Shown here: one piece after another, positions 1 to 64,000 of the stretch
Layout of the letters: each line of letters starts with the position of its first letter
How positions within the stretch are numbered: position 1 is the stretch's first letter
Source of the DNA: Rhodanobacter sp. Root480
Lineage (GTDB): Bacteria; Pseudomonadota; Gammaproteobacteria; Xanthomonadales; Rhodanobacteraceae
NCBI RefSeq assembly: GCF_001426645.1
Contig: NZ_LMEX01000002.1
Span: 516,322-580,321 of the forward strand
Length of the DNA stretch: 64,000 nt
Direction of reading: 5' to 3'
The notes under the pieces: model-generated
What the model saw: only the letters and a program-made list of their open reading frames with translations
Told to the model about the DNA's origin: nothing
The model's database searches: none
Position numbers and translations under genes: made by a program

Positions 1-726
1 ATGCGCCAGATGCACGCGGATCTGGTGCGTGCGCCCGGTTTCCAGCTGGCACTGCACCAGGCTGTGGGCGCGGAAGCGTTCGCGCAGGCGGTAGTGGGTG
101 ACCGCGCGCTTGCCGTCCTCCTCGTCGCGCACGGCCTGGCGCAGGCGGTCGCCCATGCTGCGACCGATGGGTTCATCGACCGTGCCGCCGGCCACCATCG
201 TGCCCAGCACCACCGCCTCGTACTGGCGCTCCACTTCGTGCCGCGACAGCAGGTCGACCAGTGCCGTGTACGTAGGCAGCGTGCGCGCCACCACCATCAG
301 GCCGGAGGTGTCCTTGTCCAGCCGGTGCACGATGCCCGCACGGGGCAGTTCGGCCAGCTTGGGATCGCGGAACAGCAACGCGTTGAGCAGGGTGCCCGCC
401 GGATTGCCGGCGCCCGGGTGTACCACCAGGCCCGCCGGCTTGTTCAGCACCAGCAGGTGGTCGTCCTCGTGCACGATGTCCAGCGCGATGTCTTCCGGCG
501 CGCTGGTGACCTCGTTCTCCAGCTCCGCCTGCAGCACCACCTGCTCGCCACCGCGCAGCAACTGGCGCGGCGGCACCTGGGCGCCGTCGAGCGTCACCGC
601 GCCGGACTTGATCCAGCCGCTGAGACGCGAGCGCGAATAATCGGGGAACATCTCGGCCAAAGCCTGGTCGAACCTGCGTCCTGCGGCGGTCAATGGCACC
701 GCCGCTTCCTGCCTGATGGTGGTCAC
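1..726 (-). CDS. rluD: Ribosomal large subunit pseudouridine synthase D, 3' end beyond window
   Basis: RluD makes pseudouridines 1911, 1915 and 1917 in helix 69 of 23S rRNA. The visible 242 codons show an N-terminal S4-like RNA-binding segment (about residues 15-75: [17 protein letters not shown]) and the catalytic motif [16 protein letters not shown], whose Asp is the catalytic residue, then a conserved C-terminal HQIRVHLAH at the window edge. The C-terminus lies outside the window. I chose GTG at 726 because an in-frame stop lies at 775-777 and no ATG lies between. The gene diverges from bamD, with only about 70 bp between them; rluD beside bamD is a conserved arrangement in gammaproteobacteria. 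The paralogues RluC and RluA are less likely given this neighbour. Confidence 0.93.
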
Positions 727-796
727 GCCGGGCTCCGCGAGGCCGGGCCGGTTTCCGCTATCATGCCTTTTCGATCAAACATCTGAATTCTTTCCC

Positions 797-1651
797 ATGC
801 GCGTAATGAAGTTGCCGAAGTTCGACTTGCCTGTCCTGAAGGGGCTCGTCGTGATCGCCGTGGTCGTGTCGCTGAGCGCCTGCTCCATATTCCGGAACAA
901 GCATGACTCGCTCGACACGATGCCGGTGGACGCGCTGTACAACAAGGCGCACGTCTCGCTGGAGAAATCCGATTACGCCGCCGCCGGCAAGGCCTTCCAG
1001 CGCCTGATCGCACGCTTCCCCTCGGGTGAGTACAACGAACAGGCGCAGCTCGAACTGGCCTATGCGCAGTACAAGGCCAACCGGCCCGACGACGGGCTTT
1101 CGACGGTGAACCGGTTCATCAAGACGTATCCGACCAACAAGCACGTCGATTATGCCTACTACCTGCGCGGCCTGATCAATTTCGATCGCACCAGTGGCGC
1201 GATCGAGCGCCTGCTCAAGCGCAGCGACCAGCAGTCGCGGCGCGACCAAGCTTACAACCTGCAGGCGTTCGACGATTTCTCCGAGCTGGCGCGCCGCTTC
1301 CCGGACAGCGCCTACACCGCCGATGCGCGCCAGCGGATGATCTACCTGCGCAACGTGCTGGCCCAGTACGAGATCAACGTGGCCGAGTTCTACCTGCGCA
1401 ACAAGGCTTATGTGGCCTCGGCCGATCGTGCCCAGTACGTGATCGAGCATTACCAGCAGGCACCACAGACCGGCGACGCGCTGGCCATCCTCAGCCGCAG
1501 CTACCTGTCGATGGACCAGAAGGACCAGGCCGAGCAGGTGCGCAAGGTGCTGGCGCTGAACTATCCCGATCATCCGTATCTGGACGACCCCAAGTGGCCG
1601 CACCCGCCGTCCACCTTGCGCAAGATGGTGCCGTTTTCGGGGCATCATTGA
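797..1651 (+). CDS. bamD: Outer membrane assembly lipoprotein BamD
   Basis: Lipoprotein subunit of the BAM complex, which folds beta-barrel proteins into the outer membrane; it binds BamA and substrates in the periplasm. The 284-residue product has an N-terminal hydrophobic segment ending in the lipobox LSAC (Cys about residue 26), then tandem TPR repeats (DALYNKAHVSLEKSDYAAAG, EQAQLELAYAQYKANRPDDG and similar). Length fits the family. The frame is open from 716, but ATG 797 puts the start directly before MKLPKF and the signal peptide. It diverges from rluD and is followed by a strong intrinsic terminator. Substrates here would include LptD (58.0 kb) and the TonB receptors of this window. Confidence 0.96.
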   Translation: MRVMKLPKFDLPVLKGLVVIAVVVSLSACSIFRNKHDSLDTMPVDALYNKAHVSLEKSDYAAAGKAFQRLIARFPSGEYNEQAQLELAYAQYKANRPDDGLSTVNRFIKTYPTNKHVDYAYYLRGLINFDRTSGAIERLLKRSDQQSRRDQAYNLQAFDDFSELARRFPDSAYTADARQRMIYLRNVLAQYEINVAEFYLRNKAYVASADRAQYVIEHYQQAPQTGDALAILSRSYLSMDQKDQAEQVRKVLALNYPDHPYLDDPKWPHPPSTLRKMVPFSGHH

Positions 1652-1670
1652 GGGAGCGGTTGGGTGAAGG

Positions 1671-1700
1671 AAAAAAACCGGCGTTGAGCCGGTTTTTTTT
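1671..1700. terminator. Bidirectional intrinsic terminator between bamD and nadE
   Basis: An ACCGGC/GCCGGT stem with a GTTGA-like loop is flanked by seven A on the left and eight T on the right. It can therefore end transcription from bamD (rightward) and from nadE (leftward), which converge here. Confidence 0.9.
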
Positions 1701-1802
1701 GTGTCGGGTGCGGGGAGAGGGGGCGATGGCGGTGGGCGGGATCGCTCCATAGGCATGATCGCAGTCGTCAGCGGTGAGGATGAATGGATTGCGGAGGATT
1801 TA

Positions 1803-3494
1803 TCACTTCCATCCGGAAGTGATGGGATACCTCCGCTCCCTTCCGAACGCCCGCGTGGTCACCCGCGGCCCCGGCGCGGACTGGCGGCGCTTGAACTCGT
1901 TGGCCAGCACCAGGCGCACCACACGGTGCACGGTGTCGGCGTCGAAACCCTGCGCCACGATCTCCGCCTGCGATTGCTCGCGTTCGATGAAGCGGTTGAG
2001 AATGCCATCCAGTTCGTCGTACGCAGGCAGCGAATCCTGATCGGTCTGGTTGTCGCGCAGTTCGGCCGATGGTGGGCGGTCGATGACTTCTTCCGGGATT
2101 GGGGATTCGGGATTTGAGATTCGTGAAAGGCCGCCGTCTGGCGAGGATTCGCTCTGCCGAATCCCGAATCCCCAATCCCCAATCCCGGCCTTGTTACGCC
2201 AGCGCGCCAACCGGTACACCACCGTCTTGTACACGTCCTTCAGAGGCGCATACGCGCCGCACATGTCGCCATAAAGCGTGGCGTAACCCACGGCCATCTC
2301 GCTCTTGTTGCCGGTGGCCAGCAGCAGTTGGCGGTGCTTGTTGGACAGCGCCATCAGCATCACGCCACGGGTGCGTGATTGCAGGTTTTCCTCGGTGGTG
2401 TCGGCCGCCTTGCCAGCGAACGCCGGGGTCAGCGCATCCACGAAGGCTTCGTACGTGGCCTCGATCGAGATCACGTGATATGCCACGCCCAGCCGTTCGG
2501 CCTGCACCCGCGCACCGTCCAGCGACAACTGCGAGGTGTAGCGCGTGGGCATCATCACCGCGGTGACGCGATCGGCGCCCAGCGCATCCACCGCCAGCGC
2601 CAGGGTCAGCGCGGAATCGATGCCGCCGGACAGGCCCAGCAGCACGCCGGGGAAGCCGTTCTTGTCGATGTAGTCGCGAATGCCGCGCACCAGCGCGTGA
2701 TACAGCGTGGCGTCGGCGCTGGGGTCAGCGGCGAGCGGCCAGTCCTGCGCGGCCAGCATGCGCGTTTCGGTGTCGAACTCCGCCCACAGCAAGGCATCCA
2801 CGAATGCTGGCGCCCGCGCAGCGATGGAGCCGTCGCCATTGACCAGGATCGAGGCGCCGTCGTAGACCACTTCGTCCTGGCCGCCGACCAGATTGAGATA
2901 GGCGATCGCGCAGCCGGTCTCCCGCGCGCGCGCCACCAGCACGGCCTCGCGCTCGGCCTGCTTGGCGTCGTCCCACGGCGAGGCATTGATCACCAGCAGC
3001 AATTGCGCACCGGCCGCCGCCGCCTGCGCGGCCGGTTCGCTGCGCCAGACGTCCTCGCAGATCAACAGACCCACGGTGACACCATCGATCACCGCCGTGG
3101 CGGTTTCGTGGCCGGGCTGGAAATAGCGCATGTCGTCGAACACGCCGTAGTTCGGCAACGCCTGCTTGTGCGCCGTCACCTCGATGCGGCCTTGGCGCAG
3201 CAGGCTGGCGGCATTGAACACTTCGCCTTCGCTGTGCGGATGCCCGACCAGCACGGCGACGTCAGCGGAACCCGCGGCCAGCACCGCCAGTTCGCTCTGG
3301 CAGGCCGCCAGGAAACTGGGACGCAGCAACAGATCCTCGGGCGGATAGCCGCTCAGCGTCAGCTCCGGAAACGCCACCAGCGCCGCGCCGCCCGCCGCGG
3401 CCTCGGCGGCGAGCTGGCGCACGCGATTCGCGTTGGCAGCCACCGCGCCGACCGGGAAATCCTGCTGGGCCAATGCCAGACGCAACTTTGCCAT
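1803..3494 (-). CDS. nadE: Glutamine-dependent NAD+ synthetase with in-frame repeat insertion
   Basis: Amidates deamido-NAD+ to NAD+ in the cytoplasm, taking ammonia from glutamine. Residues 1-260 are a CN-hydrolase (glutaminase) domain with the Glu-Lys-Cys triad in FPELTLSGYPPEDLL, TAHKQALPNYGVFDD and GLLICEDVW. Residues about 285-563 are the synthetase domain with the PP-loop GLSGGIDSALT, then LLATGNKSEMAVGYATLYGD. The family block VIDRPPSAELRDNQTDQDSL is present, but before it, between RLARWRN and IPEEVIDRPP, sit about 32 extra residues (roughly 436-467) encoded by a palindromic intergenic-type repeat (see 2094-2189). The frame stays open, so the enzyme is probably made as a 563-residue protein. 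It lies downstream of sucCD on the same strand. Confidence 0.93.
   Translation of the reverse strand: MAKLRLALAQQDFPVGAVAANANRVRQLAAEAAAGGAALVAFPELTLSGYPPEDLLLRPSFLAACQSELAVLAAGSADVAVLVGHPHSEGEVFNAASLLRQGRIEVTAHKQALPNYGVFDDMRYFQPGHETATAVIDGVTVGLLICEDVWRSEPAAQAAAAGAQLLLVINASPWDDAKQAEREAVLVARARETGCAIAYLNLVGGQDEVVYDGASILVNGDGSIAARAPAFVDALLWAEFDTETRMLAAQDWPLAADPSADATLYHALVRGIRDYIDKNGFPGVLLGLSGGIDSALTLALAVDALGADRVTAVMMPTRYTSQLSLDGARVQAERLGVAYHVISIEATYEAFVDALTPAFAGKAADTTEENLQSRTRGVMLMALSNKHRQLLLATGNKSEMAVGYATLYGDMCGAYAPLKDVYKTVVYRLARWRNKAGIGDWGFGIRQSESSPDGGLSRISNPESPIPEEVIDRPPSAELRDNQTDQDSLPAYDELDGILNRFIEREQSQAEIVAQGFDADTVHRVVRLVLANEFKRRQSAPGPRVTTRAFGRERRYPITSGWK
2094..2189. repeat. Palindromic GGGATT-type repeat inserted in nadE
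   Basis: The left arm is built from GGGATT / GGGGATTCGGGATT units (about 2096-2117). The right arm holds the inverse, AATCCCGAATCCCC (about 2160-2173), followed by another CAATCCC copy. The middle of about 40 bp is unrelated. Elements of this kind normally lie between genes in Xanthomonadales (from general knowledge of the order); here it lies within the coding frame of nadE and is read through without a stop. Confidence 0.85.
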
Positions 3495-3750
3495 GGCGAA
3501 AAACGTTTCCGGAAAAATGGACGGCCATGGTAATCCATAGCGTTGGTCAAGAACCTTAGCGCAGCTGCGGGATGCCGCGATCGGCCGTCCAAATGGCTGC
3601 GGCCCAGCATGCCAAGAGCGCCCTCATCCGCCCTGTCGGGCACCTTATCCCGCGAGCGGGAGAAGGGAATGGTCGTGAGCCTTTCAACCGTGCCGGGAAA
3701 CAAAAGGCCGCGCAATGCGCGGCCTTTCATCAACAACGTGCCATCACGGC
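3495..3750. other. Intergenic region with half-copy of a REP-like repeat
   Basis: This gap separates sucD (ending at 3751) from nadE. At about 3605-3667 it carries AGAGCGCCCTCATCCGCCC and then a palindrome CCCGCGAGCGGG. This matches the right half of the larger repeats that flank iolA at 37.2 and 38.9 kb. The sucCD terminator lies at 3703-3727. No coding sequence is supported. Confidence 0.75.
3703..3727 (-). terminator. Intrinsic terminator of sucC-sucD
   Basis: A perfect 11-bp stem AAAGGCCGCGC / GCGCGGCCTTT with a 3-nt loop lies 24 bp after the sucD stop. On the minus strand it is followed by TTGTTT. Confidence 0.85.
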
Positions 3751-4623
3751 TTACTTCATCAGCTTGGCGAGCGCCTTGCCCAGGTCGGCCGGCGACTTCA
3801 CCGTGGTGACGCCGGCCTTCTCCAGCGCGGCGAACTTCGCTGCGGCGGTGCCCTTGCCGCCGGAGATGATCGCGCCGGCGTGGCCCATGCGCTTGCCCGG
3901 AGGGGCGGAGGCACCGGCGATGAAGGAAACCACCGGCTTCTTCACGTATTCGCCGATGAACTCGGCGGCGTCTTCCTCGGCGCTGCCGCCGATCTCGCCG
4001 ACCATGATGATGCCTTCGGTCTGCGGGTCGTCCTGGAACAGCTTCAGGCAGTCGATGAAGTTGAGGCCGTTGATCGGGTCGCCGCCGATGCCGATCACCG
4101 TGCTCTGGCCGAGGCCTTCGTTGGTGGTCTGGAACACCGCTTCATAGGTGAGCGTGCCGGAGCGCGAAACCACGCCGACCTTGCCCTTCTGGTGGATGTG
4201 GCCGGGCATGATGCCGATCTTGCATTCGCCGGGGGTGATGATGCCGGGGCAGTTCGGCCCGATCAGCACCACTTCCGGATGCTGGGCCAGCACGTTCTTC
4301 ACGCGCAGCATGTCCAGCACGGGGATGCCTTCGGTGATCGCCACGATGGTCTTGATGCCGGCGTCGATCGCTTCGAGGATGGAATCGGCCGCGAACGGCG
4401 GCGGCACGAAGATCACCGACGCGTCGGCGCCGGTTTCCAGCACGGCTTCGGCCACTTCGTTGTAGACCGGCAGGCCGATGTGCTCGGAGCCGCCCTTGCC
4501 CGGGGTCACGCCGCCGACGATCTGGGTGCCGTAATCAAGGCACTGCTGCGCATGGAAGGTGCCCTGCTGGCCGGTGAAGCCCTGCACGATCACCTTGGTG
4601 TTCTTGTTGACGAGTACGCTCAT
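3751..4623 (-). CDS. sucD: Succinyl-CoA synthetase alpha subunit
   Basis: Alpha subunit of the TCA-cycle enzyme that converts succinyl-CoA to succinate with nucleotide triphosphate formation. The 290-residue product has an N-terminal CoA-binding Rossmann domain ([28 protein letters not shown]) and the ligase domain with the phosphohistidine loop [17 protein letters not shown] (His about 249) and [20 protein letters not shown]. Length is standard. It starts 14 bp after sucC on the same strand and is followed by an intrinsic terminator. sucCD next to pilSR is an arrangement I recall from Xanthomonas and relatives. Confidence 0.98.
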
Positions 4624-4637
4624 GTTTCGATTGCTCC

Positions 4638-5801
<1,164 letters not shown>

Positions 5802-6005
5802 TCGATACCTCGAGCGAACGGGGGAACATGGTGGCCGCACACGGTGCGGCGGCGTGGGTCACGAAGGCGGAAAGCGGGAAGATCGATGCCGTTGAAACGG
5901 GCAAAATCCACGCGATTCGGCCCGCCATTTTCGCGGATGGGGGCCGCAATGGAAAGAGCCAGCCCCCAAAGCGCGGCCTGCGCGGCGCGAAAGCCCCGGC
6001 CAGGC

Positions 6006-7100
6006 CTAGCCGGCAGGGCTCGTGCCGCCCTCCGCGGCCGGCACGTAAACCGCCCCATCCGCCCGCAAGGTGCGCACGGGCACCGCGAAGGTCAGTTCAA
6101 GCGCTTCCAGCCGTTGCATCAATGCCAGGTTGATGCCCTGCTGGATATCCATGTAGACGTTGTAGTCGGGGCTTTGCACGATGTGCACCACCTCGAAATC
6201 CAGCGAACTGGGGCCGAATCGCTGGAAGTGGGCCCGGTCCAGCCGGGTATTTTCCACGGCGCCGACGATATCGCGCACCGCCTCGACCACCTGCTCGACC
6301 TTGCCGCGCGGCGTGTCGATCGGCAAACCGAAGCCGAACACGATGCGCCGCGTCTGCATGCGGCTGTAGTTGCGGATGGTCTGATCCAGCAGCATCGAGT
6401 TGCTGATGCTGATCTCCTCGCCGCTGAGCGATCGGATGCGGGTGGTCTTGATGCCCACGTGCGCGATCGTGCCCAGGAAATCGCCGAACTGGATGAATTC
6501 GCCGATCTCGAACGGCTTGTCCAGGCCGATCGCCAGCGAGGCGAACAGATCCTTCAGCACGTTCTGCAAACCCAGCGCCACCGCTATGCCGCCAATGCCC
6601 AGGCTGGCCACGAACGCGGTCACGTTGACGCCCACGTTGTCCAGCACCGCCAGCAGCAGCAACGCCCACACCATGGTGCGCGCAAACCAGCTCAGCATCG
6701 TCATCACGACCGGGTTGCCCGCGCCTGTGCCGGTACGGCGGAGGCTGCTGGCCGTCCATGCGCTGATCGCATGGCTGGCCCACAGCCCCACCTGCAAACC
6801 GACGACGAGAAACATCAGGCTGTCGAGCCAGCGCGCCACCTGTGGCGACGGCTGCAGCACATGCAGCCCGATCAGTACGAAAAGCAGGAAAAGCAGGGTG
6901 GCGCTGGTCAGTTTGAGTACCGAGGCCATGATCGTCAGCGCGGCGCTGCCGGTGCGCTCGGCCAGTTTGCGCAAGCGGGTCGACACCACGCGCAACACGC
7001 CGCGAGTCAGCAGGAAGCCACCCAGCGTCACCAGCGCGGCATAGGCCCAGCGCAATACCGGGATGTGGAAAAACTGATGCCCTGAAAGCCAGTCATGCAT
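6006..7100 (-). CDS. MscS-family mechanosensitive channel protein
   Basis: Probably an inner-membrane small-conductance channel that releases solutes on osmotic downshock. Of the 364 residues, the N-terminal 200 hold four or five hydrophobic segments. The pore helix region GGIAVALGLQNVLKDLFASL resembles the glycine/alanine-rich MscS TM3. The soluble beta domain follows (KPFEIGEFIQFGDFLGTIAHV, RSLSGEEISISNSMLL) and then the alpha/beta C-terminal domain. The extra N-terminal helices place it with the medium-length YbdG/YnaI-like group rather than with minimal MscS, so no symbol is given. It is separated from sucC by about 200 bp and diverges from pilS. Confidence 0.88.
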   Translation of the reverse strand: MHDWLSGHQFFHIPVLRWAYAALVTLGGFLLTRGVLRVVSTRLRKLAERTGSAALTIMASVLKLTSATLLFLLFVLIGLHVLQPSPQVARWLDSLMFLVVGLQVGLWASHAISAWTASSLRRTGTGAGNPVVMTMLSWFARTMVWALLLLAVLDNVGVNVTAFVASLGIGGIAVALGLQNVLKDLFASLAIGLDKPFEIGEFIQFGDFLGTIAHVGIKTTRIRSLSGEEISISNSMLLDQTIRNYSRMQTRRIVFGFGLPIDTPRGKVEQVVEAVRDIVGAVENTRLDRAHFQRFGPSSLDFEVVHIVQSPDYNVYMDIQQGINLALMQRLEALELTFAVPVRTLRADGAVYVPAAEGGTSPAG

Positions 7101-7314
7101 GGCGTTCTACCTTGTTCGGGGAGAGGGGGCGGAGCAGCCGGATCAATCACGGCATGCGGTTGCGCAGACGGCCATGCTCGCAAATGCCCGCGCATGGCTC
7201 AACCCGCGACGCGGCAGCTGGCGCCTGCCAGTGCATCGAAAAACCGTGTTCCACGCACTGCGCGCCTGGCGCGCGCCGCTTATACTCGCGCAACTGCCAC
7301 GGAGTGCCTTGCGA

Positions 7315-8964
7315 ATGTCCAGCACGTCACTTTTGCCCGCCTCCAGCGGACCCGCCACGACGTTCTACAACGAACTTACCTTTCTCAACGTTTTCCGCCT
7401 GGTCCAGGCGCTGGTCTACATGGGCTTGGCCTTCAGCCCCACGGGACTGGGCTGGCCCAGCGTGCCCGACCCCGCCTTCGCCCACCACGTGGCCGAGGCC
7501 TATCTGCTGTTCGCGCTGGTGTCGCTGCTGCTGAACCGGCGCAGCATGCCGCATGCCCGGCTCGCGGTTTCAGTGGCGCTGGTGGTGGATATCGGCGGTG
7601 CGCTGCTGGCGATCACCGCGATGCGCGAAGCCCACATCGGCATCGCCATGATGCTGGCAGTGAACCTCAGCGCGGGCGCGCTGATCCTGCCGCTGCGCCT
7701 GTCCAGCTTTTTCGCGGCGCTGGCCACGCTGGGCACCCTCGGCCACACCTTGCTGGACACCAGCTCCGCGGGTGCCGGCGACCGCGACCTGCTGGAAGCG
7801 GCACTGTTCGGCCTGGCCTACTTCGCCACCACCACGCTGTGCCACGTGCTGGGCCGGCAACTGCGCGCCACCGAGGCATTGGCCGAGCAGCGCAGCACCG
7901 ACCTGGCCAACCTGGCGCAGGTCAACGAGCTGATCATCCGCCGCATGAAAACCGGCGTGCTGCTGGTGGACGACGCCAACCGCATCCACCAGATCAACGA
8001 ATCGGCCTGGATGCTGATGGGCAACCCCGGCGCCGACCAGCGCGACCTGGGCCAGCTGGCGCCGGAACTGTCGCGCCGCCTGTATCACTGGATGACCTCG
8101 GGCAAGCTGGACGAAACCGCCACCCAGCTGGCCGACGGCGTGCCCGAGGTGGTGCCGCGTTTCTCGCGCCTGGCGCCGAACGACGACTCCCACGTACTGA
8201 TCTTCCTGGACGACACTTCGCTGCTGTCGCGCCGCGCCGAAGAGCTCACGCTGACCTCGCTGGGCCGGCTATCCGCCTCCATCGCGCACGAGATCCGCAA
8301 CCCGCTGGCGGCCATCCGCTACTCCGCGCAGCTGCTGGCCGAATCGAAAAGCATGGACAGCACCGACCAGCGCATGGTCGAGATCATCAACAACCATTGC
8401 ATCCGCCTCAACGAGATCATCGAGAACATCCTGCAGCTGTCCCGGCGCGAACGCTCGCGGCCGGAAACGCTGGACCTGGGCCACTGGGCGCAGTCGTTCG
8501 TGGAGGAATACAAGCAAGGCAACGACATCGGCGCCGACACGCTGCGCGCAGTCACCAACAGCGATGTCGAGGTCGCCGCCGTGGCCGACCCGCAGCAACT
8601 GCAGCAGGTGATCTGGAACCTGGTGCAGAACGCGCTGCGCTATGGCCGCATGCCCGGCCAGGCGGCGCGGGTGCTGGTGGTGGCGCGTCGTGGCGAACAT
8701 GGCGTGCCCATCCTCGAAGTGATCGATCGCGGCCCCGGCATCGCGCCGAAAGTGGCCGCGCAGATTTTCGAGCCGTTCTACACCACCCACGAATACGGCA
8801 CCGGCCTGGGCCTGTACCTGGCCCGGCAGATGAGCGACGCCAACCAGGCCGCGCTGGAATACGTGCGCGTACCCGGCGGCGGCAGCTGTTTCCGGCTGGT
8901 GCTGACGCCGCCGGCGCGCAATCCGGCCGACGCGGAGGTAGCCGATCGCGCCGCCACGCGTTGA
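7315..8964 (+). CDS. pilS: PilS-type sensor histidine kinase
   Basis: Membrane sensor of the two-component system that controls type IV pilin transcription. The 549-residue product has about six hydrophobic helices in the first 180 residues, a PAS-like region (MKTGVLLVDDANRIHQINES), the phospho-acceptor motif ASIAHEIRNPLAAI (His about 323) and a HATPase domain (QVIWNLVQNALRYG, EVIDRGPGIAP, GTGLGLYLARQM). The frame is open far upstream. ATG 7315 was chosen because GGAG sits about 10 bp before it and the upstream codons do not look coding. It lies 53 bp before pilR, and pilSR next to sucCD supports the name. Confidence 0.9.
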   Translation: MSSTSLLPASSGPATTFYNELTFLNVFRLVQALVYMGLAFSPTGLGWPSVPDPAFAHHVAEAYLLFALVSLLLNRRSMPHARLAVSVALVVDIGGALLAITAMREAHIGIAMMLAVNLSAGALILPLRLSSFFAALATLGTLGHTLLDTSSAGAGDRDLLEAALFGLAYFATTTLCHVLGRQLRATEALAEQRSTDLANLAQVNELIIRRMKTGVLLVDDANRIHQINESAWMLMGNPGADQRDLGQLAPELSRRLYHWMTSGKLDETATQLADGVPEVVPRFSRLAPNDDSHVLIFLDDTSLLSRRAEELTLTSLGRLSASIAHEIRNPLAAIRYSAQLLAESKSMDSTDQRMVEIINNHCIRLNEIIENILQLSRRERSRPETLDLGHWAQSFVEEYKQGNDIGADTLRAVTNSDVEVAAVADPQQLQQVIWNLVQNALRYGRMPGQAARVLVVARRGEHGVPILEVIDRGPGIAPKVAAQIFEPFYTTHEYGTGLGLYLARQMSDANQAALEYVRVPGGGSCFRLVLTPPARNPADAEVADRAATR

Positions 8965-9017
8965 CCTTTCGCCCTGCCCTAGTAACCTGCACAGCACCGT
9001 TGCCAACCAAGAAGCCC

Positions 9018-10409
9018 ATGACTGCACAGACCGTTCTGGTCATCGACGATGAACGCGACATCCGCGAACTGCTGACCATCACGCTGGGCCGGATGGATCT
9101 GCAGGTTGACGCCGTGGGCACCGTCGCCGACGCGCGACGCGCGCTGGCCGAACGCACGTACGACCTCTGCTTCACCGATATGCGCCTGCCCGACGGCAAC
9201 GGCCAGGAGATCATCGAGCTGATCGCCGAAACCTGCCCGGACACACCGGTGGCGATGATTACCGCCTACGGCAACGTCGACGCGGCGGTGACCGCGTTGA
9301 AAGCCGGCGCGTTCGACTTCGTCTCCAAACCGGTGGACATCCAGATGTTGCGCGGCCTGGTACGCACCGCGCTGCGGCTGGCCGAGGAAAAGCGCAACGG
9401 CGGCGGCGCCACCAAGGCCGGCGACTTCGGCTCGCGCCTGATCGGCGACTCGGCGGCGATGCAGCAAGTGCGCACCACCATCGCCAAGCTCGCCCGCAAC
9501 CAGGCGCCGGTCTACATCGCCGGTGAATCGGGCGTGGGCAAGGAGCTGGTGGCGCGACTGATCCACGAGCAAGGCCCCCGCGCGGCCGGCCCGTTCATCC
9601 CGGTCAACTGCGGCGCCATCCCGTCCGAGTTGATGGAGAGCGAGTTCTTCGGCCACCGCAAAGGCAGCTTCACCGGCGCCGGCGCCGACAAGGAAGGCCT
9701 GTTCCAGGCAGCGCAGGGCGGCACCCTGTTCCTCGATGAAGTGGCCGAACTGCCGCTGCACATGCAGGTGAAACTGCTGCGCGCGATCCAGGAAAAAGCA
9801 GTGCGCGCCATCGGCGGTCGCGACGAGATCCCGGTGGACGTGCGCATCCTCTCGGCCACCCACAAGAACCTGGGCCAGCTGGTTGAGCAAGGCCAGTTCC
9901 GCCAGGATCTGTTCTATCGCATCAACGTGATCGAGCTGCGCGTGCCACCGTTGCGCGAGCGTCGCAGCGACGTGCCGCAACTGTCCGGGTTCATCCTGCA
10001 GGCACTGGCCAGCAAGAACGGCGGTGGCGTCGGGCAGCTGTCGGCCGAAGCGAAACAGGCGCTGGAAGCCTATGATTTCCCCGGCAACGTGCGCGAACTG
10101 GAAAACATCCTGGAACGCGCCATGGCCATGTGCGACGGCGAACGCATCGACGCGGCCGACCTGATGCTGCCGCAGCGGACAGCTCGCCCCAGCCCCGAAC
10201 CCGCCGCCGAACCCGCGCTCGGCCAGCCGCCGGCAGCGCCGGCACCGGGCGCCGATGGCGGTCTCGACGACTACATCAGCAACCTGGAACGCACCGCGAT
10301 CATCAAGGCGCTGGAAGAATCCCGCTACAACAAGACCGCCGCCGCCAGAAAGCTCGGCATCACCTTCCGCGCACTGCGCTACAAGCTGAAGAAGCTGGGT
10401 ATCGACTGA
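9018..10409 (+). CDS. pilR: PilR-type sigma-54 response regulator
   Basis: NtrC-family activator that, with sigma-54, would activate pilA. The 463 residues comprise a receiver domain (VLVIDDERD; phospho-Asp in DLCFTDMRLPDG; Lys in FVSKPVD), an AAA+ domain with Walker A GESGVGKELVARLIH and the sigma-54 contact loop as GSFTGA, Walker B GGTLFLDEVAELPL, and a Fis-type helix-turn-helix (NKTAAARKLGITFRALRYKL). The GSFTGA variant and the C-terminal LKKLGID agree with Pseudomonas PilR. A Pro/Ala-rich linker of about 30 residues joins AAA+ and HTH. The start is the only plausible ATG before the receiver. A frame run-on makes pilS and pilR look fused in one reading, but they are separate genes. Confidence 0.94.
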   Translation: MTAQTVLVIDDERDIRELLTITLGRMDLQVDAVGTVADARRALAERTYDLCFTDMRLPDGNGQEIIELIAETCPDTPVAMITAYGNVDAAVTALKAGAFDFVSKPVDIQMLRGLVRTALRLAEEKRNGGGATKAGDFGSRLIGDSAAMQQVRTTIAKLARNQAPVYIAGESGVGKELVARLIHEQGPRAAGPFIPVNCGAIPSELMESEFFGHRKGSFTGAGADKEGLFQAAQGGTLFLDEVAELPLHMQVKLLRAIQEKAVRAIGGRDEIPVDVRILSATHKNLGQLVEQGQFRQDLFYRINVIELRVPPLRERRSDVPQLSGFILQALASKNGGGVGQLSAEAKQALEAYDFPGNVRELENILERAMAMCDGERIDAADLMLPQRTARPSPEPAAEPALGQPPAAPAPGADGGLDDYISNLERTAIIKALEESRYNKTAAARKLGITFRALRYKLKKLGID

Positions 10410-10423
10410 GGCTGGATAACCTT

Positions 10424-10590
10424 CCCTCCTTCTCGTGGAGGATGAGCCAGAACCCGCCATCTGCTTCGCCCCCTCCACTGCTTGCAAGGGAGGGTTGGGG
10501 GTGGGGTTCGCTTTTGATCCTCTCCGCCAGCCCGTACAACCCACTCCCAACCTCCCCCTGCGCGCAGAGGGAGGAGACAAGAGGGCTGCA
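10424..10590. repeat. Intergenic inverted repeat between pilR and a convergent kinase gene
   Basis: The segment holds GGGAGGGTTGGGGGTGGGG (about 10489-10507) and its imperfect inverse CCCACTCCCAACCTCCCC (about 10541-10558), joined by about 33 bp. Outside these are smaller palindromes, CCTCC..GGAGG. It lies between two convergent genes and could fold into a long hairpin that ends both transcripts. No coding sequence is supported. Confidence 0.7.
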
Positions 10591-10595
10591 CTGGC

Positions 10596-12170
10596 TCACG
10601 CGTTCGAGGCCACCGCCTGCAGCGCCTTGCGCAAGGTACGCAGCAGCACCTGGGTCACCACGGGCTTGTCGACCACGAACAGGTTTTTCAGCGACGGCAG
10701 TTCGTTCGGGTCGGGCGGCGCGTCGGGGCGGGCCAGCAGGATCACCGCGCCAGCGTAGCCGTGGTCGATCAGGGCGGCCAGGGTGCGCACACCGGTGAAC
10801 AGGTTCATGTCGGCGTCGAGCACGACCAGGTCGGGCAGGCCGCAGGCTTCGATCCATTGCAGCGCGGCGGTACCGCTCTGGCTGGCGTGCGCCTCGTAGC
10901 CGTAGGCATCGAGGGTGTCGACCAGCAGGGACAGCTGGCCGGCCTCTTCCACCACCACCAGCACGCTTTCGGCGGCGCCATCCAGATCCTCTTCCAGCGC
11001 GGTGTCGGTATCGGCGGCCAACGCTTCCAGCGGAATGTAGAGATCGAAACGGGTGCCGCGGCCCGGCGCGCTGTCCACCCGCATCACGCCGCCATGGCTG
11101 CCCACGATACGCTTGCACGACATCAGGCCCAGGCCGGTACCGGTTTCCTTGGTGGTGAAGAACGGCTCGAACAGGTGCTCCAGCACGGCGCTGTCCATGC
11201 CCGGGCCGCTGTCGATCACGCTGATGCGCAGGTAGCGGCCCGAATGCGGCTGTTCGCCGGCCATGAAAAAATCGACGGGAAGCTCGGCCTGGCTGGTCTG
11301 GATGCGCAGCCTGCCGCCGTCGGGCATCGCCTGGATGGCGTTGAGGCAGAGATTGAGCAGGCACTGCTGCAGCTCGGTGTGGTTGCCCTCGAACGTCAGC
11401 TCGGGGTCCTCGATCGCCAGCTCCATCGCCACCGAGCGGGGCACGCTGCCCTGCATCAGCAGGTCCAGCGCGCTGAACAGTTCGCCCAGCCGCACCTGTT
11501 CGGCGCGGCGTGCGCCGCGGGCGAACGACAGCATCGACTGCACCATGTCCAGGCCGCGCTTTCCGCAATCGCGCACCAGCTTGCCCAGCCGCGCCAGCCG
11601 CGGGTCGTCCTGGTAATCCTGCAAGCTGTCGCCGGCCAGCAGCAGGGGCTGCAGCAGGTTGCGCAGGTCGTGGCTGAGGCCACCGGCCAGCATCGCCAGG
11701 CTTTCGAAGCGTTGCGCGCGGATCAGTTCGGACTCGGCGCGGCGGCTGGCGCGGCGTGCGGCAGCCTCGGCCAGCGCGCGGCGCACGGCGCTGGCCAGCC
11801 GGGCCGGGTTCTGTTTCAGGATGTAATCGGTGGCGCCGTTGCGCAGTGCCTCGATCGCCGCCTCCTCGCCCAGGGTGGCGGAGACGAAGATGAAGGGCAG
11901 ATCCTCGTCGTGCCGGCGCAGCAACTCCAGCGCGTGCTGGCCGGAGAAGCCCGGCAGGCTGAGGTCGGACAGCACGATGTGCGGCTTGAAGTCGCGCAGG
12001 GCGGCGCTGAAATGGGCTTCGTCGTCGACCAGCAGCACTTCGTAGGGAAGGCCGTCGTCGTCGAGCTCGGCCAGGACCAACTCGGCATCGAGATGGTTGT
12101 CTTCGACCTGCAGCACGCGAACGACCGGCATGGTGCGCGACGTTTCGTTTGACCCGGTGTGCTCCGCCAT
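10596..12170 (-). CDS. Hybrid REC-histidine kinase-REC signalling protein
   Basis: Cytoplasmic phosphorelay protein of 524 residues with no membrane segment. Order: receiver (about 18-130; VLQVEDN, phospho-Asp in HIVLSDLSLPG, Lys in YILKQNP), dimerisation/phospho-acceptor region (MLAGGLSHDLRNLLQPLLL), HATPase domain (CLNLCLNAIQAMPDGG, VIDSGPGMD, GTGLGLMSCKRIV), and a C-terminal receiver-like domain (about 405-520; DLVVLDADMNLFTG). ATG 12170 was chosen over a start 15 codons upstream because GAGG lies just before it. It follows the receiver gene and the CHASE3 kinase on the same strand and is likely part of one relay. The output is unknown, since no DNA-binding or enzymatic output domain is present. 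Confidence 0.85.
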   Translation of the reverse strand: MAEHTGSNETSRTMPVVRVLQVEDNHLDAELVLAELDDDGLPYEVLLVDDEAHFSAALRDFKPHIVLSDLSLPGFSGQHALELLRRHDEDLPFIFVSATLGEEAAIEALRNGATDYILKQNPARLASAVRRALAEAAARRASRRAESELIRAQRFESLAMLAGGLSHDLRNLLQPLLLAGDSLQDYQDDPRLARLGKLVRDCGKRGLDMVQSMLSFARGARRAEQVRLGELFSALDLLMQGSVPRSVAMELAIEDPELTFEGNHTELQQCLLNLCLNAIQAMPDGGRLRIQTSQAELPVDFFMAGEQPHSGRYLRISVIDSGPGMDSAVLEHLFEPFFTTKETGTGLGLMSCKRIVGSHGGVMRVDSAPGRGTRFDLYIPLEALAADTDTALEEDLDGAAESVLVVVEEAGQLSLLVDTLDAYGYEAHASQSGTAALQWIEACGLPDLVVLDADMNLFTGVRTLAALIDHGYAGAVILLARPDAPPDPNELPSLKNLFVVDKPVVTQVLLRTLRKALQAVASNA

Positions 12171-12249
12171 GATCCTCGTCCTTTCAACCCGCACCTGCGC
12201 GTTTTCAGTAGCCACCCAGCGCGGCCGTATCGCCCTGATTCGCGTTCGC

Positions 12250-12696
12250 TCAGTCCTGTTCGGGCGCCTGGTTCAACACGGCCCAGAACTGGCCCAGCGT
12301 GCGCACGGCGTCGAAGAACTGGTCCACGTCGACCGGCTTGATCACGTACGCGTTGGCGCCCAGGTCCCAGCTGCGCGCCAGGTCGCTTTCCTCGCGCGAG
12401 GAGGACAGGATCACCACCGGTATACGCCTGAACTGCTCGTCATTGCGCATCTGGGTAAGTACGTCCAGGCCATTCATGCGCGGCATCTTGATGTCCAGCA
12501 GCACCACCGCCGGATCGCCGGGTTCGCGCGTGGCCCAGGCGCCGCGCGCATAGAGGTAGTCGAGGCATTCGACGCCGTCTTCCACGTGGACCACCGGGTT
12601 GGCCAGATGCGCCTCGCCCAGCGCATCCATCGCCATTTCCGCGTCGGCGGCGCTGTCTTCAACCAACAGGATGGTTCGCAGGTCTTTCTTGTTCAT
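12250..12696 (-). CDS. Stand-alone receiver protein, Rcp1/CheY-like
   Basis: A single-domain response regulator of 148 residues. It starts MNKKDLRTILLVEDSAADAE, with the acidic pair ED, the phospho-Asp in AVVLLDIKMPRMNG, a Ser switch residue in VVILSSSREESD, and the Lys in AYVIKPVDVDQFF. The spaced insert GVECLDYLYARGAW is typical of Rcp1-type receivers that pair with phytochrome-like kinases. Its ATG overlaps the stop codon of the upstream kinase by an ATGA junction, so the two are translationally coupled. It probably shuttles phosphate between that kinase and the hybrid kinase downstream. Confidence 0.88.
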   Translation of the reverse strand: MNKKDLRTILLVEDSAADAEMAMDALGEAHLANPVVHVEDGVECLDYLYARGAWATREPGDPAVVLLDIKMPRMNGLDVLTQMRNDEQFRRIPVVILSSSREESDLARSWDLGANAYVIKPVDVDQFFDAVRTLGQFWAVLNQAPEQD

Positions 12697-14486
12697 GCCT
12701 TGTCTCGGGTTTGTGAGCCGGCCAGGTCGGTGGCCGGCAACGAAAAGTGGAAGTGGGCTCCGTGCCCGGGTTCGGCTTCGGCCCAGACGCGGCCGCCATG
12801 GCGTGCCACGATACGCCGGACATTGGCCAGGCCGATGCCATTGCCCGGAAACTCGGAAGCGCGGTGCAGGCGCTGGAACACGCCGAACAGTTTGTCCGCA
12901 TACTGCATGTCGAAACCGGCGCCGTTGTCGCTCACGGTGAACTGGTACTCGCCCTGGCGACCCTGGGTCGCGCTGACCTCGATCTGCGCCACGTCGCAAT
13001 GGCCGGTGTACTTGACCGCATTGCCCAGCAGATTCTGCCAGACGGTGCGCAGCATGTTCTCGTCGCCGATGACCATCGGCAGCGGCTTGATGGTCCACAC
13101 GATGCGCCGGTCCGGTGCGCCCGATTCGGCCAGCGCGCTGGCTTCCTCCACCAGCGACTGCATGTCCACCGCCTGCAGCCGCAGCGCGCCACGGCCCAGG
13201 CGGGAAAACACCAGCAGGTCGTCGATCAACAGCGCCATGCGCTGTGCCGAGCCGCCGATGACATCAATGTAGTGGCTGGCCTTCTCGTCCACCCGTTCGC
13301 CCAGGTGCTGCTCCAGCTTGCGGGCGAACCCGGAGATGTGCCGCAGCGGCGCCCGCAGGTCGTGCGATACCGAATAGCTGAACGCCTCCAGCTCGCGGTT
13401 GACGTCGGAAACCTGCGCCACCTTGCCTTCCAGCTGGCGGTTGAGGTCGTTCACCTGCTGCTCGGCCAGTGCACGCGTGGTGACGTCGCTGACCGTCAAC
13501 AGCAGCGTGGGCGCGTCGGTGTCCAGTTTCTGCAGGCGGCGCGCATTGATCACCACGTGGCGATCCATGCCGTCGACGGTGCGCTGGATCATGTCGTAAT
13601 CCCACAGCTCACGGTCGCGCAGCAGCACATCCTTGAGACGTTGCAGCAGCACGCTGTCCTGCCACGCGCCTTCGCCGATCTGCGCCAGCGGCATTGAGCG
13701 CTGCCCGGCGTCCATACCGTACAGCTCGCTGAAGGCGTTGTTCACCAGCAGGCTATTGAGGCTCTCGTCGAACAGCGCGATCGGCTCGCGCACGGCCTGG
13801 AAGATCAGCTGCGAGCGCAGCACCGCCCGGCCCTCACGGGTCTCGGCCAATCGCCGCTGGCCGATCTGCCGCTCGGACATGATCACGATGATCATCAGCA
13901 GCACGAGCTGGGCCAGTGCGGTGATCGACAACACCACCCGGCCCGTCGTGGCCTGATCGCCGGCGATGAGCTGACGCTCCGTCAGCAGGTTGTCCTCGTT
14001 GGCCACGATCGCACTGATCCGCGCGTTCATCCCGAACAGATCGTCGCCATCGCGCAATGATTGCCGCGCACCGGCGGCATCTCCCTTGTCCAGCCGGGCC
14101 TGCGCCTGGGTCATCAGGGCGATGCGACCGTTGACGCTGCTTTCCAGTGCACTGACCAGCGCCTGTTGCTCGGGGCTGTCGCGCATCATCGCGTGCAGGG
14201 CCGGCAACAACTCAGTCGCTTCGTTTGCTGCCCTTACCGCCCGCTGACGCACGGCATCGGTGGCGTCGCCCGCCAGCAGGCGATAGCTGGCCGCCTCGCT
14301 GTCGTGGATCACGTACGCGATCCGGTAGGTAAGCGCCTTGACCTCGTTGGAATGAATGACCCACGCGTTGGCGCGCACGGTGTCGCGCTGACCGGACAGC
14401 GTCACGATGTATGGCAGGCCCACGATGATCATCATCGCCAGCAACAGCCCGGCCGTGCGCCAGCGCACGATACCGTTCAATTTCAT
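12693..14486 (-). CDS. Membrane histidine kinase with CHASE3-like sensor and PAS domain
   Basis: Of the 597 residues, a first TM helix lies at about 10-30 and a periplasmic helical region at about 31-185 (EVKALTYRIAYVIHDSEAAS, LTERQLIAGDQA) resembles CHASE3. A second TM helix lies at about 186-205. Next come a PAS domain (QAVREPIALFDESLNSLLVN), a coiled coil, the H-box FSYSVSHDLRAPLRHISGF and a HATPase domain (NLLGNAVKYTG, VSDNGAGFDM, GNGIGLANVRRIV). The H-box form is that of phytochrome-like kinases, which agrees with the Rcp1-type receiver coupled to it. The ligand is unknown. It is the first gene of the three-gene signalling operon and diverges from the M1 peptidase. Confidence 0.88.
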   Translation of the reverse strand: MKLNGIVRWRTAGLLLAMMIIVGLPYIVTLSGQRDTVRANAWVIHSNEVKALTYRIAYVIHDSEAASYRLLAGDATDAVRQRAVRAANEATELLPALHAMMRDSPEQQALVSALESSVNGRIALMTQAQARLDKGDAAGARQSLRDGDDLFGMNARISAIVANEDNLLTERQLIAGDQATTGRVVLSITALAQLVLLMIIVIMSERQIGQRRLAETREGRAVLRSQLIFQAVREPIALFDESLNSLLVNNAFSELYGMDAGQRSMPLAQIGEGAWQDSVLLQRLKDVLLRDRELWDYDMIQRTVDGMDRHVVINARRLQKLDTDAPTLLLTVSDVTTRALAEQQVNDLNRQLEGKVAQVSDVNRELEAFSYSVSHDLRAPLRHISGFARKLEQHLGERVDEKASHYIDVIGGSAQRMALLIDDLLVFSRLGRGALRLQAVDMQSLVEEASALAESGAPDRRIVWTIKPLPMVIGDENMLRTVWQNLLGNAVKYTGHCDVAQIEVSATQGRQGEYQFTVSDNGAGFDMQYADKLFGVFQRLHRASEFPGNGIGLANVRRIVARHGGRVWAEAEPGHGAHFHFSLPATDLAGSQTRDKA

Positions 14487-14752
14487 GTGGCTCGCGTCAT
14501 CGGCACGACCTGCCGCAAAGGGAAATATTCTTCATTCTTGCATGCTTTTGCAGGCTGTCCAGCTGGCGAGGTAACGTTGCACACGGCCCGCGCCTCGTGC
14601 GGCCGGCTGCCACAGGTGTCTGATTTTCAGGGAAAAGACCTGCCGTTGCCAGCACCCGGCACTATCCGCAAGCCATCGGGCGCGCGGCGTACGCCATGGC
14701 CTGCGGAGGTTGTGGATATCATCCCTGCCTTGCCCCTTTTCCCGAGGTATCC

Positions 14753-16729
14753 ATGACTCCATCCACCGCGCGCGTCCTGTTCGGCAGTGTCCTGTTGTGG
14801 CTGGCCATGCCGGTCATGGCTGCCACGGCCGATAGTGCCGCGTTCAACCCGCAGCAGGCGTTCGCACCGTTCGATTACCCGCAGCCGGCAACGGCTTACC
14901 GCTCCGCCAGCGGCAAGCCCGGGCCGGCGTACTGGCAGAACCGCGCCGACTACCACATCACCGCCACGCTCGACCCGGCCAGCCGCGAGCTCGGCGGCAG
15001 CGAAGTGATCAGCTACACCAACAACAGCCCCGACGCGCTGGACGTGCTGTGGCTGCAGCTGGACCAGAACCGCTATCGCAAGGATGCCCGCGGTGCCTTC
15101 ACCGGCGACAAGTTTCCCACCGAGTTCACCGATGGTTACCGGATCGCATCGGTGGCCGTCGAAGACGCGCACGGCCGCAAGCAGGCGGTGAAGTGGGTGG
15201 TCTCCGATACGCGCATGCAGGTGCGCCTGCCCGACGCGTTGCCGGGCCACGGCGGCAAGCTGCGGTTGCACGTCACATGGAGCTTCACCGTTCCCGGCGA
15301 GTTCGGCGGCCGCATGGACGTGAACGCCAGCAAGAACGGCGAGATCTTCGAGATCGCGCAGTGGTATCCGCGCATGGCCGTCTACGACGACCTGCGCGGA
15401 TGGGACACCGCGCCCTACCTCAACAGCGAGTTCTATCTGGAGTACGGCGATTTCGATTATTCGGTCACCGTGCCGTCAAACATGATCGTGGTCGGTTCCG
15501 GCGAGCTGCTGAACCCCGAGGACGTGCTGACGGCCACCCAGCAGAAGCGGCTGGCGCAGGCGCGACACAGCGACAAGACGGTGATGATCCGCACGGCAGC
15601 GGAGGTGGTCCAACCATCCAGTCGTCCAAAGCCAGGCGGAACGCTGACCTGGCACTTCCGCATGCAGAACACTCGCGACGTGGCCTTCGGCGCCTCGGCC
15701 GCCTACGTGTGGGACGCGGCGCGCATCAACCTGCCCGAGGGCAAGACCGCGCTGGCGATGTCGGTGTATCCGGTGGAAAGTGCGGGCCCGCAGGCCTGGG
15801 GTCGGGCCACCGAGTTCCTCAAGGCGTCCACCGAATATTTCTCCAGGCAGTGGTACCCGTACCCGTGGCCAGTGGCGATCAACGAAGCCGGCACCGCCGG
15901 CGGCATGGAATATCCCGGCATCACGTTTGATTCCAAGCGGGCAAAAGGCAAGAGCCTGCACATGGTGATTGCGCACGAGATCGGCCACATCTGGTTCCCG
16001 ATGATCGTGGGCAGCAACGAGCGCCGCGACGCGTGGATGGATGAAGGCTTCAACACCTTCATCGACGTGTACGAGGACGACGCCTTCAACCACGGCGAAT
16101 ACGCGCCCAAGCGCGACAGCGAATACGCGCCCGGCGGCGGCAACCCCGCCGACGAAATCGCCAAGGTGATGTTGGACGCCGACGCGCCGCCGCTGCTGAT
16201 CGGCGCCGACATGGTGCCGGAGAAATACCGCCACCCGATCACCTACTTCAAGGCCGCCTTCGGCATGGTGCTGCTGCGCGAGCAGATCATCGGGCCGGAA
16301 CGGTTCGACCCGGCCTTCCGCCGCTACATCGCCACCTGGGCGTACAAGCACCCCAGCCCGTCGGACTTCTTCCGCTTCATGGAAAGCGAAACCGGCGAAG
16401 ACCTTGGCTGGTTCTGGCGCGGCTGGTTCCAGCACAACTGGACGCTGGATCTGGCGGTGCAGAAGGTGGCTTACACCGATGGCGATTACCGCAAGGGCGT
16501 CGACGTCACCATCGCCAACCTGGACCGGCTGGTGTTGCCGGCCACGCTCGACGTGCTCTACGACGACGGCAGCAAGCAGCAGGTGCGCGTGCCGTGGGAA
16601 ACCTGGCAGCAACATCGCCACTACGTCGTGCACGTGGATGGCACGCGCCAGGTGTCATCCGTCAGCATCGACCCGGACCATGCCCTGCCCGATCACGACC
16701 GCAGCAACAACAGCCTGCAGGTGAAGTAG
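14753..16729 (+). CDS. Secreted M1-family metallopeptidase
   Basis: A zinc aminopeptidase-like protein of 658 residues with an N-terminal signal peptide (about 1-25, ending VMAATA), so probably periplasmic. The catalytic motif HEIGH with a second Glu exactly 18 residues later (DAWMDEGF) is the gluzincin signature HEXXH-X18-E. The exopeptidase loop reads GGMEYPG in place of the classic GAMEN. ATG 14753 follows GAGGT by 4 bp. An N-terminal beta-sandwich domain precedes the catalytic domain. The usual ERAP-like C-terminal domain is short, so substrate range cannot be read from sequence. It appears monocistronic. Confidence 0.88.
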
Positions 16730-16785
16730 GCCGCTGACGGCAACGGTGTCCTGCCTGGCATGGGCACCATTGCTTGGCGAAACAC

Positions 16786-17205
16786 TCAGTCGGTCAGGGT
16801 GCAGACGAATTCAAGGCGCGTCCCACCCGGTTCGCGCACCATGCAGTGCATGCGTGATCCTCCGGCGGCCACCGGTTCCGGCGCAAATTCGGTCTGCACG
16901 CCGGGCCAGGCCGACACGCGGGCGTAGATGTTCTGCAGCGTCGACGCGTCGGGCACTTTCAATGCCAGGTGATGCAGGCCGATGTTCTTGCGTCGATCGA
17001 ACGCGACCGCGGTCGCGGACTTGTCGACCTCCCACAGGGACAATCCGACGGTGCCATCGGAGACGAATACCGCCGGGTACGCCGGTACACCGCCAATGAC
17101 CTGCCACCCCAGGCATTCGACAAAGAAGCGGCGGGACTGCTCCAGGTCACCCACCGTGAGGCCGATGTGGTCGGCCCCCACTGTTTGCGCATGCTGCTCT
17201 TGCAT
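16786..17205 (-). CDS. VOC (glyoxalase/bleomycin-resistance) family protein
   Basis: A 139-residue single vicinal-oxygen-chelate domain pair. The first beta-alpha-beta-beta-beta unit starts HIGLTVGDLEQSRRFF and the second starts LHHLALKVPDASTLQNIY; the C-terminal Glu lies in EPGGTRLEFV. The His/Glu positions suit a metal site. The family includes lactoylglutathione lyase, dioxygenases and resistance proteins, and nothing here fixes the substrate. It diverges from a tetR gene across 117 bp, which suggests that TetR controls it and that it handles a xenobiotic or reactive carbonyl. Confidence 0.82.
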   Translation of the reverse strand: MQEQHAQTVGADHIGLTVGDLEQSRRFFVECLGWQVIGGVPAYPAVFVSDGTVGLSLWEVDKSATAVAFDRRKNIGLHHLALKVPDASTLQNIYARVSAWPGVQTEFAPEPVAAGGSRMHCMVREPGGTRLEFVCTLTD

Positions 17206-17252
17206 GAATCAACTCCTTGCCCGGAAAACCCGGATTGCAGGCCGCCCTGTGA

Positions 17253-17324
17253 ATTTTGTACTTCGTCGGATAATATTTAGACCGGCGCCGCAGGTCAATG
17301 TTTCCATACGCAACGGTACAAAAT
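17253..17324. promoter_or_regulatory. Divergent promoter region with inverted ATTTTGTAC / GTACAAAAT half-sites
   Basis: ATTTTGTAC at 17253-17261 and its exact inverse GTACAAAAT at 17316-17324 bracket the divergent control region of the VOC gene and tetR; the second overlaps the tetR start codon. Half-sites about 63 bp apart are wider than a normal TetR operator, so these may be two separate sites or looping partners. Function is inferred only from position and symmetry. Confidence 0.4.
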
Positions 17325-17934
17325 GAACGAAACAGCAAAGAAGCCACGCGGACGACCGCGCGCCTACGAACCGCAGGTTGCCCTGCGACAGGCCACGGGT
17401 GCGTTCTGGAAGTCGGGCTATGCCGCAACCTCGCTCGACGACATCACGGCGGCGACCGGCATGAACCGGCCCAGCCTGCGCGCGGCGTTCGGCGACAAGC
17501 GTGCGATCTACCTGCAAGCGCTGGCCGGCTACTGGGAGCTCCAGCTTGTCGCGACGCGCAAGGCACTCGATGGCGACCATGCGCTGGAAACCGCGCTGAT
17601 GCGCGTCTACGACGCGGCGTTGGCCATCTATTTCTCCGGGGACGGCCCGGCGCGCGGCTGTTTCGTGGTGGGTACGGCCATCACCGAAGCGGTCGACGAC
17701 CCCGAGGTACGGCGCAGCGTGATGGATGGCTTTCGCACGCTCGACACCCGTTTCGAAGCCCGCCTGCGCCGTGCACGCGACAGCGGCGAACTCGGCAGCG
17801 ATACCGACCCGACCGCGCTGGCCCTGCTCGCTACCGCAACCCTGCACACCCTGGCGCTGCGCGCCCGCGCCGGCACCTCCCGCAAGGACCTGCGCACATT
17901 GGCGTCGAAGGCGGTCGGCGTGATCTGCGGATGA
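17323..17934 (+). CDS. TetR-family transcriptional regulator
   Basis: A 203-residue repressor. The N-terminal helix-turn-helix spans about residues 15-60 (ALRQATGAFWKSGYAATSLD, ITAATGMNRPSLRAAFGDKR), after a basic KKPRGRPR tail. The C-terminal ligand domain (ARGCFVVGTAITEAVDDPEV) resembles TetR_C domains of the AcuR/YxaF type. It diverges from the VOC gene and its stop overlaps the mug start (ATGA). It probably autoregulates and controls the VOC gene in response to an unknown effector. Confidence 0.9.
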   Translation: MNETAKKPRGRPRAYEPQVALRQATGAFWKSGYAATSLDDITAATGMNRPSLRAAFGDKRAIYLQALAGYWELQLVATRKALDGDHALETALMRVYDAALAIYFSGDGPARGCFVVGTAITEAVDDPEVRRSVMDGFRTLDTRFEARLRRARDSGELGSDTDPTALALLATATLHTLALRARAGTSRKDLRTLASKAVGVICG

Positions 17935-18488
17935 ACCCTCGACGGCAAAGCATGCATGGCGAGGCCGAAGGCACATCGACCGCATTGCCGGACCTCATGG
18001 CGACGCAGCTTGCCGTGGTGTTCTGTGGCATCAACCCGGGCCTGATGGCTGCCGCCACGGGACATCATTTCGTCGGGCCGACGAACCGTTTCTGGCGCGT
18101 CATCCACCTGGCGGGCTTCACCCCGGACGAAATCCGGTCCGAGGACGATCGGCAGATTCTCCGTTACCACTGTGGCCTGACCACCGTTGTCAGCCGGCCC
18201 ACCGCCAGCGCCGACCAGCTGGCGCCCGAGGAATTCGCCTCCGCCGCCGCTGAATTCCGGCGCAAGATCGAGCACTACGCGCCACGCTTCGTGGCCTTCC
18301 TGGGCAAGGCGGCGTATGCCGCGTTATCGGGCCGGCGGGAGGTCGGCTGGGGACGGCAGGCCGACCTCATGGGCGGCGCAATCGTCTGGGTGCTGCCCAA
18401 CCCGAGCGGCCGCAATCGAAGCTTCCGGCTCGACCGCCTCGTGGCGGCCTACCAGCAGCTTCGGCTGGCGGTGGGCGCCGCGCCATAA
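17931..18488 (+). CDS. mug: G/U mismatch-specific DNA glycosylase
   Basis: Mug/TDG-family glycosylase that removes uracil or ethenocytosine opposite guanine. The 185-residue product has the active-site motif GINPGLMAAATGHHFVGPTN, in which the Asn of GINPG positions the catalytic water, and the second motif LPNPSGRNRSFRLDRLV. Length fits E. coli Mug with a short N-terminal extension. ATG 17931 overlaps the tetR stop codon; ATG 17952 is an alternative start. The link to a TetR and a VOC protein is unusual for a repair gene and may simply be read-through. Confidence 0.88.
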   Translation: MNPRRQSMHGEAEGTSTALPDLMATQLAVVFCGINPGLMAAATGHHFVGPTNRFWRVIHLAGFTPDEIRSEDDRQILRYHCGLTTVVSRPTASADQLAPEEFASAAAEFRRKIEHYAPRFVAFLGKAAYAALSGRREVGWGRQADLMGGAIVWVLPNPSGRNRSFRLDRLVAAYQQLRLAVGAAP

Positions 18489-18508
18489 CCCACCCTGCGT
18501 GAGTCACC

Positions 18509-21037
18509 TCACTGGTGCAGGGCGTCGATGCTGGCCGCCTTTGGTTGATCGGCAATGGTGAAACGCAAGGTGCGCGCGGCACGGTCGGACACCGCGTCGA
18601 CGCGCCGCCCACCGACCATCGCGTGGCCTGCGCCATCCCAGCCATGGATTGTCACTGCCAACTGCTTCCACCATGGCTTGAACCGGCCATCGCGCGCCGC
18701 GAAGTCGATACGCACGCCATCGGCGCCCACCGTGCAACGAAGCGTCTGGCGCAGGAAACCCTGCTTGCGGTACGCCATGCTGTGGCCGTCGTCGGCATAC
18801 AGCTGGCCGTGGCAATCGACGCCGGGATAGACGTCTATCTGCAACGCACCGGTTGGCGTTTGCGCGGTGCTCTGCACCAGCGGCTGGCGCGGCAGGATGC
18901 TGCCGGCGCGCACGAACACGGGCAGCTTGTCCAGCCGCGGCGTCTCTTTCACCACGATGCTGCTGGAGCGTTTCTCGTTGGTGGCCTGCGATGCCGACTG
19001 GATGGTCGGGTTGGCTCCATCGACAGCCGCACCATCCACTGCCAGCCCGGTCCAGTAGTCGTACCAGCCGCCCGCCGGCAGGCAGACGTCGTAATCCTGC
19101 GGCGATTCCGGATTCGGCGGCGGCGCCACCAGCAGCTGGCTACCTACGGTGAACGCCATCGACTGATCGCACGAGGCGCTGATCGCTTCCGGGTAATCGT
19201 AGAAAACCGGCCGCATGATCGGATCGCCCAGACGCGCGTTCTGGTCGGCCAATGCATAGAGATAAGGCAGCAGGCGGTAGCGCTCCTCCACGTAATGCCG
19301 GCGGATGGCCAGGTGTTGCGGCCCATCCACCCAGGGTTCGGCCCGCGGCGTGCCCTTGGCTGCATGGTCGCGGAATACCGGCGTGAACGTGGCAATCTCG
19401 AACCAGCGCGTCAGCAGGTCGGCGCTGGGACCGCCAGTGAAACCGCCGACGTCGGCCGCGCTGTATGAGAAGCCCGACAGGCCCAGGTTGATCAGTTGAT
19501 GCACCGACAGCTTCAGCTGATCCCAGGTGGAGCCGTTGTCGCCGGTCCAGGTCACCGCGTAACGCTGGCCGCCGGCGTAGCTGGCGCGCGTCATCACGAA
19601 CGGCCGCTCGTCCGGGCGCAGCTTGCGCAGCCCGTCATAGGTGGCGCGCGTGTTCTGCATGCCGTAGACGTTGTGGATCTCGGCATGGCTGGCGTTGCGA
19701 TGGGCGAAATCGTCGCTGGCGATGCGGTGGACGGTGTCCAGCGGCATCGTCTTGGTCGGCGTCTCGAACACTGCCGGCTCGTTCATGTCGTTCCAGAAAC
19801 CGGCGATGCCGTCGGTCACGAACGGTCGGTACAAGGTGCCCCACCAGTCGCGCACGCTGGCCTCGGTGAAATCGGGAAACACCGACGGCCCCGGCCACAC
19901 CGGCGCCACGTAGACCGAGCCATCCGGGTTGTGCACGAACGCATCGGCGGCCGTGCCGCTGTCGTATGGCGCGTAACCCTCGCCCGGTGCCTTGGCGATG
20001 TGCAGGTCGGTGATCGCCACCAGCTTGATGCCCTCGTCACCAAGGTCGCGTACCAGTCCCGGCATGTCGGGAAACGCCTGCCGGTTGACGGTGAACGGGC
20101 GGTTGCGATCCTGGAAGTCGATATCCAGCCAGATCACGTCGGCCGGAAACCGGTCCGCACGCAAGCGCGCCGCCACCTGCCGCACCTCGTCGCCGCTCAT
20201 GTAGCTGTAGCGCGACTGCTGATAGCCGAACGCCCACTTCGGCGGCAACGGGGCCTTGCCGGTGAGGTCGGTGTAGCGGCGCACCACGTCGGCGGTGGAG
20301 GGGCCGGCGATGAGGTAATAGTCGATCGGACCGTCCGGCGCGCCGAACGCCAGCGTGTCCGCATCGCGGTGGCCGAAGTCGAACCAGCTGCGCCAGCTGT
20401 TGTCGAACAGGATGCCGTAGCTGCCGCCTGAACCGCCCACGCCGATGAAGAACGGAATCGACTTGTAGATCGGATCGGTGGCGCTGCTGAAACCGTAGGC
20501 ATCGGTGTTCCAGTCCACGTAGCTTTGCCCGCGCCGATCCAGCGAGCCACCGGTCTTGTCGCCCAGGCCGAAGATGTGTTCGGACAGCGGCAGCTGCTTG
20601 CGCAAGGTGAAAGCGCGTCCGTCTCCATCAAATGGCTGGGCCGCATCGGCCGAAATCGTGCGGCCCTGCAAATCTTCCACCACCATCCGCAACGACAGTG
20701 GATCGATGCGCACGCGCAATGCCTTGGTGGAAAAGCCGTCAGCATGACTTTCCACGGCGACGCGCGCGCGGCGAACCTCGGCCGGCACCGCCCAGCTGGC
20801 GTCTTCGGGGAACACGCCGTCGCGCGCGATCCGCACGCGGATGATGTGGTCGGTCAACGCCGTCACGCGCAGCGACACGGCACCGAGCGCCAGCTCCACG
20901 CCGTCGCGGCGATGGTCGAGGTGGGATGCGCGCTCCACGCTTCCGTTCGCGGCGATGGTGGAGGCAAGACTTCCGCCCGCCGCAAACAGCAGCGCGAGGG
21001 CGGCGATGACGCGAATCAACCGGATTTTTCTGGTCAC
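18509..21037 (-). CDS. Periplasmic GH31 alpha-glucosidase / alpha-xylosidase
   Basis: A retaining glycoside hydrolase of family 31, 842 residues, with a signal peptide (about 1-25, ending SLAS). The N-terminal galactose-mutarotase-like domain (about 45-250) precedes the TIM barrel with FPADVIWLDIDFQD, the nucleophile Asp in GFWNDMNEP (about residue 414) and the acid/base Asp in TWTGDNGSTWDQL (about 497). C-terminal beta domains follow (LPVFVRAGSILPRQ). Substrate could be maltose-type or isoprimeverose-type glucosides; the motifs do not decide. It converges on mug with only 20 bp between. No sugar transporter is adjacent. Confidence 0.92.
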   Translation of the reverse strand: MTRKIRLIRVIAALALLFAAGGSLASTIAANGSVERASHLDHRRDGVELALGAVSLRVTALTDHIIRVRIARDGVFPEDASWAVPAEVRRARVAVESHADGFSTKALRVRIDPLSLRMVVEDLQGRTISADAAQPFDGDGRAFTLRKQLPLSEHIFGLGDKTGGSLDRRGQSYVDWNTDAYGFSSATDPIYKSIPFFIGVGGSGGSYGILFDNSWRSWFDFGHRDADTLAFGAPDGPIDYYLIAGPSTADVVRRYTDLTGKAPLPPKWAFGYQQSRYSYMSGDEVRQVAARLRADRFPADVIWLDIDFQDRNRPFTVNRQAFPDMPGLVRDLGDEGIKLVAITDLHIAKAPGEGYAPYDSGTAADAFVHNPDGSVYVAPVWPGPSVFPDFTEASVRDWWGTLYRPFVTDGIAGFWNDMNEPAVFETPTKTMPLDTVHRIASDDFAHRNASHAEIHNVYGMQNTRATYDGLRKLRPDERPFVMTRASYAGGQRYAVTWTGDNGSTWDQLKLSVHQLINLGLSGFSYSAADVGGFTGGPSADLLTRWFEIATFTPVFRDHAAKGTPRAEPWVDGPQHLAIRRHYVEERYRLLPYLYALADQNARLGDPIMRPVFYDYPEAISASCDQSMAFTVGSQLLVAPPPNPESPQDYDVCLPAGGWYDYWTGLAVDGAAVDGANPTIQSASQATNEKRSSSIVVKETPRLDKLPVFVRAGSILPRQPLVQSTAQTPTGALQIDVYPGVDCHGQLYADDGHSMAYRKQGFLRQTLRCTVGADGVRIDFAARDGRFKPWWKQLAVTIHGWDGAGHAMVGGRRVDAVSDRAARTLRFTIADQPKAASIDALHQ

Positions 21038-21475
21038 GTTTCGATCTCCCCATGGCCAGGCATGGATGACATGTTTCGGAGGTGGTCGCGAGCGTCAGCA
21101 GCCAGCCATGCGGGGCTGGCGTTCACGCACAGACGCTCCGGCGGCCAGCCAGGGGAGTCTCGCATGGCAATCCGGCTTCGTTGCCCCCGACCGGCCCTCT
21201 TCGCGCATGAATACGTATGCACTCGCCACGCAAGCACCGGCCTTCCCCATGCACCGGTCGCCACAACCAATCTCCGGACAAAAAAAGGCCGGCGCACCCG
21301 CCGGCTCTCATTGACCTCTGCTCACCCGTTCGCACAATTGGGCAGCAGGCTGCTGCCCGAATGCTTGCGGCGCTGGCGATTCACCGGAGAACGCTCACGC
21401 GAATCCATCACCTGTGTGATCAACCCGCTTCCGGCCATCCATGGCCGGGCTGAGAGGTTGAGAAATCACAACCTC
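21038..21475. other. Intergenic region with hairpins, no gene seen
   Basis: About 440 bp lie between the GH31 start and the phytase stop. It holds a strong leftward terminator (21280-21305), a perfect small palindrome GGGCAGCAGGCTGCTGCCC at 21341-21359, and the stop-codon hairpin repeat at 21434-21479. Short open frames here look like chance products of GC-rich sequence. The GH31 promoter should be at its left end. Confidence 0.7.
21280..21305 (-). terminator. Intrinsic terminator downstream of the phytase gene
   Basis: A GCCGGC / GCCGGC stem with a short loop is followed on the minus strand by seven T. It lies about 170 bp after the phytase stop and upstream of the GH31 gene on the same strand, so it insulates GH31 from phytase transcription. 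Confidence 0.88.
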
Positions 21476-21479
21476 TCAG
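21434..21479. repeat. Hairpin repeat overlapping the phytase stop codon
   Basis: On the minus strand the gene ends in TGA, which is part of GCTGAGAGGTTG; after a short loop, CAACCTCTCAGC pairs with it perfectly, and CCGGCCAT follows. The same module (see 28089-28134) overlaps the stop codon of an unrelated kinase gene. It may act as a transcript-end stabiliser. There is no T-run, so a classic terminator is less likely. Confidence 0.75.
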
Positions 21480-23539
21480 CGCATCTCCAACTTCAGTACC
21501 TTGGCAATCGACTCCCATGGCACGTACTTGTAGTTCTGGTTTTGCGAGGGCAGGACGTTGCGACCGTCTTGCGCCACCATGGCGCCGTGCTCGAAGCCAG
21601 GGCCCAGGTTGCGGCTGCTGACGTCGAGGCCGTCGGTTTCGGAGATGCCATCGATGCCGCGCGCGCCGTCGGCCACCACGGCGAATGAGCCCAGGTAGGC
21701 GTGATCGCCTTCGCGGCGGTACACGGCGTACGTGTCGTTGCCCTGGCTGGAAACCACCACATAGCCGCGGCCATTGCCCAGGTCGTAGATGCCCATGCCT
21801 TCGATGTCATCCTTGATCGCGGGGTTGCTTTCCACGCGGTCGACCGCCGTCATCGCGCTACCGCCGTCCGGTTCGGGATCCATCTTCCACAGCGCCACGT
21901 CTTCCTCGCCCACGAACAGCGCGCCGCCGATGTCGTCAGCCACGCAGCCCTCGGCCTGGCTGGGGATCTTGAACTCGCGCACCTGCGCGGTACGCACCTT
22001 GCCATTGCCCGCATCCCGCAGTTCCCACTGCCGCATCAGGCCATCGCCGCTGTTGATGAAGACGTACGTCTTGTGGCTTTTCGCGCTGCGGTACATGCAC
22101 AGGCCGTACGGATCATCGAGGCCCGTGGGCTGCACGCCATCGGCCACGTTGACGAGTTGGCGCGCGTCGCCATCGAGACGGTAGATCGCGATCGACTTGT
22201 GAGTGCGATCGCTGGCGGTCACCAGCGTGACCTTTTTGCCGCCCAGGCTGAAACCATCGCGCAGGTCGGTATTGTTCATCTTGCCGTCGGGCAGGAATTG
22301 CACCAGGTCACCCTGCATGTCGTACACCACCATGCCGGCCTTCTTGTCGGTGGCCACTACCAGGCTTTTCGCAGGATCGGTCGGGTGGGCCCAGATGGCC
22401 GGGTCGTCGGCCGCATCGCCGTAGCTGCCGACAGGGCGGGTTTCCACCAGGGCGGTCACCGTGGCGATGGCAGGTTTCGGTGCGTTGCGCGGGTCCTGCG
22501 GCGTGCCAGACGAGAGCTTCAGCGCGCTGGCCACGTCGGCCATCGATACCAGCTTGTAGTTGCTGCCGCCATCCTCGTCGCCGATCAGCAGCACGCCATG
22601 CGGAAAACCGCTACCAAGCGCGGCGCTGGTGGCAAACAGCGGGCCGAGATCGGCTACGGTGTCCTTCTGGTCGCCAGCGCTGACACTGAAGCTGCCCAGG
22701 AGCGCGTTGTCGTGGGCGCGGTCGTAGACATTGATGCGGCCCTCCGAGGTGTTCGACACCAGCAGCCACTGGCTGTCCTTGCCGCCGTCGTACAGCGCTA
22801 CGCCTTCGTTCTCCTCGCCCAAATGGCCCAACCGCGGCGCGTCCACCAAGGTGGCGGCGAGGTCTGCCTCCGGATTGCCGTTCAGATGCCAGACGCCCAC
22901 CGTCTGCTCGTTGATATAGACGTCACCGGCACTGTTGGCGGTGCACTGTTTCAGCTTGGAGGGCAAGTTGATGCGGCGTACCTGGCGCGCATCCAGCTTG
23001 CCCTCGGCGTTGGCGTAGATCATCTGTTGATCCACCTCGCCGCCGTCACCGATCACGAAGGCGTAAAAGGCGTTGTCCAACTGGCTGCGATAGAGGCAAA
23101 CGCCCTCGACAGCAAAGTCGAGCGGAATGGCGCGGGCGCCGGCTTCGACGGGCGTGTCACCGTGCATGGTGAACAACCGCAGGCTGTTGCCGGTGGATTC
23201 GACCGCGGCCAGGATGGTTGTGGGTTTGCCGTTGAGCGAAAAGCCGTAGCCCACGTCCACTCCCGCCACCTCGCCGGCAGGGGTGCTGTGCTGGCTCGCG
23301 CCGTCCATGCCGAACACTTGCAGCCCCCCCAGCGCCGCGGCCGCAACGACGTGTGCCTGACCGTCGGGACCAGCCACCACCACGGCCGCATTGGCCTTGC
23401 CGCTGCTGGTCGGCTGTGTCTGCACGCGTGCAGGGACGGTCGTCGTCCCCGTCGCTGGAGCGCTGCGTGTTGCGCCGCCGCAACCCACGGCGCCGAGCGC
23501 GAGGGTTGCCACCAAACCGTAAAGAAACAGTGCTTTCAT
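21476..23539 (-). CDS. Two-domain beta-propeller phytase, lipoprotein
   Basis: Hydrolyses phytate (inositol hexakisphosphate), normally as its calcium complex. The 687-residue product has a lipoprotein signal ending LGAVGC. The C-terminal propeller (about 365-687) carries the family blocks DDPAIWAHPTDPAKSLVVAT, NNTDLRDGF, AEGCVADDIGGALFVGEEDV, DDIEGMGIYDLGNGRGYVVV and GIDGISETDGLDVSSR, whose acidic residues bind calcium and phosphate. The N-terminal half (about 40-345) is a divergent, incomplete propeller (VEGVCLYRSQLDNAFYAFVI; GEENEGVALYDGGKDSQWLL). In studied two-domain phytases the partial domain helps with lower inositol phosphates. ATG 23539 follows GAGGAG; the upstream 16 codons are excluded because they precede the lipobox signal. 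It diverges from a TonB receptor. Confidence 0.93.
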   Translation of the reverse strand: MKALFLYGLVATLALGAVGCGGATRSAPATGTTTVPARVQTQPTSSGKANAAVVVAGPDGQAHVVAAAALGGLQVFGMDGASQHSTPAGEVAGVDVGYGFSLNGKPTTILAAVESTGNSLRLFTMHGDTPVEAGARAIPLDFAVEGVCLYRSQLDNAFYAFVIGDGGEVDQQMIYANAEGKLDARQVRRINLPSKLKQCTANSAGDVYINEQTVGVWHLNGNPEADLAATLVDAPRLGHLGEENEGVALYDGGKDSQWLLVSNTSEGRINVYDRAHDNALLGSFSVSAGDQKDTVADLGPLFATSAALGSGFPHGVLLIGDEDGGSNYKLVSMADVASALKLSSGTPQDPRNAPKPAIATVTALVETRPVGSYGDAADDPAIWAHPTDPAKSLVVATDKKAGMVVYDMQGDLVQFLPDGKMNNTDLRDGFSLGGKKVTLVTASDRTHKSIAIYRLDGDARQLVNVADGVQPTGLDDPYGLCMYRSAKSHKTYVFINSGDGLMRQWELRDAGNGKVRTAQVREFKIPSQAEGCVADDIGGALFVGEEDVALWKMDPEPDGGSAMTAVDRVESNPAIKDDIEGMGIYDLGNGRGYVVVSSQGNDTYAVYRREGDHAYLGSFAVVADGARGIDGISETDGLDVSSRNLGPGFEHGAMVAQDGRNVLPSQNQNYKYVPWESIAKVLKLEMR

Positions 23540-23728
23540 CCCCAACTCCTCGCTATCGGCCACGCCCGTGCGCGGCCGTTTAGCCAACCATACGGGAGAA
23601 GATTACCATTTGCACGAAAAATTCCAAGAGTGTTGCAAATTAGAAAATTTATTCGTAATCTACGTTTGCCAGATGCTTCGCCATGGGGGCGCAGTCGAAG
23701 TTGGCACGTCTTCGGGGGTAGATGATCC
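23540..23728. promoter_or_regulatory. AT-rich divergent promoter with nested inverted repeat
   Basis: Between the phytase and its divergent TonB receptor lies an AT-rich stretch in otherwise GC-rich DNA. It contains GATTAC (23601-23606) and ATTTGCA (23608-23614) on the left, and TGCAAAT (23634-23640) and GTAATC (23655-23660) on the right, forming nested inverted repeats. A shared regulator site for both genes is a reasonable inference. I do not see a good Pho box. Confidence 0.5.
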
Positions 23729-26164
23729 ATGACCACTTTTCGCCGAAATGCGTTGCACGCAGCCCTGCTTTTGAGCGGGTGCGTGCTCGCCACACCCGGC
23801 TTCGCTCAGGACGCCGGCGCCGGCACCGCAGCCAGCGACAACGAGCAAGCCGCAGCCACAGAAGATAAAAAGACCATCGACCTGCAGGGCATGGTCGTGA
23901 CCGGCAACATCGAATACCGCAGCCACATCGACATTCCCGCGCCGGTGCTGGTGTACGACCAGCAGTTCTTCGCCAAATTCGAGCCGGTGTCGGTGGGCGA
24001 CCAGTTGCGCCGCGTCCCGGGTGTGGCTTTCGTCGGCGACGTGGGCGAATCGGTGGCGCCGGAAATGCGCGGCCTGGGCAACGGCTACACACAGATCCTG
24101 ATCAATGGCCGCTCGGTACCCGGCATCGGCAACGATCGTTCGGTGGCCGTTGACCGTATCCCAGCTGAAATCATCGACCGCATCGAGATTGTGCGTTCGC
24201 CGTCGGCGGAATTCGACAGCCAGGGCGTGGGCGGCACCATCAACATCATCCTGAAGGACGGCGCCACGCTGCCGCCGGGCGTGATCGTGCGCGTTGGCGA
24301 GACATGGGACAAGAAGACCGGCAGGATCCGGCCCAACGCTGCGTTTTCGTGGTCCGGCGGCAACGACGCGAAGAACCTTTTCTACTCGTTGACGTTAGAC
24401 GCGCAAAAACGCTTCAACGAGAAGCATGCCATCCAGGAAGTAGTCGACGGCAATACCGTCGGGTTCGCCGACGCGATCGCCGCCCACAGCAACGGCCACG
24501 ACCTGCAGAGCTGGAACAACGCCGCCAAGTCGCGTGCGGCGTCTCGCGAGGAGCAAGGCGATACGCGCGAATCGAGGGACCTTTCCTTCAATGGCGACCT
24601 GACCTGGCTGCTCTCCGACATGACCAGCCTGCGGGTGGACGCGTTCGCGATGCAGACGCGCCGCGATGAATACGAGAACACGCGTACCTACGAGGGCGAC
24701 GGCACCGTGGGTGGCCTGGATCTGCAGAATCCGGAGCGCAAGTTCGAAAAAACGCCCATGGACGAAGACAGCTACGGCCTGTCGGCCGTGTTCAACACGT
24801 CGTTCAACGACCAGACCGATTTCGAGGCCTACCTGGGCCGCAACAGCACCAAGGGCAGCACCGTAAAGCACTACTTCAAAGACACACCCGATACCAAGGA
24901 TAAGGTCAAAGGCACCTCGGCGGACGACAAGAATTGGCAGGCCGACGCCTCTGTCACACGCCGCATGCCGGGTCTAGCCAAGTCGCTGGGCATCGATGCG
25001 GCGACGCTGAAAGTCGGCGTGCAGCTGAAGAACAAGGACCGCACGTTCACCGAGTCGGAAATATCCGGCCTCAGCAAAGCGAAGCAGAAAGGCACGGCGG
25101 GCGATTACCAGTACGACGAAAACCGCTTCGACACGTATGCCAAGGTGGACTGGAACCTGTCTTCCGCGGTGACGTTAACCACCGGCGTGCGCGGCGAAAA
25201 AACGCGGACGAGCCAGAACTTCGTCACGACCGAATCCACCAACGGTGTGGCGGACGGGCAAACGAGGGGCAGTGCCGACAGCCACGCGTTCATGCTCAAT
25301 CCATCAGCGCATCTGCAGTGGAAGCTGACTGACGCGGACCAGTTGCGTTTCAGCGTCGCGCGTACCGTGCGCCGGCCCGGCGTCGATCAGCTGGTGCCTT
25401 CGATCACACTCGAATCGCCGGGCGACTACGACGTTACAATTGGCAACCCGAATCTGAAGATGGAACGCGCGCTCGGCTTCGATCTGGGCTTCGAGCACAA
25501 CATCGGCAAGAGCGGCGTGGTGGGCGTGAACCTGTTCCAGCGCAACATTACCGATCTCATCGGCATGGTGCGGACCCTGCGCCCGGTGACCGACGCTGGC
25601 CAGGACCCGGACGATTTCCCAGGCGGGCTGTACAGCTTCCAGAACATCGGCAAGGCCAAGGTCCGTGGTGCCGAGTTCGATCTGTCGATGCCGTTGACCT
25701 TCATGGGGATGGACCACACCGGCGTGTTCGGCAATTACACGCGGTTGTTCTCCAAGCGCCTCAATCCGATCACGAATCGCGACACGACCATCGATGACCA
25801 GCCCTCGTATGTCTACAACGTGGGCGTCACTCAGGAAATCCCTGCGTGGAAAGCCAGCTTCGGCGCCAGCTATCAGAAACAGGGCCCGGCCTACCAGCAC
25901 AACTCGCCGGGCGAAATGCAGAGCACCATCTACGGCGGCAACCTCGAGCTGTTCCTGGAGAAGCGATTGGGCAAGTCGTACGTGGTTCGCCTGACCGGAA
26001 ACAATCTGCTGGACTCTTGCAGCCAGCAGCTGGAGCAGGATTTTGCCGGTGACGATGCCGCCGAGATGATGGCCAACAACCGGGCATACAACGTCGATTT
26101 TATGGAGCTGGAACGTGAATGCTCCTCGCCACGTTGGTCACTGACGTTGCGCGCCGTATTCTAA
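23729..26164 (+). CDS. TonB-dependent outer membrane receptor, phytate-locus
   Basis: A 22-stranded-barrel type receptor of 811 residues with a signal peptide (about 1-26, ending GFAQ). The plug domain spans about 55-190 (VSVGDQLRRVPGVAFVGDVG, MRGLGNGYTQILINGRSVPG, IEIVRSPSAEFDSQGVGGTI). The barrel ends in a C-terminal aromatic (RAVF), as outer-membrane proteins usually do. The barrel half fits the outer-membrane beta-barrel (CirA/FepA-like) family. It diverges from the beta-propeller phytase and precedes a histidine acid phosphatase, so its substrate is plausibly phytate, a metal-phytate complex or a partly dephosphorylated product. The substrate is inferred from context only. A terminator follows. 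Confidence 0.9.
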   Translation: MTTFRRNALHAALLLSGCVLATPGFAQDAGAGTAASDNEQAAATEDKKTIDLQGMVVTGNIEYRSHIDIPAPVLVYDQQFFAKFEPVSVGDQLRRVPGVAFVGDVGESVAPEMRGLGNGYTQILINGRSVPGIGNDRSVAVDRIPAEIIDRIEIVRSPSAEFDSQGVGGTINIILKDGATLPPGVIVRVGETWDKKTGRIRPNAAFSWSGGNDAKNLFYSLTLDAQKRFNEKHAIQEVVDGNTVGFADAIAAHSNGHDLQSWNNAAKSRAASREEQGDTRESRDLSFNGDLTWLLSDMTSLRVDAFAMQTRRDEYENTRTYEGDGTVGGLDLQNPERKFEKTPMDEDSYGLSAVFNTSFNDQTDFEAYLGRNSTKGSTVKHYFKDTPDTKDKVKGTSADDKNWQADASVTRRMPGLAKSLGIDAATLKVGVQLKNKDRTFTESEISGLSKAKQKGTAGDYQYDENRFDTYAKVDWNLSSAVTLTTGVRGEKTRTSQNFVTTESTNGVADGQTRGSADSHAFMLNPSAHLQWKLTDADQLRFSVARTVRRPGVDQLVPSITLESPGDYDVTIGNPNLKMERALGFDLGFEHNIGKSGVVGVNLFQRNITDLIGMVRTLRPVTDAGQDPDDFPGGLYSFQNIGKAKVRGAEFDLSMPLTFMGMDHTGVFGNYTRLFSKRLNPITNRDTTIDDQPSYVYNVGVTQEIPAWKASFGASYQKQGPAYQHNSPGEMQSTIYGGNLELFLEKRLGKSYVVRLTGNNLLDSCSQQLEQDFAGDDAAEMMANNRAYNVDFMELERECSSPRWSLTLRAVF

Positions 26165-26188
26165 ATTACCGTCCCCACGGTGGCTGGC

Positions 26189-26217
26189 GGCGGTCCCTCG
26201 GGATCGCCGTTTTTTTC
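26189..26217 (+). terminator. Intrinsic terminator after the TonB receptor gene
   Basis: GGCGGTCCC TC GGGATCGCC forms a stem with one mismatch and is followed by G and seven T, 25 bp after the receptor stop. The downstream acid phosphatase gene therefore probably has its own promoter or depends on read-through. Confidence 0.88.
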
Positions 26218-26281
26218 TGCATCCATCGCGAGCGAGGTCACGGCAACCTGCCGTTGGCCATGATCCACGAGGAATCCGACC

Positions 26282-27586
26282 ATGCTCAAGACACGTCCGA
26301 TGCTGCCTGCCCTGCTGGCAGGCGCCTTCGTGCTGGTAGCGGGCGCCTGCACGCGTCCGCATGAAGCGCCCCCCGCGCCGGCCCCCGCCGCTTCCACGCA
26401 CGCCAGTTCCGCGCCCACCGTTGCGCCCAGCGAGTTGCGGCTGGAACGCGTGGTCATGTTGATGCGCCATGGCGTGCGCCCGCCCACCAAGCCGCAGGTC
26501 ACCCCGCCAAGGACCAACGATCAACCGTGGCCCAAATGGACCACGGATTTCGGAGAGTTGACCACGCACGGTTACGACGCGGTGCGTCTGCTCGGCGAGT
26601 GGGACCGTGCCAACTGGGCGGCGCGCGGCCTGCTGCCCGCCGCAGGTTGCCCGGCAGTGGCCGACGTGGATGTGGCGGCGAGCTCCAAATCGCGCACCCA
26701 GGCGACGGCGCGTGCCCTGCTGGAGGGGCTTGCGCCGGGCTGCCACATCGACGTCTCGTTCCCCGCCGACAAGCACGACGACGTGGTGTTCCATCCTCTG
26801 GAGACCGGCGCGATGGCGATCGACGCCGACGAAGCCATGCGCGCGGTGGAGGCAGTGATGCCGCCCGGCGGCATGGCCGCGGAAGTGAAGGCCAACGCGC
26901 CACTCTTCGAATTGCTCAACCACGCACTGGGCTGCACGCCCGGCGCCGCGTGCGATATCTCGACCATGCCGGCTGGCCTGGTGCGCAACGAGAACGATCG
27001 CCCGGATGTGGGCGACCCGTTCGGCATCGCCTCCACCGCCAGCCAGACCTTCCTGCTGGAATACCTCGAAGGCATGCCCATGAAGGATGTCGCCTGGGGG
27101 CGCCTCGATCGCAAACGGATCGCGACCCTGCTCGAGTTCCATCCGATCAAGTATCGCTATGAAGGCCGCGTGCCATACGTTGCCGATCGTGCTGCCTCAC
27201 CGTTGGCCGCGCGTATGCTCGCCGCCGTGGAGCACGGCCCCAAGCTCACGTTGCTGGTAGGCCACGACACCAACATCGCCGACCTCGGCGGCATGCTCGA
27301 CCTGCATTGGCAGGTGCCCGGCTATCCGCGCGACGATCCGCCGCCTGCCGGCGCGATCGGTTTCGAGGTCCTGGCCGATGCCGCCGGCGAGCAGTTCGTG
27401 CGTGCGTTCTACCGCTCGCAGACGATGGACCAGGTGCGTGAGCTGCAGAAGCTGGATGAAGGCAACTCGCCGTCCTACGAATATCTGTCGATCCCGGGGT
27501 GCGACCAGCGCTGCCCCATCGCGGACTTCGAGCGGATCGTGGGCGCCAAGCTGATCGAGCCGCTGCGTACGCCAGCGGCGAAGTGA
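26282..27586 (+). CDS. Histidine acid phosphatase (AppA/phytase-like), lipoprotein
   Basis: Branch-2 histidine phosphatase of 434 residues. A lipoprotein signal ends VAGAC (Cys about residue 23), followed by a Pro/Ala-rich linker. The catalytic motif MLMRHGVRPPT (about 58-68; His nucleophile) and the distal HDTN (about 327-330; His-Asp proton donor) are both present. These are the features of phytases and glucose-1-phosphatases such as AppA and Agp. The position next to a beta-propeller phytase and a TonB receptor favours a phytase or lower-inositol-phosphate phosphatase. The enzyme would act at the membrane surface or in the periplasm. A strong hairpin follows the stop. Confidence 0.92.
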   Translation: MLKTRPMLPALLAGAFVLVAGACTRPHEAPPAPAPAASTHASSAPTVAPSELRLERVVMLMRHGVRPPTKPQVTPPRTNDQPWPKWTTDFGELTTHGYDAVRLLGEWDRANWAARGLLPAAGCPAVADVDVAASSKSRTQATARALLEGLAPGCHIDVSFPADKHDDVVFHPLETGAMAIDADEAMRAVEAVMPPGGMAAEVKANAPLFELLNHALGCTPGAACDISTMPAGLVRNENDRPDVGDPFGIASTASQTFLLEYLEGMPMKDVAWGRLDRKRIATLLEFHPIKYRYEGRVPYVADRAASPLAARMLAAVEHGPKLTLLVGHDTNIADLGGMLDLHWQVPGYPRDDPPPAGAIGFEVLADAAGEQFVRAFYRSQTMDQVRELQKLDEGNSPSYEYLSIPGCDQRCPIADFERIVGAKLIEPLRTPAAK

Positions 27587-27592
27587 GCGTTG

Positions 27593-27619
27593 CACCGGGG
27601 CGGCATCTCGGCCCCGGTG
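27593..27619. terminator. GC hairpin after the acid phosphatase gene
   Basis: A perfect 9-bp stem CACCGGGGC / GCCCCGGTG with a 9-nt loop starts 6 bp after the stop codon. No T-run follows, so it is either a weak or Rho-assisted terminator or an mRNA-end stabiliser. Confidence 0.6.
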
Positions 27620-27688
27620 GATTCATGCACTTCCCGGCAGGTCCTGTTCGCTAACCCGCGCGCAATTGCGACGGGCGAACCGGCTGGG

Positions 27689-27862
27689 TCGCGGGCACCG
27701 CGCTCGGCCAGACCCGTGCCGTGTTCAGCCCGCGTAACCGCCGCCCACGACGACCACCTTCGCTTCGTGCCGACCCTGCAACGTGGCGTACAGCGCATGG
27801 GCATGGGCATGGAGCACGGCGGTGTCGCGGTAATAGGAGGGTGGTGGCAAACCTCGGGTCAT
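27689..27862 (-). pseudogene. 5' remnant of an FAD-dependent oxidoreductase (PuuB/DadA type)
   Basis: Minus-strand ATG 27862 opens a 45-codon frame that starts MTRGLPPPSYYRDTA and ends KVVVVGGGYAG-stop (stop 27725-27727). SYY near the start followed about 28 residues later by VVVGGGYAG is how gamma-glutamylputrescine-oxidase-like FAD enzymes begin. After the stop, the expected continuation appears in other frames: GLNTA in one and then GLAERGARD in the third. Two frame changes are therefore needed, and the remaining roughly 370 residues of the enzyme are absent. It is a degraded fragment between the phosphatase gene and a repeat cluster. Confidence 0.65.
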
Positions 27863-27971
27863 GTGGCGTACCCGACAACCGGTGCGCGCAAGGCGACGAG
27901 TGCCGGAAGGCTGGTTTGCCGCACGAGCCTCAGTTCATCGCTGCACTTGAATGCGTACGTGTCAGAACTTG

Positions 27972-28000
27972 TGAAGAAGACCACTTCCAGTGGTCTTCTT
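27972..28000. repeat. Perfect hairpin within a composite repeat
   Basis: GAAGAAGACCACT, a 3-nt loop and AGTGGTCTTCTTC form a perfect 13-bp stem. It lies at the head of a repeat cluster that continues to 28134. The copy near 33.15 kb also begins with a hairpin, of different sequence. Confidence 0.8.
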
Positions 28001-28017
28001 CCATCTCGCGTTCGGTA

Positions 28018-28134
28018 CGTGCCCGGCCATCGGGCAACCGCTCCCTGCGTTGCCCCAACTCGGGCATCCTTGCCCTCGCCATGCCCTCTATGGCCGGGCT
28101 GAGAGATTGGAAAATCACAACCGCTCAGCCCGGC
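28018..28134. repeat. Composite intergenic repeat ending in a stop-codon hairpin
   Basis: The left part (about 28022-28090) carries CCGGCCATCGGGCAACCGCT, TGCGTTGCC and CTCGGGCATCC, also present near 33176-33225. The right part (28089-28134) is the module GGCCGGGCTGAGAGATTG... CAACCGCTCAGCCCGGC, homologous to 21434-21479, and its TGA is the stop codon of the kinase gene that ends at 28125. No gene is supported in 27863-28124. Confidence 0.75.
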
Positions 28135-29480
28135 TTTCTGCTGGCGTCCCAGGTGAAGCAGACCTGCAAGCCGCCCAGTGCGGAGCGGGACATGCCGATG
28201 GCGCCGCCGGTGGCCTCGGCCAATTCGCGCGCGATCGCCAACCCCAGGCCACTGCCGCCCTGCGCCTCGTCCAGCCGGCCACCGCGTGCCAGCGCCGCCT
28301 TGGCCTGATCGGTGTCGATGCCGGGACCATCGTCCTCGATCGCCACGCGCGTCCACCCCGGCCCGGCCTCCGCTTGTATCCGCACTTGCCGACGCGCATA
28401 GCGCACGGCGTTTTCCAGCACTGCGCCCAGAATTTCCGACAGGTCATCGGGCAGCACCGCCAGCTGCAGGTTGGCGGGGATGTCCAGAGTGAACGCCAGT
28501 TCGCCGCCGCGATCGGTCTGCTCCAGCACCGTCACCAGCCGCTCCACCGTGGCGCGCACGGCCGCATTGCCACCGGGTTGGCGACGGATCGCGGCGATGC
28601 GTGCCCGTGCCAGTTCCGCCTCGACGGTGCGCTGGATGGCGGCGATGGCGCGATCCAGCCCATCGGCGGCCTTGTCGGCACCGGCGTCACGAGCGCGACG
28701 ACTTTGCGCGGCCATGGCGGCCAGCGGTGTTTTCAAACTGTGCGCCAGATCCGCCGCGCGCTGGCGCGCCACCGCCAGGTCGCGCTCGCGCGTATCGGCC
28801 AGCGCGTTGATGGAATCGATCAGCGGTTGCACCTCGCGCAGGCGCGCTTCGGGCAGGCGCGCGCTGGCGCTGTCGCGCAACGCGGCCAACTCGCTGCGCA
28901 CGCGGCCCAACGGGCGCAGACCCAACCGCACCTGCAACCACGCCGCGCCGGACAGCACCACCCACAGCACCGCCAGAAACGCTGCCAGTTCGCGGCCGAA
29001 TTCCGCGCGCGCCGACGCGAGCGGGGCGCTGTCCTGCGCCAGTTGCAACAGCGCTGGCGCATCGTGGTCCGCCAGCGCCACGCGCCGTTCCAGCAGCGAT
29101 ACCGGTTTGCCGTAAGGCCCGTTTGCGTGACGCAGGCGCCAACCATCCAGCGGCGCGTCGGTGGGTGGCGGCAGGTCGCCATCCCACAGCGAGCGCGAGC
29201 GCAGCGTGCCAGCGGCGGTGGTCACCTGCCAGTAATAACCGCCGGCCGGCGTTTCCAGCCGCGAATCCACCGGCGGGCGCTCGATCCGCGGCGCCTCGCC
29301 GGGCGCCATCACCAGCCCGGCCACCAGGCGCAGGCCATCGCGCGTCATCTCCGCCTGCAGTCGACGCTCCAGGTGATGTTCGAACAGCACGGTCATGAAC
29401 AGCCACGCCAGCACCAGCGCCAGCAGGATCGCCGCCATGGCACCGCCGAGCAGGCGCCAATGCAGCGAGCGGGCGATCAT
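28125..29480 (-). CDS. PhoQ-like sensor histidine kinase
   Basis: A membrane kinase of 451 residues with TM helices at about 12-35 and 165-185 and a periplasmic domain of about 130 residues between them. The phospho-acceptor motif reads AADLAHSLKTPLAAMAAQ; HSLKTPLA is the PhoQ form of the H-box. The HATPase domain has AVLENAVRYARRQV, IEDDGPGID and GSGLGLAIARELAEATGG. Its start overlaps the regulator gene by 4 bp. The stop codon lies in a repeat hairpin. The signal may be a divalent cation or cationic peptide, as for PhoQ, but the periplasmic domain is not obviously acidic enough to say so firmly. Confidence 0.87.
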   Translation of the reverse strand: MIARSLHWRLLGGAMAAILLALVLAWLFMTVLFEHHLERRLQAEMTRDGLRLVAGLVMAPGEAPRIERPPVDSRLETPAGGYYWQVTTAAGTLRSRSLWDGDLPPPTDAPLDGWRLRHANGPYGKPVSLLERRVALADHDAPALLQLAQDSAPLASARAEFGRELAAFLAVLWVVLSGAAWLQVRLGLRPLGRVRSELAALRDSASARLPEARLREVQPLIDSINALADTRERDLAVARQRAADLAHSLKTPLAAMAAQSRRARDAGADKAADGLDRAIAAIQRTVEAELARARIAAIRRQPGGNAAVRATVERLVTVLEQTDRGGELAFTLDIPANLQLAVLPDDLSEILGAVLENAVRYARRQVRIQAEAGPGWTRVAIEDDGPGIDTDQAKAALARGGRLDEAQGGSGLGLAIARELAEATGGAIGMSRSALGGLQVCFTWDASRKPG

Positions 29481-30139
29481 GCGCTGGGCTCCAGCAAATA
29501 GCCGAAGCCGCGGCGGGTGACGATGATGCCGGCGCCGAACTTGCGCCGCAGTCGCGCCACGATCGCCTCGATGGCGTTGGTGTCGCCATCCTCGGCCGCG
29601 CCGTAGAGATGCTCGGCCAACTCGCCGGCGGAAACCGCGCGGCCACTCTGGTGCGACAGGTAATCCAGCAGCCGAAATTCCAGCGGCGACAGCCGCGCCG
29701 GCGCGCCGTTGAACACCGCGCTCATGCGCATGGTGTCCAGCCGCAGGCCACCGATCGCCACCACGCTGGACACGCGCCCCGCGCCGCGGCGCACCAGCGC
29801 GCGCACCCGCGCCACCAGTTCGCCCATCTCGAACGGCTTGGCCATGTAATCATCGGCGCCCGCTTCGATGCCTTCCACCTTCTCGGTCCAGTCGCCGCGC
29901 GCGGACACAATGATCACCGGAAACGCGCGCCCGGCCGCGCGCCAGCGGCGCAACACCGAGAGGCCATCCAGTCGCGGCAGGCCCAGATCCAGCACGGCCG
30001 CGTCGTAATCCTCCACGTCGCCGCGATACCAGGCATCGTCGCCGTCACCGGCGCGGTCGACGACGAAGCCGGCGGCCTCCAGCGCGCGCGCCAGATCGGC
30101 CTGGATGTCCGGATCGTCCTCGACGACGAGACAGCGCAT
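29477..30139 (-). CDS. PhoP-like OmpR-family response regulator
   Basis: A 220-residue regulator. The receiver (about 1-115) has MRCLVVEDDPD, phospho-Asp in AAVLDLGLPRLDG, and GIEAGADDYMAKPFEMGELV. The winged-helix DNA-binding domain follows (SPLEFRLLDYLSHQSGRAVS, NAIEAIVARLRRKFGAG, TRRGFGYLLE). DLGLPRLDGLSVLRRWR and the KVEGIEAGADDY stretch are close to PhoP. ATG 30139 overlaps the last base of the PepSY gene stop. Its likely binding site is the GCTGACA repeat upstream of the operon (30510-30550). Confidence 0.9.
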   Translation of the reverse strand: MRCLVVEDDPDIQADLARALEAAGFVVDRAGDGDDAWYRGDVEDYDAAVLDLGLPRLDGLSVLRRWRAAGRAFPVIIVSARGDWTEKVEGIEAGADDYMAKPFEMGELVARVRALVRRGAGRVSSVVAIGGLRLDTMRMSAVFNGAPARLSPLEFRLLDYLSHQSGRAVSAGELAEHLYGAAEDGDTNAIEAIVARLRRKFGAGIIVTRRGFGYLLEPSA

Positions 30140-30486
30140 CAGTCGTCCTCGACCTTGCGCACCTCGCCGCTGCGCGCGTTGAGTTTCACCTCGCGCACGC
30201 GACCCTGCGCGGTGAGCACTTTTACCTCGTACTCCCAACCGTGGTGCTTGCCGTGTTCCAGCTCCACCTCCACCACGTCGCCGGGCACGCGCTGCTGCAC
30301 GATGGCGAGGATGCGGCTGAGCGGCAATATCTCACCCCGCTGCAGCAGCGCGCGTGCCTCGATGTGGTCATCGTGGTCGTGGCTGCCGGCCAGCGCGCGC
30401 TGGGACAGGCCCAGCGCGGACGCGCCCAGCAACAACGCGGCGAGCGAAAAGGGAATGGCGATGCGGCGGATCAGAGGGATATTCAT
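30139..30486 (-). CDS. Exported PepSY-domain protein
   Basis: A small periplasmic protein of 115 residues. The signal peptide (about 1-30) ends RALAGS. A His/Asp-rich stretch SHDHDDHIEAR comes next and may bind a metal. A single PepSY domain follows (SRILAIVQQRVPGDVVEVEL, YEVKVLTAQGRVREVKLNAR, SGEVRKVEDD). ATG 30486 was chosen because the preceding in-frame sequence runs through the divergent promoter. It is the first gene of the PepSY-regulator-kinase operon. PepSY proteins next to PhoPQ-type systems are common and are thought to modulate or report the signal; the exact role is unknown. Confidence 0.85.
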   Translation of the reverse strand: MNIPLIRRIAIPFSLAALLLGASALGLSQRALAGSHDHDDHIEARALLQRGEILPLSRILAIVQQRVPGDVVEVELEHGKHHGWEYEVKVLTAQGRVREVKLNARSGEVRKVEDD

Positions 30487-30509
30487 GGGGTCGATCCTGC
30501 GGCAACCGC

Positions 30510-30550
30510 GCTGACAACAAGCTGACATCGGGCGTGGCGTGGATGTCAGC
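30510..30550. promoter_or_regulatory. Putative PhoP-type response-regulator box
   Basis: GCTGACA at 30510-30516 and again at 30521-30527 gives a direct repeat with an 11-bp period, the geometry of OmpR/PhoP-family tandem sites. An inverted copy TGTCAGC lies at 30544-30550. The site sits between the PepSY-regulator-kinase operon and a divergent TonB receptor, so it could control both. Confidence 0.6.
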
Positions 30551-30595
30551 AACGCCGGCACAGACTGCGGGGAACTCCTGCGGAATCCAGTCTCC

Positions 30596-32653
30596 ATGTC
30601 CATCGCTTCGCGTGCAAGCTGGCTCGTCCTGGCAACTATTGCCGAGCTGTCGATCACTCCCCGCACGGCACAGGCGCAACAACCGCCGGCCGCACGCGGC
30701 GGCGACGTCAGCCTTTACCTGCCCGCCGATTTCGCCGACAACGCCCCGGCCAACGCGTGGGACATGCTCTCGCGCCTGCCCGGCTTCGTCACCGTGGATG
30801 CCGACGAAGACGTGCGCGGCTATGCCGGCGCCCGCGGCAACGTGCTGATAGACGGCGCGCGCCCCACCAGCAAACACGAGGACGCCAAGACGCTGCTCAA
30901 GCGCATCCCGGCCAGCGCAGTGGCGCGCATCGAACTGATCCGCGGCGGCGTGCCCGGCATAGACATGTCCGGCTACGCGCTGCTGGCCAACGTCGTGCGT
31001 CGGCACGACGCCACCAGCCAGTCCGCCATCGAAGCCGGCATGGTGGCCGCCACCGACGGCTGGATGGCGCCGAAGGGCCAGTGGGAATACGGCCGCCGCT
31101 GGGACGGCCACACGCTGGATCTGGCCTTGAAGCTCGATCCCGAACTGGACGACGACAGCGGCCGCGGCCACATCGATACCTTCTCGCCGGACGGCACGCG
31201 GCAGCAGCGCGAGCGGCTGGACACCCGCACCATCAAGAACAAGGCCGAAGCCAGCGCCAACTGGCGCCAGCCGCTGGCCGGCGGCCAACTCACCCTCACC
31301 GGCGCCGCCCGCGGCGAACGCGCGCGCACCGACACCCGCATCGACGCGCTGGCGCCCGCCGAGGGCAGCGAGCGCGTGCACGAGAACGAGGACACCAACG
31401 AAGCCGAAGCCGGTGCCCGCTACGTGCGCCAGTTTGGCGAGCGCACCCGGCTGGAATTGATGGCCACCCGCCACCAGGCCTGGCTGGACGATCGCGAGCG
31501 CGCGCACGAAGACGGCGACGACGAAACCTTCGACGAGAACACCCGCACCGCCGAAAGCATCGGCCGCATCAACCTCACCCACGCCTGGTCCGATGCGCTC
31601 ACCTTCAACGGCTCGTTCGAAGGCGCGCGCAACACCCTGCGCAGCACCACCCACTTGCAGCAGGACGGCGTCGACGTCGCCCTGCCCGGCTCCGACGTGC
31701 ACATCGAGGAGCGCCGCAGCGAAGCCGCCGCCGGCGCCACCTGGAAGCCCGCGCCCGGCTGGATGCTCGACGCCGACCTGCGGCTGGAGCAATCCACCAT
31801 CGCGCAAACCGGCGACTCGCCGCGCCAGCGCCACTTCAGTTACCCCAAACCGCGCCTGTCCGTGCAATGGGACGTCGACCCCAACGACCAACTGCGGCTG
31901 GCACTCTCGCGCGAAGTCGGCCAGCTCGACTTCGAGGACTTCGTCGCCTCCGCCTCGCTGGAAACCGGCCGCATCAGCGCCGGCAACGCCGAACTCAAAC
32001 CCGACCGAACTTTGCGCAGCGTCCTCACCTGGGAACACCAGCTCTGGCACGACGCCGCCTTCACCGCGAGCTGGACCCACGAGCGCATCAGCGACGTGGT
32101 CGACCGCGTACTGGTGATCACCGACGACGACATCTTCGACGCCCCCGGCAACATCGGCGACGGCCGCCGCGACACCCTGGCGCTGGACGTCTCGTTGCCG
32201 CTCGACGGGATCGGCTTCCACGGCGGCCGCCTCACCTCCTCCATGCAATGGCGCCGCAGTCGCGTCACCGACCCCACCACCGGCCTCGGCCGCTCCATCT
32301 CCGAAGAAAAGCCCGTCGAAGGCAGCATCGAACTCACCCAGGACCTCCCCACCTCGCGCACCCACTGGGGCATCCAGATCGAACACATCGCCGAACGCAA
32401 AACCGAATACCGCTACGACGAGATCAAACGGGAGTCGGAAGGTATGGGCTGGACGTTGTTCGTCGAGCAGGAAGTGGGGGCGCATTGGCGCGTGCGGGCT
32501 GAGGCGACTGACCTATTCGGGCGCGGGTTTGACGAGACGCGGGAGAAGTACGACGGGCCGCGTTCGACCGAGCCGCTGGAAGAGATTGAGCGGCGTCGGC
32601 GGCGGTCGCCGGGGTTTGTGAGTTTGACGTTTCGGCGGAGTGTGGGAGGTTAG
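30596..32653 (+). CDS. TonB-dependent receptor, divergent from the PhoPQ-like operon
   Basis: A 685-residue outer-membrane receptor with a signal peptide (ending AQAQQ at about residue 28). A short plug domain has NAWDMLSRLPGFVTVDADED, GNVLIDGARPTSKHEDAKTL and AVARIELIRGGVPGIDMSGY, and a barrel rich in Asp/Glu/Arg follows. The C-terminus ends SLTFRRSVGG, without the usual terminal Phe, so the last strand may be slightly altered. The 3' end abuts a truncated foreign-looking gene. The substrate is unknown. The shared upstream response-regulator box suggests it responds to the same signal as the PhoPQ-like system, possibly a metal or siderophore. Confidence 0.85.
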   Translation: MSIASRASWLVLATIAELSITPRTAQAQQPPAARGGDVSLYLPADFADNAPANAWDMLSRLPGFVTVDADEDVRGYAGARGNVLIDGARPTSKHEDAKTLLKRIPASAVARIELIRGGVPGIDMSGYALLANVVRRHDATSQSAIEAGMVAATDGWMAPKGQWEYGRRWDGHTLDLALKLDPELDDDSGRGHIDTFSPDGTRQQRERLDTRTIKNKAEASANWRQPLAGGQLTLTGAARGERARTDTRIDALAPAEGSERVHENEDTNEAEAGARYVRQFGERTRLELMATRHQAWLDDRERAHEDGDDETFDENTRTAESIGRINLTHAWSDALTFNGSFEGARNTLRSTTHLQQDGVDVALPGSDVHIEERRSEAAAGATWKPAPGWMLDADLRLEQSTIAQTGDSPRQRHFSYPKPRLSVQWDVDPNDQLRLALSREVGQLDFEDFVASASLETGRISAGNAELKPDRTLRSVLTWEHQLWHDAAFTASWTHERISDVVDRVLVITDDDIFDAPGNIGDGRRDTLALDVSLPLDGIGFHGGRLTSSMQWRRSRVTDPTTGLGRSISEEKPVEGSIELTQDLPTSRTHWGIQIEHIAERKTEYRYDEIKRESEGMGWTLFVEQEVGAHWRVRAEATDLFGRGFDETREKYDGPRSTEPLEEIERRRRRSPGFVSLTFRRSVGG

Positions 32654-32670
32654 GGGCGGTCGTTTGCTAC

Positions 32671-33279
32671 GTGGCGGCTTGCGTATGGCTGCTGTCAGCG
32701 CCTGATTGGTGGCAATGGTCAAACCTGAAGAACACGCTGCTTTGGACAGGCAGCTTTGCGCTGGTCGCGGCGTTCAAGTACGAGAAGGTCGAATCCGGAA
32801 CGTCGTATTTCCGCGCAACCGTCCTTGAGGCAATCAGCATCACTGCTTTCCTTTCCTTCGTTTCATCTAGCTATACCTTTGGCCTGATTGCCGAGGCGAT
32901 CGTTTTTAGCCTAATCGTGCTGGGCATAACCAGCGCCATCGCCGAACGCGCCGGAAAGCTGAAATACGTCCACAACATGGCAACCGGGTTGTTAATTCTG
33001 CTTTCGCTTCTGATACTTGGCAATTCCATCTATTACATCGTCATTGACTTTAGCGATTTCGCCACATCCCACACGGCCAGGGACTTCACCCTGCCAGTGC
33101 TGCTCACAATCATGTTTCTGCCATTCCTCGGCCGGGCTTTTCGACAGGACTCCTGTCCTGACGAAAAGAAGCCGACATCGGGCAACCGCTCCTGCGTTGC
33201 CTCAACTCGGGCATCCATGCCCTCGCCGTGTCGACTCCCCTGCGGGCCTGTCGACCACGACTCACCGCCTCACAAGTGA
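32671..33279 (+). pseudogene. Truncated membrane-protein gene with repeat-derived tail
   Basis: From GTG 32671 the frame reads through four or five hydrophobic helices (TLLWTGSFALVAAFKYEKV, ISITAFLSFVSSSYTFGLIA, AIVFSLIVLGITSAIAE, LLILLSLLILGNSIYYIVID, LLTIMFLPFLGRAF). The frame is open upstream into the receptor gene, and the start looks like the middle of a larger protein, so the N-terminus is probably missing. After GRAF the frame runs into a repeat and encodes a non-hydrophobic tail (PDEKKPTSGNRSCVA) until the stop. Base composition is clearly more AT-rich than in the neighbours. I do not recognise a named family. It is most likely a transferred and truncated gene. Confidence 0.55.
33145..33232. 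repeat. Hairpin plus composite repeat copy
   Basis: A hairpin built from CTTTTCGACAGGAC / GTCCTGACGAAAAG (about 33137-33169) is followed by CATCGGGCAACCGCTCC, TGCGTTGCC and CTCGGGCATCC, matching 28022-28080. It forms the 3' end of the truncated membrane-protein frame. Confidence 0.65.
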
Positions 33280-33421
33280 GTGGAGGATCAAGGGCAGCAG
33301 CAACGGCAACCTACGGGGCGAAATGGGACAGAGGCTGAGGTTTCCCCGCGAACCTTCCTGTCCGATCACCTCGCCGCGGTACACGTCCAGTGCGGCGGCA
33401 GAGCGGGCGTAACTCTTCGCC
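33280..33421. other. Short non-coding gap
   Basis: This stretch separates the truncated gene from the phoD-like stop codon. A minus-strand open frame crosses it but has no recognisable domain and overlaps the phosphatase gene; I do not call it. No terminator with a T-run is visible. Confidence 0.5.
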
Positions 33422-34885
33422 TCAGCCTGATGCCTTGCCCGTAAAGGGCCGATCAGGCCAGCCTTCCGGCATGTCGGTGCCGTAGTAGCCACCGCCGCGC
33501 TTGAAGCGCTCCAGCCGCTTCAGTTCCTCCGGGTCGGATTTACTGTCCCAACTGCGCACGCCGTTGCGCAGGTCGTCCGGGGTCAGCACCAGCGGCTCCC
33601 ACACCGGCTCGCCCAGCACGTCGTGCAGGGTGTACGTCATGCTGGGCTTGCCGCCAGTCATGCGGAAATGCATCAAGCCCACGTTGACGCTGCGCGTCCA
33701 GGTGTCGCGCACGCGCACCTCCGGCATCTGCCGCGTGTTCTTGTTTGCCGGCATCTGCGCCAGCGGCGATGAGCACATGTCGTAGATGTCGTAGCCACCC
33801 GCGGCAGAGCGCGGGATGCAGTTGAGCTCGCCCATGTGCGAGTCGCCGGAGATGCAGAACACGCCGCCGATGTCGTGGTCGCGGATGTGGTCGAAGATCT
33901 CGTTGCGCTCGGTCATGTAGGTGGCCCAGGAATCGCCACCCTTCTCGTTCTCCGCCGACGACCAGCCGCCACCGGATACCAGCACCTTGAACGGCGCGGT
34001 GCTGGCACTAAGCGCGCCCTTCAGCCAGCGTTTCTGACGCGCCCCGAGCATGCTTTTGGCGGCATTGTCCGGCTTGGTGATCGGGTCGCGGTTGTAGCGA
34101 CCATCGAGGAAGAAAAAATCCACGCCGCCATGGGAATGCCTGAAATACACGCCGGGCGAATCGGGCTCGCCATAGGACGGGTTGGCCCAGAAATTCTTGA
34201 ATACCTTCAGCGCCTCCTGCTTGCGCGGATGCCTGCCATCGGCATCGTTGTAGCCGAAATCGTGGTCGTCCCAGATCGCCAGTTGCGGCGTGCTGCGCAA
34301 TAGCGGCGTCAGCCGTTCGACCACGCGGCCACGGCTGTACAGATCGGTCAGCACCGCCGGATCGTCGCTGTCACCGTAGATATTGTCGCCCAACCAGAAG
34401 AACAGATCCGGCTCCAGCCCACGCACGGCATTCCAGATCGGCTGATCGGCGTCGTACTGGATGCGGCAGCACGAGCCGAAGGCCACGCGAAAATCCGCCG
34501 GTCCGGCCGGCGCGGTGCGCGTCTTGCTGTTGAACCACTGGTAGCGGTCCTGCTGGCCGTCGTATTTCAGCCGATACCAGTAGGGCGTATCGGGTTTCAG
34601 CCCTTGCGCGCGCAGCACCACGCAGCAATCGTCCTCGGCGCTGGCGCGGATCGTGGGGCCGTCGATGACGGTGCTGAAATTGCGGTCGGTGGAATATTCC
34701 AGCTTGACGTCGAACGCACCGCTGGCGCGCACCCATACGTTGAAATGGTCCGGCCCGGAGGCGCCGACCATCGGACCGTTCAGCGCACGCGGATAACCCA
34801 TCGCGCGGCCGATCGCGCGCGGCACCAGGGCAAACAGGCCGGCAAGCACGGAGCCGGCAAGAAAGGCGCGCCGGTTCGGATTCAA
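33422..34885 (-). CDS. phoD: PhoD-type alkaline phosphatase/phosphodiesterase, Tat-exported
   Basis: A calcium/iron-dependent phosphatase of the PhoD-like metallophosphatase superfamily, 487 residues. The N-terminus NPNRRAFLAGSVLAG is a twin-arginine signal. An N-terminal fibronectin-like domain (about 45-145) precedes the catalytic domain with FRVAFGSCCR, FFWLGDNIYGDSDDP, AIWDDHDFGYND and FCISGDSHMGELN, which hold the metal ligands. I chose TTG 34885 because no ATG or GTG precedes the signal in frame; it overlaps the IMPase stop in a TTGA junction. This makes it translationally coupled to the inositol monophosphatase and antiporter. PhoD enzymes accept phosphomonoesters and phosphodiesters, so an inositol-containing ester is a reasonable guess. 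Confidence 0.87.
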   Translation of the reverse strand: MNPNRRAFLAGSVLAGLFALVPRAIGRAMGYPRALNGPMVGASGPDHFNVWVRASGAFDVKLEYSTDRNFSTVIDGPTIRASAEDDCCVVLRAQGLKPDTPYWYRLKYDGQQDRYQWFNSKTRTAPAGPADFRVAFGSCCRIQYDADQPIWNAVRGLEPDLFFWLGDNIYGDSDDPAVLTDLYSRGRVVERLTPLLRSTPQLAIWDDHDFGYNDADGRHPRKQEALKVFKNFWANPSYGEPDSPGVYFRHSHGGVDFFFLDGRYNRDPITKPDNAAKSMLGARQKRWLKGALSASTAPFKVLVSGGGWSSAENEKGGDSWATYMTERNEIFDHIRDHDIGGVFCISGDSHMGELNCIPRSAAGGYDIYDMCSSPLAQMPANKNTRQMPEVRVRDTWTRSVNVGLMHFRMTGGKPSMTYTLHDVLGEPVWEPLVLTPDDLRNGVRSWDSKSDPEELKRLERFKRGGGYYGTDMPEGWPDRPFTGKASG

Positions 34886-35697
34886 TGCGCTGACTCCATG
34901 GTGAGTGCACGGTTCAACTGCTGGATCAAAGCCTCCTGAATCACACCGTTGGAAACGCACACATTGCCGCCATGGATATCCACCGGCGCGCCGGTGACCG
35001 AACTGGCCACGCCGCCGGCTTCGCGCACCAGGATGATTCCCGGCGCCATATCCCACGCGTTGAGCGCGCGCTCCCAATACGCGTCCCAGCGGCCAGCGGC
35101 AACGTACGCCATGTCGACCGAGCAGGCGCCGGTGCGGCGGATGCCGGCGACTTCACCGGACAACAGCGCCATCTCGCGGGCGAATACCGGGTGGTCCGGC
35201 TTGCCCGCAAACGGGATGCCGCAGCCGAGCACACTGTCCACCAGCCGGTGGCGGGTGGACACGTGGATGCGTTGCCCGTTCAACCAGGCGCCCTCGCCTT
35301 TCTCGGCCACGTACATCTCGTTCAGCACGGGCAGCCAGGTGACGCCGGCCACCACTTCGCCCTCGCGGGCCAACGCGACGTTGACGCCCCACAGCGGTGT
35401 GCCGAACAGGAAATTGGTAGTGCCATCGAGCGGGTCGACAATCCACGTCTGCGCGTCGTCGGTGCCGCCAGTAGCACCGCCCTCCTCGCCCAGAAAACCG
35501 TACGTGGGCCGCGCCTTGCCCAGAATCGCGCGGGTGGCGCGTTCGGCCTCTTCGTCGGCAATCGAGACCAGGTCGGCGGGGCCGCTCTTGGTGCGCACAC
35601 CGAGCGAGGCGAGCTGGCTGAAGTGACGCATCAGGCCATCGCCGGCGGCCTGCGCCGCGTCGATCATCGCTTTCAAATCATCGGAAACATGCAGCAT
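34882..35697 (-). CDS. Inositol monophosphatase family protein
   Basis: Mg-dependent phosphatase of 271 residues, expected to hydrolyse inositol-1-phosphate or related sugar phosphates in the cytoplasm. The metal-binding motifs are all present: GEEGG (about 67-71), IVDPLDGTTNFLFG (about 85-98) and WDMAPGIILVREAGG near the C-terminus. Proteins of this family also include SuhB, histidinol-phosphatase and CysQ. Its location between an OPA-family antiporter (5 bp upstream) and a PhoD phosphatase (overlapping) within the inositol gene region favours an inositol phosphate substrate. A run-on frame makes it look fused to the transporter, but it has its own ATG at 35697. Confidence 0.9.
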   Translation of the reverse strand: MLHVSDDLKAMIDAAQAAGDGLMRHFSQLASLGVRTKSGPADLVSIADEEAERATRAILGKARPTYGFLGEEGGATGGTDDAQTWIVDPLDGTTNFLFGTPLWGVNVALAREGEVVAGVTWLPVLNEMYVAEKGEGAWLNGQRIHVSTRHRLVDSVLGCGIPFAGKPDHPVFAREMALLSGEVAGIRRTGACSVDMAYVAAGRWDAYWERALNAWDMAPGIILVREAGGVASSVTGAPVDIHGGNVCVSNGVIQEALIQQLNRALTMESAH

Positions 35698-35702
35698 CGG
35701 AA

Positions 35703-37049
35703 TCAGTCCCTTCGACGTGTGCGCCACAGGCTCAGCGCCAGCAGCATGGAAAGTACGGATGAGCCGATCCAGAACGTGATCGCCGGCCCAAAGTTGTAGT
35801 GACGTACGCCATCGATCATTTTCATGCCGTGCTGGATCAGCATGCCGGAGACCTGTTCCTGGATGCCCGCGCCGATGTAGCTGCAGATGCCGATCACGCC
35901 CATCGCGGCGCCGGCCACGCGCTTGGGCGCGATGTCCACTGCGAACAACCCGCCCAGCGAGGTCACCAGACCGGTCAAGCCCATGCCGAACAACACCATC
36001 GCGAGAATCAGCGACCACAAATGGTTCGGCCCGTAGAAAAACAGACACAGGCCGACAAGCTCCAGCAGCGCGAAGATCAGGTTTACCGGCGGACGACGGG
36101 CGTCGAACAATTTGTCGGAGATGAAGCCGAACGTGATCGCGCCGACCATGCCGGCCAGCGTGCTGATCATCAACAAGGTGCCGGCCATGGTCAGCGAGTA
36201 ACCATGAATTTCCTGCAGGTACAGCACACCCCACGAATTGATCGCGTAGCGCGTCACATAGGTGGTGGCCGAGGCCAGGCACAACACCCAGATCGCCGGC
36301 ATTTTCAGGATCGACAACTGCAACTTCAGCACCGAGGCGATCTTCGGCTTCGATGCTTCGCCGAAGTTGTCGTTCTTCCAATCGTTGACCGCGGGCAAAC
36401 CCAGTGTGGGTGGGCGATCCTGCAGCAACCAGTAGGCGCCGATCGCCGTGATCACACCGATCATGCCCGGCCCCCAGAAGCCGAAGCGCCAGCCGAAGGT
36501 GGCCACGGTGGCGCCGACCACCAGGAAGGTCAGCCCTTCACCGATGGAATGCGCGGTGCTCCAGATGCCATAGGTGCGGCCGCGTTCGCGATTGGAAAAC
36601 CACGCCGTCATCGCCACCACGCCGCCGGGCGCGCCGAAGCTCTGGAACCAGCCGTTCAGCCCCCACAGAATCACCGCCACCCACACCGTCGTGACAAAAC
36701 CCATCGCCAGATTGCACAGCGCCGTAGCCAGAAACGCGAACGCCAGAAACCGCTTGATGTTGGCGTGGTCGGCCAGGAAACCGTTGGTGAGCTTGCCGAT
36801 GGCGTAGGTGTAGAACAACGCCGAGCCGATCAGGCCCAGCTCGGTGGGCGTGAAAATGCCCGCGTCGATGATCGGCTTCTTGACCACCCCCAGCGCCAGC
36901 CGGCAGGTGTAGATCAGGCCGTAGCCCAGCGTGATCGCCAGCATCACACGCAAGCGATGCTTGCGGTACAGCCGGTCGATCGCGCCCCTGTCGGCCATCT
37001 CGGGCTGATCGGCGCCGGTTGCGAAAAGTGCCAGCCATCCACGCGCCAT
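35703..37049 (-). CDS. OPA-family organophosphate:phosphate antiporter (GlpT/UhpT-like)
   Basis: A 12-TM major facilitator of 448 residues. It aligns with the organophosphate antiporters: FYTYAIGKLTNGFLADHANI, ILWGLNGWFQSFGAPGGVVA, WFSNRERGRTYGIWSTAHSI. Both phosphate-binding arginines are retained: Arg50 (YTCRLALGVVKKP; Arg45/46 of GlpT/UhpT) and Arg267 (TRYAINSWG; Arg269/275). Import of a phosphorylated substrate in exchange for phosphate is therefore likely. It heads an operon with an inositol monophosphatase and PhoD, lies next to the iol genes and has an IolR-like site upstream, so an inositol phosphate is a better guess than glycerol-3-phosphate. ATG 37049 follows AGGGGGA. Confidence 0.9.
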   Translation of the reverse strand: MARGWLALFATGADQPEMADRGAIDRLYRKHRLRVMLAITLGYGLIYTCRLALGVVKKPIIDAGIFTPTELGLIGSALFYTYAIGKLTNGFLADHANIKRFLAFAFLATALCNLAMGFVTTVWVAVILWGLNGWFQSFGAPGGVVAMTAWFSNRERGRTYGIWSTAHSIGEGLTFLVVGATVATFGWRFGFWGPGMIGVITAIGAYWLLQDRPPTLGLPAVNDWKNDNFGEASKPKIASVLKLQLSILKMPAIWVLCLASATTYVTRYAINSWGVLYLQEIHGYSLTMAGTLLMISTLAGMVGAITFGFISDKLFDARRPPVNLIFALLELVGLCLFFYGPNHLWSLILAMVLFGMGLTGLVTSLGGLFAVDIAPKRVAGAAMGVIGICSYIGAGIQEQVSGMLIQHGMKMIDGVRHYNFGPAITFWIGSSVLSMLLALSLWRTRRRD

Positions 37050-37126
37050 AGGATTCCCCCTTCAGCAGCCAGCGTGTGGGTACACTGGCATTGTTGCGAT
37101 CAGACTATTTCATTTTTGAATGAATT

Positions 37127-37140
37127 GGAAGAATTATTCC
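37127..37140. promoter_or_regulatory. Perfect GGAA-N6-TTCC site, candidate IolR operator
   Basis: GGAAGAATTATTCC lies in an AT-rich island 78 bp before the antiporter start. GGAA-N6-TTCC is, as I recall, the motif reported for the RpiR-type repressor IolR of Sinorhizobium meliloti. An RpiR-type regulator is encoded at 44.6-45.5 kb. The site would place the antiporter-IMPase-phoD operon under inositol control. Confidence 0.65.
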
Positions 37141-37155
37141 ATTAGTACCGATAAC

Positions 37156-37281
37156 TTGCTTCCCCCGCCCGCGGGGGAAGCTGCCCGGAAGGCTGAATGG
37201 GGCGCCTTTTATGGGGTGAGAGAAGATCAAGAGCGCCCCCATCCGCCCTGTCGGGCCCCCTCCCCCGCAAAGCAGGGGAAG
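37156..37281. repeat. REP-like repeat, copy downstream of iolA
   Basis: The segment begins CTTCCCCCGCCCGCGGGGGA, has AGATCAAGAGCGCC in the middle, and ends CCCCCGCAAAGCAGGGGAAG. It is a direct copy of 38895-39020 on the other side of iolA; the right half is also found at about 3605-3667. It includes several small GC palindromes. Confidence 0.85.
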
Positions 37282-37312
37282 GAACATCCAGCTCTTTGCT
37301 GAAAGCACAGCC

Positions 37313-38809
37313 TCACAACGTCGGGATGACGAAACTCTGCTCGATCGCCTCCCCGCCCTTGGGCCAGCGTTGGGTCACGGTCTTGGTGCGGGTGTAGAAA
37401 CGAATGCCGTCCATGCCGTACTGATTGAGGTCGGCGAAGCCCGAGCGCTTCCAGCCACCGAAGCTGTGGTACGCCACGGGCACCGGGATGGGCACATTGA
37501 TGCCGACCATGCCCACTTCAACGCGGTCGGCGAATTCGCGGGCCGCGTCGCCGCTGCGGGTGAAGATGCTGACGCCGTTGCCGTACTGATGCTGGGATGG
37601 CAGCGCCAGTGCTTCCTCGAACGTGTTTGCGCGCACGATCTGCAGCACCGGGCCGAAGATTTCGTCCTGGTAGGTTTTCATCTCGGCGGTGACGTGGTCG
37701 AACAGCGTGGGCGCCAGGAAGAAACCGCCCTCGTGACCAGGCACTTTCAGGCCGCGGCCATCGACTACGAGCTCGGCGCCCTCGTCCACGCCGAGCTGGA
37801 TATAGCCTTCGATGCGAGCCTTGTGCGCTGCCGATACTACCGGGCCGTAATGCGCGTTCGGGTCGCTGGACACGCCCACTTGCAGCGCGGCGATCGCCGG
37901 CAGCAGTTTGGCACGCAAGGCCTCAGCGGTGGCCTCGCCCACCGGCACGACCACCGGCAGCGCCATGCAGCGTTCGCCGGCCGAGCCGTAGGCCGCGCCC
38001 ATCAGATCAGCGACAACCTGGTCGAGATCCGCGTCCGGCAGCACGATGCCGTGATTCTTGGCGCCGCCCATGCACTGCACGCGCTTGCCCTGCGCCGCAC
38101 CGGCCGCATACACCGATTGCGCCACGTCGGAGGAGCCGACGAAGCTGACTGCCTTGATCAGCGGGTGCGCCACGATCGCGTCGACCACCTCCTTGTCGCC
38201 GTGCACCACGTTGAGGATGCCCGGCGGCAGGCCGGCCTCGATCATAAGTTCGGCGAGCCGCACCGGCACCGACGGATCGCGTTCGGATGGCTTCAGAATG
38301 AACGCATTGCCGGTGGCGATGGCCGGGCCAAACATCCACATCGGGATCATCGCCGGGAAGTTGAACGGGGTGATGCCAGCCACCACCCCCAGCGGCTGGT
38401 GCGCCGAATAGACGTCTATCCGCGGGCCGGCGCCCTGGGTGTATTCGCCCTTCTGCAGGTGCGGGATGCCGCAGGCGAACTCGATCACCTCCAGACCCCG
38501 CAACACGTCACCGTGCGCGTCGGAAACCACCTTGCCGTGTTCGCTGGCCAGCAGCTCGGCCAGTTCGTTCTTGTGCAGGTTGAGCAGGCGTACGAATTCC
38601 ATCAGCACCCGCGCGCGACGCTGCGGATTCACCGCGGCCCAGGCCGGCTGTGCGGCGGCGGCATTGCACACCGCGCGATCCAGCTCGGCGGCGTTGGCCC
38701 GGGATACCTTCGCCTGCACTTTGCCGCTGTTGGGATCGAAGACGTCGCTGTAGCGGCCGGTTGTGCCGGCCACCGATTGGCCGTTGATGAAATGTTCGAT
38801 GTTGCGCAT
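37313..38809 (-). CDS. iolA: Methylmalonate/malonate-semialdehyde dehydrogenase (acylating)
   Basis: CoA-acylating aldehyde dehydrogenase of 498 residues that converts malonate semialdehyde to acetyl-CoA, the final step of myo-inositol breakdown; it also serves valine catabolism as MmsA. The catalytic Cys sits in GSAGERCMALPVVVP, the NAD-binding site has ITPFNFPAMIPMWM, and the cofactor loop reads FVGSSDVAQSVYAAGA. ATG 38809 follows AGGAG. It stands apart from iolBEDC, separated by a repeat, and is itself flanked by two direct repeats. Position in the inositol cluster favours iolA over mmsA. Confidence 0.94.
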   Translation of the reverse strand: MRNIEHFINGQSVAGTTGRYSDVFDPNSGKVQAKVSRANAAELDRAVCNAAAAQPAWAAVNPQRRARVLMEFVRLLNLHKNELAELLASEHGKVVSDAHGDVLRGLEVIEFACGIPHLQKGEYTQGAGPRIDVYSAHQPLGVVAGITPFNFPAMIPMWMFGPAIATGNAFILKPSERDPSVPVRLAELMIEAGLPPGILNVVHGDKEVVDAIVAHPLIKAVSFVGSSDVAQSVYAAGAAQGKRVQCMGGAKNHGIVLPDADLDQVVADLMGAAYGSAGERCMALPVVVPVGEATAEALRAKLLPAIAALQVGVSSDPNAHYGPVVSAAHKARIEGYIQLGVDEGAELVVDGRGLKVPGHEGGFFLAPTLFDHVTAEMKTYQDEIFGPVLQIVRANTFEEALALPSQHQYGNGVSIFTRSGDAAREFADRVEVGMVGINVPIPVPVAYHSFGGWKRSGFADLNQYGMDGIRFYTRTKTVTQRWPKGGEAIEQSFVIPTL

Positions 38810-38894
38810 GACTCACTCCTGGATGAATATTTTCTGGTGGGTGCCGAATCGCCGGCTCAAGAACCCGCTCCCCCGTGAACCGTGATTTTTTTGC

Positions 38895-39020
38895 TTCCTC
38901 CGCGTGCAGCGGGGGAAGCTGCGCGGAGGGCTCATGGGGGGGTGCTTTGCTGGGTGAGAGGAGATCAAGAGCGCCCTCATCCGCCCTGTCGGGCACCTTC
39001 CCCCGCAGAGCGGGGGAAGG
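38895..39020. repeat. REP-like repeat, copy upstream of iolA
   Basis: A same-orientation copy of the element at 37156-37281: CTTCCTCCGCGTGCAGCGGG at the left, AGATCAAGAGCGCCCTCATC in the middle, CCCCCGCAGAGCGGGGGAAG at the right. It lies between iolA and the end of iolB, so iolA and its promoter are bracketed by direct repeats. Confidence 0.85.
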
Positions 39021-39045
39021 AAGCTTGAGCACGCGAAATCCGGCG

Positions 39046-39855
39046 CTATTCCGGGCGTTGGGTGATCCAGTCGTGGGCCGGGTCGTTGCGGAAAATCCAT
39101 TGGCGGTTCGGGCCCGCCATCACGTTGAGGTAGTACAGGTCGTAGCCGTGGGGGGCGCCGACCGGGTGGTAGCCGCGCGGCACCATCACCACGTCGCCGT
39201 CTTCCACCGCCACGGTTTCGTCCAGCGTACGGTCGTCGGTGTAGACGCGCTGGAAGGCGAAGCCCTGCGGCGGATTCAAGCGGTGGTAATAGGTTTCTTC
39301 CAGCGCGGTTTCGGCGCCCGGTGCGGCGGTGTCGTGCTTGTGCGGCGGGTAGCTGGACCAGTGTCCGCCGGGCGTGATCACCTCCACCACCAACAGGCTG
39401 TCGGCCGGCTCGGTCTGCGGCAGGATGTTGCGCACGTAGCGGGTGTTGGTGCCGCTGCCGCGCACTTCGCGACTCATCGACGATTCGGCGATCAAGCGCG
39501 GCAGACCTTCGCCCGAACCCGGGGCGGTGCATACGGCCAGTTCCACCGGACCCCACGCCGTCACCGTGTAGCTCACGCCGGCCGGCACGTAGACGGCCCC
39601 GGGCGCCTTGTCCTCGAACGGCGTGGTGCGGTTGCCGACGTGCACGAAATGCGCGCTGCCTGCGTGCACGTCGGCGCTGCCGGACACGATCACCAGGCAG
39701 GCCTCGCGCGCCGTTTCGTGGCCGCTGTAGCGCTGGCCGTTCAGCAGCTTCACGACCCGAAACCCGACGTGCTTCCAGCCCGCGCTGGCCGGTGTCACGT
39801 CCACCACGGTGCCGTCGGCGTCCGCCTCGTGGGGACGTATACGCAAGCCGCTCAT
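39046..39855 (-). CDS. iolB: 5-deoxy-glucuronate isomerase
   Basis: Cupin-fold isomerase of 269 residues that converts 5-deoxy-D-glucuronate to 2-deoxy-5-keto-D-gluconate in the inositol pathway. Diagnostic stretches are HVGFRVVKLLNGQRYSGHE, the C-terminal cupin metal region GGHWSSYPPHKHDT, ALEETYYHRLNPPQGFAFQ, and MVPRGYHPVGAPHGYDLYYL. ATG 39855 overlaps the iolE stop by 4 bp (ATGA), so the genes are coupled. It is the last gene of iolC-iolD-iolE-iolB. Confidence 0.96.
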   Translation of the reverse strand: MSGLRIRPHEADADGTVVDVTPASAGWKHVGFRVVKLLNGQRYSGHETAREACLVIVSGSADVHAGSAHFVHVGNRTTPFEDKAPGAVYVPAGVSYTVTAWGPVELAVCTAPGSGEGLPRLIAESSMSREVRGSGTNTRYVRNILPQTEPADSLLVVEVITPGGHWSSYPPHKHDTAAPGAETALEETYYHRLNPPQGFAFQRVYTDDRTLDETVAVEDGDVVMVPRGYHPVGAPHGYDLYYLNVMAGPNRQWIFRNDPAHDWITQRPE

Positions 39856-40745
39856 TGCGACAGACCCGCCGTGGCGGCATCGCGCTTCAGCGTGGACAGG
39901 CCCAGCCGGGCGTATTCGAGCGGATTGGCGATGGCCGGATCCTGCTCGGCCTCGATCACGATCCAGCCGCTGTAGTCGATGGCGGCCAGCGCCGCCATGA
40001 TGCGGGCGTAGTCCAAGCCGCCATCCCCCGGTACGGTGAACATGCCGGCCAGCACGCCGTCCAGGAAACTGGCGCCGGCCAGTTGCATGCGGGTGAACAC
40101 GTCGCCGCGCACGTCTTTGCAATGCACGTGCGCTATCCGCCGCGGATGGCGCCCGATCACCTCCAGCGCGTCGATGCCGCCGAGCGCAGCGTGGCCCGTA
40201 TCCAGCGTCAGCCCCACCGAGGGGCCGGTGAGGGCCAGGAACGATTCCAGGTCCTGTGCCGTCTCCACCACGGTGCCCAGGTGATGGTGATAGGCAAAGC
40301 GCAGGCCCTGGCTCTGCACGTAGTCCGCCACGTCGGTCATGCGCTGGCCGAACAATGCCCAGTCGCCGGGTCGCAGCCGCGGCGTGTCGCCCATGGATTG
40401 CGCGCGCCGGCCATGGATAGCGTTGCTGGTTTCGGCGAACACGAACACGGTGCTGCCCATCGCCTTGAGCAGCGCCAGGTGCGGTTGCAGCGCGGTGATT
40501 TCGTCGGCTGACGTCTGCGTCAACAACGATCCGCTGTACCAACCACCGATCAGGTCCAGTTGGTACCGCGCCAGCAGCGGCGCCAGCGTGGCTGCGTCGC
40601 GGGGAAACTTGCCGCCGAGTTCCACGCCTTCAAAACCAAGCTGTTGAATATCGCCCAGGATGCTTTCCAGCGGCGTGTCACCACCGAGCTCGGGCATGTC
40701 GTCATTGGCCCAGGCAATCGGGCTGACGCCAAAACGGATACTCAT
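39852..40745 (-). CDS. iolE: scyllo-Inosose dehydratase
   Basis: TIM-barrel enzyme of 297 residues that dehydrates 2-keto-myo-inositol to 3D-(3,5/4)-trihydroxycyclohexane-1,2-dione. The N-terminus FGVSPIAWANDDMPELGGDT and GFEGVELGGKFP are typical. Metal ligands of the xylose-isomerase-like barrel lie in LRFAYHHHLGTVVET, LTLDTGHAALGG, IAHVHCKDVRGDV and WIVIEAEQDPA. Its stop overlaps the iolB start, and its start overlaps the iolD stop. Confidence 0.96.
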   Translation of the reverse strand: MSIRFGVSPIAWANDDMPELGGDTPLESILGDIQQLGFEGVELGGKFPRDAATLAPLLARYQLDLIGGWYSGSLLTQTSADEITALQPHLALLKAMGSTVFVFAETSNAIHGRRAQSMGDTPRLRPGDWALFGQRMTDVADYVQSQGLRFAYHHHLGTVVETAQDLESFLALTGPSVGLTLDTGHAALGGIDALEVIGRHPRRIAHVHCKDVRGDVFTRMQLAGASFLDGVLAGMFTVPGDGGLDYARIMAALAAIDYSGWIVIEAEQDPAIANPLEYARLGLSTLKRDAATAGLSQ

Positions 40746-42580
40746 GACAAATCCCTCTTCATTCGTGTGCCTTGCTCGTAGGCGCGGCGCGCCGCTTCGA
40801 CTTCAGGCCGTTGGGAAACTTCGGGCACCGCGACGTCCCACCACCAGCCGCCGGCTTCGGTGCTTTTCAATGGATCGGTATCGATGACGACCACGTAGCT
40901 GCGCTCAGCCTTGCGGGCGCGAACCATGGCGGCGGTCAGTTCGCCCAGCGAGGTCACGTGCTCGGACAGTGCGCCCAGGCTGGCCGCGTGGGCGGCGAAA
41001 TCGATCTGCGGCAATACCTGATGCGTGGCGTCGGCCAGCAGGTTGTTGAAACCGGCGCCACCGGTGGCGTGCTGCAACCGGTTGATGCAGCCGTAACCGC
41101 GGTTGTCCAGCAACACTACGATCAGCTTGTGGCCCAGCATCACCGACGTCGCCAGCTCGGAGTTCGCCATCAGATAGCTGCCGTCGCCGACCATCACCAC
41201 CACGTCGCGATCGGGCGCGGCCATCTTCACACCCATGCCGCCTGCAATCTCGTAACCCATGCACGAGAAGCCGTACTCGACGTGATAGCTGCCCTGCCGC
41301 GCGGAGCGCCACAACTTGTGCAACTCACCGGGCAGGCCACCGGCGGCGCACACCACGATGGCGCCATCGCCACAGCTGCGCTGTACCGCACCGATCACCT
41401 GGGCATCGCTGGGCTGCGTCTGCGCATCGATGCCGGTGGTGGCGGCATCGACGGCGGCGTTCCACTCTTCGATTTCGTGCTGCCTGCCCACTTCCACGCC
41501 CGCATGCCAACCCGACAATTCCCGGGCCAGGGCCTGCAACACAGTGCGTGCGTCGCCCACCACCGCCAGCGCGTCGTGCTTGTGCGCATCGAACGCCTGC
41601 ACGTTGATCTGCGCCACACGTGCATCGACAAACAGGCTGCGCGAGCCGGTGGTGAAATCCGCCAGCCGGGTGCCGATGCCGACCACCAGATCGGCACGTG
41701 CGGCGGCCGCGTTGGCGGCGCTCGATCCGGTGACGCCGATCGAGCCCAGCGCGTTGGGGTGGTTCCACGGCAACGCACCCTTGCCCGCCTGGGTTTCAGC
41801 GACGGCCAGGCCGGTGGCTTCGGTCAGCGCTGTCAGCTCCGCTTCCGCCTCGCTGTAGAGCACACCGCCCCCGGCGATGAGCAGGGGGTGCCTGGCCGAC
41901 TTCAGCGCGGCGACCAGCGCCGCCAGCTCGCCGCTGTCCACACCCTGCCGCCGCTCGCGCCACAACCGGGGCGCGAAGAAGGTTTCCGGATAATCGAAGG
42001 CCTCGGCCTGCACGTCCTGGCAGAACGCGATGGTGGCCGGGCCGCAGGTGGCCGGGTCGAGCATCGTCGCCAGCGCTTTCGGCAGGGCATCCATGATCTG
42101 CTCCGGCCGCGTGATGCGGTCGAAATAGCGCGACACAGGACGGAAGCAGTCGTTGGCCGACACGCTGCCGTCAGTGAAATGCTCCACCTGCTGCAGCACC
42201 GGGTCAGGTTGGCGGCCGGCGAAAACGTCGCCCGGCAACAGCAACACCGGCAAGCGGTTCACGTACGCCAGCGCGGCGGCCGTCACCATGTTGGTGGCGC
42301 CGGGGCCGATCGAGCTGGTGCACACCATCGCGCGACGGCGACGCATCTGTTTCGCGTAGGCAATGGCGGCGTGCGCCATGCCCTGCTCGTTGTGCGCGCG
42401 CCAGGTGGGAAAGCTGTCACGCGCGGCATGCAGCGCCTCACCGATACCGGCCACGTTGCCGTGTCCGAAGATGGCCCAGGCACCGGCGAAGTAAGGTGCC
42501 TCGCGGCCATCCACCAGCACGTGTTGTGCAGCCAGCCAGCGCACGGTCGCCTGTGCCGCCGTCAGTCGTCGCGTTGTCAT
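40742..42580 (-). CDS. iolD: 3D-(3,5/4)-trihydroxycyclohexane-1,2-dione hydrolase
   Basis: Thiamine-diphosphate-dependent ring-opening enzyme of 612 residues in the acetolactate-synthase fold; it forms 5-deoxy-D-glucuronate. The PYR domain has GHGNVAGIGEAL and the catalytic Glu in RAHNEQGMAHAAIAYAK; the C-terminal TPP motif reads MVGDGSYLMANSELATSVML ... DNRGYGCINRLQ. The frame is open 24 codons upstream, but ATG 42580 gives the conserved start MTTRRLTAAQATVRWLA and sits 1 bp after the iolC stop. Confidence 0.96.
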   Translation of the reverse strand: MTTRRLTAAQATVRWLAAQHVLVDGREAPYFAGAWAIFGHGNVAGIGEALHAARDSFPTWRAHNEQGMAHAAIAYAKQMRRRRAMVCTSSIGPGATNMVTAAALAYVNRLPVLLLPGDVFAGRQPDPVLQQVEHFTDGSVSANDCFRPVSRYFDRITRPEQIMDALPKALATMLDPATCGPATIAFCQDVQAEAFDYPETFFAPRLWRERRQGVDSGELAALVAALKSARHPLLIAGGGVLYSEAEAELTALTEATGLAVAETQAGKGALPWNHPNALGSIGVTGSSAANAAAARADLVVGIGTRLADFTTGSRSLFVDARVAQINVQAFDAHKHDALAVVGDARTVLQALARELSGWHAGVEVGRQHEIEEWNAAVDAATTGIDAQTQPSDAQVIGAVQRSCGDGAIVVCAAGGLPGELHKLWRSARQGSYHVEYGFSCMGYEIAGGMGVKMAAPDRDVVVMVGDGSYLMANSELATSVMLGHKLIVVLLDNRGYGCINRLQHATGGAGFNNLLADATHQVLPQIDFAAHAASLGALSEHVTSLGELTAAMVRARKAERSYVVVIDTDPLKSTEAGGWWWDVAVPEVSQRPEVEAARRAYEQGTRMKRDLS

Positions 42581-42581
42581 C

Positions 42582-44534
42582 TCACACCGCCTTGCGCGTG
42601 ATGCCCTTGGATGTGTCGCCGGACGCCTCGGCACGTGCCGCGCGCCATGCATTCACCAGCGTGCCGAAACTTGCGGCGAGATCGGCCACGGCCGCGTCAT
42701 CGTCGATGTCGCCGGCCAGCCAGCGCGCAGCGGCATCGGCGAAGATCGTTCGACCCACCGCAAACCCTTTCACGATCGGACTCGCCGCAGCCACCCGGAA
42801 CGATGCCGCCAGCGCCGCCTCGCTTGCCTGCAGGCCCAGCAGCAGCACGCCGCGGCACAGGGGATCGTTGCTGCGGATGGCGTGTTCGACATTCGCCCAC
42901 GTCGCGCTGTCCGCCGCCGGCTCGAGCTTCCACCAGTCCGGTTTCATGCCCTGAGCATAGAGACGCTGGATAGCGCGCGCCGCGGTGTGCTCATCGACGG
43001 CGCCGTGGCGCGACACGATGACCTCCAGCAGCAGCTCATGCCTCGTCTTGCGACAGGCATCCTGCAAACGGCGCAACTGACGCTCCTGCTGCTCCAGCAG
43101 GTCGATCGGGTCGTCCGGATGATAGAACACCAGGCACTTCACCACGTGGTTGCGCGGCCAGGTAGCCACTTCGGTGGCCACGTCCGCGGAGCTTTCAAAA
43201 GCCAGCGGGCGCGAACCCGGCAGCTCGATGGGCCGGCCGATCCAGTACGGCGAATCGGCGGCCGCCTCCAGCCCGCGCATGCCATAGCGGCCATCGAGCA
43301 GCACGCCAAAATGTTCGCCGGGCTTTGCCAACTGGTTCACCGCGCGCAACGTCAGCGCCTTGAACGCCGGGATGCGCGCCGGGTCGGCGCCGGTTTCGCG
43401 GCACAGATCCTCGAACTGACTGCGATGATCCATCGCCAGCACGGTGAGGTCGTCGTAGACGCCGGTGCGGGTGGAAGCCCAGTGCACGTGTTCCAGCGCG
43501 GCATCGTCGCGCAGGCGGAAGGGTCGCGGCGTGCCATCGAGAAACTGCTGCAACTCGTCCCAGGTCGGCATCGCGGGCGCGCAGCCGTGGCGCGAAACCA
43601 CGATGGCACCGCAGGCATTGCCGTATTCGCAGGACATCTCCAAGGGTTCGTCGCGCAACCAGCCGCGCAGGAAACCGGCCATGAACGCGTCACCCGCGCC
43701 CAGCACGTTGAACACCTCGATCTCGAAACCGCGCCCCACCACGCCATCATCAAGGCGGTCGGGGATGGCGTCTGGAAACGCGGAGCACCCGTGAGCGCCA
43801 CGCTTGCAAACCAGCAGCGCAGGCGTCTTCTCGCGGATGGCGCGCATTGCGGCGATGGTGTCGGTGGAGCCGCCGAGGATGTGCATCTCCTCCTCGGTGC
43901 CCACGATCAGATCGCACAGCGGCAACACCTCCTGCAACCGGGCGGTGACGCCGGCATGGGCCACGAAGCGGTTCTCGCCCATGTCCTTGCTGGTCAACCC
44001 CCACAGCACCGGTCGATAGTCGATGTCGAAAACCACCCGCGCCCCGGCAGCACGTGCGATGCGGCAGGCCTGCACCGAGGCGTCGAACACGTTCAATTGC
44101 GACAGGTGCGTACCGTTGATCAGCACTGCGCCGGCCGAGCGCACGTAGCTCTCGTCGATGTCGTCGGTGACCAGCGCCATGTCGGCGCAGTTCTCGCGAT
44201 AGAAGATCAGCGGAAACGTATCGGGATCACTGATCCCCAGAAACACCAGCGCGGTCAGTCGCTCGTTGTCGATGACAACACCATCGGTGGCCACACCCTC
44301 GCGCGCCAGTTGCTCGGTGATGAATCGGCCAAAATGGTCGGCGCCCACGCGGGTGATCAGCCCGCTGTGCAATCCCAGCCGCGCAACGCCAATGGCGGTG
44401 TTGGTGGGGCTGCCGCCAACGTATTTGGCGAAGGAAATCATGTCTTCGAGCCGACCTCCGGTCTGCTCGCCATATAGATCAATGCTCGATCGGCCGATGG
44501 TGATCAGATCAAGCTGCTGCGCTGCCCCTGGCAT
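42582..44534 (-). CDS. iolC: 5-dehydro-2-deoxygluconokinase fused to DUF2090
   Basis: Two-domain protein of 650 residues. Residues about 8-325 form a PfkB-family sugar kinase that phosphorylates 2-deoxy-5-keto-gluconate (GRSSIDLYGEQ, FAKYVGGSPTNTAIGVARLG, catalytic Asp in FNVLGAGDAFMAGFLRGWL). Residues about 345-640 are a DUF2090 domain (LTVLAMDHRSQFEDL, FGVLLDGRYGMRGLE, KPDWWKLEPA, PIVKGFAVGRTIF), a TIM-barrel related to LacD-type aldolases. As no separate iolJ aldolase is seen, DUF2090 probably cleaves the phosphorylated product to dihydroxyacetone phosphate and malonate semialdehyde. ATG 44534 is preferred to a GTG two codons earlier. It heads iolC-D-E-B. Confidence 0.95.
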   Translation of the reverse strand: MPGAAQQLDLITIGRSSIDLYGEQTGGRLEDMISFAKYVGGSPTNTAIGVARLGLHSGLITRVGADHFGRFITEQLAREGVATDGVVIDNERLTALVFLGISDPDTFPLIFYRENCADMALVTDDIDESYVRSAGAVLINGTHLSQLNVFDASVQACRIARAAGARVVFDIDYRPVLWGLTSKDMGENRFVAHAGVTARLQEVLPLCDLIVGTEEEMHILGGSTDTIAAMRAIREKTPALLVCKRGAHGCSAFPDAIPDRLDDGVVGRGFEIEVFNVLGAGDAFMAGFLRGWLRDEPLEMSCEYGNACGAIVVSRHGCAPAMPTWDELQQFLDGTPRPFRLRDDAALEHVHWASTRTGVYDDLTVLAMDHRSQFEDLCRETGADPARIPAFKALTLRAVNQLAKPGEHFGVLLDGRYGMRGLEAAADSPYWIGRPIELPGSRPLAFESSADVATEVATWPRNHVVKCLVFYHPDDPIDLLEQQERQLRRLQDACRKTRHELLLEVIVSRHGAVDEHTAARAIQRLYAQGMKPDWWKLEPAADSATWANVEHAIRSNDPLCRGVLLLGLQASEAALAASFRVAAASPIVKGFAVGRTIFADAAARWLAGDIDDDAAVADLAASFGTLVNAWRAARAEASGDTSKGITRKAV

Positions 44535-44622
44535 ATGCACGTTCTCTCACGGGTACCCGACGCCCGTCGCGCCGAATGCACGTAAAATATATTCCATTTA
44601 TTTCTTAAAAGCAACGTACGTT
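44535..44622. promoter_or_regulatory. iolC promoter region with weak IolR-like site
   Basis: An AT-rich 88-bp gap precedes iolC. GTAA-N6-TTCC at 44582-44595 differs by one base from the GGAA-N6-TTCC motif. A further exact GGAA-CGCGTG-TTCC falls at 44632-44645, inside the last codons of the regulator gene. Either could serve as an operator. Confidence 0.4.
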
Positions 44623-45513
44623 TCATTTTTTGGAACGCGTGTTCCCACCGAGTGTCGAACCATTGCGCGTCTGCGTGCTGGTGGCGAATGCGTAGGAGAT
44701 CACCAGCGCCTGCGCCAGACACATCGATGCGGACAGCGAACGGAACGCACGGATCTCCGCCTCGCGCACCTGCAACACCACCGTCGCCGGCTTCGCCACC
44801 GGGCTGACCAGGCTGTCGCTGATCGACAGCACACGGCAACGCTGGGCGGTGGCCGCATCGATCAATTGCACGGCCTCCTCCGCGTACGGGTGATAGCTCA
44901 CCGCAATCAGCAGGTCGCGTTTCGAGATGGCGTGCACCTGCTGCCGGGTCATGCCGCCGATGCTGTCGATGAACACGGTTTTCTTGTCGACCTGGTGCAA
45001 CGAATAGGCAAGGTAGGCGGCCACCGGAAACGCGCGACGAAAGCCGGCCACGTAAATCGTCTCGGCCTCACGGATCAGCTTGACGGCGGCGGCCAGGTTT
45101 TTCTTGCCGATCGCATCGCCCAGGTTCTGCAGCGCCAGTACGTTGCCCTGCACGAATTCCGCCAGCACTTGCGCCGGGTCTCCTACCAGTTTGCTGTCCA
45201 CGCTCTGGCTGAATTGGCGCACGCGCTCGCCATAACCCAGCGACGCATTGCCCGAGAGCAGACCGTCACGGAACAGGCGCTGCATCTGCGTGGCGCCCTC
45301 GAAACCGAAGGACTTGGCAAACCGCACGATCGCCGAGGGCTGCACGCCGCAACGCGCGGCCAGCACCGCCAGCGTTTCCAGCGCCACCGCGTTGGGTTCA
45401 TCCAGGACATAGCGGGCGATCTGCTGCAGCCGCTTGCTGAGCCCTTCGTAGCGCTCGAGGATGGCAGCGCGCAACTCGTCGGCGTTGGTCGGGGGTACGT
45501 CCACTTCAACCAT
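44623..45513 (-). CDS. iolR: RpiR-family regulator, candidate inositol repressor IolR
   Basis: A 296-residue transcription factor. The N-terminal RpiR helix-turn-helix domain (about 10-85: LAVLAARCGVQPSAIVRFAK, SFGFEGATQMQRLFRD) precedes a SIS sugar-phosphate-binding domain (about 125-265: IYVAGFRRAFPVAAYLAYSL, KRDLLIAVSYHPYAEEAVQL). RpiR-type IolR proteins repress inositol genes in rhizobia, probably sensing a phosphorylated pathway intermediate. It lies between iolC (same strand) and iolG (divergent), the usual place for such a regulator. ATG 45513 has a strong GGAAGGA site. The name is assigned by family and context. Confidence 0.88.
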   Translation of the reverse strand: MVEVDVPPTNADELRAAILERYEGLSKRLQQIARYVLDEPNAVALETLAVLAARCGVQPSAIVRFAKSFGFEGATQMQRLFRDGLLSGNASLGYGERVRQFSQSVDSKLVGDPAQVLAEFVQGNVLALQNLGDAIGKKNLAAAVKLIREAETIYVAGFRRAFPVAAYLAYSLHQVDKKTVFIDSIGGMTRQQVHAISKRDLLIAVSYHPYAEEAVQLIDAATAQRCRVLSISDSLVSPVAKPATVVLQVREAEIRAFRSLSASMCLAQALVISYAFATSTQTRNGSTLGGNTRSKK

Positions 45514-45659
45514 GATTTCCTTCCTCCCTAAATGCGACGTGCATCCAGGCTGGACGCGCATATTGAAAAAAAATACATCTTCCCAGAAATTCTATTACAC
45601 TCGCAAACGGAACATACATTCTATTATCGCGCAACCCGATTTTCGGGGGGAGTGTACTC
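45514..45659. promoter_or_regulatory. Divergent iolR-iolG control region
   Basis: An AT-rich 146-bp gap. GGAA-CATACA-TTCT at 45609-45622 is one base from GGAA-N6-TTCC. ATTCTATTA occurs twice, at 45589-45597 and 45618-45626, 29 bp apart and on the same face of the helix (about three turns). These are candidate binding sites for the divergently encoded regulator. Confidence 0.5.
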
Positions 45660-46664
45660 TTGGACCGGATCGACATCGCACTGATCGGAGCTGGCCGCAT
45701 GGGTCAGATCCACGGCGGAAACGCCGCCCGCCACCCCCGGCTCCGCCTCAAGTACATCGTCGATCCGCGACCGGCCGCAAGCGCGTTCGCCGCGCAGTAT
45801 GACGCCAGGTTGGTGACGCTTGAACAAGCGCTGGCGGATCCCGCCGTGGGCGGCGTGCTGGTGTGCAGCACCACCGATCTGCACCTGGAACATGCACTGG
45901 CGGCAGTCGGCGCGGGCAAGGCCGTGTTCTGCGAAAAGCCGATCGACCTGGACCTGGACAAGGTACGCGCTGCGCAACCGCGTTTCGACGGTGCGCGTTT
46001 CCTGCTCGGCTTCAACCGTCGGTTCGACCCGCAGTTCATACGCCTCAAGCAGCAACTGGATGCGGGCACGGTAGGCCAGCTGGAGTCGCTGCATCTGGTG
46101 AACCACGATCCCGCCGCGCCGCCACCGGGTTTCGTGCCCACCAGCGGTGGCCTGTTCAAGGACTTCACCATCCATGACCTGGACATGGCGCGCTGGCTGA
46201 TGGGCGAGGAACCGGTACAGGTATTCGCCACGGCCAGTTGCCTGGTGGACCCGGACATCGGCCGCGAGGGAGACGTCGACACTGCCCGCTGCGTCCTGAA
46301 GACCGCCAGCGGCCGTCTGTGCGTGATCTCGAACACGCGCCGCAGCGGCTATGGCTACGACCAGCGCATCGAAGCACTCGGCGCCCTCGGCATGATTTGC
46401 GCGGGCAACGTGGCCTGCGACACCGTGCATACGCTCACCGAAAACGGCACCGTCGGCGCGCCGATCATGCCGGCGTTTGCGCAACGCTATCGCGACGCCT
46501 ACCGCGACCAGATCGGCCATTTTGCCGACGTGGTGCACGGTCGCTCCGAACCTCTCATCGGTTACGCCGACGGCGTGGCCGCCCTGGTCCTGGCTGAGGC
46601 GTGCGGGTGGTCCGCGCGCCATCAGCAGGTCTTCAACCTCCCCAACGAGAATCCTCATGCATAA
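45660..46664 (+). CDS. iolG: Inositol 2-dehydrogenase, first copy
   Basis: GFO/IDH/MocA-family NAD-dependent dehydrogenase of 334 residues that oxidises myo-inositol to scyllo-inosose. The Rossmann motif ALIGAGRMGQIHGGN opens the protein; the catalytic Lys lies in VFCEKPIDLD, and FKDFTIHDLDMARWLMGEEP carries the Asp/His pair. It starts at TTG 45660, the only sensible start before the Rossmann fold, with a G-rich ribosome site about 10 bp upstream. The 3' end overlaps the next iolG copy by 8 bp. It diverges from iolR. Isomer preference (myo-, scyllo- or D-chiro-inositol) cannot be read from sequence. Confidence 0.93.
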   Translation: MDRIDIALIGAGRMGQIHGGNAARHPRLRLKYIVDPRPAASAFAAQYDARLVTLEQALADPAVGGVLVCSTTDLHLEHALAAVGAGKAVFCEKPIDLDLDKVRAAQPRFDGARFLLGFNRRFDPQFIRLKQQLDAGTVGQLESLHLVNHDPAAPPPGFVPTSGGLFKDFTIHDLDMARWLMGEEPVQVFATASCLVDPDIGREGDVDTARCVLKTASGRLCVISNTRRSGYGYDQRIEALGALGMICAGNVACDTVHTLTENGTVGAPIMPAFAQRYRDAYRDQIGHFADVVHGRSEPLIGYADGVAALVLAEACGWSARHQQVFNLPNENPHA

Positions 46665-47634
46665 AGTCGTGCTTATCGGTGCTGGCCGCATTGGCCATAT
46701 CCACGCGCGCAACGCCGCGCTGCATCCGCGCATCGAACTAGCCGGCGTGGTCGATGCGGTCGACGCTTCGGCCCAAGCGCTGGCCCGCGAATGGAATACC
46801 GCGGTAACGACGCTCGACGCGGCCATGGCCGACCCGACCGTCACCGGCGTGATCGTGGCCAGCTCTACCGACACGCACCTCGATTACAGCCTGCGCGCGG
46901 CTGCCGCCGGCAAGATGATCTTCTGCGAAAAGCCGATTGATCAGGATCTCGGCCGTGCCCGCACCGCCCATGCAGGCCTTTCGGGCGCCAACATGTTGCT
47001 GGCATTCAACCGACGTTTCGACCCCAATTTCCAGGCCTTGAAGGCCCGTCTGGACAGCGGCGCGGTCGGCGCGATCGAAACCCTCCAGATCACCTCCAAC
47101 GACCCTGCCCCACCGCCGCCTTCTTATATCGCCGTTTCCGGAGGCCTATTCAAGGACATGGCGATCCATGACTTCGACATGGCGCGCTGGCTGCTGGGCG
47201 AGGAGCCCGTGCTGGTCTACGCCACCGGCAGTTGCCTGGTAGACCCGGCCATCGGCGAACTGGGCGATGTCGACACCGCGCGGACCGTGCTGAGGACCGG
47301 CTCCGGCCGCCTGTGCGTCATCTCCAACAGCCGGCGCAGTGGCTTCGGTTATGACCAGCGGGTCGAGGCGTTCGCCTCCGCCGGCATGGTGCGCGCGGAC
47401 AACGTCAGCGAAAGCACTGTACAGCTCTGGAGCGAAAGCGGCATCGCGACCGACCGCTTTCAAAACTTCTTCCTCGACCGCTACGCAGAAGCCTATCGTT
47501 GTGAAATGGATCACTTTGCCGCGATGCTCGATGGCGCGCCCGCACAGGTTGGCTACGCCGACGGCGTGGCCGCACTGGCGTTGGCCGAGGCGGCGGATGA
47601 ATCCATGAGAACCGGAGCGCCGGTGCAGCTATGA
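46657..47634 (+). CDS. Inositol 2-dehydrogenase, second copy
   Basis: A tandem paralogue of the preceding gene, 325 residues, with the same order of motifs: VVLIGAGRIGHIHARN, IFCEKPIDQD, FNRRFDPNFQALK, FKDMAIHDFDMARWLLGEEP, and SCLVDPAIGELGDVDTA. The two proteins are similar along their whole length, so this looks like a tandem duplication that has since diverged. It may take scyllo-inositol or D-chiro-inositol, while the first takes myo-inositol. ATG 46657 overlaps the previous stop region. Its own stop overlaps the triosephosphate isomerase start (ATGA), so all three are one operon. Confidence 0.92.
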   Translation: MHKVVLIGAGRIGHIHARNAALHPRIELAGVVDAVDASAQALAREWNTAVTTLDAAMADPTVTGVIVASSTDTHLDYSLRAAAAGKMIFCEKPIDQDLGRARTAHAGLSGANMLLAFNRRFDPNFQALKARLDSGAVGAIETLQITSNDPAPPPPSYIAVSGGLFKDMAIHDFDMARWLLGEEPVLVYATGSCLVDPAIGELGDVDTARTVLRTGSGRLCVISNSRRSGFGYDQRVEAFASAGMVRADNVSESTVQLWSESGIATDRFQNFFLDRYAEAYRCEMDHFAAMLDGAPAQVGYADGVAALALAEAADESMRTGAPVQL

Positions 47635-48401
47635 AGCACACCATGCGCAGAAAAATTGTGGCCGGAAACTGGAAGATGTACGGCAGTCGCTCCATGGCTT
47701 CGGACCTCGCCGGCGCCATTGCCGCCAATATGCCGGCCGAAATCGATATCGCCGTGTTTCCCCCGCTTCCCTACATCGCTGGCCTGCGCGCGCAACTCTT
47801 CGGCTCGGGGCTGCAGTTCGGTGCGCAGGATCTCAGCGAGCGCGAAGGTCAGGGCGCTTTCACGGGCGACGTAAGCGCCGCGATGCTCGTGGATGTCGGT
47901 GCGAACTACGTATTGGTGGGCCACTCGGAGCGCCGCAAATACCACGGCGAAAGCAACGAATGCGTCGCACGAAAATTCGCTGCAGCGCGGGCGGCAGGGC
48001 TCACGCCCATCCTTTGTGTCGGTGAAACAAGGCAACAGCGAGACAGTGGCGAAACAGAGGCGATTATTGGCCAGCAACTGGATGCGGTATTGAAACTCAA
48101 CGGCATCGCGAGCTTCGACACAGCGTTGATCGGATACGAACCGGTCTGGGCGATAGGGTCCGGTGAGACGGCGACACCGCAGCAGGCGCAAGACGTTCAC
48201 GCGTTCATTCGTAGCAAACTCGAAAAGGAAGATATTTCAATTGCCCGTCGGACGCGGCTGCTTTATGGCGGCAGCGTCACCACATCCAACGTTGCAAAAT
48301 TACTTGCGCAAGCCGACATAGATGGCGGATTGGTTGGCGGCGCGGCACTGACTGCAATCGACTTCCTTGAAATTTGCGCCGCGGCGCAACAGACGCCATA
48401 G
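47631..48401 (+). CDS. tpiA: Triosephosphate isomerase within the inositol operon
   Basis: Glycolytic isomerase of 256 residues that converts dihydroxyacetone phosphate to glyceraldehyde-3-phosphate. Catalytic Lys and Asn lie in VAGNWKMYGS, His in VLVGHSERRKYHG, Glu and the flexible loop in YEPVWAIGSGETATPQQAQD; the phosphate loop is LLYGGSV ... GGLVGGAAL. The ATG at 47631 overlaps the stop of the second iolG (ATGA); ATG 47643 (MRRKIVAGN) is the homologous start of other TpiA proteins and could be the real one. Dihydroxyacetone phosphate is an end product of inositol breakdown, so the gene fits the pathway. A secG relic follows, as expected after a chromosomal tpiA. Confidence 0.95.
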   Translation: MKHTMRRKIVAGNWKMYGSRSMASDLAGAIAANMPAEIDIAVFPPLPYIAGLRAQLFGSGLQFGAQDLSEREGQGAFTGDVSAAMLVDVGANYVLVGHSERRKYHGESNECVARKFAAARAAGLTPILCVGETRQQRDSGETEAIIGQQLDAVLKLNGIASFDTALIGYEPVWAIGSGETATPQQAQDVHAFIRSKLEKEDISIARRTRLLYGGSVTTSNVAKLLAQADIDGGLVGGAALTAIDFLEICAAAQQTP

Positions 48402-48420
48402 GTTCCAAGACATCATTTTC

Positions 48421-48670
48421 GTGATTTTCAGTGTCTTCTACATTCTAGTCGCGGCGGCAATGACCGTTCTGATCCTGATGCAAAACGGGCAGGGCGAGGC
48501 CGGGTTCGGCGGGGGCGGGACGTTGACGGAGCCATCTGGCAAGCCTAGCCGAGGCCAATGCCGGTTCCGGTTCCGGCGGCGGCGCATCCGCTACCGTGTT
48601 TGGTGGGCGTGGCTCGGCAATGTTCATCGACCAGCATCGACAGGCGCCACCATCCAACACTACGAGCTGA
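48421..48670 (+). pseudogene. secG: Broken secG following tpiA
   Basis: GTG 48421 opens a SecG-like N-terminus, with FSVFYILVAAAMTVLILMQ as the first membrane helix and then NGQGEAGFGGGG. The frame is then lost. About 10 codons later another frame gives the SecG middle, AGSGSGGGASATVFGGRGSA, and ends in a short unrelated tail at the stop 48668-48670. The second membrane helix of SecG is missing. tpiA-secG is the normal gammaproteobacterial gene order, so this is a relic of that pair. A working secG must exist elsewhere if the strain is viable by the usual rules. Confidence 0.75.
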
Positions 48671-48768
48671 ATTTCAAAGAAGTGGTTCGCTTCATGGAGC
48701 AAAGTACATACGGTACCTGGTAGGAAGACACCCCCCGCTCCGTTGACCAGCCCCTGCTTGCCGTAAAG
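48671..48768. other. Short gap after the secG relic
   Basis: The frame that runs from 48650 to the TAG at 48721 encodes HYELNFKEVVRFMEQSTYGT, which may be the end of another lost gene; I cannot name it. No other feature is seen before the ssb terminator. Confidence 0.35.
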
Positions 48769-48796
48769 AAAAAGGCCATGAAAATCATGGCCTTTT
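48769..48796 (-). terminator. Intrinsic terminator of ssb
   Basis: AAAAAGGCCATGA, a 3-nt loop and TCATGGCCTTTT form a near-perfect stem 34 bp after the ssb stop. Minus-strand reading ends in TTTTTCTTT. It may also stop transcripts from the tpiA side. Confidence 0.88.
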
Positions 48797-48829
48797 GGTC
48801 ATACGCGACAATTTAACTGACGGTAGAAA

Positions 48830-49327
48830 TCAGAACGGAATTTCATCATCCGCGAAGCCGTTGTCGGCCGGTGGCGGTGAAGAGCGCGACGCGCCCTGGT
48901 CGTCGTTGCCGCGTGACTGGCCACCGTAATTGCCGCCACTCTGGCGCTGCCCGCCGCCCTGCGAGCGCGGCCCGCCGCTACCGCCGCCCTCATTGCCGCC
49001 CAGCATCTGCATCTCGCTGGCGATGATGTCGGTGCTGTAGCGCTCGACGCCGTCCTTGCCGGTGTACTTGTCGGTGCGCAGCGAACCTTCGATGTAGACC
49101 TGGCGGCCTTTCTTCAGGTAATCGCCGGCGATCTCGGCCAGGCGGCCGAACATCTTCACCCGGTGCCACTCGGTCTTCTCGACTTTCTCGCCGCTCTGCT
49201 TGTCGGTCCAGCTTTCCGACGTGGCGATGTTCAGGGTAGTGACCGCGGTGCCGCCGCCGGTGTGGCGCATTTCCGGATCCGCGCCGAGATTGCCGACCAG
49301 AATGACTTTGTTGATGCCACGTGCCAT
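48830..49327 (-). CDS. ssb: Single-stranded DNA-binding protein
   Basis: Cytoplasmic SSB of 165 residues needed for replication and repair. The OB fold occupies about 1-110 ([60 protein letters not shown]). A Gly/Gln/Ser-rich linker ([19 protein letters not shown]) follows, and the C-terminus is DDEIPF, the conserved tip that recruits partner proteins. It lies downstream of a YajR-like MFS gene on the same strand, with a repeat between them. Confidence 0.98.
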
Positions 49328-49490
49328 GGGATGTCCTCGGTGAGCCAGCCGTATATATAAGGATGATTACGGCCGGAGTGATGTAGCAGGCTGGCCATCA
49401 TAACTGCGCGCGGGCCGCTCAAGTAGTGCTCGATGACCCGCTTGCCGCCAGCCCTTGCCGGCACCTTTCGTGGGCGCCGAACCTCCGGCA

Positions 49491-49567
49491 TGTGGGAGCG
49501 GCTTCAGCCGCGATGCCCTTGCTTCAAGCCCAGGGACAGGAGCATCGCGACTGAAGCCGCTCCCACA
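49491..49567. repeat. Inverted-pair REP element
   Basis: TGTGGGAGCGGCTTCAGCCG (49491-49510) continues to CGATGC and is matched by the inverse GCATCGCGACTGAAGCCGCT ... CCCACA ending at 49567. This is the well-known GTGGGAGCGGCTTCAGCCGCGAT-like REP of pseudomonads and xanthomonads, here as an inverted doublet between ssb and the MFS gene. Confidence 0.9.
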
Positions 49568-49595
49568 GGGATTCCCGGCGTCTGTTCCCAGCCTG

Positions 49596-50810
49596 CTAGA
49601 TCGCGGGCACTTCGGCCGCGGCGGTCGCCCTGATGTCAGCGCCGATCCGGCGCGCGCCGGCCACCACCAGCGGTAGCCACAGCAAGGTCATGGCGGCGGC
49701 GCAGATGAAAATGCCGCTCGGCCCCAACCGGCCCAGCGCGATGCCGCCGAAGGTACCGCCGACAAACGCGCCGATGAACTGGCTGGTGGAATACGCGCCC
49801 ATGGCCGCACCACGCAAATGCGCCGGCGCCAACCGCGAAACCAGGCTGGGCAGCGCAGCCTCCAGCAGGTTGAACGCGGAGAAAAACACCGTGGCGGCCA
49901 CGCCGAACGCGATCAGGTGGTTGCCCGACAGCGCGAACCCCAGCAGCGCCAAGCCGATCGCCACCACGCACACCATCACGATGCGCAGGCTCTGCGCGAT
50001 CTCGCGCATGTGGCGCAGGCTGCCGCCCATCACCAGCGCCGCCACCACCATCACCGGCAGGTACAGCTCCCAGTGCCGGTTCACCGGCAGGTTCAAGGTG
50101 TTCGCCAGCAACAGCGGCAGGCCCACGAAACTGGCGGTCAGCAGTGCGTGCAGGAAGAACACCGAACCGTTCAGCACCATCATGCGGCTGTCGCGCAGCA
50201 TCACCAGCACATGGCCGAAACCGGCTGCGGCCGGCGCCTGCGCCCGTTCCGGCGTGGGCACGATCAGCCACAGCAGCGCCAGCGAGATCAGCGCCAGGAT
50301 CGAGGTGGCCGCAAACAGGCCCGGCAGGCCGTCGATGGCTTCCAGCGGCGGCCCCAGGATCAGCGCCAGCAGGAACGCCAACCCGATCGACACGCCGATG
50401 ATGCCCATCACCTTGCCGCGGTTTTCCTCGACGGTGAGGTCAGCCGCCAGCGCGATGCCGGCACCGGCCACCGCGCCCATGCCCTGCACCGCGCGACCGA
50501 TCACGATGCCGGTCAGCGTATGCGACATCGCCGCGATCAAACCGCCCAGCGCGAACAGCAGCAGCCCCAGGGTGATCGCCGGCTTGCGTCCGATCCGGTC
50601 AGACAACAAGCCCAGCGGAATCTGCAACAGCACCTGCCCCAATCCATACACACCCAGCGCCAGCCCGATCATGAAGCCGGTGGCTCCCGGCATCGTCTTC
50701 GCGTACAGCGAAAACACCGGCATGATCAAAAACAGGCCGAACAGGCGCAGGCTGATCACGCAGGCCAGGGTCAGGGCGCTGCGCCGTTCCAGGCGGGAGA
50801 GTTTGCTCAC
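49596..50810 (-). CDS. YajR-like MFS drug-efflux transporter
   Basis: A 12-TM major facilitator of 404 residues. The drug:H+ antiporter-1 motif GLLSDRIGRKPAITLG lies after TM2, and GRAVQGMGAVAGAGIALAAD forms motif B. SLRLFGLFLIMPVFSLYAKT at the start and ALPSLVSRLAPAHLRGAAMG near TM10 are close to E. coli YajR. The C-terminal YAM domain of YajR is absent. GTG 50810 (VSKLSRLERRSA) is the start nearest the first helix; no ATG is available. Its substrate is unknown. It diverges from the polyprenyl diphosphate synthase gene. Confidence 0.87.
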   Translation of the reverse strand: MSKLSRLERRSALTLACVISLRLFGLFLIMPVFSLYAKTMPGATGFMIGLALGVYGLGQVLLQIPLGLLSDRIGRKPAITLGLLLFALGGLIAAMSHTLTGIVIGRAVQGMGAVAGAGIALAADLTVEENRGKVMGIIGVSIGLAFLLALILGPPLEAIDGLPGLFAATSILALISLALLWLIVPTPERAQAPAAAGFGHVLVMLRDSRMMVLNGSVFFLHALLTASFVGLPLLLANTLNLPVNRHWELYLPVMVVAALVMGGSLRHMREIAQSLRIVMVCVVAIGLALLGFALSGNHLIAFGVAATVFFSAFNLLEAALPSLVSRLAPAHLRGAAMGAYSTSQFIGAFVGGTFGGIALGRLGPSGIFICAAAMTLLWLPLVVAGARRIGADIRATAAAEVPAI

Positions 50811-50972
50811 CGGGGTACCGATTTCGGGGAAGGCATGGGCGGCATTATAGAGTCGCGGCCGACGCCGCGGTTTGTGGCGACATGTCGCGGCCGCGCATGG
50901 TGTGCGCTGATCAGACCATACGGGTGGCCGCCCGGCCCTATAATCGAACCGATAGCCTCCTTGAATTTCCCC

Positions 50973-51974
50973 ATGACCTCGATGCCAGCCGACGCCAGCC
51001 GCCCCGCCGACTTTGCCCGGGTGCGCGATCTTGCCGCCACCGACATGCAACGCGTCGATGCGCTGATCCGCCACCGCCTTTCCTCCGACGTGGTGCTGAT
51101 CAACCAGATCGCCGACCACATCATTGCCGGCGGCGGCAAGCGCCTGCGCCCGATGCTGCACACGCTGGCTGCCGGCGCGGCCGGTTACACCGGCGATCAG
51201 CACGTGAAGCTGGCGGCGGTGATCGAGTTCATCCACACCTCCACCTTGCTGCACGACGACGTGGTGGACGAATCGGACCTGCGCCGCGGCCGCAAGACGG
51301 CCAACGCGCTGTGGGGCAACGCGGCCAGCGTGCTGGTGGGCGATTTCCTGTATTCGCGCTCGTTCCAGTTGATGGTGGAGCTGGACGACATGCGCATCAT
51401 GCGCATCCTGGCCGACACCACCAACACCATCGCCGAGGGCGAGGTGCTGCAGTTGCTCAACATCGGCAACGCCGACGTCAGCGAGGCGGCGTACCTGGCG
51501 GTGATCGAGCGCAAGACCGCGGTGCTGTTTGCCGCCGCCACCGAGCTTGGCGGCATCCTGGGCGGACTGCCGCAAGTGCAGGTGGACGCGCTGCGCCGCT
51601 ACGGCATGGAGCTGGGCTACGCGTTCCAGATCGCCGACGACCTGCTCGACTACGTCTCCAGCCCCGAAGCGCTGGGCAAGAACATCGGCGACGACCTGGC
51701 CGAAGGCAAGCCCACGCTGCCGGTGATCTACGCGCTGGAAAAAGCCAGCCCCGATCAGGCGCAGTCGCTGCGTCATGCGATCGAGCACGGCGGCCTGGAT
51801 TCGCTGGACCGGATCATCGCCTCGATCCGCAACTCCGGCGCGCTGGAGCGCACCCGCGAGCGTGCACTGGCCCATGCGCAGGCAGCCCGCGATGCCTTGG
51901 CCGCCCTGCCCGCTTCCGACTATCGCGACGCGCTGGCCACCCTCGCCGACTATTCGGTGCAGCGCACCTTCTGA
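50973..51974 (+). CDS. ispB: Octaprenyl (polyprenyl) diphosphate synthase
   Basis: Trans-prenyltransferase of 333 residues that makes the ubiquinone side chain. It carries the two Asp-rich motifs, LLHDDVVDESD (about 90) and FQIADDLLDYVS (about 220), with the GGGKRLRPML start block and GKNIGDDLAEGKPTLPVI. ATG 50973 was chosen at MTSMPADAS; upstream frame is open but runs antisense to the MFS gene. Chain length (C40 or other) is not fixed by sequence. Two ubiquinone hydroxylase genes lie about 1-3 kb downstream on the opposite strand. Confidence 0.93.
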   Translation: MTSMPADASRPADFARVRDLAATDMQRVDALIRHRLSSDVVLINQIADHIIAGGGKRLRPMLHTLAAGAAGYTGDQHVKLAAVIEFIHTSTLLHDDVVDESDLRRGRKTANALWGNAASVLVGDFLYSRSFQLMVELDDMRIMRILADTTNTIAEGEVLQLLNIGNADVSEAAYLAVIERKTAVLFAAATELGGILGGLPQVQVDALRRYGMELGYAFQIADDLLDYVSSPEALGKNIGDDLAEGKPTLPVIYALEKASPDQAQSLRHAIEHGGLDSLDRIIASIRNSGALERTRERALAHAQAARDALAALPASDYRDALATLADYSVQRTF

Positions 51975-51990
51975 GTCCGAGGCTTTTTTG

Positions 51991-52055
51991 CAGGAGCGGC
52001 TTCAGCCGCGATGCCCTTCGTCCATCTCGTCAGAAAGGCACCGCGACCGAATTCA
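51991..52055. repeat. Decayed REP element
   Basis: CAGGAGCGGCTTCAGCCGCG followed by ATGCCCTTCG matches the left arm of the element at 49491. The right arm survives only as GGCACCGCGACCGAATTCAC. It lies just after ispB. Confidence 0.75.
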
Positions 52056-52057
52056 CC

Positions 52058-52846
52058 TTACGGCTTGCCCGCAAACGTCTCGTGCAGCCAGTCATGCATC
52101 AGGCGATAGCTGCGCTTGGCGATGGGCTCGTCATAGCGGCAACCGGGCGAGTTCTCGCCCACCTCGGTGAAGCAGTGCACCGCGTGGCCGATCACCACGA
52201 ACTGCCAGTCGGCCGGGCTCTGGCGCATCTCATCCATGAACGCATCGGCGGCCGGCATGGTGCCCTTGTCGTCGGCACCGTTCAGCACCAGCACGCGCGC
52301 CTTGATGTTTTTCGCCAGCGCCGGGTTGTCGGTTTCCAGCCCGCCGTGGAACGACACTACCGCCCCCACGTCGGCGCCGCTGCGGGCCAGGTCCAGCACC
52401 GCGCTACCGCCGAAACAGAAGCCGATCGCGCCCAGGCGGGCGACGTCGAGCGGTGCCGTGCCGGCTTGCGCCTTCAACTGATCGAGCGCATGGCCGATGC
52501 GCTGGCGCATCAACGCACGGTTGGTGTACACCTCCTTCACCGCGGCCTGCGCCTCGGTGAAGGAGGTGGGCCGCACCTTCTCGCCATACATGTCGGTGAG
52601 CAGGATCACGTAGTCGCTGCCGGCGATCGCCTCGGCCTTTTTCACCGCGCCATCGTTGACGCCGTACCAGTTCGGCACCATCACCAGGCCCGGGCGTTTC
52701 GCCGTGGTGGCGTCGTCGTAGATCAGCACGCTGTGGAATTTGGTGCCGTCCAAAGTCCAGTCCACGGCACGATGGACCATCTTGGCGTTGGCGGAAAACG
52801 CCGCGCCGGCAAGCACGAGCAGGCAACACAATCGAACGATGCGCAT
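52058..52846 (-). CDS. Exported dienelactone hydrolase family protein
   Basis: An alpha/beta hydrolase of 262 residues with a signal peptide (about 1-21, ending SANA), so periplasmic. The nucleophile motif GAIGFCFGGSAVLDLA uses Cys, as in dienelactone hydrolase; the Asp lies in VLNGADDKGTMP and the His in VVIGHAVHCFTEVG. N-terminal KRPGLVMVPNWYGVNDG is typical. The substrate is unknown; no aromatic pathway genes are nearby. It follows a ubiquinone hydroxylase gene by 21 bp on the same strand and is probably cotranscribed. Confidence 0.9.
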   Translation of the reverse strand: MRIVRLCCLLVLAGAAFSANAKMVHRAVDWTLDGTKFHSVLIYDDATTAKRPGLVMVPNWYGVNDGAVKKAEAIAGSDYVILLTDMYGEKVRPTSFTEAQAAVKEVYTNRALMRQRIGHALDQLKAQAGTAPLDVARLGAIGFCFGGSAVLDLARSGADVGAVVSFHGGLETDNPALAKNIKARVLVLNGADDKGTMPAADAFMDEMRQSPADWQFVVIGHAVHCFTEVGENSPGCRYDEPIAKRSYRLMHDWLHETFAGKP

Positions 52847-52867
52847 GAGATTGGCTCCGGTGGGTGG

Positions 52868-54076
52868 TTATTGCCCTGCCGCGTGTCCCGACAGCAGGCG
52901 TTTCAAGGGCGTGAGGCGATCGAGCAGGCGGACACCGGCGCCGCGTGCGGCCACCAGCGGCGACGATTGCCAGGCGTAGACCCGCGCCAGCGCGTCGAAA
53001 CCCAGCGCGTCCAGCGTGTCGGCGCTGCGGCGACGGCGGGCGTAGCGGCGCAGCACGTGCGCGGCGCCGATGTCCCGGCCCGCGGCGCGCGCGGCCAGCA
53101 GCGTGTCGCGCAGTTCGGCCACGTCGCGCAGACCCAGGTTGACGCCCTGCCCAGCCAGCGGATGCACCGCATGCGCCGCATCGCCCAGCAGCACGAAACG
53201 ATCGGCCTGGTAGCGCTCGGCCAGTTGCAGCTTCAACGGAAACGAGGCGCGCGGCGTGGTGCCGGTGACGCGGCCCAGCCGGAAATCGCTGGCCACGCCC
53301 AGGGCATCCCGGAAGGCGGCATCGTCCAGCGCCAGTACGTGTTGCGCCTGCTCCTCGGGCAGCGACCACACCAGCGAGCTGCGGCCATCGGCCAGCGGCA
53401 GCAAGGCCAGCGGACCATCGGGCAGGAAACGCTGCCATGCGGTGCTTTCGTGAGGGCGCTCGGTATGCACGTGGGCCACCACCGCGCGCTGCGCATAATC
53501 ACGACCACGCGTGCCGATGCCCGCCAGCTGGCGCAAGGGTGATGAACTGCCGTCGGCCGCCACCAGCAACGCCGCCGACAACGTTTCGCCGTTATCCAGT
53601 TGCAGCCGGACGTGATCCTCGCGCGCCTCGAAACCGTGCACCGCCGACGGACACAGCCGCCGGACGCCGGCGGCTTCCAGCGCCTGCCACAGCGTCCACT
53701 GCACCAGATTGTTCTCGACGATGAAGCCCAGTTCGCGCCGACCTTCGGCCGCCGCATCGAAATCGATCGCCGCGCCGCTGGCCGCGTCCCATACGTGCAT
53801 GTGTGCATAGGCGGATGCACGCGCGTCGCGAATGGACGGCCAGACGCCGAGATCGTCCAGCAGCGCGATCGACGACGGCGCCAGCCCGACCACGCGCAGA
53901 TCCACCTCGTCCTGCGGCTGCCACGGCGTCGGCGCACGCGCTTCCAGCAACACTGTGTCGAAGCCCGCGCGCGCCAGCGCCAGCGCGGTGGCGGCGCCAA
54001 CCATGCCGCCACCGACCACGGCAACGTCAGGCATCGCAGCGCGCCGGCGCGGCATTTCCCGCAAGGGACGGTTCAT
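52868..54076 (-). CDS. UbiH/UbiF/VisC-family FAD monooxygenase
   Basis: A flavoprotein hydroxylase of 402 residues that would oxygenate the ubiquinone ring. The FAD site GxGxxG appears as VVGGGMVGAATALALARAGF, the middle motif as VAADGSSSPLRQLAG, and the C-terminal motif as LGDAAHAVHPLAGQGVNLGL, the UbiF/UbiI type. Whether it is C5 or C6 hydroxylase is open. ATG 54076 overlaps the ubiH stop (ATGA); an alternative start at MPDVAVVGG would drop 14 residues. Confidence 0.9.
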   Translation of the reverse strand: MNRPLREMPRRRAAMPDVAVVGGGMVGAATALALARAGFDTVLLEARAPTPWQPQDEVDLRVVGLAPSSIALLDDLGVWPSIRDARASAYAHMHVWDAASGAAIDFDAAAEGRRELGFIVENNLVQWTLWQALEAAGVRRLCPSAVHGFEAREDHVRLQLDNGETLSAALLVAADGSSSPLRQLAGIGTRGRDYAQRAVVAHVHTERPHESTAWQRFLPDGPLALLPLADGRSSLVWSLPEEQAQHVLALDDAAFRDALGVASDFRLGRVTGTTPRASFPLKLQLAERYQADRFVLLGDAAHAVHPLAGQGVNLGLRDVAELRDTLLAARAAGRDIGAAHVLRRYARRRRSADTLDALGFDALARVYAWQSSPLVAARGAGVRLLDRLTPLKRLLSGHAAGQ

Positions 54077-55302
54077 GGCAAGCGCTCCAGCACGGCCAGC
54101 GGCGGCTCGCCGCGAAAGCCCATGCCGCGCCGCGCCAGCGCGCGTTGCAAGGGCGGCACCCGATCGCAGGCCAGCAGCGCCAGCGAGCGCAACGGTCCCA
54201 ACAGGGGCTGCGGCAGGCAGGCAAGCTGCACCAAGCCATGGCTCATGGCCATGGTGCCTTCGCGATCCGCCGCACGCCGCGCCGCATAGCCTCGCAGCAG
54301 GTCGGCGGCGCCCGGATCGCTGGCGTTGGCCAGCAACTCGGACAGCGTCAGCGCATCGCGCAGGCCGAGGTTGAAGCCCTGCGCGCCGATCGGATGGATG
54401 GTCTGCGCCGCGTTGCCGACCAGTACCGCGCGCGGGCCGATCACCTGCTGCGCGGCAATGCGGTGGATGGCATAGGGATGCCGCCGGCCCGGCCGGCCCA
54501 GGCGACCCAGCCGCCAGCCGAAACGCTGCTGCGCCAGCGCGATGAAGTGCTCGTCGTCCATCGTCGCCACCGCCTCGGCCTGCGCGGCAGGCACGGTAAG
54601 CACCAATCCGCAGCGACGCTCGGCCAGCGGCAGCAGCGCCACCGGGCCGTCATCGGCGAAGCGCTCGTAGGCGCGGCCGGCGTGGTCGCGCTCCGGTGTG
54701 ACGGTGCTGACAAACAGGGTCTGTTGGTAGTCGTGCCGTTCCGCATCGATGCCCAGTTGCGTGCGCACGAACGATTCGCTGCCATCAGCGCCCACCAGCA
54801 GCGCCGCATCGACGTGACGCACGCCATCGGCGGTGACGATGCCGGCACGCCAGCCATCCTCCAGCGGCTGCAAGGTCTGCAAAGTGGCCGGCGCCAGGCG
54901 CGTGAGATGGGTGCATTCGTCCAGCCGCCGCAACAAGGCGGTGCCCAGTTCGCGCGCTGGCAAGGTCCAGCCCAGCGCGTCCACGTCATGCCGCGCCGCG
55001 TCGATGCGCGCGCTGCCGAACTCGCCCGCGCGGCTCACATGGATATGCCGGATCGGCGTGGCGCGCGCGGCGGCATGGCGCCATACGCCGATGGCCTCCA
55101 GGCCGTTGACGGTGGCGCGCGCCAGCGCCAGGTTGCGCTCGTCGTAGCTGGGCTGCTGGTCGGCGCGCGGTGCGGCGGTTTCCACCAGGGTGGCGGCGAT
55201 GCCGGCCGCGTCCAGCGCAATGGCCAGGCTGGCGCCGACCAGGCCGCCGCCCACGATCAGCACGCCGGAGTTCGAGTGGGGGAAAGGCAGCGGTGCGTTC
55301 AT
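54073..55302 (-). CDS. ubiH: 2-octaprenyl-6-methoxyphenol hydroxylase
   Basis: FAD-dependent hydroxylase of 409 residues in ubiquinone synthesis. The N-terminal dinucleotide fold reads LIVGGGLVGASLAIALDAAG and the middle motif VGADGSESFVRTQLGI. The C-terminal GNAAQTIHPIGAQGFNLGLR uses GNAAQT, the form found in UbiH rather than GDAAHT of its paralogues. ATG 55302 precedes MNAPLPFPHSN; earlier codons are not needed. It is the first gene of ubiH, second hydroxylase, dienelactone hydrolase. Confidence 0.9.
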   Translation of the reverse strand: MNAPLPFPHSNSGVLIVGGGLVGASLAIALDAAGIAATLVETAAPRADQQPSYDERNLALARATVNGLEAIGVWRHAAARATPIRHIHVSRAGEFGSARIDAARHDVDALGWTLPARELGTALLRRLDECTHLTRLAPATLQTLQPLEDGWRAGIVTADGVRHVDAALLVGADGSESFVRTQLGIDAERHDYQQTLFVSTVTPERDHAGRAYERFADDGPVALLPLAERRCGLVLTVPAAQAEAVATMDDEHFIALAQQRFGWRLGRLGRPGRRHPYAIHRIAAQQVIGPRAVLVGNAAQTIHPIGAQGFNLGLRDALTLSELLANASDPGAADLLRGYAARRAADREGTMAMSHGLVQLACLPQPLLGPLRSLALLACDRVPPLQRALARRGMGFRGEPPLAVLERLP

Positions 55303-55384
55303 CCGCCGATGATACCCGCGGCTCTCGTCGCGGCCACATTGGGCTAAACTGCGCATCTCTCACCGCCGCACATGGAGCCTCCGC

Positions 55385-55990
55385 ATGCCCAAGACATCAA
55401 CCCAGCGCCTGGGCATTTTCGTGGCTCTCGCCGTGGTGATGGCCGCCACCCGCATGCATCACTCGATCCTGCATCACTTCGATGCGCTGCCGGACGCGTC
55501 GTGGGGCATCTTCTTCCTGGCCGGCTTCTGGCTGCGCGGGGCGGGCCGCTGGGCGTTCCCGTTGTTGATGGCCGAAGCGGTGCTGATCGATTACCTGGTG
55601 ATTTCCGGCCAGGGCCTGGATTTCTGGAGTCATTACTGCGTATCACCGGCGTACCTCGCCCTGCTGCCCGCCTACTTCAGCCTGTGGATGGGCGGCAGCC
55701 TGCTGGCGCGTTACCAGGTGGGCCTGCGGTTGCAGACGCTGGGCATGGCGGCGGCGGCCTTTCTGGCGAGCTGGGCCGTCTGCTACCTGCTGTCCAACGG
55801 CAGTTTCTACTGGCTGAGCGACAGCGTGCCGCTGCCCCGCAGCATGGCGGCGTGGTCGGCCAACATGGCGGACTGGTACCTGCCATTCCTGCAGACCACG
55901 GCCTTGTACGTGGGCATCGGCGCCGTGCTGCATGTGCTGGCGACGCAGGTGTCGCGCGCACTGAGCGGCGCGGCTCACTCGTCCCGCTGA
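55385..55990 (+). CDS. Integral membrane protein next to cobalamin adenosyltransferase
   Basis: A 201-residue protein with about six hydrophobic segments (LGIFVALAVVMAAT, ASWGIFFLAGFWLRG, WAFPLLMAEAVLIDYLVI, PAYLALLPAYFSLWMGGSLL, LGMAAAAFLASWAVCYLLS, LQTTALYVGIGAVLHVLATQ). His-rich TRMHHSILHHFDALPDAS near the start may bind a metal. I cannot assign a named family from memory. The stop lies 6 bp before a PduO-type adenosyltransferase start, so a part in cobalt or cobalamin uptake is a fair guess, no more. Confidence 0.75.
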   Translation: MPKTSTQRLGIFVALAVVMAATRMHHSILHHFDALPDASWGIFFLAGFWLRGAGRWAFPLLMAEAVLIDYLVISGQGLDFWSHYCVSPAYLALLPAYFSLWMGGSLLARYQVGLRLQTLGMAAAAFLASWAVCYLLSNGSFYWLSDSVPLPRSMAAWSANMADWYLPFLQTTALYVGIGAVLHVLATQVSRALSGAAHSSR

Positions 55991-55996
55991 TCGGCG

Positions 55997-56572
55997 ATGG
56001 GCAACCGGCTGTCGCGGATCTACACCCGGACCGGCGATGACGGCAGCACCGGGCTGGGCGATGGCTCGCGGGTGGGCAAGGATTCGCTGCGCGTCACCGC
56101 CTACGGCACCGTCGACGAGCTCAACAGCACGATCGGCATGGTGCTGGCCACCGATGGCGTGCCGGATGACGTGCGCGAGGTCCTGACCCAGGTGCAGCAC
56201 GACCTGTTCGACCTGGGCGGCGAGCTGTGCATTCCCGGCATGGCCACGGTGCAGGACAGCGATATCGCGCGGCTGGAATCGACCCTCGACGACCTCAACG
56301 AACCGCTGCCGCCATTGAAGGAATTCATCCTGCCGGGCGGCGGCATGGCGGCCGCCTGCGGCCACCTGGCGCGCACGGTCTGCCGCCGCGCCGAACGCGA
56401 AGTGGTGGCACTGGCACGCGCGGAAGACATCCGCGCGCAGCCGCAGCGCTATCTGAACCGGCTGTCCGACCTGCTGTTCGTGATCTGCCGCGTGCTGGCG
56501 CGCGCCAGCGGTCACGGCGAAGTGCTGTGGCAGCACGAACGCCGGCGGAAGCCCAAACCCGCCGCGGAATAG
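55997..56572 (+). CDS. PduO-type cob(I)alamin adenosyltransferase
   Basis: Transfers the adenosyl group of ATP to cob(I)alamin to give coenzyme B12. The 191-residue five-helix bundle shows IYTRTGDDGSTGLGDGSRVG (ATP-binding N-terminus), AYGTVDELNSTIG, the FILPGGG loop, CRRAEREVVALAR and YLNRLSDLLFVICR. These identify the PduO type rather than CobA/CobO. It follows the membrane protein by 6 bp and precedes the deacetylase by 8 bp. Confidence 0.95.
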   Translation: MGNRLSRIYTRTGDDGSTGLGDGSRVGKDSLRVTAYGTVDELNSTIGMVLATDGVPDDVREVLTQVQHDLFDLGGELCIPGMATVQDSDIARLESTLDDLNEPLPPLKEFILPGGGMAAACGHLARTVCRRAEREVVALARAEDIRAQPQRYLNRLSDLLFVICRVLARASGHGEVLWQHERRRKPKPAAE

Positions 56573-56580
56573 ACCGCCGG

Positions 56581-57501
56581 ATGATGCGGCTCTACACCCA
56601 CGCCGATTGTCTGCAGCACGCTGGCGGCCTCGATCACGCCGAACGCCCGGCCCGCCTGCGCGCCGTGCTGCAGGCGCTGGATCACGACCGCTTCGCGGCA
56701 CTCGACCGCATCGAGGCGCCGCGCGCCAGCCGCGAACAGTTGTTGCGCGTGCACAGCGCCACTCACGTCGACCGCATCCTGGCCCATGCCGGCGACAGCG
56801 AGTTGCATGCACTGGATGAAGACACCTGGATCGGGCCCGGCTCGGTCGAGGCGGCACTGCGCGCCGCCGGCGCCGTGGCGGCGGCGGTCGATGCGGTGAT
56901 CGGCGGGCAGTGCGAGGCTGCGTTCTGCGCAGTGCGTCCGCCGGGCCACCATGCCACCCGCGATGAGGCGATGGGGTTTTGCCTGTTCAACAACCTGGCC
57001 GTGGGCGCGGCCCAGGCGTCCGCCGTGCACGGCTTGAAGCGGGTGGCGATCGCCGACTTCGACGTCCACCACGGCAACGGCACCCAGGCCATCTTCGAGC
57101 GCGAACCGCGCGTGCTGTTCCTGTCCAGCCATCAGTCACCGCTGTATCCCTCCAGCGGTGCCGAGGACGAATGCGGGGTGGGCAATATCGTCAACGGCAC
57201 GCTGTCGCCCGGTGCCGGCTCGCTGGAGTTCCGCGAGCTGTGGACGCACCGGCTGCTGCCGCGGCTGCACGCGTTCAAGCCGCAACTGGTGCTGGTGTCG
57301 GCGGGTTTCGACGCGCACCGGCAGGACCCGTTGGCCGATCTCCGGCTGGGCCAGGAAGACTACGCCTGGATCACCGATCAACTGCAGGCGCTGGCCCGGC
57401 GCCATGCCGGCGGGCGGCTGGTCTCCACGCTGGAAGGCGGCTACGACCTCGGCGCCCTGGCCGCCAGCGTCAGCGCCCATGTCGGCGCGCTGATGGCGTG
57501 A
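56581..57501 (+). CDS. Histone-deacetylase-family (acetylpolyamine/acetoin) hydrolase
   Basis: Zinc amidohydrolase of 306 residues of the HDAC superfamily. The motifs RPPGHHATRDEAMGFC, ADFDVHHGNGTQAIF, SAGFDAHRQDP and LEGGYDLGALA supply the His pair, zinc ligands and C-terminal Tyr. Bacterial members act on acetylpolyamines, acetoin or unknown amides. ATG 56581 (or the next ATG, 56584) starts 8 bp after the adenosyltransferase stop, so it is in the same operon, without obvious pathway logic. Confidence 0.93.
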   Translation: MMRLYTHADCLQHAGGLDHAERPARLRAVLQALDHDRFAALDRIEAPRASREQLLRVHSATHVDRILAHAGDSELHALDEDTWIGPGSVEAALRAAGAVAAAVDAVIGGQCEAAFCAVRPPGHHATRDEAMGFCLFNNLAVGAAQASAVHGLKRVAIADFDVHHGNGTQAIFEREPRVLFLSSHQSPLYPSSGAEDECGVGNIVNGTLSPGAGSLEFRELWTHRLLPRLHAFKPQLVLVSAGFDAHRQDPLADLRLGQEDYAWITDQLQALARRHAGGRLVSTLEGGYDLGALAASVSAHVGALMA

Positions 57502-57526
57502 CGGGAACCGCCGAGACCTTCGGCCA

Positions 57527-57925
57527 TCAGGCCGGCTTGAAATCCAGCGCCATCGAGTTGATGCAGTAGCGCAGCCCGGTCGGTGGCGGGCCATCGGGGA
57601 AGACGTGGCCCAGGTGCGAATCGCAGCGCGCGCACACGACTTCGGTGCGGTGCATGCCGTGACTGTCGTCGTCCAGCTCGGCCACCGCTGTCGGCGCGAT
57701 CGGCTGGAAATAGCTGGGCCAGCCGCAGCCGGACCGGAACTTGCTGTCCGAACCGAACAGCTCGGCCTGGCAAGCCGCGCAAACATAGGTGCCCGCGGCA
57801 TCATGCTCATAGAATTTGCCACTGAACGGCGCCTCGGTCGCCGAACAGCGACAGGTGGCATATTGCTCGGGGCTCAATTGCGCCCGCCATTCGGCGTCCG
57901 ACTTGGTGATTTTCTGCTCGGCCAT
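57527..57925 (-). CDS. msrB: Peptide-methionine (R)-S-oxide reductase
   Basis: Repairs oxidised methionine (R-sulfoxide). The 132-residue protein has the zinc-binding pairs CAAC and CARC, the conserved [10 protein letters not shown] and [20 protein letters not shown], whose Cys (RYCIN) is catalytic. [13 protein letters not shown] in the N-terminal part has two extra Cys where many MsrB proteins have none, and one could be the resolving Cys. ATG 57925 starts [13 protein letters not shown]; the upstream open frame is the lptD promoter side. It converges on the deacetylase gene. Confidence 0.96.
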
Positions 57926-58019
57926 GCTGAATCCTCGCTCGGTTTCGGAAGTACCCGCCTGCCGTACATGGGGTCTTTCTGCTAGCTTAACGAGCCTTCG
58001 AAGTCGGCAGAATCCCATT

Positions 58020-60398
58020 GTGACGCGCAAGCTACCCCCACGACGCCTGCTGGCCGTTGCCGCCGCACTCGCCCTGATCGGCCATCAGGCCAAGGCGGAA
58101 ACCGCGCAGCCGGGCCGCACCACCACGGAAGACACGGATACGGCATGTCCGCTGGGCACCTTCCATTGCCCGCCCAAGCCGCCCAGCTACGCGATGTGCC
58201 GGCCCAACGCGATGCTCGATTTCTACGACCCCGCGCTGAGCCGTGACCCGAGCCTGCGCGAAACCAGCCCCACCAGCGTGCTGGCGCAGCACGTGGACAG
58301 CTCCGACCAGTCGGTCTACCACCTTTCCGGCGACGTGAAACTCGACCGCGCCGACCAGAAGCTGCAGGCCGACAGCCTCGATTACAACAACGTCAGCACC
58401 GATTACGACGCCCGCGGCAACGTGCGCTACCAGGAAGCCGGCCAGCTGCTGTCGGCCAGCCACATGCAGGGCAACACCAACGCCAGCCACGGCATCGCCC
58501 ATGACGTGAGCTATCAGATGCTGGACGCACGCGGCAACGGCGTCGCCGAGCAGGGCCAGATGTTCGACGCCCAGCGCACCCGCTATACCCGCGCCACCTA
58601 TTCCACCTGCGACGTGGGCCACCACGTGTGGGAATTCCGCGCCAAGTCGATTGCCATCGACAAGACCACCGGCGTGGGCGTGGCGCGCAACGCCACCATG
58701 CGCCTGGGCAAGGTGCCGTTCCTGTACCTGCCGTACATTTCCTTTCCGGTGAACGACCAGCGCAAGAGCGGCTTCCTGTACCCGGTTTTCGGCAAGAGCA
58801 GCCGCGGCGGTTTCGAGCTGAGCACGCCGTATTACCTGAACCTGGCGCCGAACTACGACGCCACCCTGGACCCGCGCATCTACACCGCGCGCGGCCCGAT
58901 GCTGGGCGGTGAATTCCGGTATCTGTTCCCGCGCACCCGCGGCCAATTCAACGTGCAGTACGTGCCGGACGATCGCGGTGAGCGGGTTGGTCTCGAAGAT
59001 ACCAAGGACACGGAACGTTACCTGGTCAACTTCAGCAACGTCACCAGGCTGTGGGGGAGCTGGAATCTGATCAGCTCGATCAACCGGGCCTCGGACAGCG
59101 GCTACTACTACGACTACGGCGAAGACCTGGCGACCACCGGCGCCGTGGTGCGCACGCTCAGTTCCAACGTGGCCGTGCGCGGAGCGGGAAAGTGGTGGAG
59201 TGCGGCCGTGGGCGCCACCGTCTATCAGAACGTAAACCCGTTCGTGACCGACGCGTCGCTGCAGTACCGGCAACTTCCCTACGCAACCTTTTCGATGGAT
59301 GTGCCGCTGACGCCATGGCTTGAATTCGGCATGGATACGCAAGCCGTCGCGTTCCGCAAGCCCGGCTACATCGAGGGCGAGCGCGAGGATCTGTACCCCT
59401 ACCTGGCCGCCTATTTTGGTACACCCGCGTGGTTCGTGCGGCCGAAGGTGGCGTACCGGTATACCGCCTACCAGCTTGACGGCGACTTCCAGAAATACGG
59501 AGGCTCACGCGGAGCCCTTCTGGGCGCGGGCGGGGTTTCGCAGTTCACCGAGCAATCGCCCACCCGTGCGTTGCCCATCGTCAGCGTCGACAGCGGGCTG
59601 GTGTTCGATCGCAGCACGTCGCTGTTTGGCAGCAGCTACACCCAGACGCTGGAACCGCGGCTGTATTACCTGTACGTGCCCTACCGCAACCAGAACAACC
59701 TGCCGGTGTTCGATACCAGGCTGATGTCGTTCGACTATTGGCAGCTGTTTTCGCCGAACCAGTTTTCAGGCGCCGACCGGCAGATGGACGCCAACAACCT
59801 CACCGCTGCACTGACCAGCCGGCTGCTGGACGAGAACGGCGTGGAGCGGATGTCGGTCAGCCTGGGGCAGATCCACTATTTCTCGCCGCAGCGTGTGGTC
59901 GGAAACGACTGGGTGCACTCGGCCTACGTGGCCCAGTTCGGCCTGCAGCTGAGCGACCGCTGGCGGTTGAACAGCAGCTACCAATGGAGCCCGAATACCC
60001 GGATGACCGAAATGGGCTCGTTTGAGTTGCAGCGCCGCGTTGGCGACGACGGCATCCTCAACGTGTCCTACCACTATCGCCGCAACCTGCTGGAACAATA
60101 TGGCGTTTCGGGGGTCTACCCACTCTCCGACCGCTGGCGGCTGGTGGGCGCGGTGGCGTGGTCGGTGCCCGATGGCCATTCGGTGGAAGCCGCGGCCGGC
60201 GTGCAGTACGACAGTTGCTGCGTGGCGTTGCGGCTGGTTGAACGCAATTACGTGAAGCAGAGTGGCTACGGCCACCCTGCCGGCAGCGGCAACCAGCGCG
60301 ACAACGCGATCATGTTCGAAATCGTCTTCAAGGGCCTCGGCTCATCCGGCCATCAGATCGACTCGCTCTTGCAGCGTGATATTCTCGGCTATCAATAA
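58020..60398 (+). CDS. lptD: LPS-assembly protein LptD
   Basis: Outer-membrane translocon that places lipopolysaccharide on the cell surface with LptE. The 792-residue protein has a signal peptide (about 1-26, ending HQAKAE), an N-terminal OstA-like jellyroll ([38 protein letters not shown]) and a large beta barrel ([20 protein letters not shown]). The barrel C-terminus has the adjacent Cys pair [15 protein letters not shown], which forms disulfides with N-terminal Cys residues ([10 protein letters not shown]). GTG 58020 was chosen because it sits just before the basic start TRKLPPRR. First gene of lptD-surA-pdxA-rsmA-apaG. Confidence 0.96.
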
Positions 60399-60421
60399 TC
60401 GCATTACGCGGGCTTTCATCG

Positions 60422-61756
60422 ATGAAGCAACTCCTCGTCTCCCTGCTGCTCGCCCTGGCGATCGCGCTCCCGGCCCATGCCCAGTTGCTGGCGCCTGCTG
60501 CACCGGCCAGCCAGCCGCTGGATCGCATCGTGGCGGTGGTGGACGAGGATGTGGTCCTGCAGAGCGAGCTGGACCAGGCCGTGGCCTCGGTACAGCAGCA
60601 GTACGCGGCCCATCCCGAACAACTGCCGCCGCAGCAAGTTCTGCAGAAACAGGTGTTGAATCGCCTGGTACTGATGAAACTGCAGATCGCGAAGGCACAC
60701 GAACAGGGCATCCGCGTATCCGATGCCGACGTCGACCAGGCCGTTGCCGCCGTGGCAGCGCAGAACAGGATCACGCCGGAACAACTGCGCATGGAAGTGG
60801 AGCGCAGCGGCGACAGCTATGCAGCGTTCCGCAGCCAGCTGAGTGATCAGCTGATGGTGCAGCGCCTGCGCCAGAGCGTGGTGCAGAGTGCGGTCACGGT
60901 CACCGACAGCGAGATCAACAACCTGCTGAGCAGCCCCACCTACAAGGCCGGTGAAGTCCATCTGGCCCACATCCAGATCAGCATCCCCGGCGGCGCCGAC
61001 GCGGCGGCCATCCAGGCCAGCGCGCAGAAAGCGCAGCAGGCGCTCGATGCCATCAAGGGCGGGATGGATTTCAACGCCGCGGCGATCCGCTACTCCGATG
61101 CCCCCGATGCGCTCGATGGCGGCGACCTGGGCTGGCGCAAGCTCGACGAGATCCCGCCTGCATTCGCCGAAACGCTGGCGCCCATGAAGCCCGGCGACGT
61201 CAGCAATGCACTGCGAGGCCCCACCGGCTTCCACATCCTCAAGCTGATCGGTCAACGTGAGCCGAGCAAGCAGATCGTCACCGAGTTCCACGCACGACAG
61301 ATCCTGATCAAGCCCAGCGAACTGATGACGCCGGCCCAGGCCGAGCAGAAAGCCCGCGATCTGTACGACCGCATCGTCAACAAGCATGAGGACTTCGCCA
61401 AGCTGGCGAAGGAAGATTCCGACGACGACACCACCGCCAATGCCGGCGGCGACATGGACTGGTTCCCGCAGAAGGCCTGGGGCGCGACCATTGCCGCGCA
61501 GCTGGGCAACCTGAAAGACGGTGAAGTGTCCCAACCGTTCCAGAGCGAAGCGGGCTGGCACATCCTGGAGCGTCTTGGCACGCGCCAGAGCGACCAGACC
61601 GTCGAACTCGAGCGCAACGAGGCCCGCCAGGCCATCGGCAACCGCAAGGCCGAGCAGGCCTACGACGACTATCTGCGCGATATCCGCTCCAATGCCTACG
61701 TGCACGTCGTCGTGCCCGAGTTGCGCGACGCCGACACCGACAGCGCTTCCTCGTAA
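60422..61756 (+). CDS. surA: Periplasmic chaperone / peptidyl-prolyl isomerase SurA
   Basis: Delivers unfolded outer-membrane proteins to BAM. The 444-residue product has a signal peptide (MKQLLVSLLLALAIALPAHA), a SurA N-domain (LDRIVAVVDEDVVLQSELDQ) and two parvulin domains at about 175-280 (AALDGGDLGWRKLDEIP-like region) and 285-390 (HARQILIKPSELMTPAQAEQ, GGDMDWFPQKAWG). It lies 23 bp after lptD, whose folding depends on SurA, and 10 bp before pdxA. Confidence 0.96.
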   Translation: MKQLLVSLLLALAIALPAHAQLLAPAAPASQPLDRIVAVVDEDVVLQSELDQAVASVQQQYAAHPEQLPPQQVLQKQVLNRLVLMKLQIAKAHEQGIRVSDADVDQAVAAVAAQNRITPEQLRMEVERSGDSYAAFRSQLSDQLMVQRLRQSVVQSAVTVTDSEINNLLSSPTYKAGEVHLAHIQISIPGGADAAAIQASAQKAQQALDAIKGGMDFNAAAIRYSDAPDALDGGDLGWRKLDEIPPAFAETLAPMKPGDVSNALRGPTGFHILKLIGQREPSKQIVTEFHARQILIKPSELMTPAQAEQKARDLYDRIVNKHEDFAKLAKEDSDDDTTANAGGDMDWFPQKAWGATIAAQLGNLKDGEVSQPFQSEAGWHILERLGTRQSDQTVELERNEARQAIGNRKAEQAYDDYLRDIRSNAYVHVVVPELRDADTDSASS

Positions 61757-61766
61757 TACCCGCAGC

Positions 61767-62822
61767 ATGCCGATGTCCCTGCCACGGCTCGCCCTCACCG
61801 CGGGCGAACCCGCGGGCGTCGGCCCCGAACTGCTGATCCGGTTGGCGGCCACGCCGCTGGCCGCCACGCTGGTGGCGATCACCGATCGCGCCCTGCTGCA
61901 ACGCGCGGCCGCACGATGCGGCGTGGCGATCGAATTGATCGACGACGATGGCAGCGCACCCGCCGACCGTGCGGCGGGTACTCTCCGCGTTCGGCACGTG
62001 CCGCTGGAGACGGAAGAAATCCCGGGCCAGCCCGATCCCCGCAACGCCGGGCATGTACTGACCACCCTCGCCATCGCCGCCGACGGCTGCATGGCGGGAA
62101 GCTATGCCGCCGTGGTCACCGCACCGCTGCAGAAATCATCGATCAACGAAGCGGGTATCCCCTTCAGCGGACACACCGAGTTCTTCGCCGAACGGGCGCA
62201 GGCCGATGTGGTGATGATGCTGGCCAGCCCCGAGCTGCGGGTGGCGCTGGCAACGACCCATCTGCCGCTGCGCGCGGTCGCGGACGCGATCACGGCCCCG
62301 TTGCTGACCCGCGTATTGCGCATCGTGCATGCCGAGTTGCGCGTGAAGTTCGGCTTGCCGCATCCCCGTATCGCCGTGCTGGGCATCAACCCGCATGCGG
62401 GCGAAGGCGGGCATATGGGGCGCGAGGAAATCGACACCGTGATTCCGGTGCTGGACCAGTTACGCGCCGAGGGCATGCAGTTGCTGGGTCCTCTGCCGGC
62501 CGATACCGCCTTCGTGCCGACCATGCGTCCGCGCTACGACGCCGTGCTGGCGATGTACCACGACCAGGCGCTGCCGGTGCTGAAAAGCGAGGCGTTCGAC
62601 CGCACCGTCAACCTCACGCTCGGACTGCCGTTCATCCGCACCTCGGTCGATCACGGCACCGCGCTGGACCTGGCCGGTAGCGGACGCGCCGACCCATCCA
62701 GCCTGATAGCCGCCGCCAACATGGCACTGGACCTCGTGGCTCGTGGCTCCACGCAGCCCTCCTCGTCCCTCGGTGACGGGGAGCCCGGCGAGGGGCCAAT
62801 CCTGCGGGGAACGACCCAGTGA
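61767..62822 (+). CDS. pdxA: 4-hydroxythreonine-4-phosphate dehydrogenase
   Basis: NAD-dependent enzyme of vitamin B6 synthesis, 351 residues. Motifs: LALTAGEPAGVGPELLIRLA, TAPLQKSSINEAGIPFSGHT, metal His residues in ATTHLPLRAVADAI, GINPHAGEGGHMGREEID and AMYHDQALPVLK, and FIRTSVDHGTALDLAGSGRA. Family members usually end soon after the ALDLVARG-like helix; here about 24 residues rich in Gly/Ser/Pro follow (STQPSSSLGDGEPGEGP). The stop overlaps the rsmA GTG start (GTGA). Confidence 0.96.
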   Translation: MPMSLPRLALTAGEPAGVGPELLIRLAATPLAATLVAITDRALLQRAAARCGVAIELIDDDGSAPADRAAGTLRVRHVPLETEEIPGQPDPRNAGHVLTTLAIAADGCMAGSYAAVVTAPLQKSSINEAGIPFSGHTEFFAERAQADVVMMLASPELRVALATTHLPLRAVADAITAPLLTRVLRIVHAELRVKFGLPHPRIAVLGINPHAGEGGHMGREEIDTVIPVLDQLRAEGMQLLGPLPADTAFVPTMRPRYDAVLAMYHDQALPVLKSEAFDRTVNLTLGLPFIRTSVDHGTALDLAGSGRADPSSLIAAANMALDLVARGSTQPSSSLGDGEPGEGPILRGTTQ

Positions 62823-63607
62823 ACGCGCGCCCCAAGAAAAGCTTCGGCCAGCACTTCCTGCACGACAGCCGCTACATCGACCGCATCGTCAGCGCGATGG
62901 CGCCACGCGCCACCGACTTCGTGCTGGAGATCGGGCCTGGCGAAGGCGCGCTGACGCTGCCGCTGCTGGCAGCGGCCGGCAAACTCACCGCCATCGAACT
63001 GGACACCGACCTGATCCCGGCGCTGCAGGCGCGCGCGGCCAGCGTCGGCGAGCTGCAGATCATCCACGCCGATGTCCTGAAGGTCGATTTCACCGCACTG
63101 GCGCAGCGCCATGGCATCGACCGGCTGCGCATCGCCGGCAACCTGCCGTACTACATCTCCAGCCCGATCCTGTTCCATTGCGTCGAGCACTTCGGCGCGA
63201 TCGCGGACATGCACTTCATGCTGCAGAAGGAAGTGGTCGAACGGATGGCCGCCGAACCCGGCAGCAAGGTCTACGGCCGCCTGTCGGTAATGCTGCAACT
63301 GGCCTGTCGCGTGGAGCCGCTGTTCACCGTGCCGCCCGAAGCCTTCCGGCCACCGCCCAAGGTGGAATCGGCGGTGGTGCGGCTGGTGCCGCTGGCGCCG
63401 CAGGATCGCCACGATGCCGATGCGGGTGACGTCTACACCGTGGTCAAGGCGGCCTTCGCGCAACGGCGCAAAACCCTCAACAATGCACTCAAGCAGTTGA
63501 TGGATACCGACGCCATCCGTCGTGCCGGCGTCGAACCGGGTGCCCGCGCCGAAACGCTCGCGCCCGGAGATTTCGTGCGGCTGGCGAAAATCTACGGCGG
63601 CCAGTGA
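62819..63607 (+). CDS. rsmA: 16S rRNA dimethyladenosine transferase
   Basis: Methylates A1518 and A1519 of 16S rRNA (KsgA). The 262-residue protein begins ARPKKSFGQHFLHDSRYIDR and has the SAM-binding EIGPGEGALTLPLL, IELDTDLIP and the catalytic IAGNLPYYISSPIL, with the C-terminal region PPEAFRPPPKVESAVVRL and FAQRRKTLNNALK. GTG 62819 overlaps the pdxA stop and gives the conserved N-terminus. Confidence 0.97.
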   Translation: MNARPKKSFGQHFLHDSRYIDRIVSAMAPRATDFVLEIGPGEGALTLPLLAAAGKLTAIELDTDLIPALQARAASVGELQIIHADVLKVDFTALAQRHGIDRLRIAGNLPYYISSPILFHCVEHFGAIADMHFMLQKEVVERMAAEPGSKVYGRLSVMLQLACRVEPLFTVPPEAFRPPPKVESAVVRLVPLAPQDRHDADAGDVYTVVKAAFAQRRKTLNNALKQLMDTDAIRRAGVEPGARAETLAPGDFVRLAKIYGGQ

Positions 63608-63682
63608 CCGTTCCCGCATCCTCGCATGCAATTGCGCCACGCACCGTGCCCCATGCGCGGCGACAAGCCCTACAATCCGGAC

Positions 63683-64000
63683 ATGACTGAGAAATCTTCC
63701 TACACGATCGATGTGCAGGTCGAAACACGTTTCGTCCCCGATCAATCCAAACCCGGCGACAACCGCTACGTTTTCGCCTACACCATCACGCTGCGCAACG
63801 CCGGCGACGTGCCCGCTCGACTACTCACGCGGCACTGGATGATCACCGACGCAAACGGCAAGGTCGACGAAGTGCGCGGTGACGGCGTGGTCGGCGAGCA
63901 ACCGTGGATACGCCCCGGCGACGCCTTCGAATACACCTCCGGCGCGGTGCTGGAAACCTCGGTGGGCACGATGGGTGGCAGCTACCAGATGCTGGCCGAC
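63683..64000 (+). CDS. apaG: ApaG protein, 3' end beyond window
   Basis: A small fibronectin-III-fold protein (Co2+/Mg2+ efflux protein ApaG family) of about 125 residues, of which 106 are in the window. Visible motifs: VQVETRFVPDQSKPGDNRYV, FAYTITLRNAGDVPARLLTR, HWMITDANGKVDEVRGDGVV, GEQPWIRPGDAFEYTSGAVL and TSVGTMGGSYQM. It follows rsmA, as in other gammaproteobacteria, where apaH usually comes next. Function is poorly defined. Confidence 0.95.
   Translation, partial: MTEKSSYTIDVQVETRFVPDQSKPGDNRYVFAYTITLRNAGDVPARLLTRHWMITDANGKVDEVRGDGVVGEQPWIRPGDAFEYTSGAVLETSVGTMGGSYQMLAD

Follow-up and report, generated by a model that had tools for sequence, protein, structure and literature searches.

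A putative phytate-utilisation locus in Rhodanobacter sp. Root480 joining phytases, an organophosphate antiporter and inositol catabolism

Gene content of the locus

The window, the whole stretch of DNA analysed here, comprises 64,000 nucleotides of Rhodanobacter sp. Root480 (contig NZ_LMEX01000002.1, positions 516,322 to 580,321). Between its positions 21476 and 48401, genes for phytase, TonB-dependent receptor, phosphatase, antiporter and inositol catabolism (iol) lie side by side. Searches with Pfam, NCBIfam and motifs recovered every gene named in the preliminary description at its given place. That account had set two blocks about 6 kb apart; the interval is no gap, however, as it holds a histidine kinase, a response regulator, a PepSY protein and a second TonB receptor, and both the two-component system and this receptor had been overlooked.

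21476..23587, minus strand: dual-domain beta-propeller phytase (BPP), probable lipoprotein; Pfam PF02333 (Phytase), 2e-132
23729..26164, plus: TonB-dependent receptor (TBDT1), divergent from BPP; Pfam TonB_dep_Rec, Plug
26282..27586, plus: AppA-phytase-like histidine acid phosphatase (HAP), probable lipoprotein; NCBIfam NF007552, motifs
28125..29480, minus: sensor histidine kinase (HK); Pfam HATPase_c and HisKA, the latter below its cut-off
29477..30139, minus: OmpR-type response regulator (RR); Pfam Response_reg, Trans_reg_C
30139..30486, minus: small PepSY-domain protein, in front of RR; Pfam PF03413, 9.2e-12
30539..32653, plus: second TonB-dependent receptor (TBDT2); Pfam
33422..34894 (start codon assumed), minus: PhoD-like phosphatase/phosphodiesterase, Tat-type start NRRAFLAGS; Pfam PF09423, 3.4e-23
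34882..35697, minus: inositol monophosphatase (IMPase); Pfam PF00459, 1.6e-60; DPLDGT and WDMA motifs
35703..37049, minus: MFS organophosphate antiporter (OPA); Pfam MFS_1; NCBIfam UhpC/PgtP/GlpT below cut-off
37313..38809, minus: iolA, (methyl)malonate-semialdehyde dehydrogenase; TIGR01722, 639.7 bits, above cut-off
39046..39855, minus: iolB; TIGR04378, 332 bits, above cut-off
39852..40745, minus: iolE; TIGR04379, 383 bits, above cut-off
40742..42652, minus: iolD; TIGR04377, 913.7 bits, above cut-off
42582..44540, minus: iolC kinase fused to DUF2090 (DKGP aldolase); NF047869, 747.3 bits, above cut-off
44623..45561, minus: RpiR-type regulator, candidate IolR; Pfam HTH_6, SIS
45660..46664, plus: iolG1, inositol 2-dehydrogenase; TIGR04380, 360.5 bits, cut-off 355
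46657..47634, plus: iolG2, inositol 2-dehydrogenase; TIGR04380, 397.4 bits
47631..48401, plus: triosephosphate isomerase (TIM); Pfam TIM, 1.1e-86

The BPP protein aligns with the phytase 1POO over residues 373-696 (4.9e-83). DAADDPAIW (at 391) and NNTDLR (at 438), matching what we take to be the beta-propeller phytase signatures DAADDPAIW and NN-D-R, occur only in its second, C-terminal domain; the N-terminal domain has neither, and the catalytic signature belongs to the C-terminal domain alone. For HAP, the top NCBIfam model is AppA phytase NF007552 (2.2e-66; 224 bits, below the cut-off of 585), the match to solved phytase structures reaches an E value of 1.9e-56, and RHGVRPP (residue 62) and GHD (327) correspond to the RHGxRxP and HD motifs that we take to mark histidine acid phytases of the AppA kind. 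Both proteins had initially been called lipoproteins; the two domains of BPP and the family of HAP held up, while the lipoprotein calls, made by eye, are only probable because the regular-expression check is weak (positive in 15 of 52 BPP and 5 of 23 HAP reading frames). TBDT1 adjoins BPP in relatives too and is presumed to be the outer-membrane entry for (lower) inositol phosphates.

The iol cluster is complete, with iolG, E, D, B, C/J and A all above their NCBIfam cut-offs. The TIM gene is a second genome copy, the other lying at G000:C1:662851-663582. IMPase matches IMPase/SuhB structures (3.3e-64) and is presumed to be cytoplasmic, since no signal peptide was seen by eye; among the PhoD reading frames of the loci compared, 23 of 37 carry the twin-arginine motif.

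The antiporter and its place in the cluster

GlpT, PgtP (TIGR00881) and UhpC are the top NCBIfam matches of OPA (213-267 bits, each below its cut-off), and alignment with the GlpT structure (3.9e-45) shows the substrate-site residues kept. Arg50, Arg267, His167, Tyr47 and Tyr82 (GlpT R45, R269, H165, Y42 and Y76) are present in all 83 OPA sequences, Tyr43 in 82 and Lys86 in 79. The MFS fold, together with equivalents of Arg45, Arg269 and His165, which we take to be the phosphate-binding residues of GlpT, places the protein in the organophosphate antiporter family. It shares fold family and phosphate-site residues with the GlpT/UhpT/UhpC-type antiporters but differs from them in its context of inositol and phytate genes and in forming its own subfamily, marked by Leu51, Asn132, Gln136 and Glu171 in every one of the 83 sequences. 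The substrate is not readable from the sequence; we propose that OPA imports inositol phosphate in exchange for inorganic phosphate (Pi). HAPs of the AppA type stop at Ins(2)P, which IMPases use poorly, and this counts against naming any one isomer as the transported one.

Among 25 OPA-less iol clusters from the same family, an inositol-type ABC importer was found in 21, and OPA, BPP, HAP, IMPase and PhoD in none. Judged by gene content, OPA occupies the place of the ABC importer of these ordinary clusters. The importer queries found no match in the window, and no inositol-type ABC importer was seen beside OPA in the loci compared, the nearest case (L123) having 31-48% identity. Neither an ABC importer nor an IolT-type porter dedicated to inositol was found in the cluster, and a search for the inositol binding protein, run with no positive control, gave no match in G000 or in the same-genus genome G146.

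Conservation of the linkage

The preliminary description had named a lack of conserved linkage in relatives as grounds for abandoning its reading. When relatives were compared, the linkage proved to be kept in Xanthomonadales/Lysobacterales, Caulobacterales, Sphingomonadales, Steroidobacteraceae and metagenome-assembled genomes (MAGs) of other phyla. In a set of 398 Pseudomonadota genomes, BPP was found in 42 and OPA at 60% identity or more in four, all four with BPP on the same contig 12-18 kb away; co-occurrence alone gives a Fisher p of 1.1e-4. Among the 17 OPA-like matches at E <= 1e-60, four have BPP (p 0.09), and the link holds for the close OPA subfamily only. OPA-like proteins at 22-45% identity were treated as other subfamilies; at three of their loci (L225-L227) the panel of window genes found no phytase and no iol genes, and at L227 an IMPase-like match (34%) adjoins the OPA homologue.

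Of 80 loci of OPA relatives, 31 have BPP or an AppA-like phytase in flanks of up to 10 kb, a further 15 have BPP 12.1-14.6 kb off on a contig confirmed by its matching length, and 5 more have it at similar distance on an unconfirmed contig. The 34 with no confirmed phytase inside about 15 kb include these five and some loci cut by contig ends. Whole-genome searches found both BPP and HAP absent in 8 of 50 cases, and at L125, L131 and L140 the two neighbours scanned at each were not inositol or phytate genes.

Many relatives likewise have HK, RR and TBDT2 next to the antiporter, with TBDT2 between HK-RR and PhoD/IMPase/OPA; the HK-RR-PepSY-TBDT2 stretch belongs to the system. The same-genus G146 and R. 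lindaniclasticus carry the phytase-TBDT1-HAP block directly beyond iolG2, which indicates that the gene order of the window is a rearrangement. The 51 kb read of G146 contain neither PhoD nor TIM, and about 16 kb separate its TBDT2 from IMPase.

Distant phyla have the antiporter, frequently together with BPP, inside a Thermotoga-type inositol pathway; the MAGs concerned carry the labels KSB1, Acidobacteria, Verrucomicrobiia and others. Homologues of the Thermotoga enzymes IolG-IolM-IolN-IolO and kinases like TM0415 (described in the accessible text of Nagata et al. 2018, PMC5931981, which contains neither "phytate" nor "phytase") surround the same antiporter, and 6 of 10 such clusters with the OPA family have a phytase in the locus. 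The window differs in having the iolBCDE route and IMPase. Across the 80 loci, IMPase (within 6 kb) occurs in 45, a TM0415-like pyrophosphate (PPi)-dependent inositol kinase (within 2.5 kb) in 23, neither in 12 and both in none, a mutual exclusion that suggests two ways of removing the last phosphate. The PPi motif RXGRGD is present in all 22 readable kinases; the five-residue PPi signature of TM0415 is incompletely kept, as the F221 position varies and M266 is found in 15 of 22.

Promoter sites

The operator motif of IolR is GGAA-N6-TTCC (Boutte et al. 2008, PMC2597717, accessible text). Motif scans located the following sites.

23642..23655: degenerate IolR-like box AGAA-N6-TTCG, two mismatches, BPP/TBDT1 divergent promoter
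30511..30528, plus strand: direct repeat CTGACA-N5-CTGACA, PepSY-RR-HK/TBDT2 intergenic region, score 11/14
37127..37140: exact IolR box GGAAGAATTATTCC, 77 bp ahead of the start codon of OPA
44582-44595: IolR box with one mismatch, upstream of iolC
44632-44645: exact IolR box upstream of iolC, within the 3'-terminal part of the RpiR gene
45609..45622: one-mismatch IolR box, regulator/iolG1 divergent promoter

Exact boxes before iolC and OPA, with a one-mismatch box before iolG1, are as expected of an RpiR-type IolR regulon. The window contains four exact matches in all, including ones at 9692 and 25152; that at 25152 falls within the coding sequence of TBDT1 and was not taken as an operator. 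Upstream of OPA, an exact box occurs in 10 of 82 regions (about 0.2 expected) and one with at most one mismatch in 27 of 83 (shuffled mean 5.35). Boxes of the latter class were found before TBDT1 in 10 of 12 regions (shuffled mean 1.10) and before BPP in 18 of 35 (2.57), and in none of the upstream regions of TBDT2 (0/18), RR (0/29) or PhoD (0/35). Several relatives have GGAA-N6-TTCG in the BPP/TBDT1 promoter at the same distance as the degenerate box of the window. The best Pho-box score in this promoter was 7/14, not a good match, for an E. coli-type box that may not be that of the host. The direct repeat at 30511..30528 has the top score among the scanned intergenic regions, with three such scores window-wide on both strands, and is a possible RR site.

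Discussion

Phytate is the main phosphorus store of seeds and makes up a large pool of the organic phosphorus found in soil and feed. Work on phytases has mostly dealt with phosphate scavenging and has kept inositol catabolism apart as a trait of its own. We consider it likely that the genes described here form a phytate-utilisation locus that imports inositol phosphate against phosphate. The phytate-to-glycolysis route put forward in the preliminary description is thereby supported, on genomic evidence, through the conserved linkage, the antiporter in the place of an ABC importer, the GlpT phosphate-binding residues and the exact IolR box.

At the outer membrane and in the periplasm, the BPP lipoprotein and the AppA-like HAP would remove phosphates from phytate, and the two TonB receptors would take (lower) inositol phosphates inside. 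OPA would then bring in an inositol phosphate, most likely a monophosphate, in exchange for Pi; cytoplasmic IMPase would take off the last phosphate and, since this frees Pi, supply the next exchange. IolG-E-D-B-C/J-A and the extra TIM would convert inositol to acetyl-CoA and glyceraldehyde 3-phosphate, and we infer that the host may grow on phytate as a carbon source. Control of the iol and OPA promoters, and in relatives of the phytase/TBDT1 promoter as well, probably falls to the RpiR-type IolR; PepSY-RR-HK probably controls TBDT2.

Parts of this arrangement are known. The myo-inositol module of Caulobacter crescentus (IolR, iolCDEBA, idhA, IbpA-IatA-IatP; PMC2597717) has the same catabolic enzymes, an RpiR-type regulator and the same GGAA-N6-TTCC operator, but its ABC transporter imports free inositol, and in the accessible text "phytase" appears once, in a reference title. 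A phytase adjoins a TonB receptor in Citromicrobium (PMC3400609), as here, although that pair, as far as the accessible text goes, is linked neither with an organophosphate antiporter of the inner membrane nor with inositol catabolism. Gut cross-feeding likewise leads from phytate through inositol to central metabolism (PMC12838507), and the survey of pig isolates in the accessible part of that source found no conserved gene neighbourhood around phytase genes across genera. No description of the joined phytate-antiporter-inositol system was found in the literature searched, in which subscription journals are thinly covered and several sources were accessible in part.

The best-surviving alternative, which we nevertheless think unlikely, is that two separate functions are neighbours: the phytase-TBDT1-HAP block would serve phosphate starvation, phytate would be fully dephosphorylated outside the cytoplasm, the iol genes would burn free inositol, and OPA would carry some other organophosphate. 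The receptor beside the Citromicrobium phytase has been interpreted as one for phytic acid (PMC3400609), the PhoB regulon of Caulobacter crescentus includes a phytase and several TonB receptors (PMC11208175), as the accessible parts of these sources state, and two full PF00083 sugar-porter genes elsewhere in the genome might carry free inositol. Yet OPA, with its IolR box, is found within or next to iol clusters of either chemistry, and the ABC importer of ordinary clusters was not seen beside it; the phytase promoter gave no good match to the E. coli-type Pho box, and in relatives the phytase/TBDT1 promoter has IolR-like boxes. The IolR boxes and the importer swap led us to reject pure phosphate scavenging as the main explanation.

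Less probable still is that OPA imports inositol 1-phosphate or a similar ester freed by the PhoD-like phosphodiesterase from phosphatidylinositol or glycerophosphoinositol, with phytate one source among several. In many relatives PhoD does come shortly after OPA and IMPase, also where the fetched stretch has no phytase, and L118 has a 2H-phosphodiesterase and a TonB receptor next to OPA, L143 an Exo_endo_phos protein; but phytase genes recur beside OPA across phyla, PhoD-less loci included, and G146 has OPA, IMPase and phytase with no PhoD in the 51 kb read. That the genes are together merely by the chance of one island transfer, as the patchy distribution (close OPA in 2 of 197 genomes of the family) and the displaced phytase block of the window might suggest, is hardly credible. 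The recurrence with two unrelated inositol pathways has already gone far to refute it, the blocks staying together despite rearrangement (G146, window), in gamma- and alphaproteobacteria and, with the other inositol pathway, in other phyla.

The phytate locus might also, more tentatively, represent a general modular system of several phyla, in which phytase, TonB receptor and inositol phosphate:Pi antiporter are constant, and two parts are exchangeable, the last-phosphate enzyme and the route of inositol breakdown (iolBCDE or IolM-N-O); we hold this possible, though short of an even chance. In loci that have no IMPase, the TM0415-like kinase, directly after the antiporter, would run backwards, from inositol phosphate and Pi to inositol and PPi, and would keep the phosphate bond energy as pyrophosphate. 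The joined locus would offer a possible physiological role for the PPi-dependent inositol kinase family.

For the likely phytate-utilisation locus itself, the joined genes would supply a set that can be tested in bacteria with phytate as their carbon source, and would propose a bacterial inositol-phosphate importer, of which no example was found in the literature searched, accessible in part. The recurrence of the locus in many other bacteria suggests a widespread but undescribed way of eating phytate.

Gene content of the probable phytate-utilisation locus

Every gene family that the preliminary description had named in proposing a route from phytate to glycolysis was confirmed in the window (G000:C2:516322-580321, within a 3.67-Mb genome of completeness 99.99), in this order:

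Left part: beta-propeller phytase (BPP), diverging from the TonB-dependent receptor TBDT1; AppA-type histidine acid phosphatase (HAP); sensor histidine kinase (HK), response regulator (RR) and PepSY-domain protein, reverse strand; second TonB-dependent receptor (TBDT2), forward strand
Right part: PhoD; inositol monophosphatase (IMPase); organophosphate antiporter (OPA; 35703-37049); iolA; iolB; iolE; iolD; iolC-DUF2090; RpiR; all reverse strand
Right end: iolG1; iolG2; triosephosphate isomerase (TIM; 47631-48401); forward strand

Five bases separate OPA from IMPase, and IMPase overlaps PhoD provided that PhoD starts at the assumed GTG. The TIM gene is one of two in this genome (the other at G000:C1:662851-663582), and loci L085, L089, L092, L098 and L102 of relatives likewise have TIM-like genes close to OPA. 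A 202-aa membrane-like ORF 3' of TBDT2 (32671-33279) belongs to no Pfam or NCBIfam family and, among the OPA loci, has no listed tblastn match.

The antiporter aligns with the GlpT structure (1PW4) at 3.9e-45. Its R50, R267 and H167 correspond to the GlpT phosphate-site residues R45, R269 and H165 (chain numbers 44, 268 and 164 in the 1PW4 alignment) and are kept in 83/83 OPA sequences; Y43, Y47, Y82 and K86, equivalent to GlpT Y38, Y42, Y76 and K80, are kept in 82, 83, 83 and 79 of 83. Because these site residues are kept, the sequence predicts a phosphate ester as substrate, whose identity the residues do not specify.

Linkage of phytase, antiporter and inositol genes

Two of 197 family genomes, the host and its same-genus relative G146, carry OPA at 94-100% identity; matches at E up to 1e-3 extend to 72, the best after these two having 26% identity. 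BPP is found in three of the 197 at E below 1e-30 (the same two and G050) and in seven at E up to 1e-3, and iolD exceeds its cut-off in 32. The 51 kb read in G146 hold BPP, TBDT1, HAP, IMPase, OPA, iolA-B-E-D-C, RpiR and both iolG genes, with the phytase-TBDT1-HAP block immediately past iolG2 and TBDT2 at the left edge, ~16 kb from IMPase; neither PhoD nor TIM turned up within these 51 kb, and HK-RR, if present, would lie past that edge. Rhodanobacter lindaniclasticus (L223), the nearest named relative in the OPA search of GTDB genomes (94% identity), has the G146 order, iolG2-HAP-TBDT1-BPP, on a single contig, and since the two share this arrangement the window is a rearranged version of the locus.

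Among 398 Pseudomonadota genomes, OPA at 60-100% identity is present in 4 and BPP in 42. BPP lies on the OPA contig in all four, at 12.2 kb (G000), 14.3 kb (G227), 13.0 kb (G567) and 18.0 kb (G435); co-occurrence alone gives a Fisher p of 1.1e-4. With all 17 OPA-like matches at E up to 1e-60 counted, p is 0.09, and the BPP association is therefore a property of the close OPA subfamily. Two BPP matches (E up to 1e-15) in a single frame occur in all four OPA genomes and also in G353 and G497 (loci L228 and L229), which have no antiporter at E up to 1e-60.

GTDB genomes gave 374 OPA relatives, of which we considered the best 80 (54-94% identity), chosen regardless of neighbours, with flanks of 10 kb each or up to the contig end. 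These flanks contain BPP in 26/80 loci, HAP in 7/80 and either phytase in 31/80. For 50 of the 80 (loci without BPP in the stretch, minus four on short contigs) the whole genome was searched; BPP was recovered in 38, HAP in 27 and neither in 8. BPP is 12.1-14.6 kb from OPA on the matched contig in 15 further loci, 12.7-14.6 kb away in L080, L082, L090, L091 and L116, where the contig match is unconfirmed, and 33.6 kb away in L148. In the fetched stretches one order recurs, HK-RR / TBDT2 - PhoD - IMPase - OPA - iolA-B-E-D-C - RpiR / iolG1-iolG2 - HAP - TBDT1 / BPP. The genera that show it, with genes lost or inverted here and there, are Luteimonas, Pseudoxanthomonas, Arenimonas, Brevundimonas, Caulobacter and Phenylobacterium.

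L071, on a contig labelled as a Phenylobacterium metagenome-assembled genome (MAG), shares its gene order with Rhodanobacter L072, and the two have nearly equal protein identities to the window; L071 was probably misbinned or very recently transferred. Pleomorphomonas oryzae (L110:9000-12700) carries a compact version, in which an IMPase-like gene is followed directly by OPA and HAP, with no iol genes found in the fetched stretch. OPA at L118:6659-12637 has a 2H-phosphodiesterase, a TonB receptor and a ROK-type regulator as neighbours, a set that may draw on inositol phosphodiesters as a further source. An Exo_endo_phos family protein immediately precedes OPA at L143:8786-9823; this family includes inositol polyphosphate phosphatases.

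As a control we read ~20 kb around iol clusters in 25 of the 30 iolD-positive, OPA-less family genomes. OPA, BPP, HAP, IMPase and PhoD were found in 0/25. A sugar ABC importer is present in 21/25, with a binding protein 61-100% identical to that of L155, itself one of the 25; the L155 protein scores 235 bits against the rhizopine-binding protein model, below the cut-off of 420. ABC matches near OPA are weak (26-48% identity, in 17/100 stretches checked), and the window has no ABC importer matches. OPA thus occupies the usual place of the inositol importer. Outside the locus, the host genome encodes two sugar porters of full length (PF00083; G000:C2:379069-380361 and G000:C3:270258-271553) that are possible carriers of free inositol.

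The literature search, within the texts available, found no description joining phytase, organophosphate antiporter, IMPase and iol genes. The main text of an iol cluster survey lacks the terms "phosphatase", "TonB", "antiporter" and "inositol monophosph-" (PMC9430895), and a 2026 pig-gut study saw no neighbourhood of phytase genes that was conserved across genera (PMC12838507). Phytase-TBDT adjacency is already known (PMC3400609), and the C. crescentus PhoB regulon includes a phytase (PMC11208175).

Candidate IolR boxes

A GGAA-N6-TTCC palindrome and an RpiR-type IolR control inositol genes in Caulobacter (Boutte et al. 2008, PMC2597717). Against 0.55 expected, the window contains four exact copies, of which one is upstream of OPA and another upstream of iolC, and the exact box precedes OPA in 10/82 upstream regions of other loci vs 0.2 expected. 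Allowing at most one mismatch in the 150 bp upstream, with duplicate sequences kept in the counts, we found the box before OPA in 27/83 (shuffled mean 5.35, maximum 10), TBDT1 in 10/12 (1.10, 3), BPP in 18/35 (2.57, 9), iolC in 25/54 and RpiR in 42/50, before HAP in 2/21, IMPase in 4/45 and iolA in 3/51, and, over the same 150 bp, before TBDT2 in 0/18, RR in 0/29 and PhoD in 0/35; these counts are not independent events, because BPP and TBDT1 share a promoter and common ancestry partly links the promoters. Nine TBDT1 boxes read GGAA-N6-TTCG and lie at -81 to -90; that of the window, at -87, has two mismatches, as does the G146 copy. In place of an IolR box, the divergent promoter between TBDT2 and the PepSY-RR-HK operon has a direct repeat of CTGACA.

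Proposed removal of the last phosphate and a second inositol pathway

Ins(2)P is the expected end product of HAP. IMPase lies within 6 kb of OPA in 45/80 loci and a PfkB protein within 2.5 kb in 23/80 (22 within ~0.2 kb, one at 0.9 kb); the two occur together in 0/80, and 12/80 have neither. The PfkB protein, homologous to the PPi-dependent inositol kinase TM0415, is found downstream of OPA in place of IMPase in L096, L099, L101, L103, L105, L106, L108, L114, L117, L120, L121, L129, L130, L132, L133, L135, L137, L138, L141, L142, L144, L145 and L146. The L138 protein has its best structure matches in TM0415 (1vk4, 1.2e-40; 5ysp, 1.8e-40) and in 7e4l, an entry whose name is PfkB domain protein (3.1e-42). 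TM0415 is a PPi-dependent inositol kinase with an RXGRGD motif and five signature residues (Nagata et al. 2018, PMC5931981). Among the 22 readable PfkB sequences of OPA loci, all keep the motif and the equivalents of K171, R229 and R232, 15 keep that of M266 (6 Leu, 1 Val), and the F221 position is variable. We propose that the kinase in these loci would run in reverse, a reaction that the discussion section of Nagata et al. does not treat.

OPA accompanies IolG, IolM, IolN and IolO of the Thermotoga-type pathway in MAGs whose labels include KSB1, Neomarinimicrobiota, Acidobacteria, Holophagae, Thermoanaerobaculales and Verrucomicrobiia. IolM, IolN and IolO exceed the NCBIfam cut-offs in L138, an unclassified bacterium bin, with IolG just below (345 vs 355); in L117 (Acidobacteria) IolG and IolM exceed theirs. 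By IolM homology 10/80 OPA loci are of this type (6 with phytase in the locus), 47/80 belong to the iolBCDE type (17 with phytase), and 23/80 show neither pathway (8 with phytase), some being cut by contig ends. It is this recurrence of OPA and phytase with two chemically different inositol routes that provides the strongest argument that the antiporter's substrate would be an inositol phosphate.
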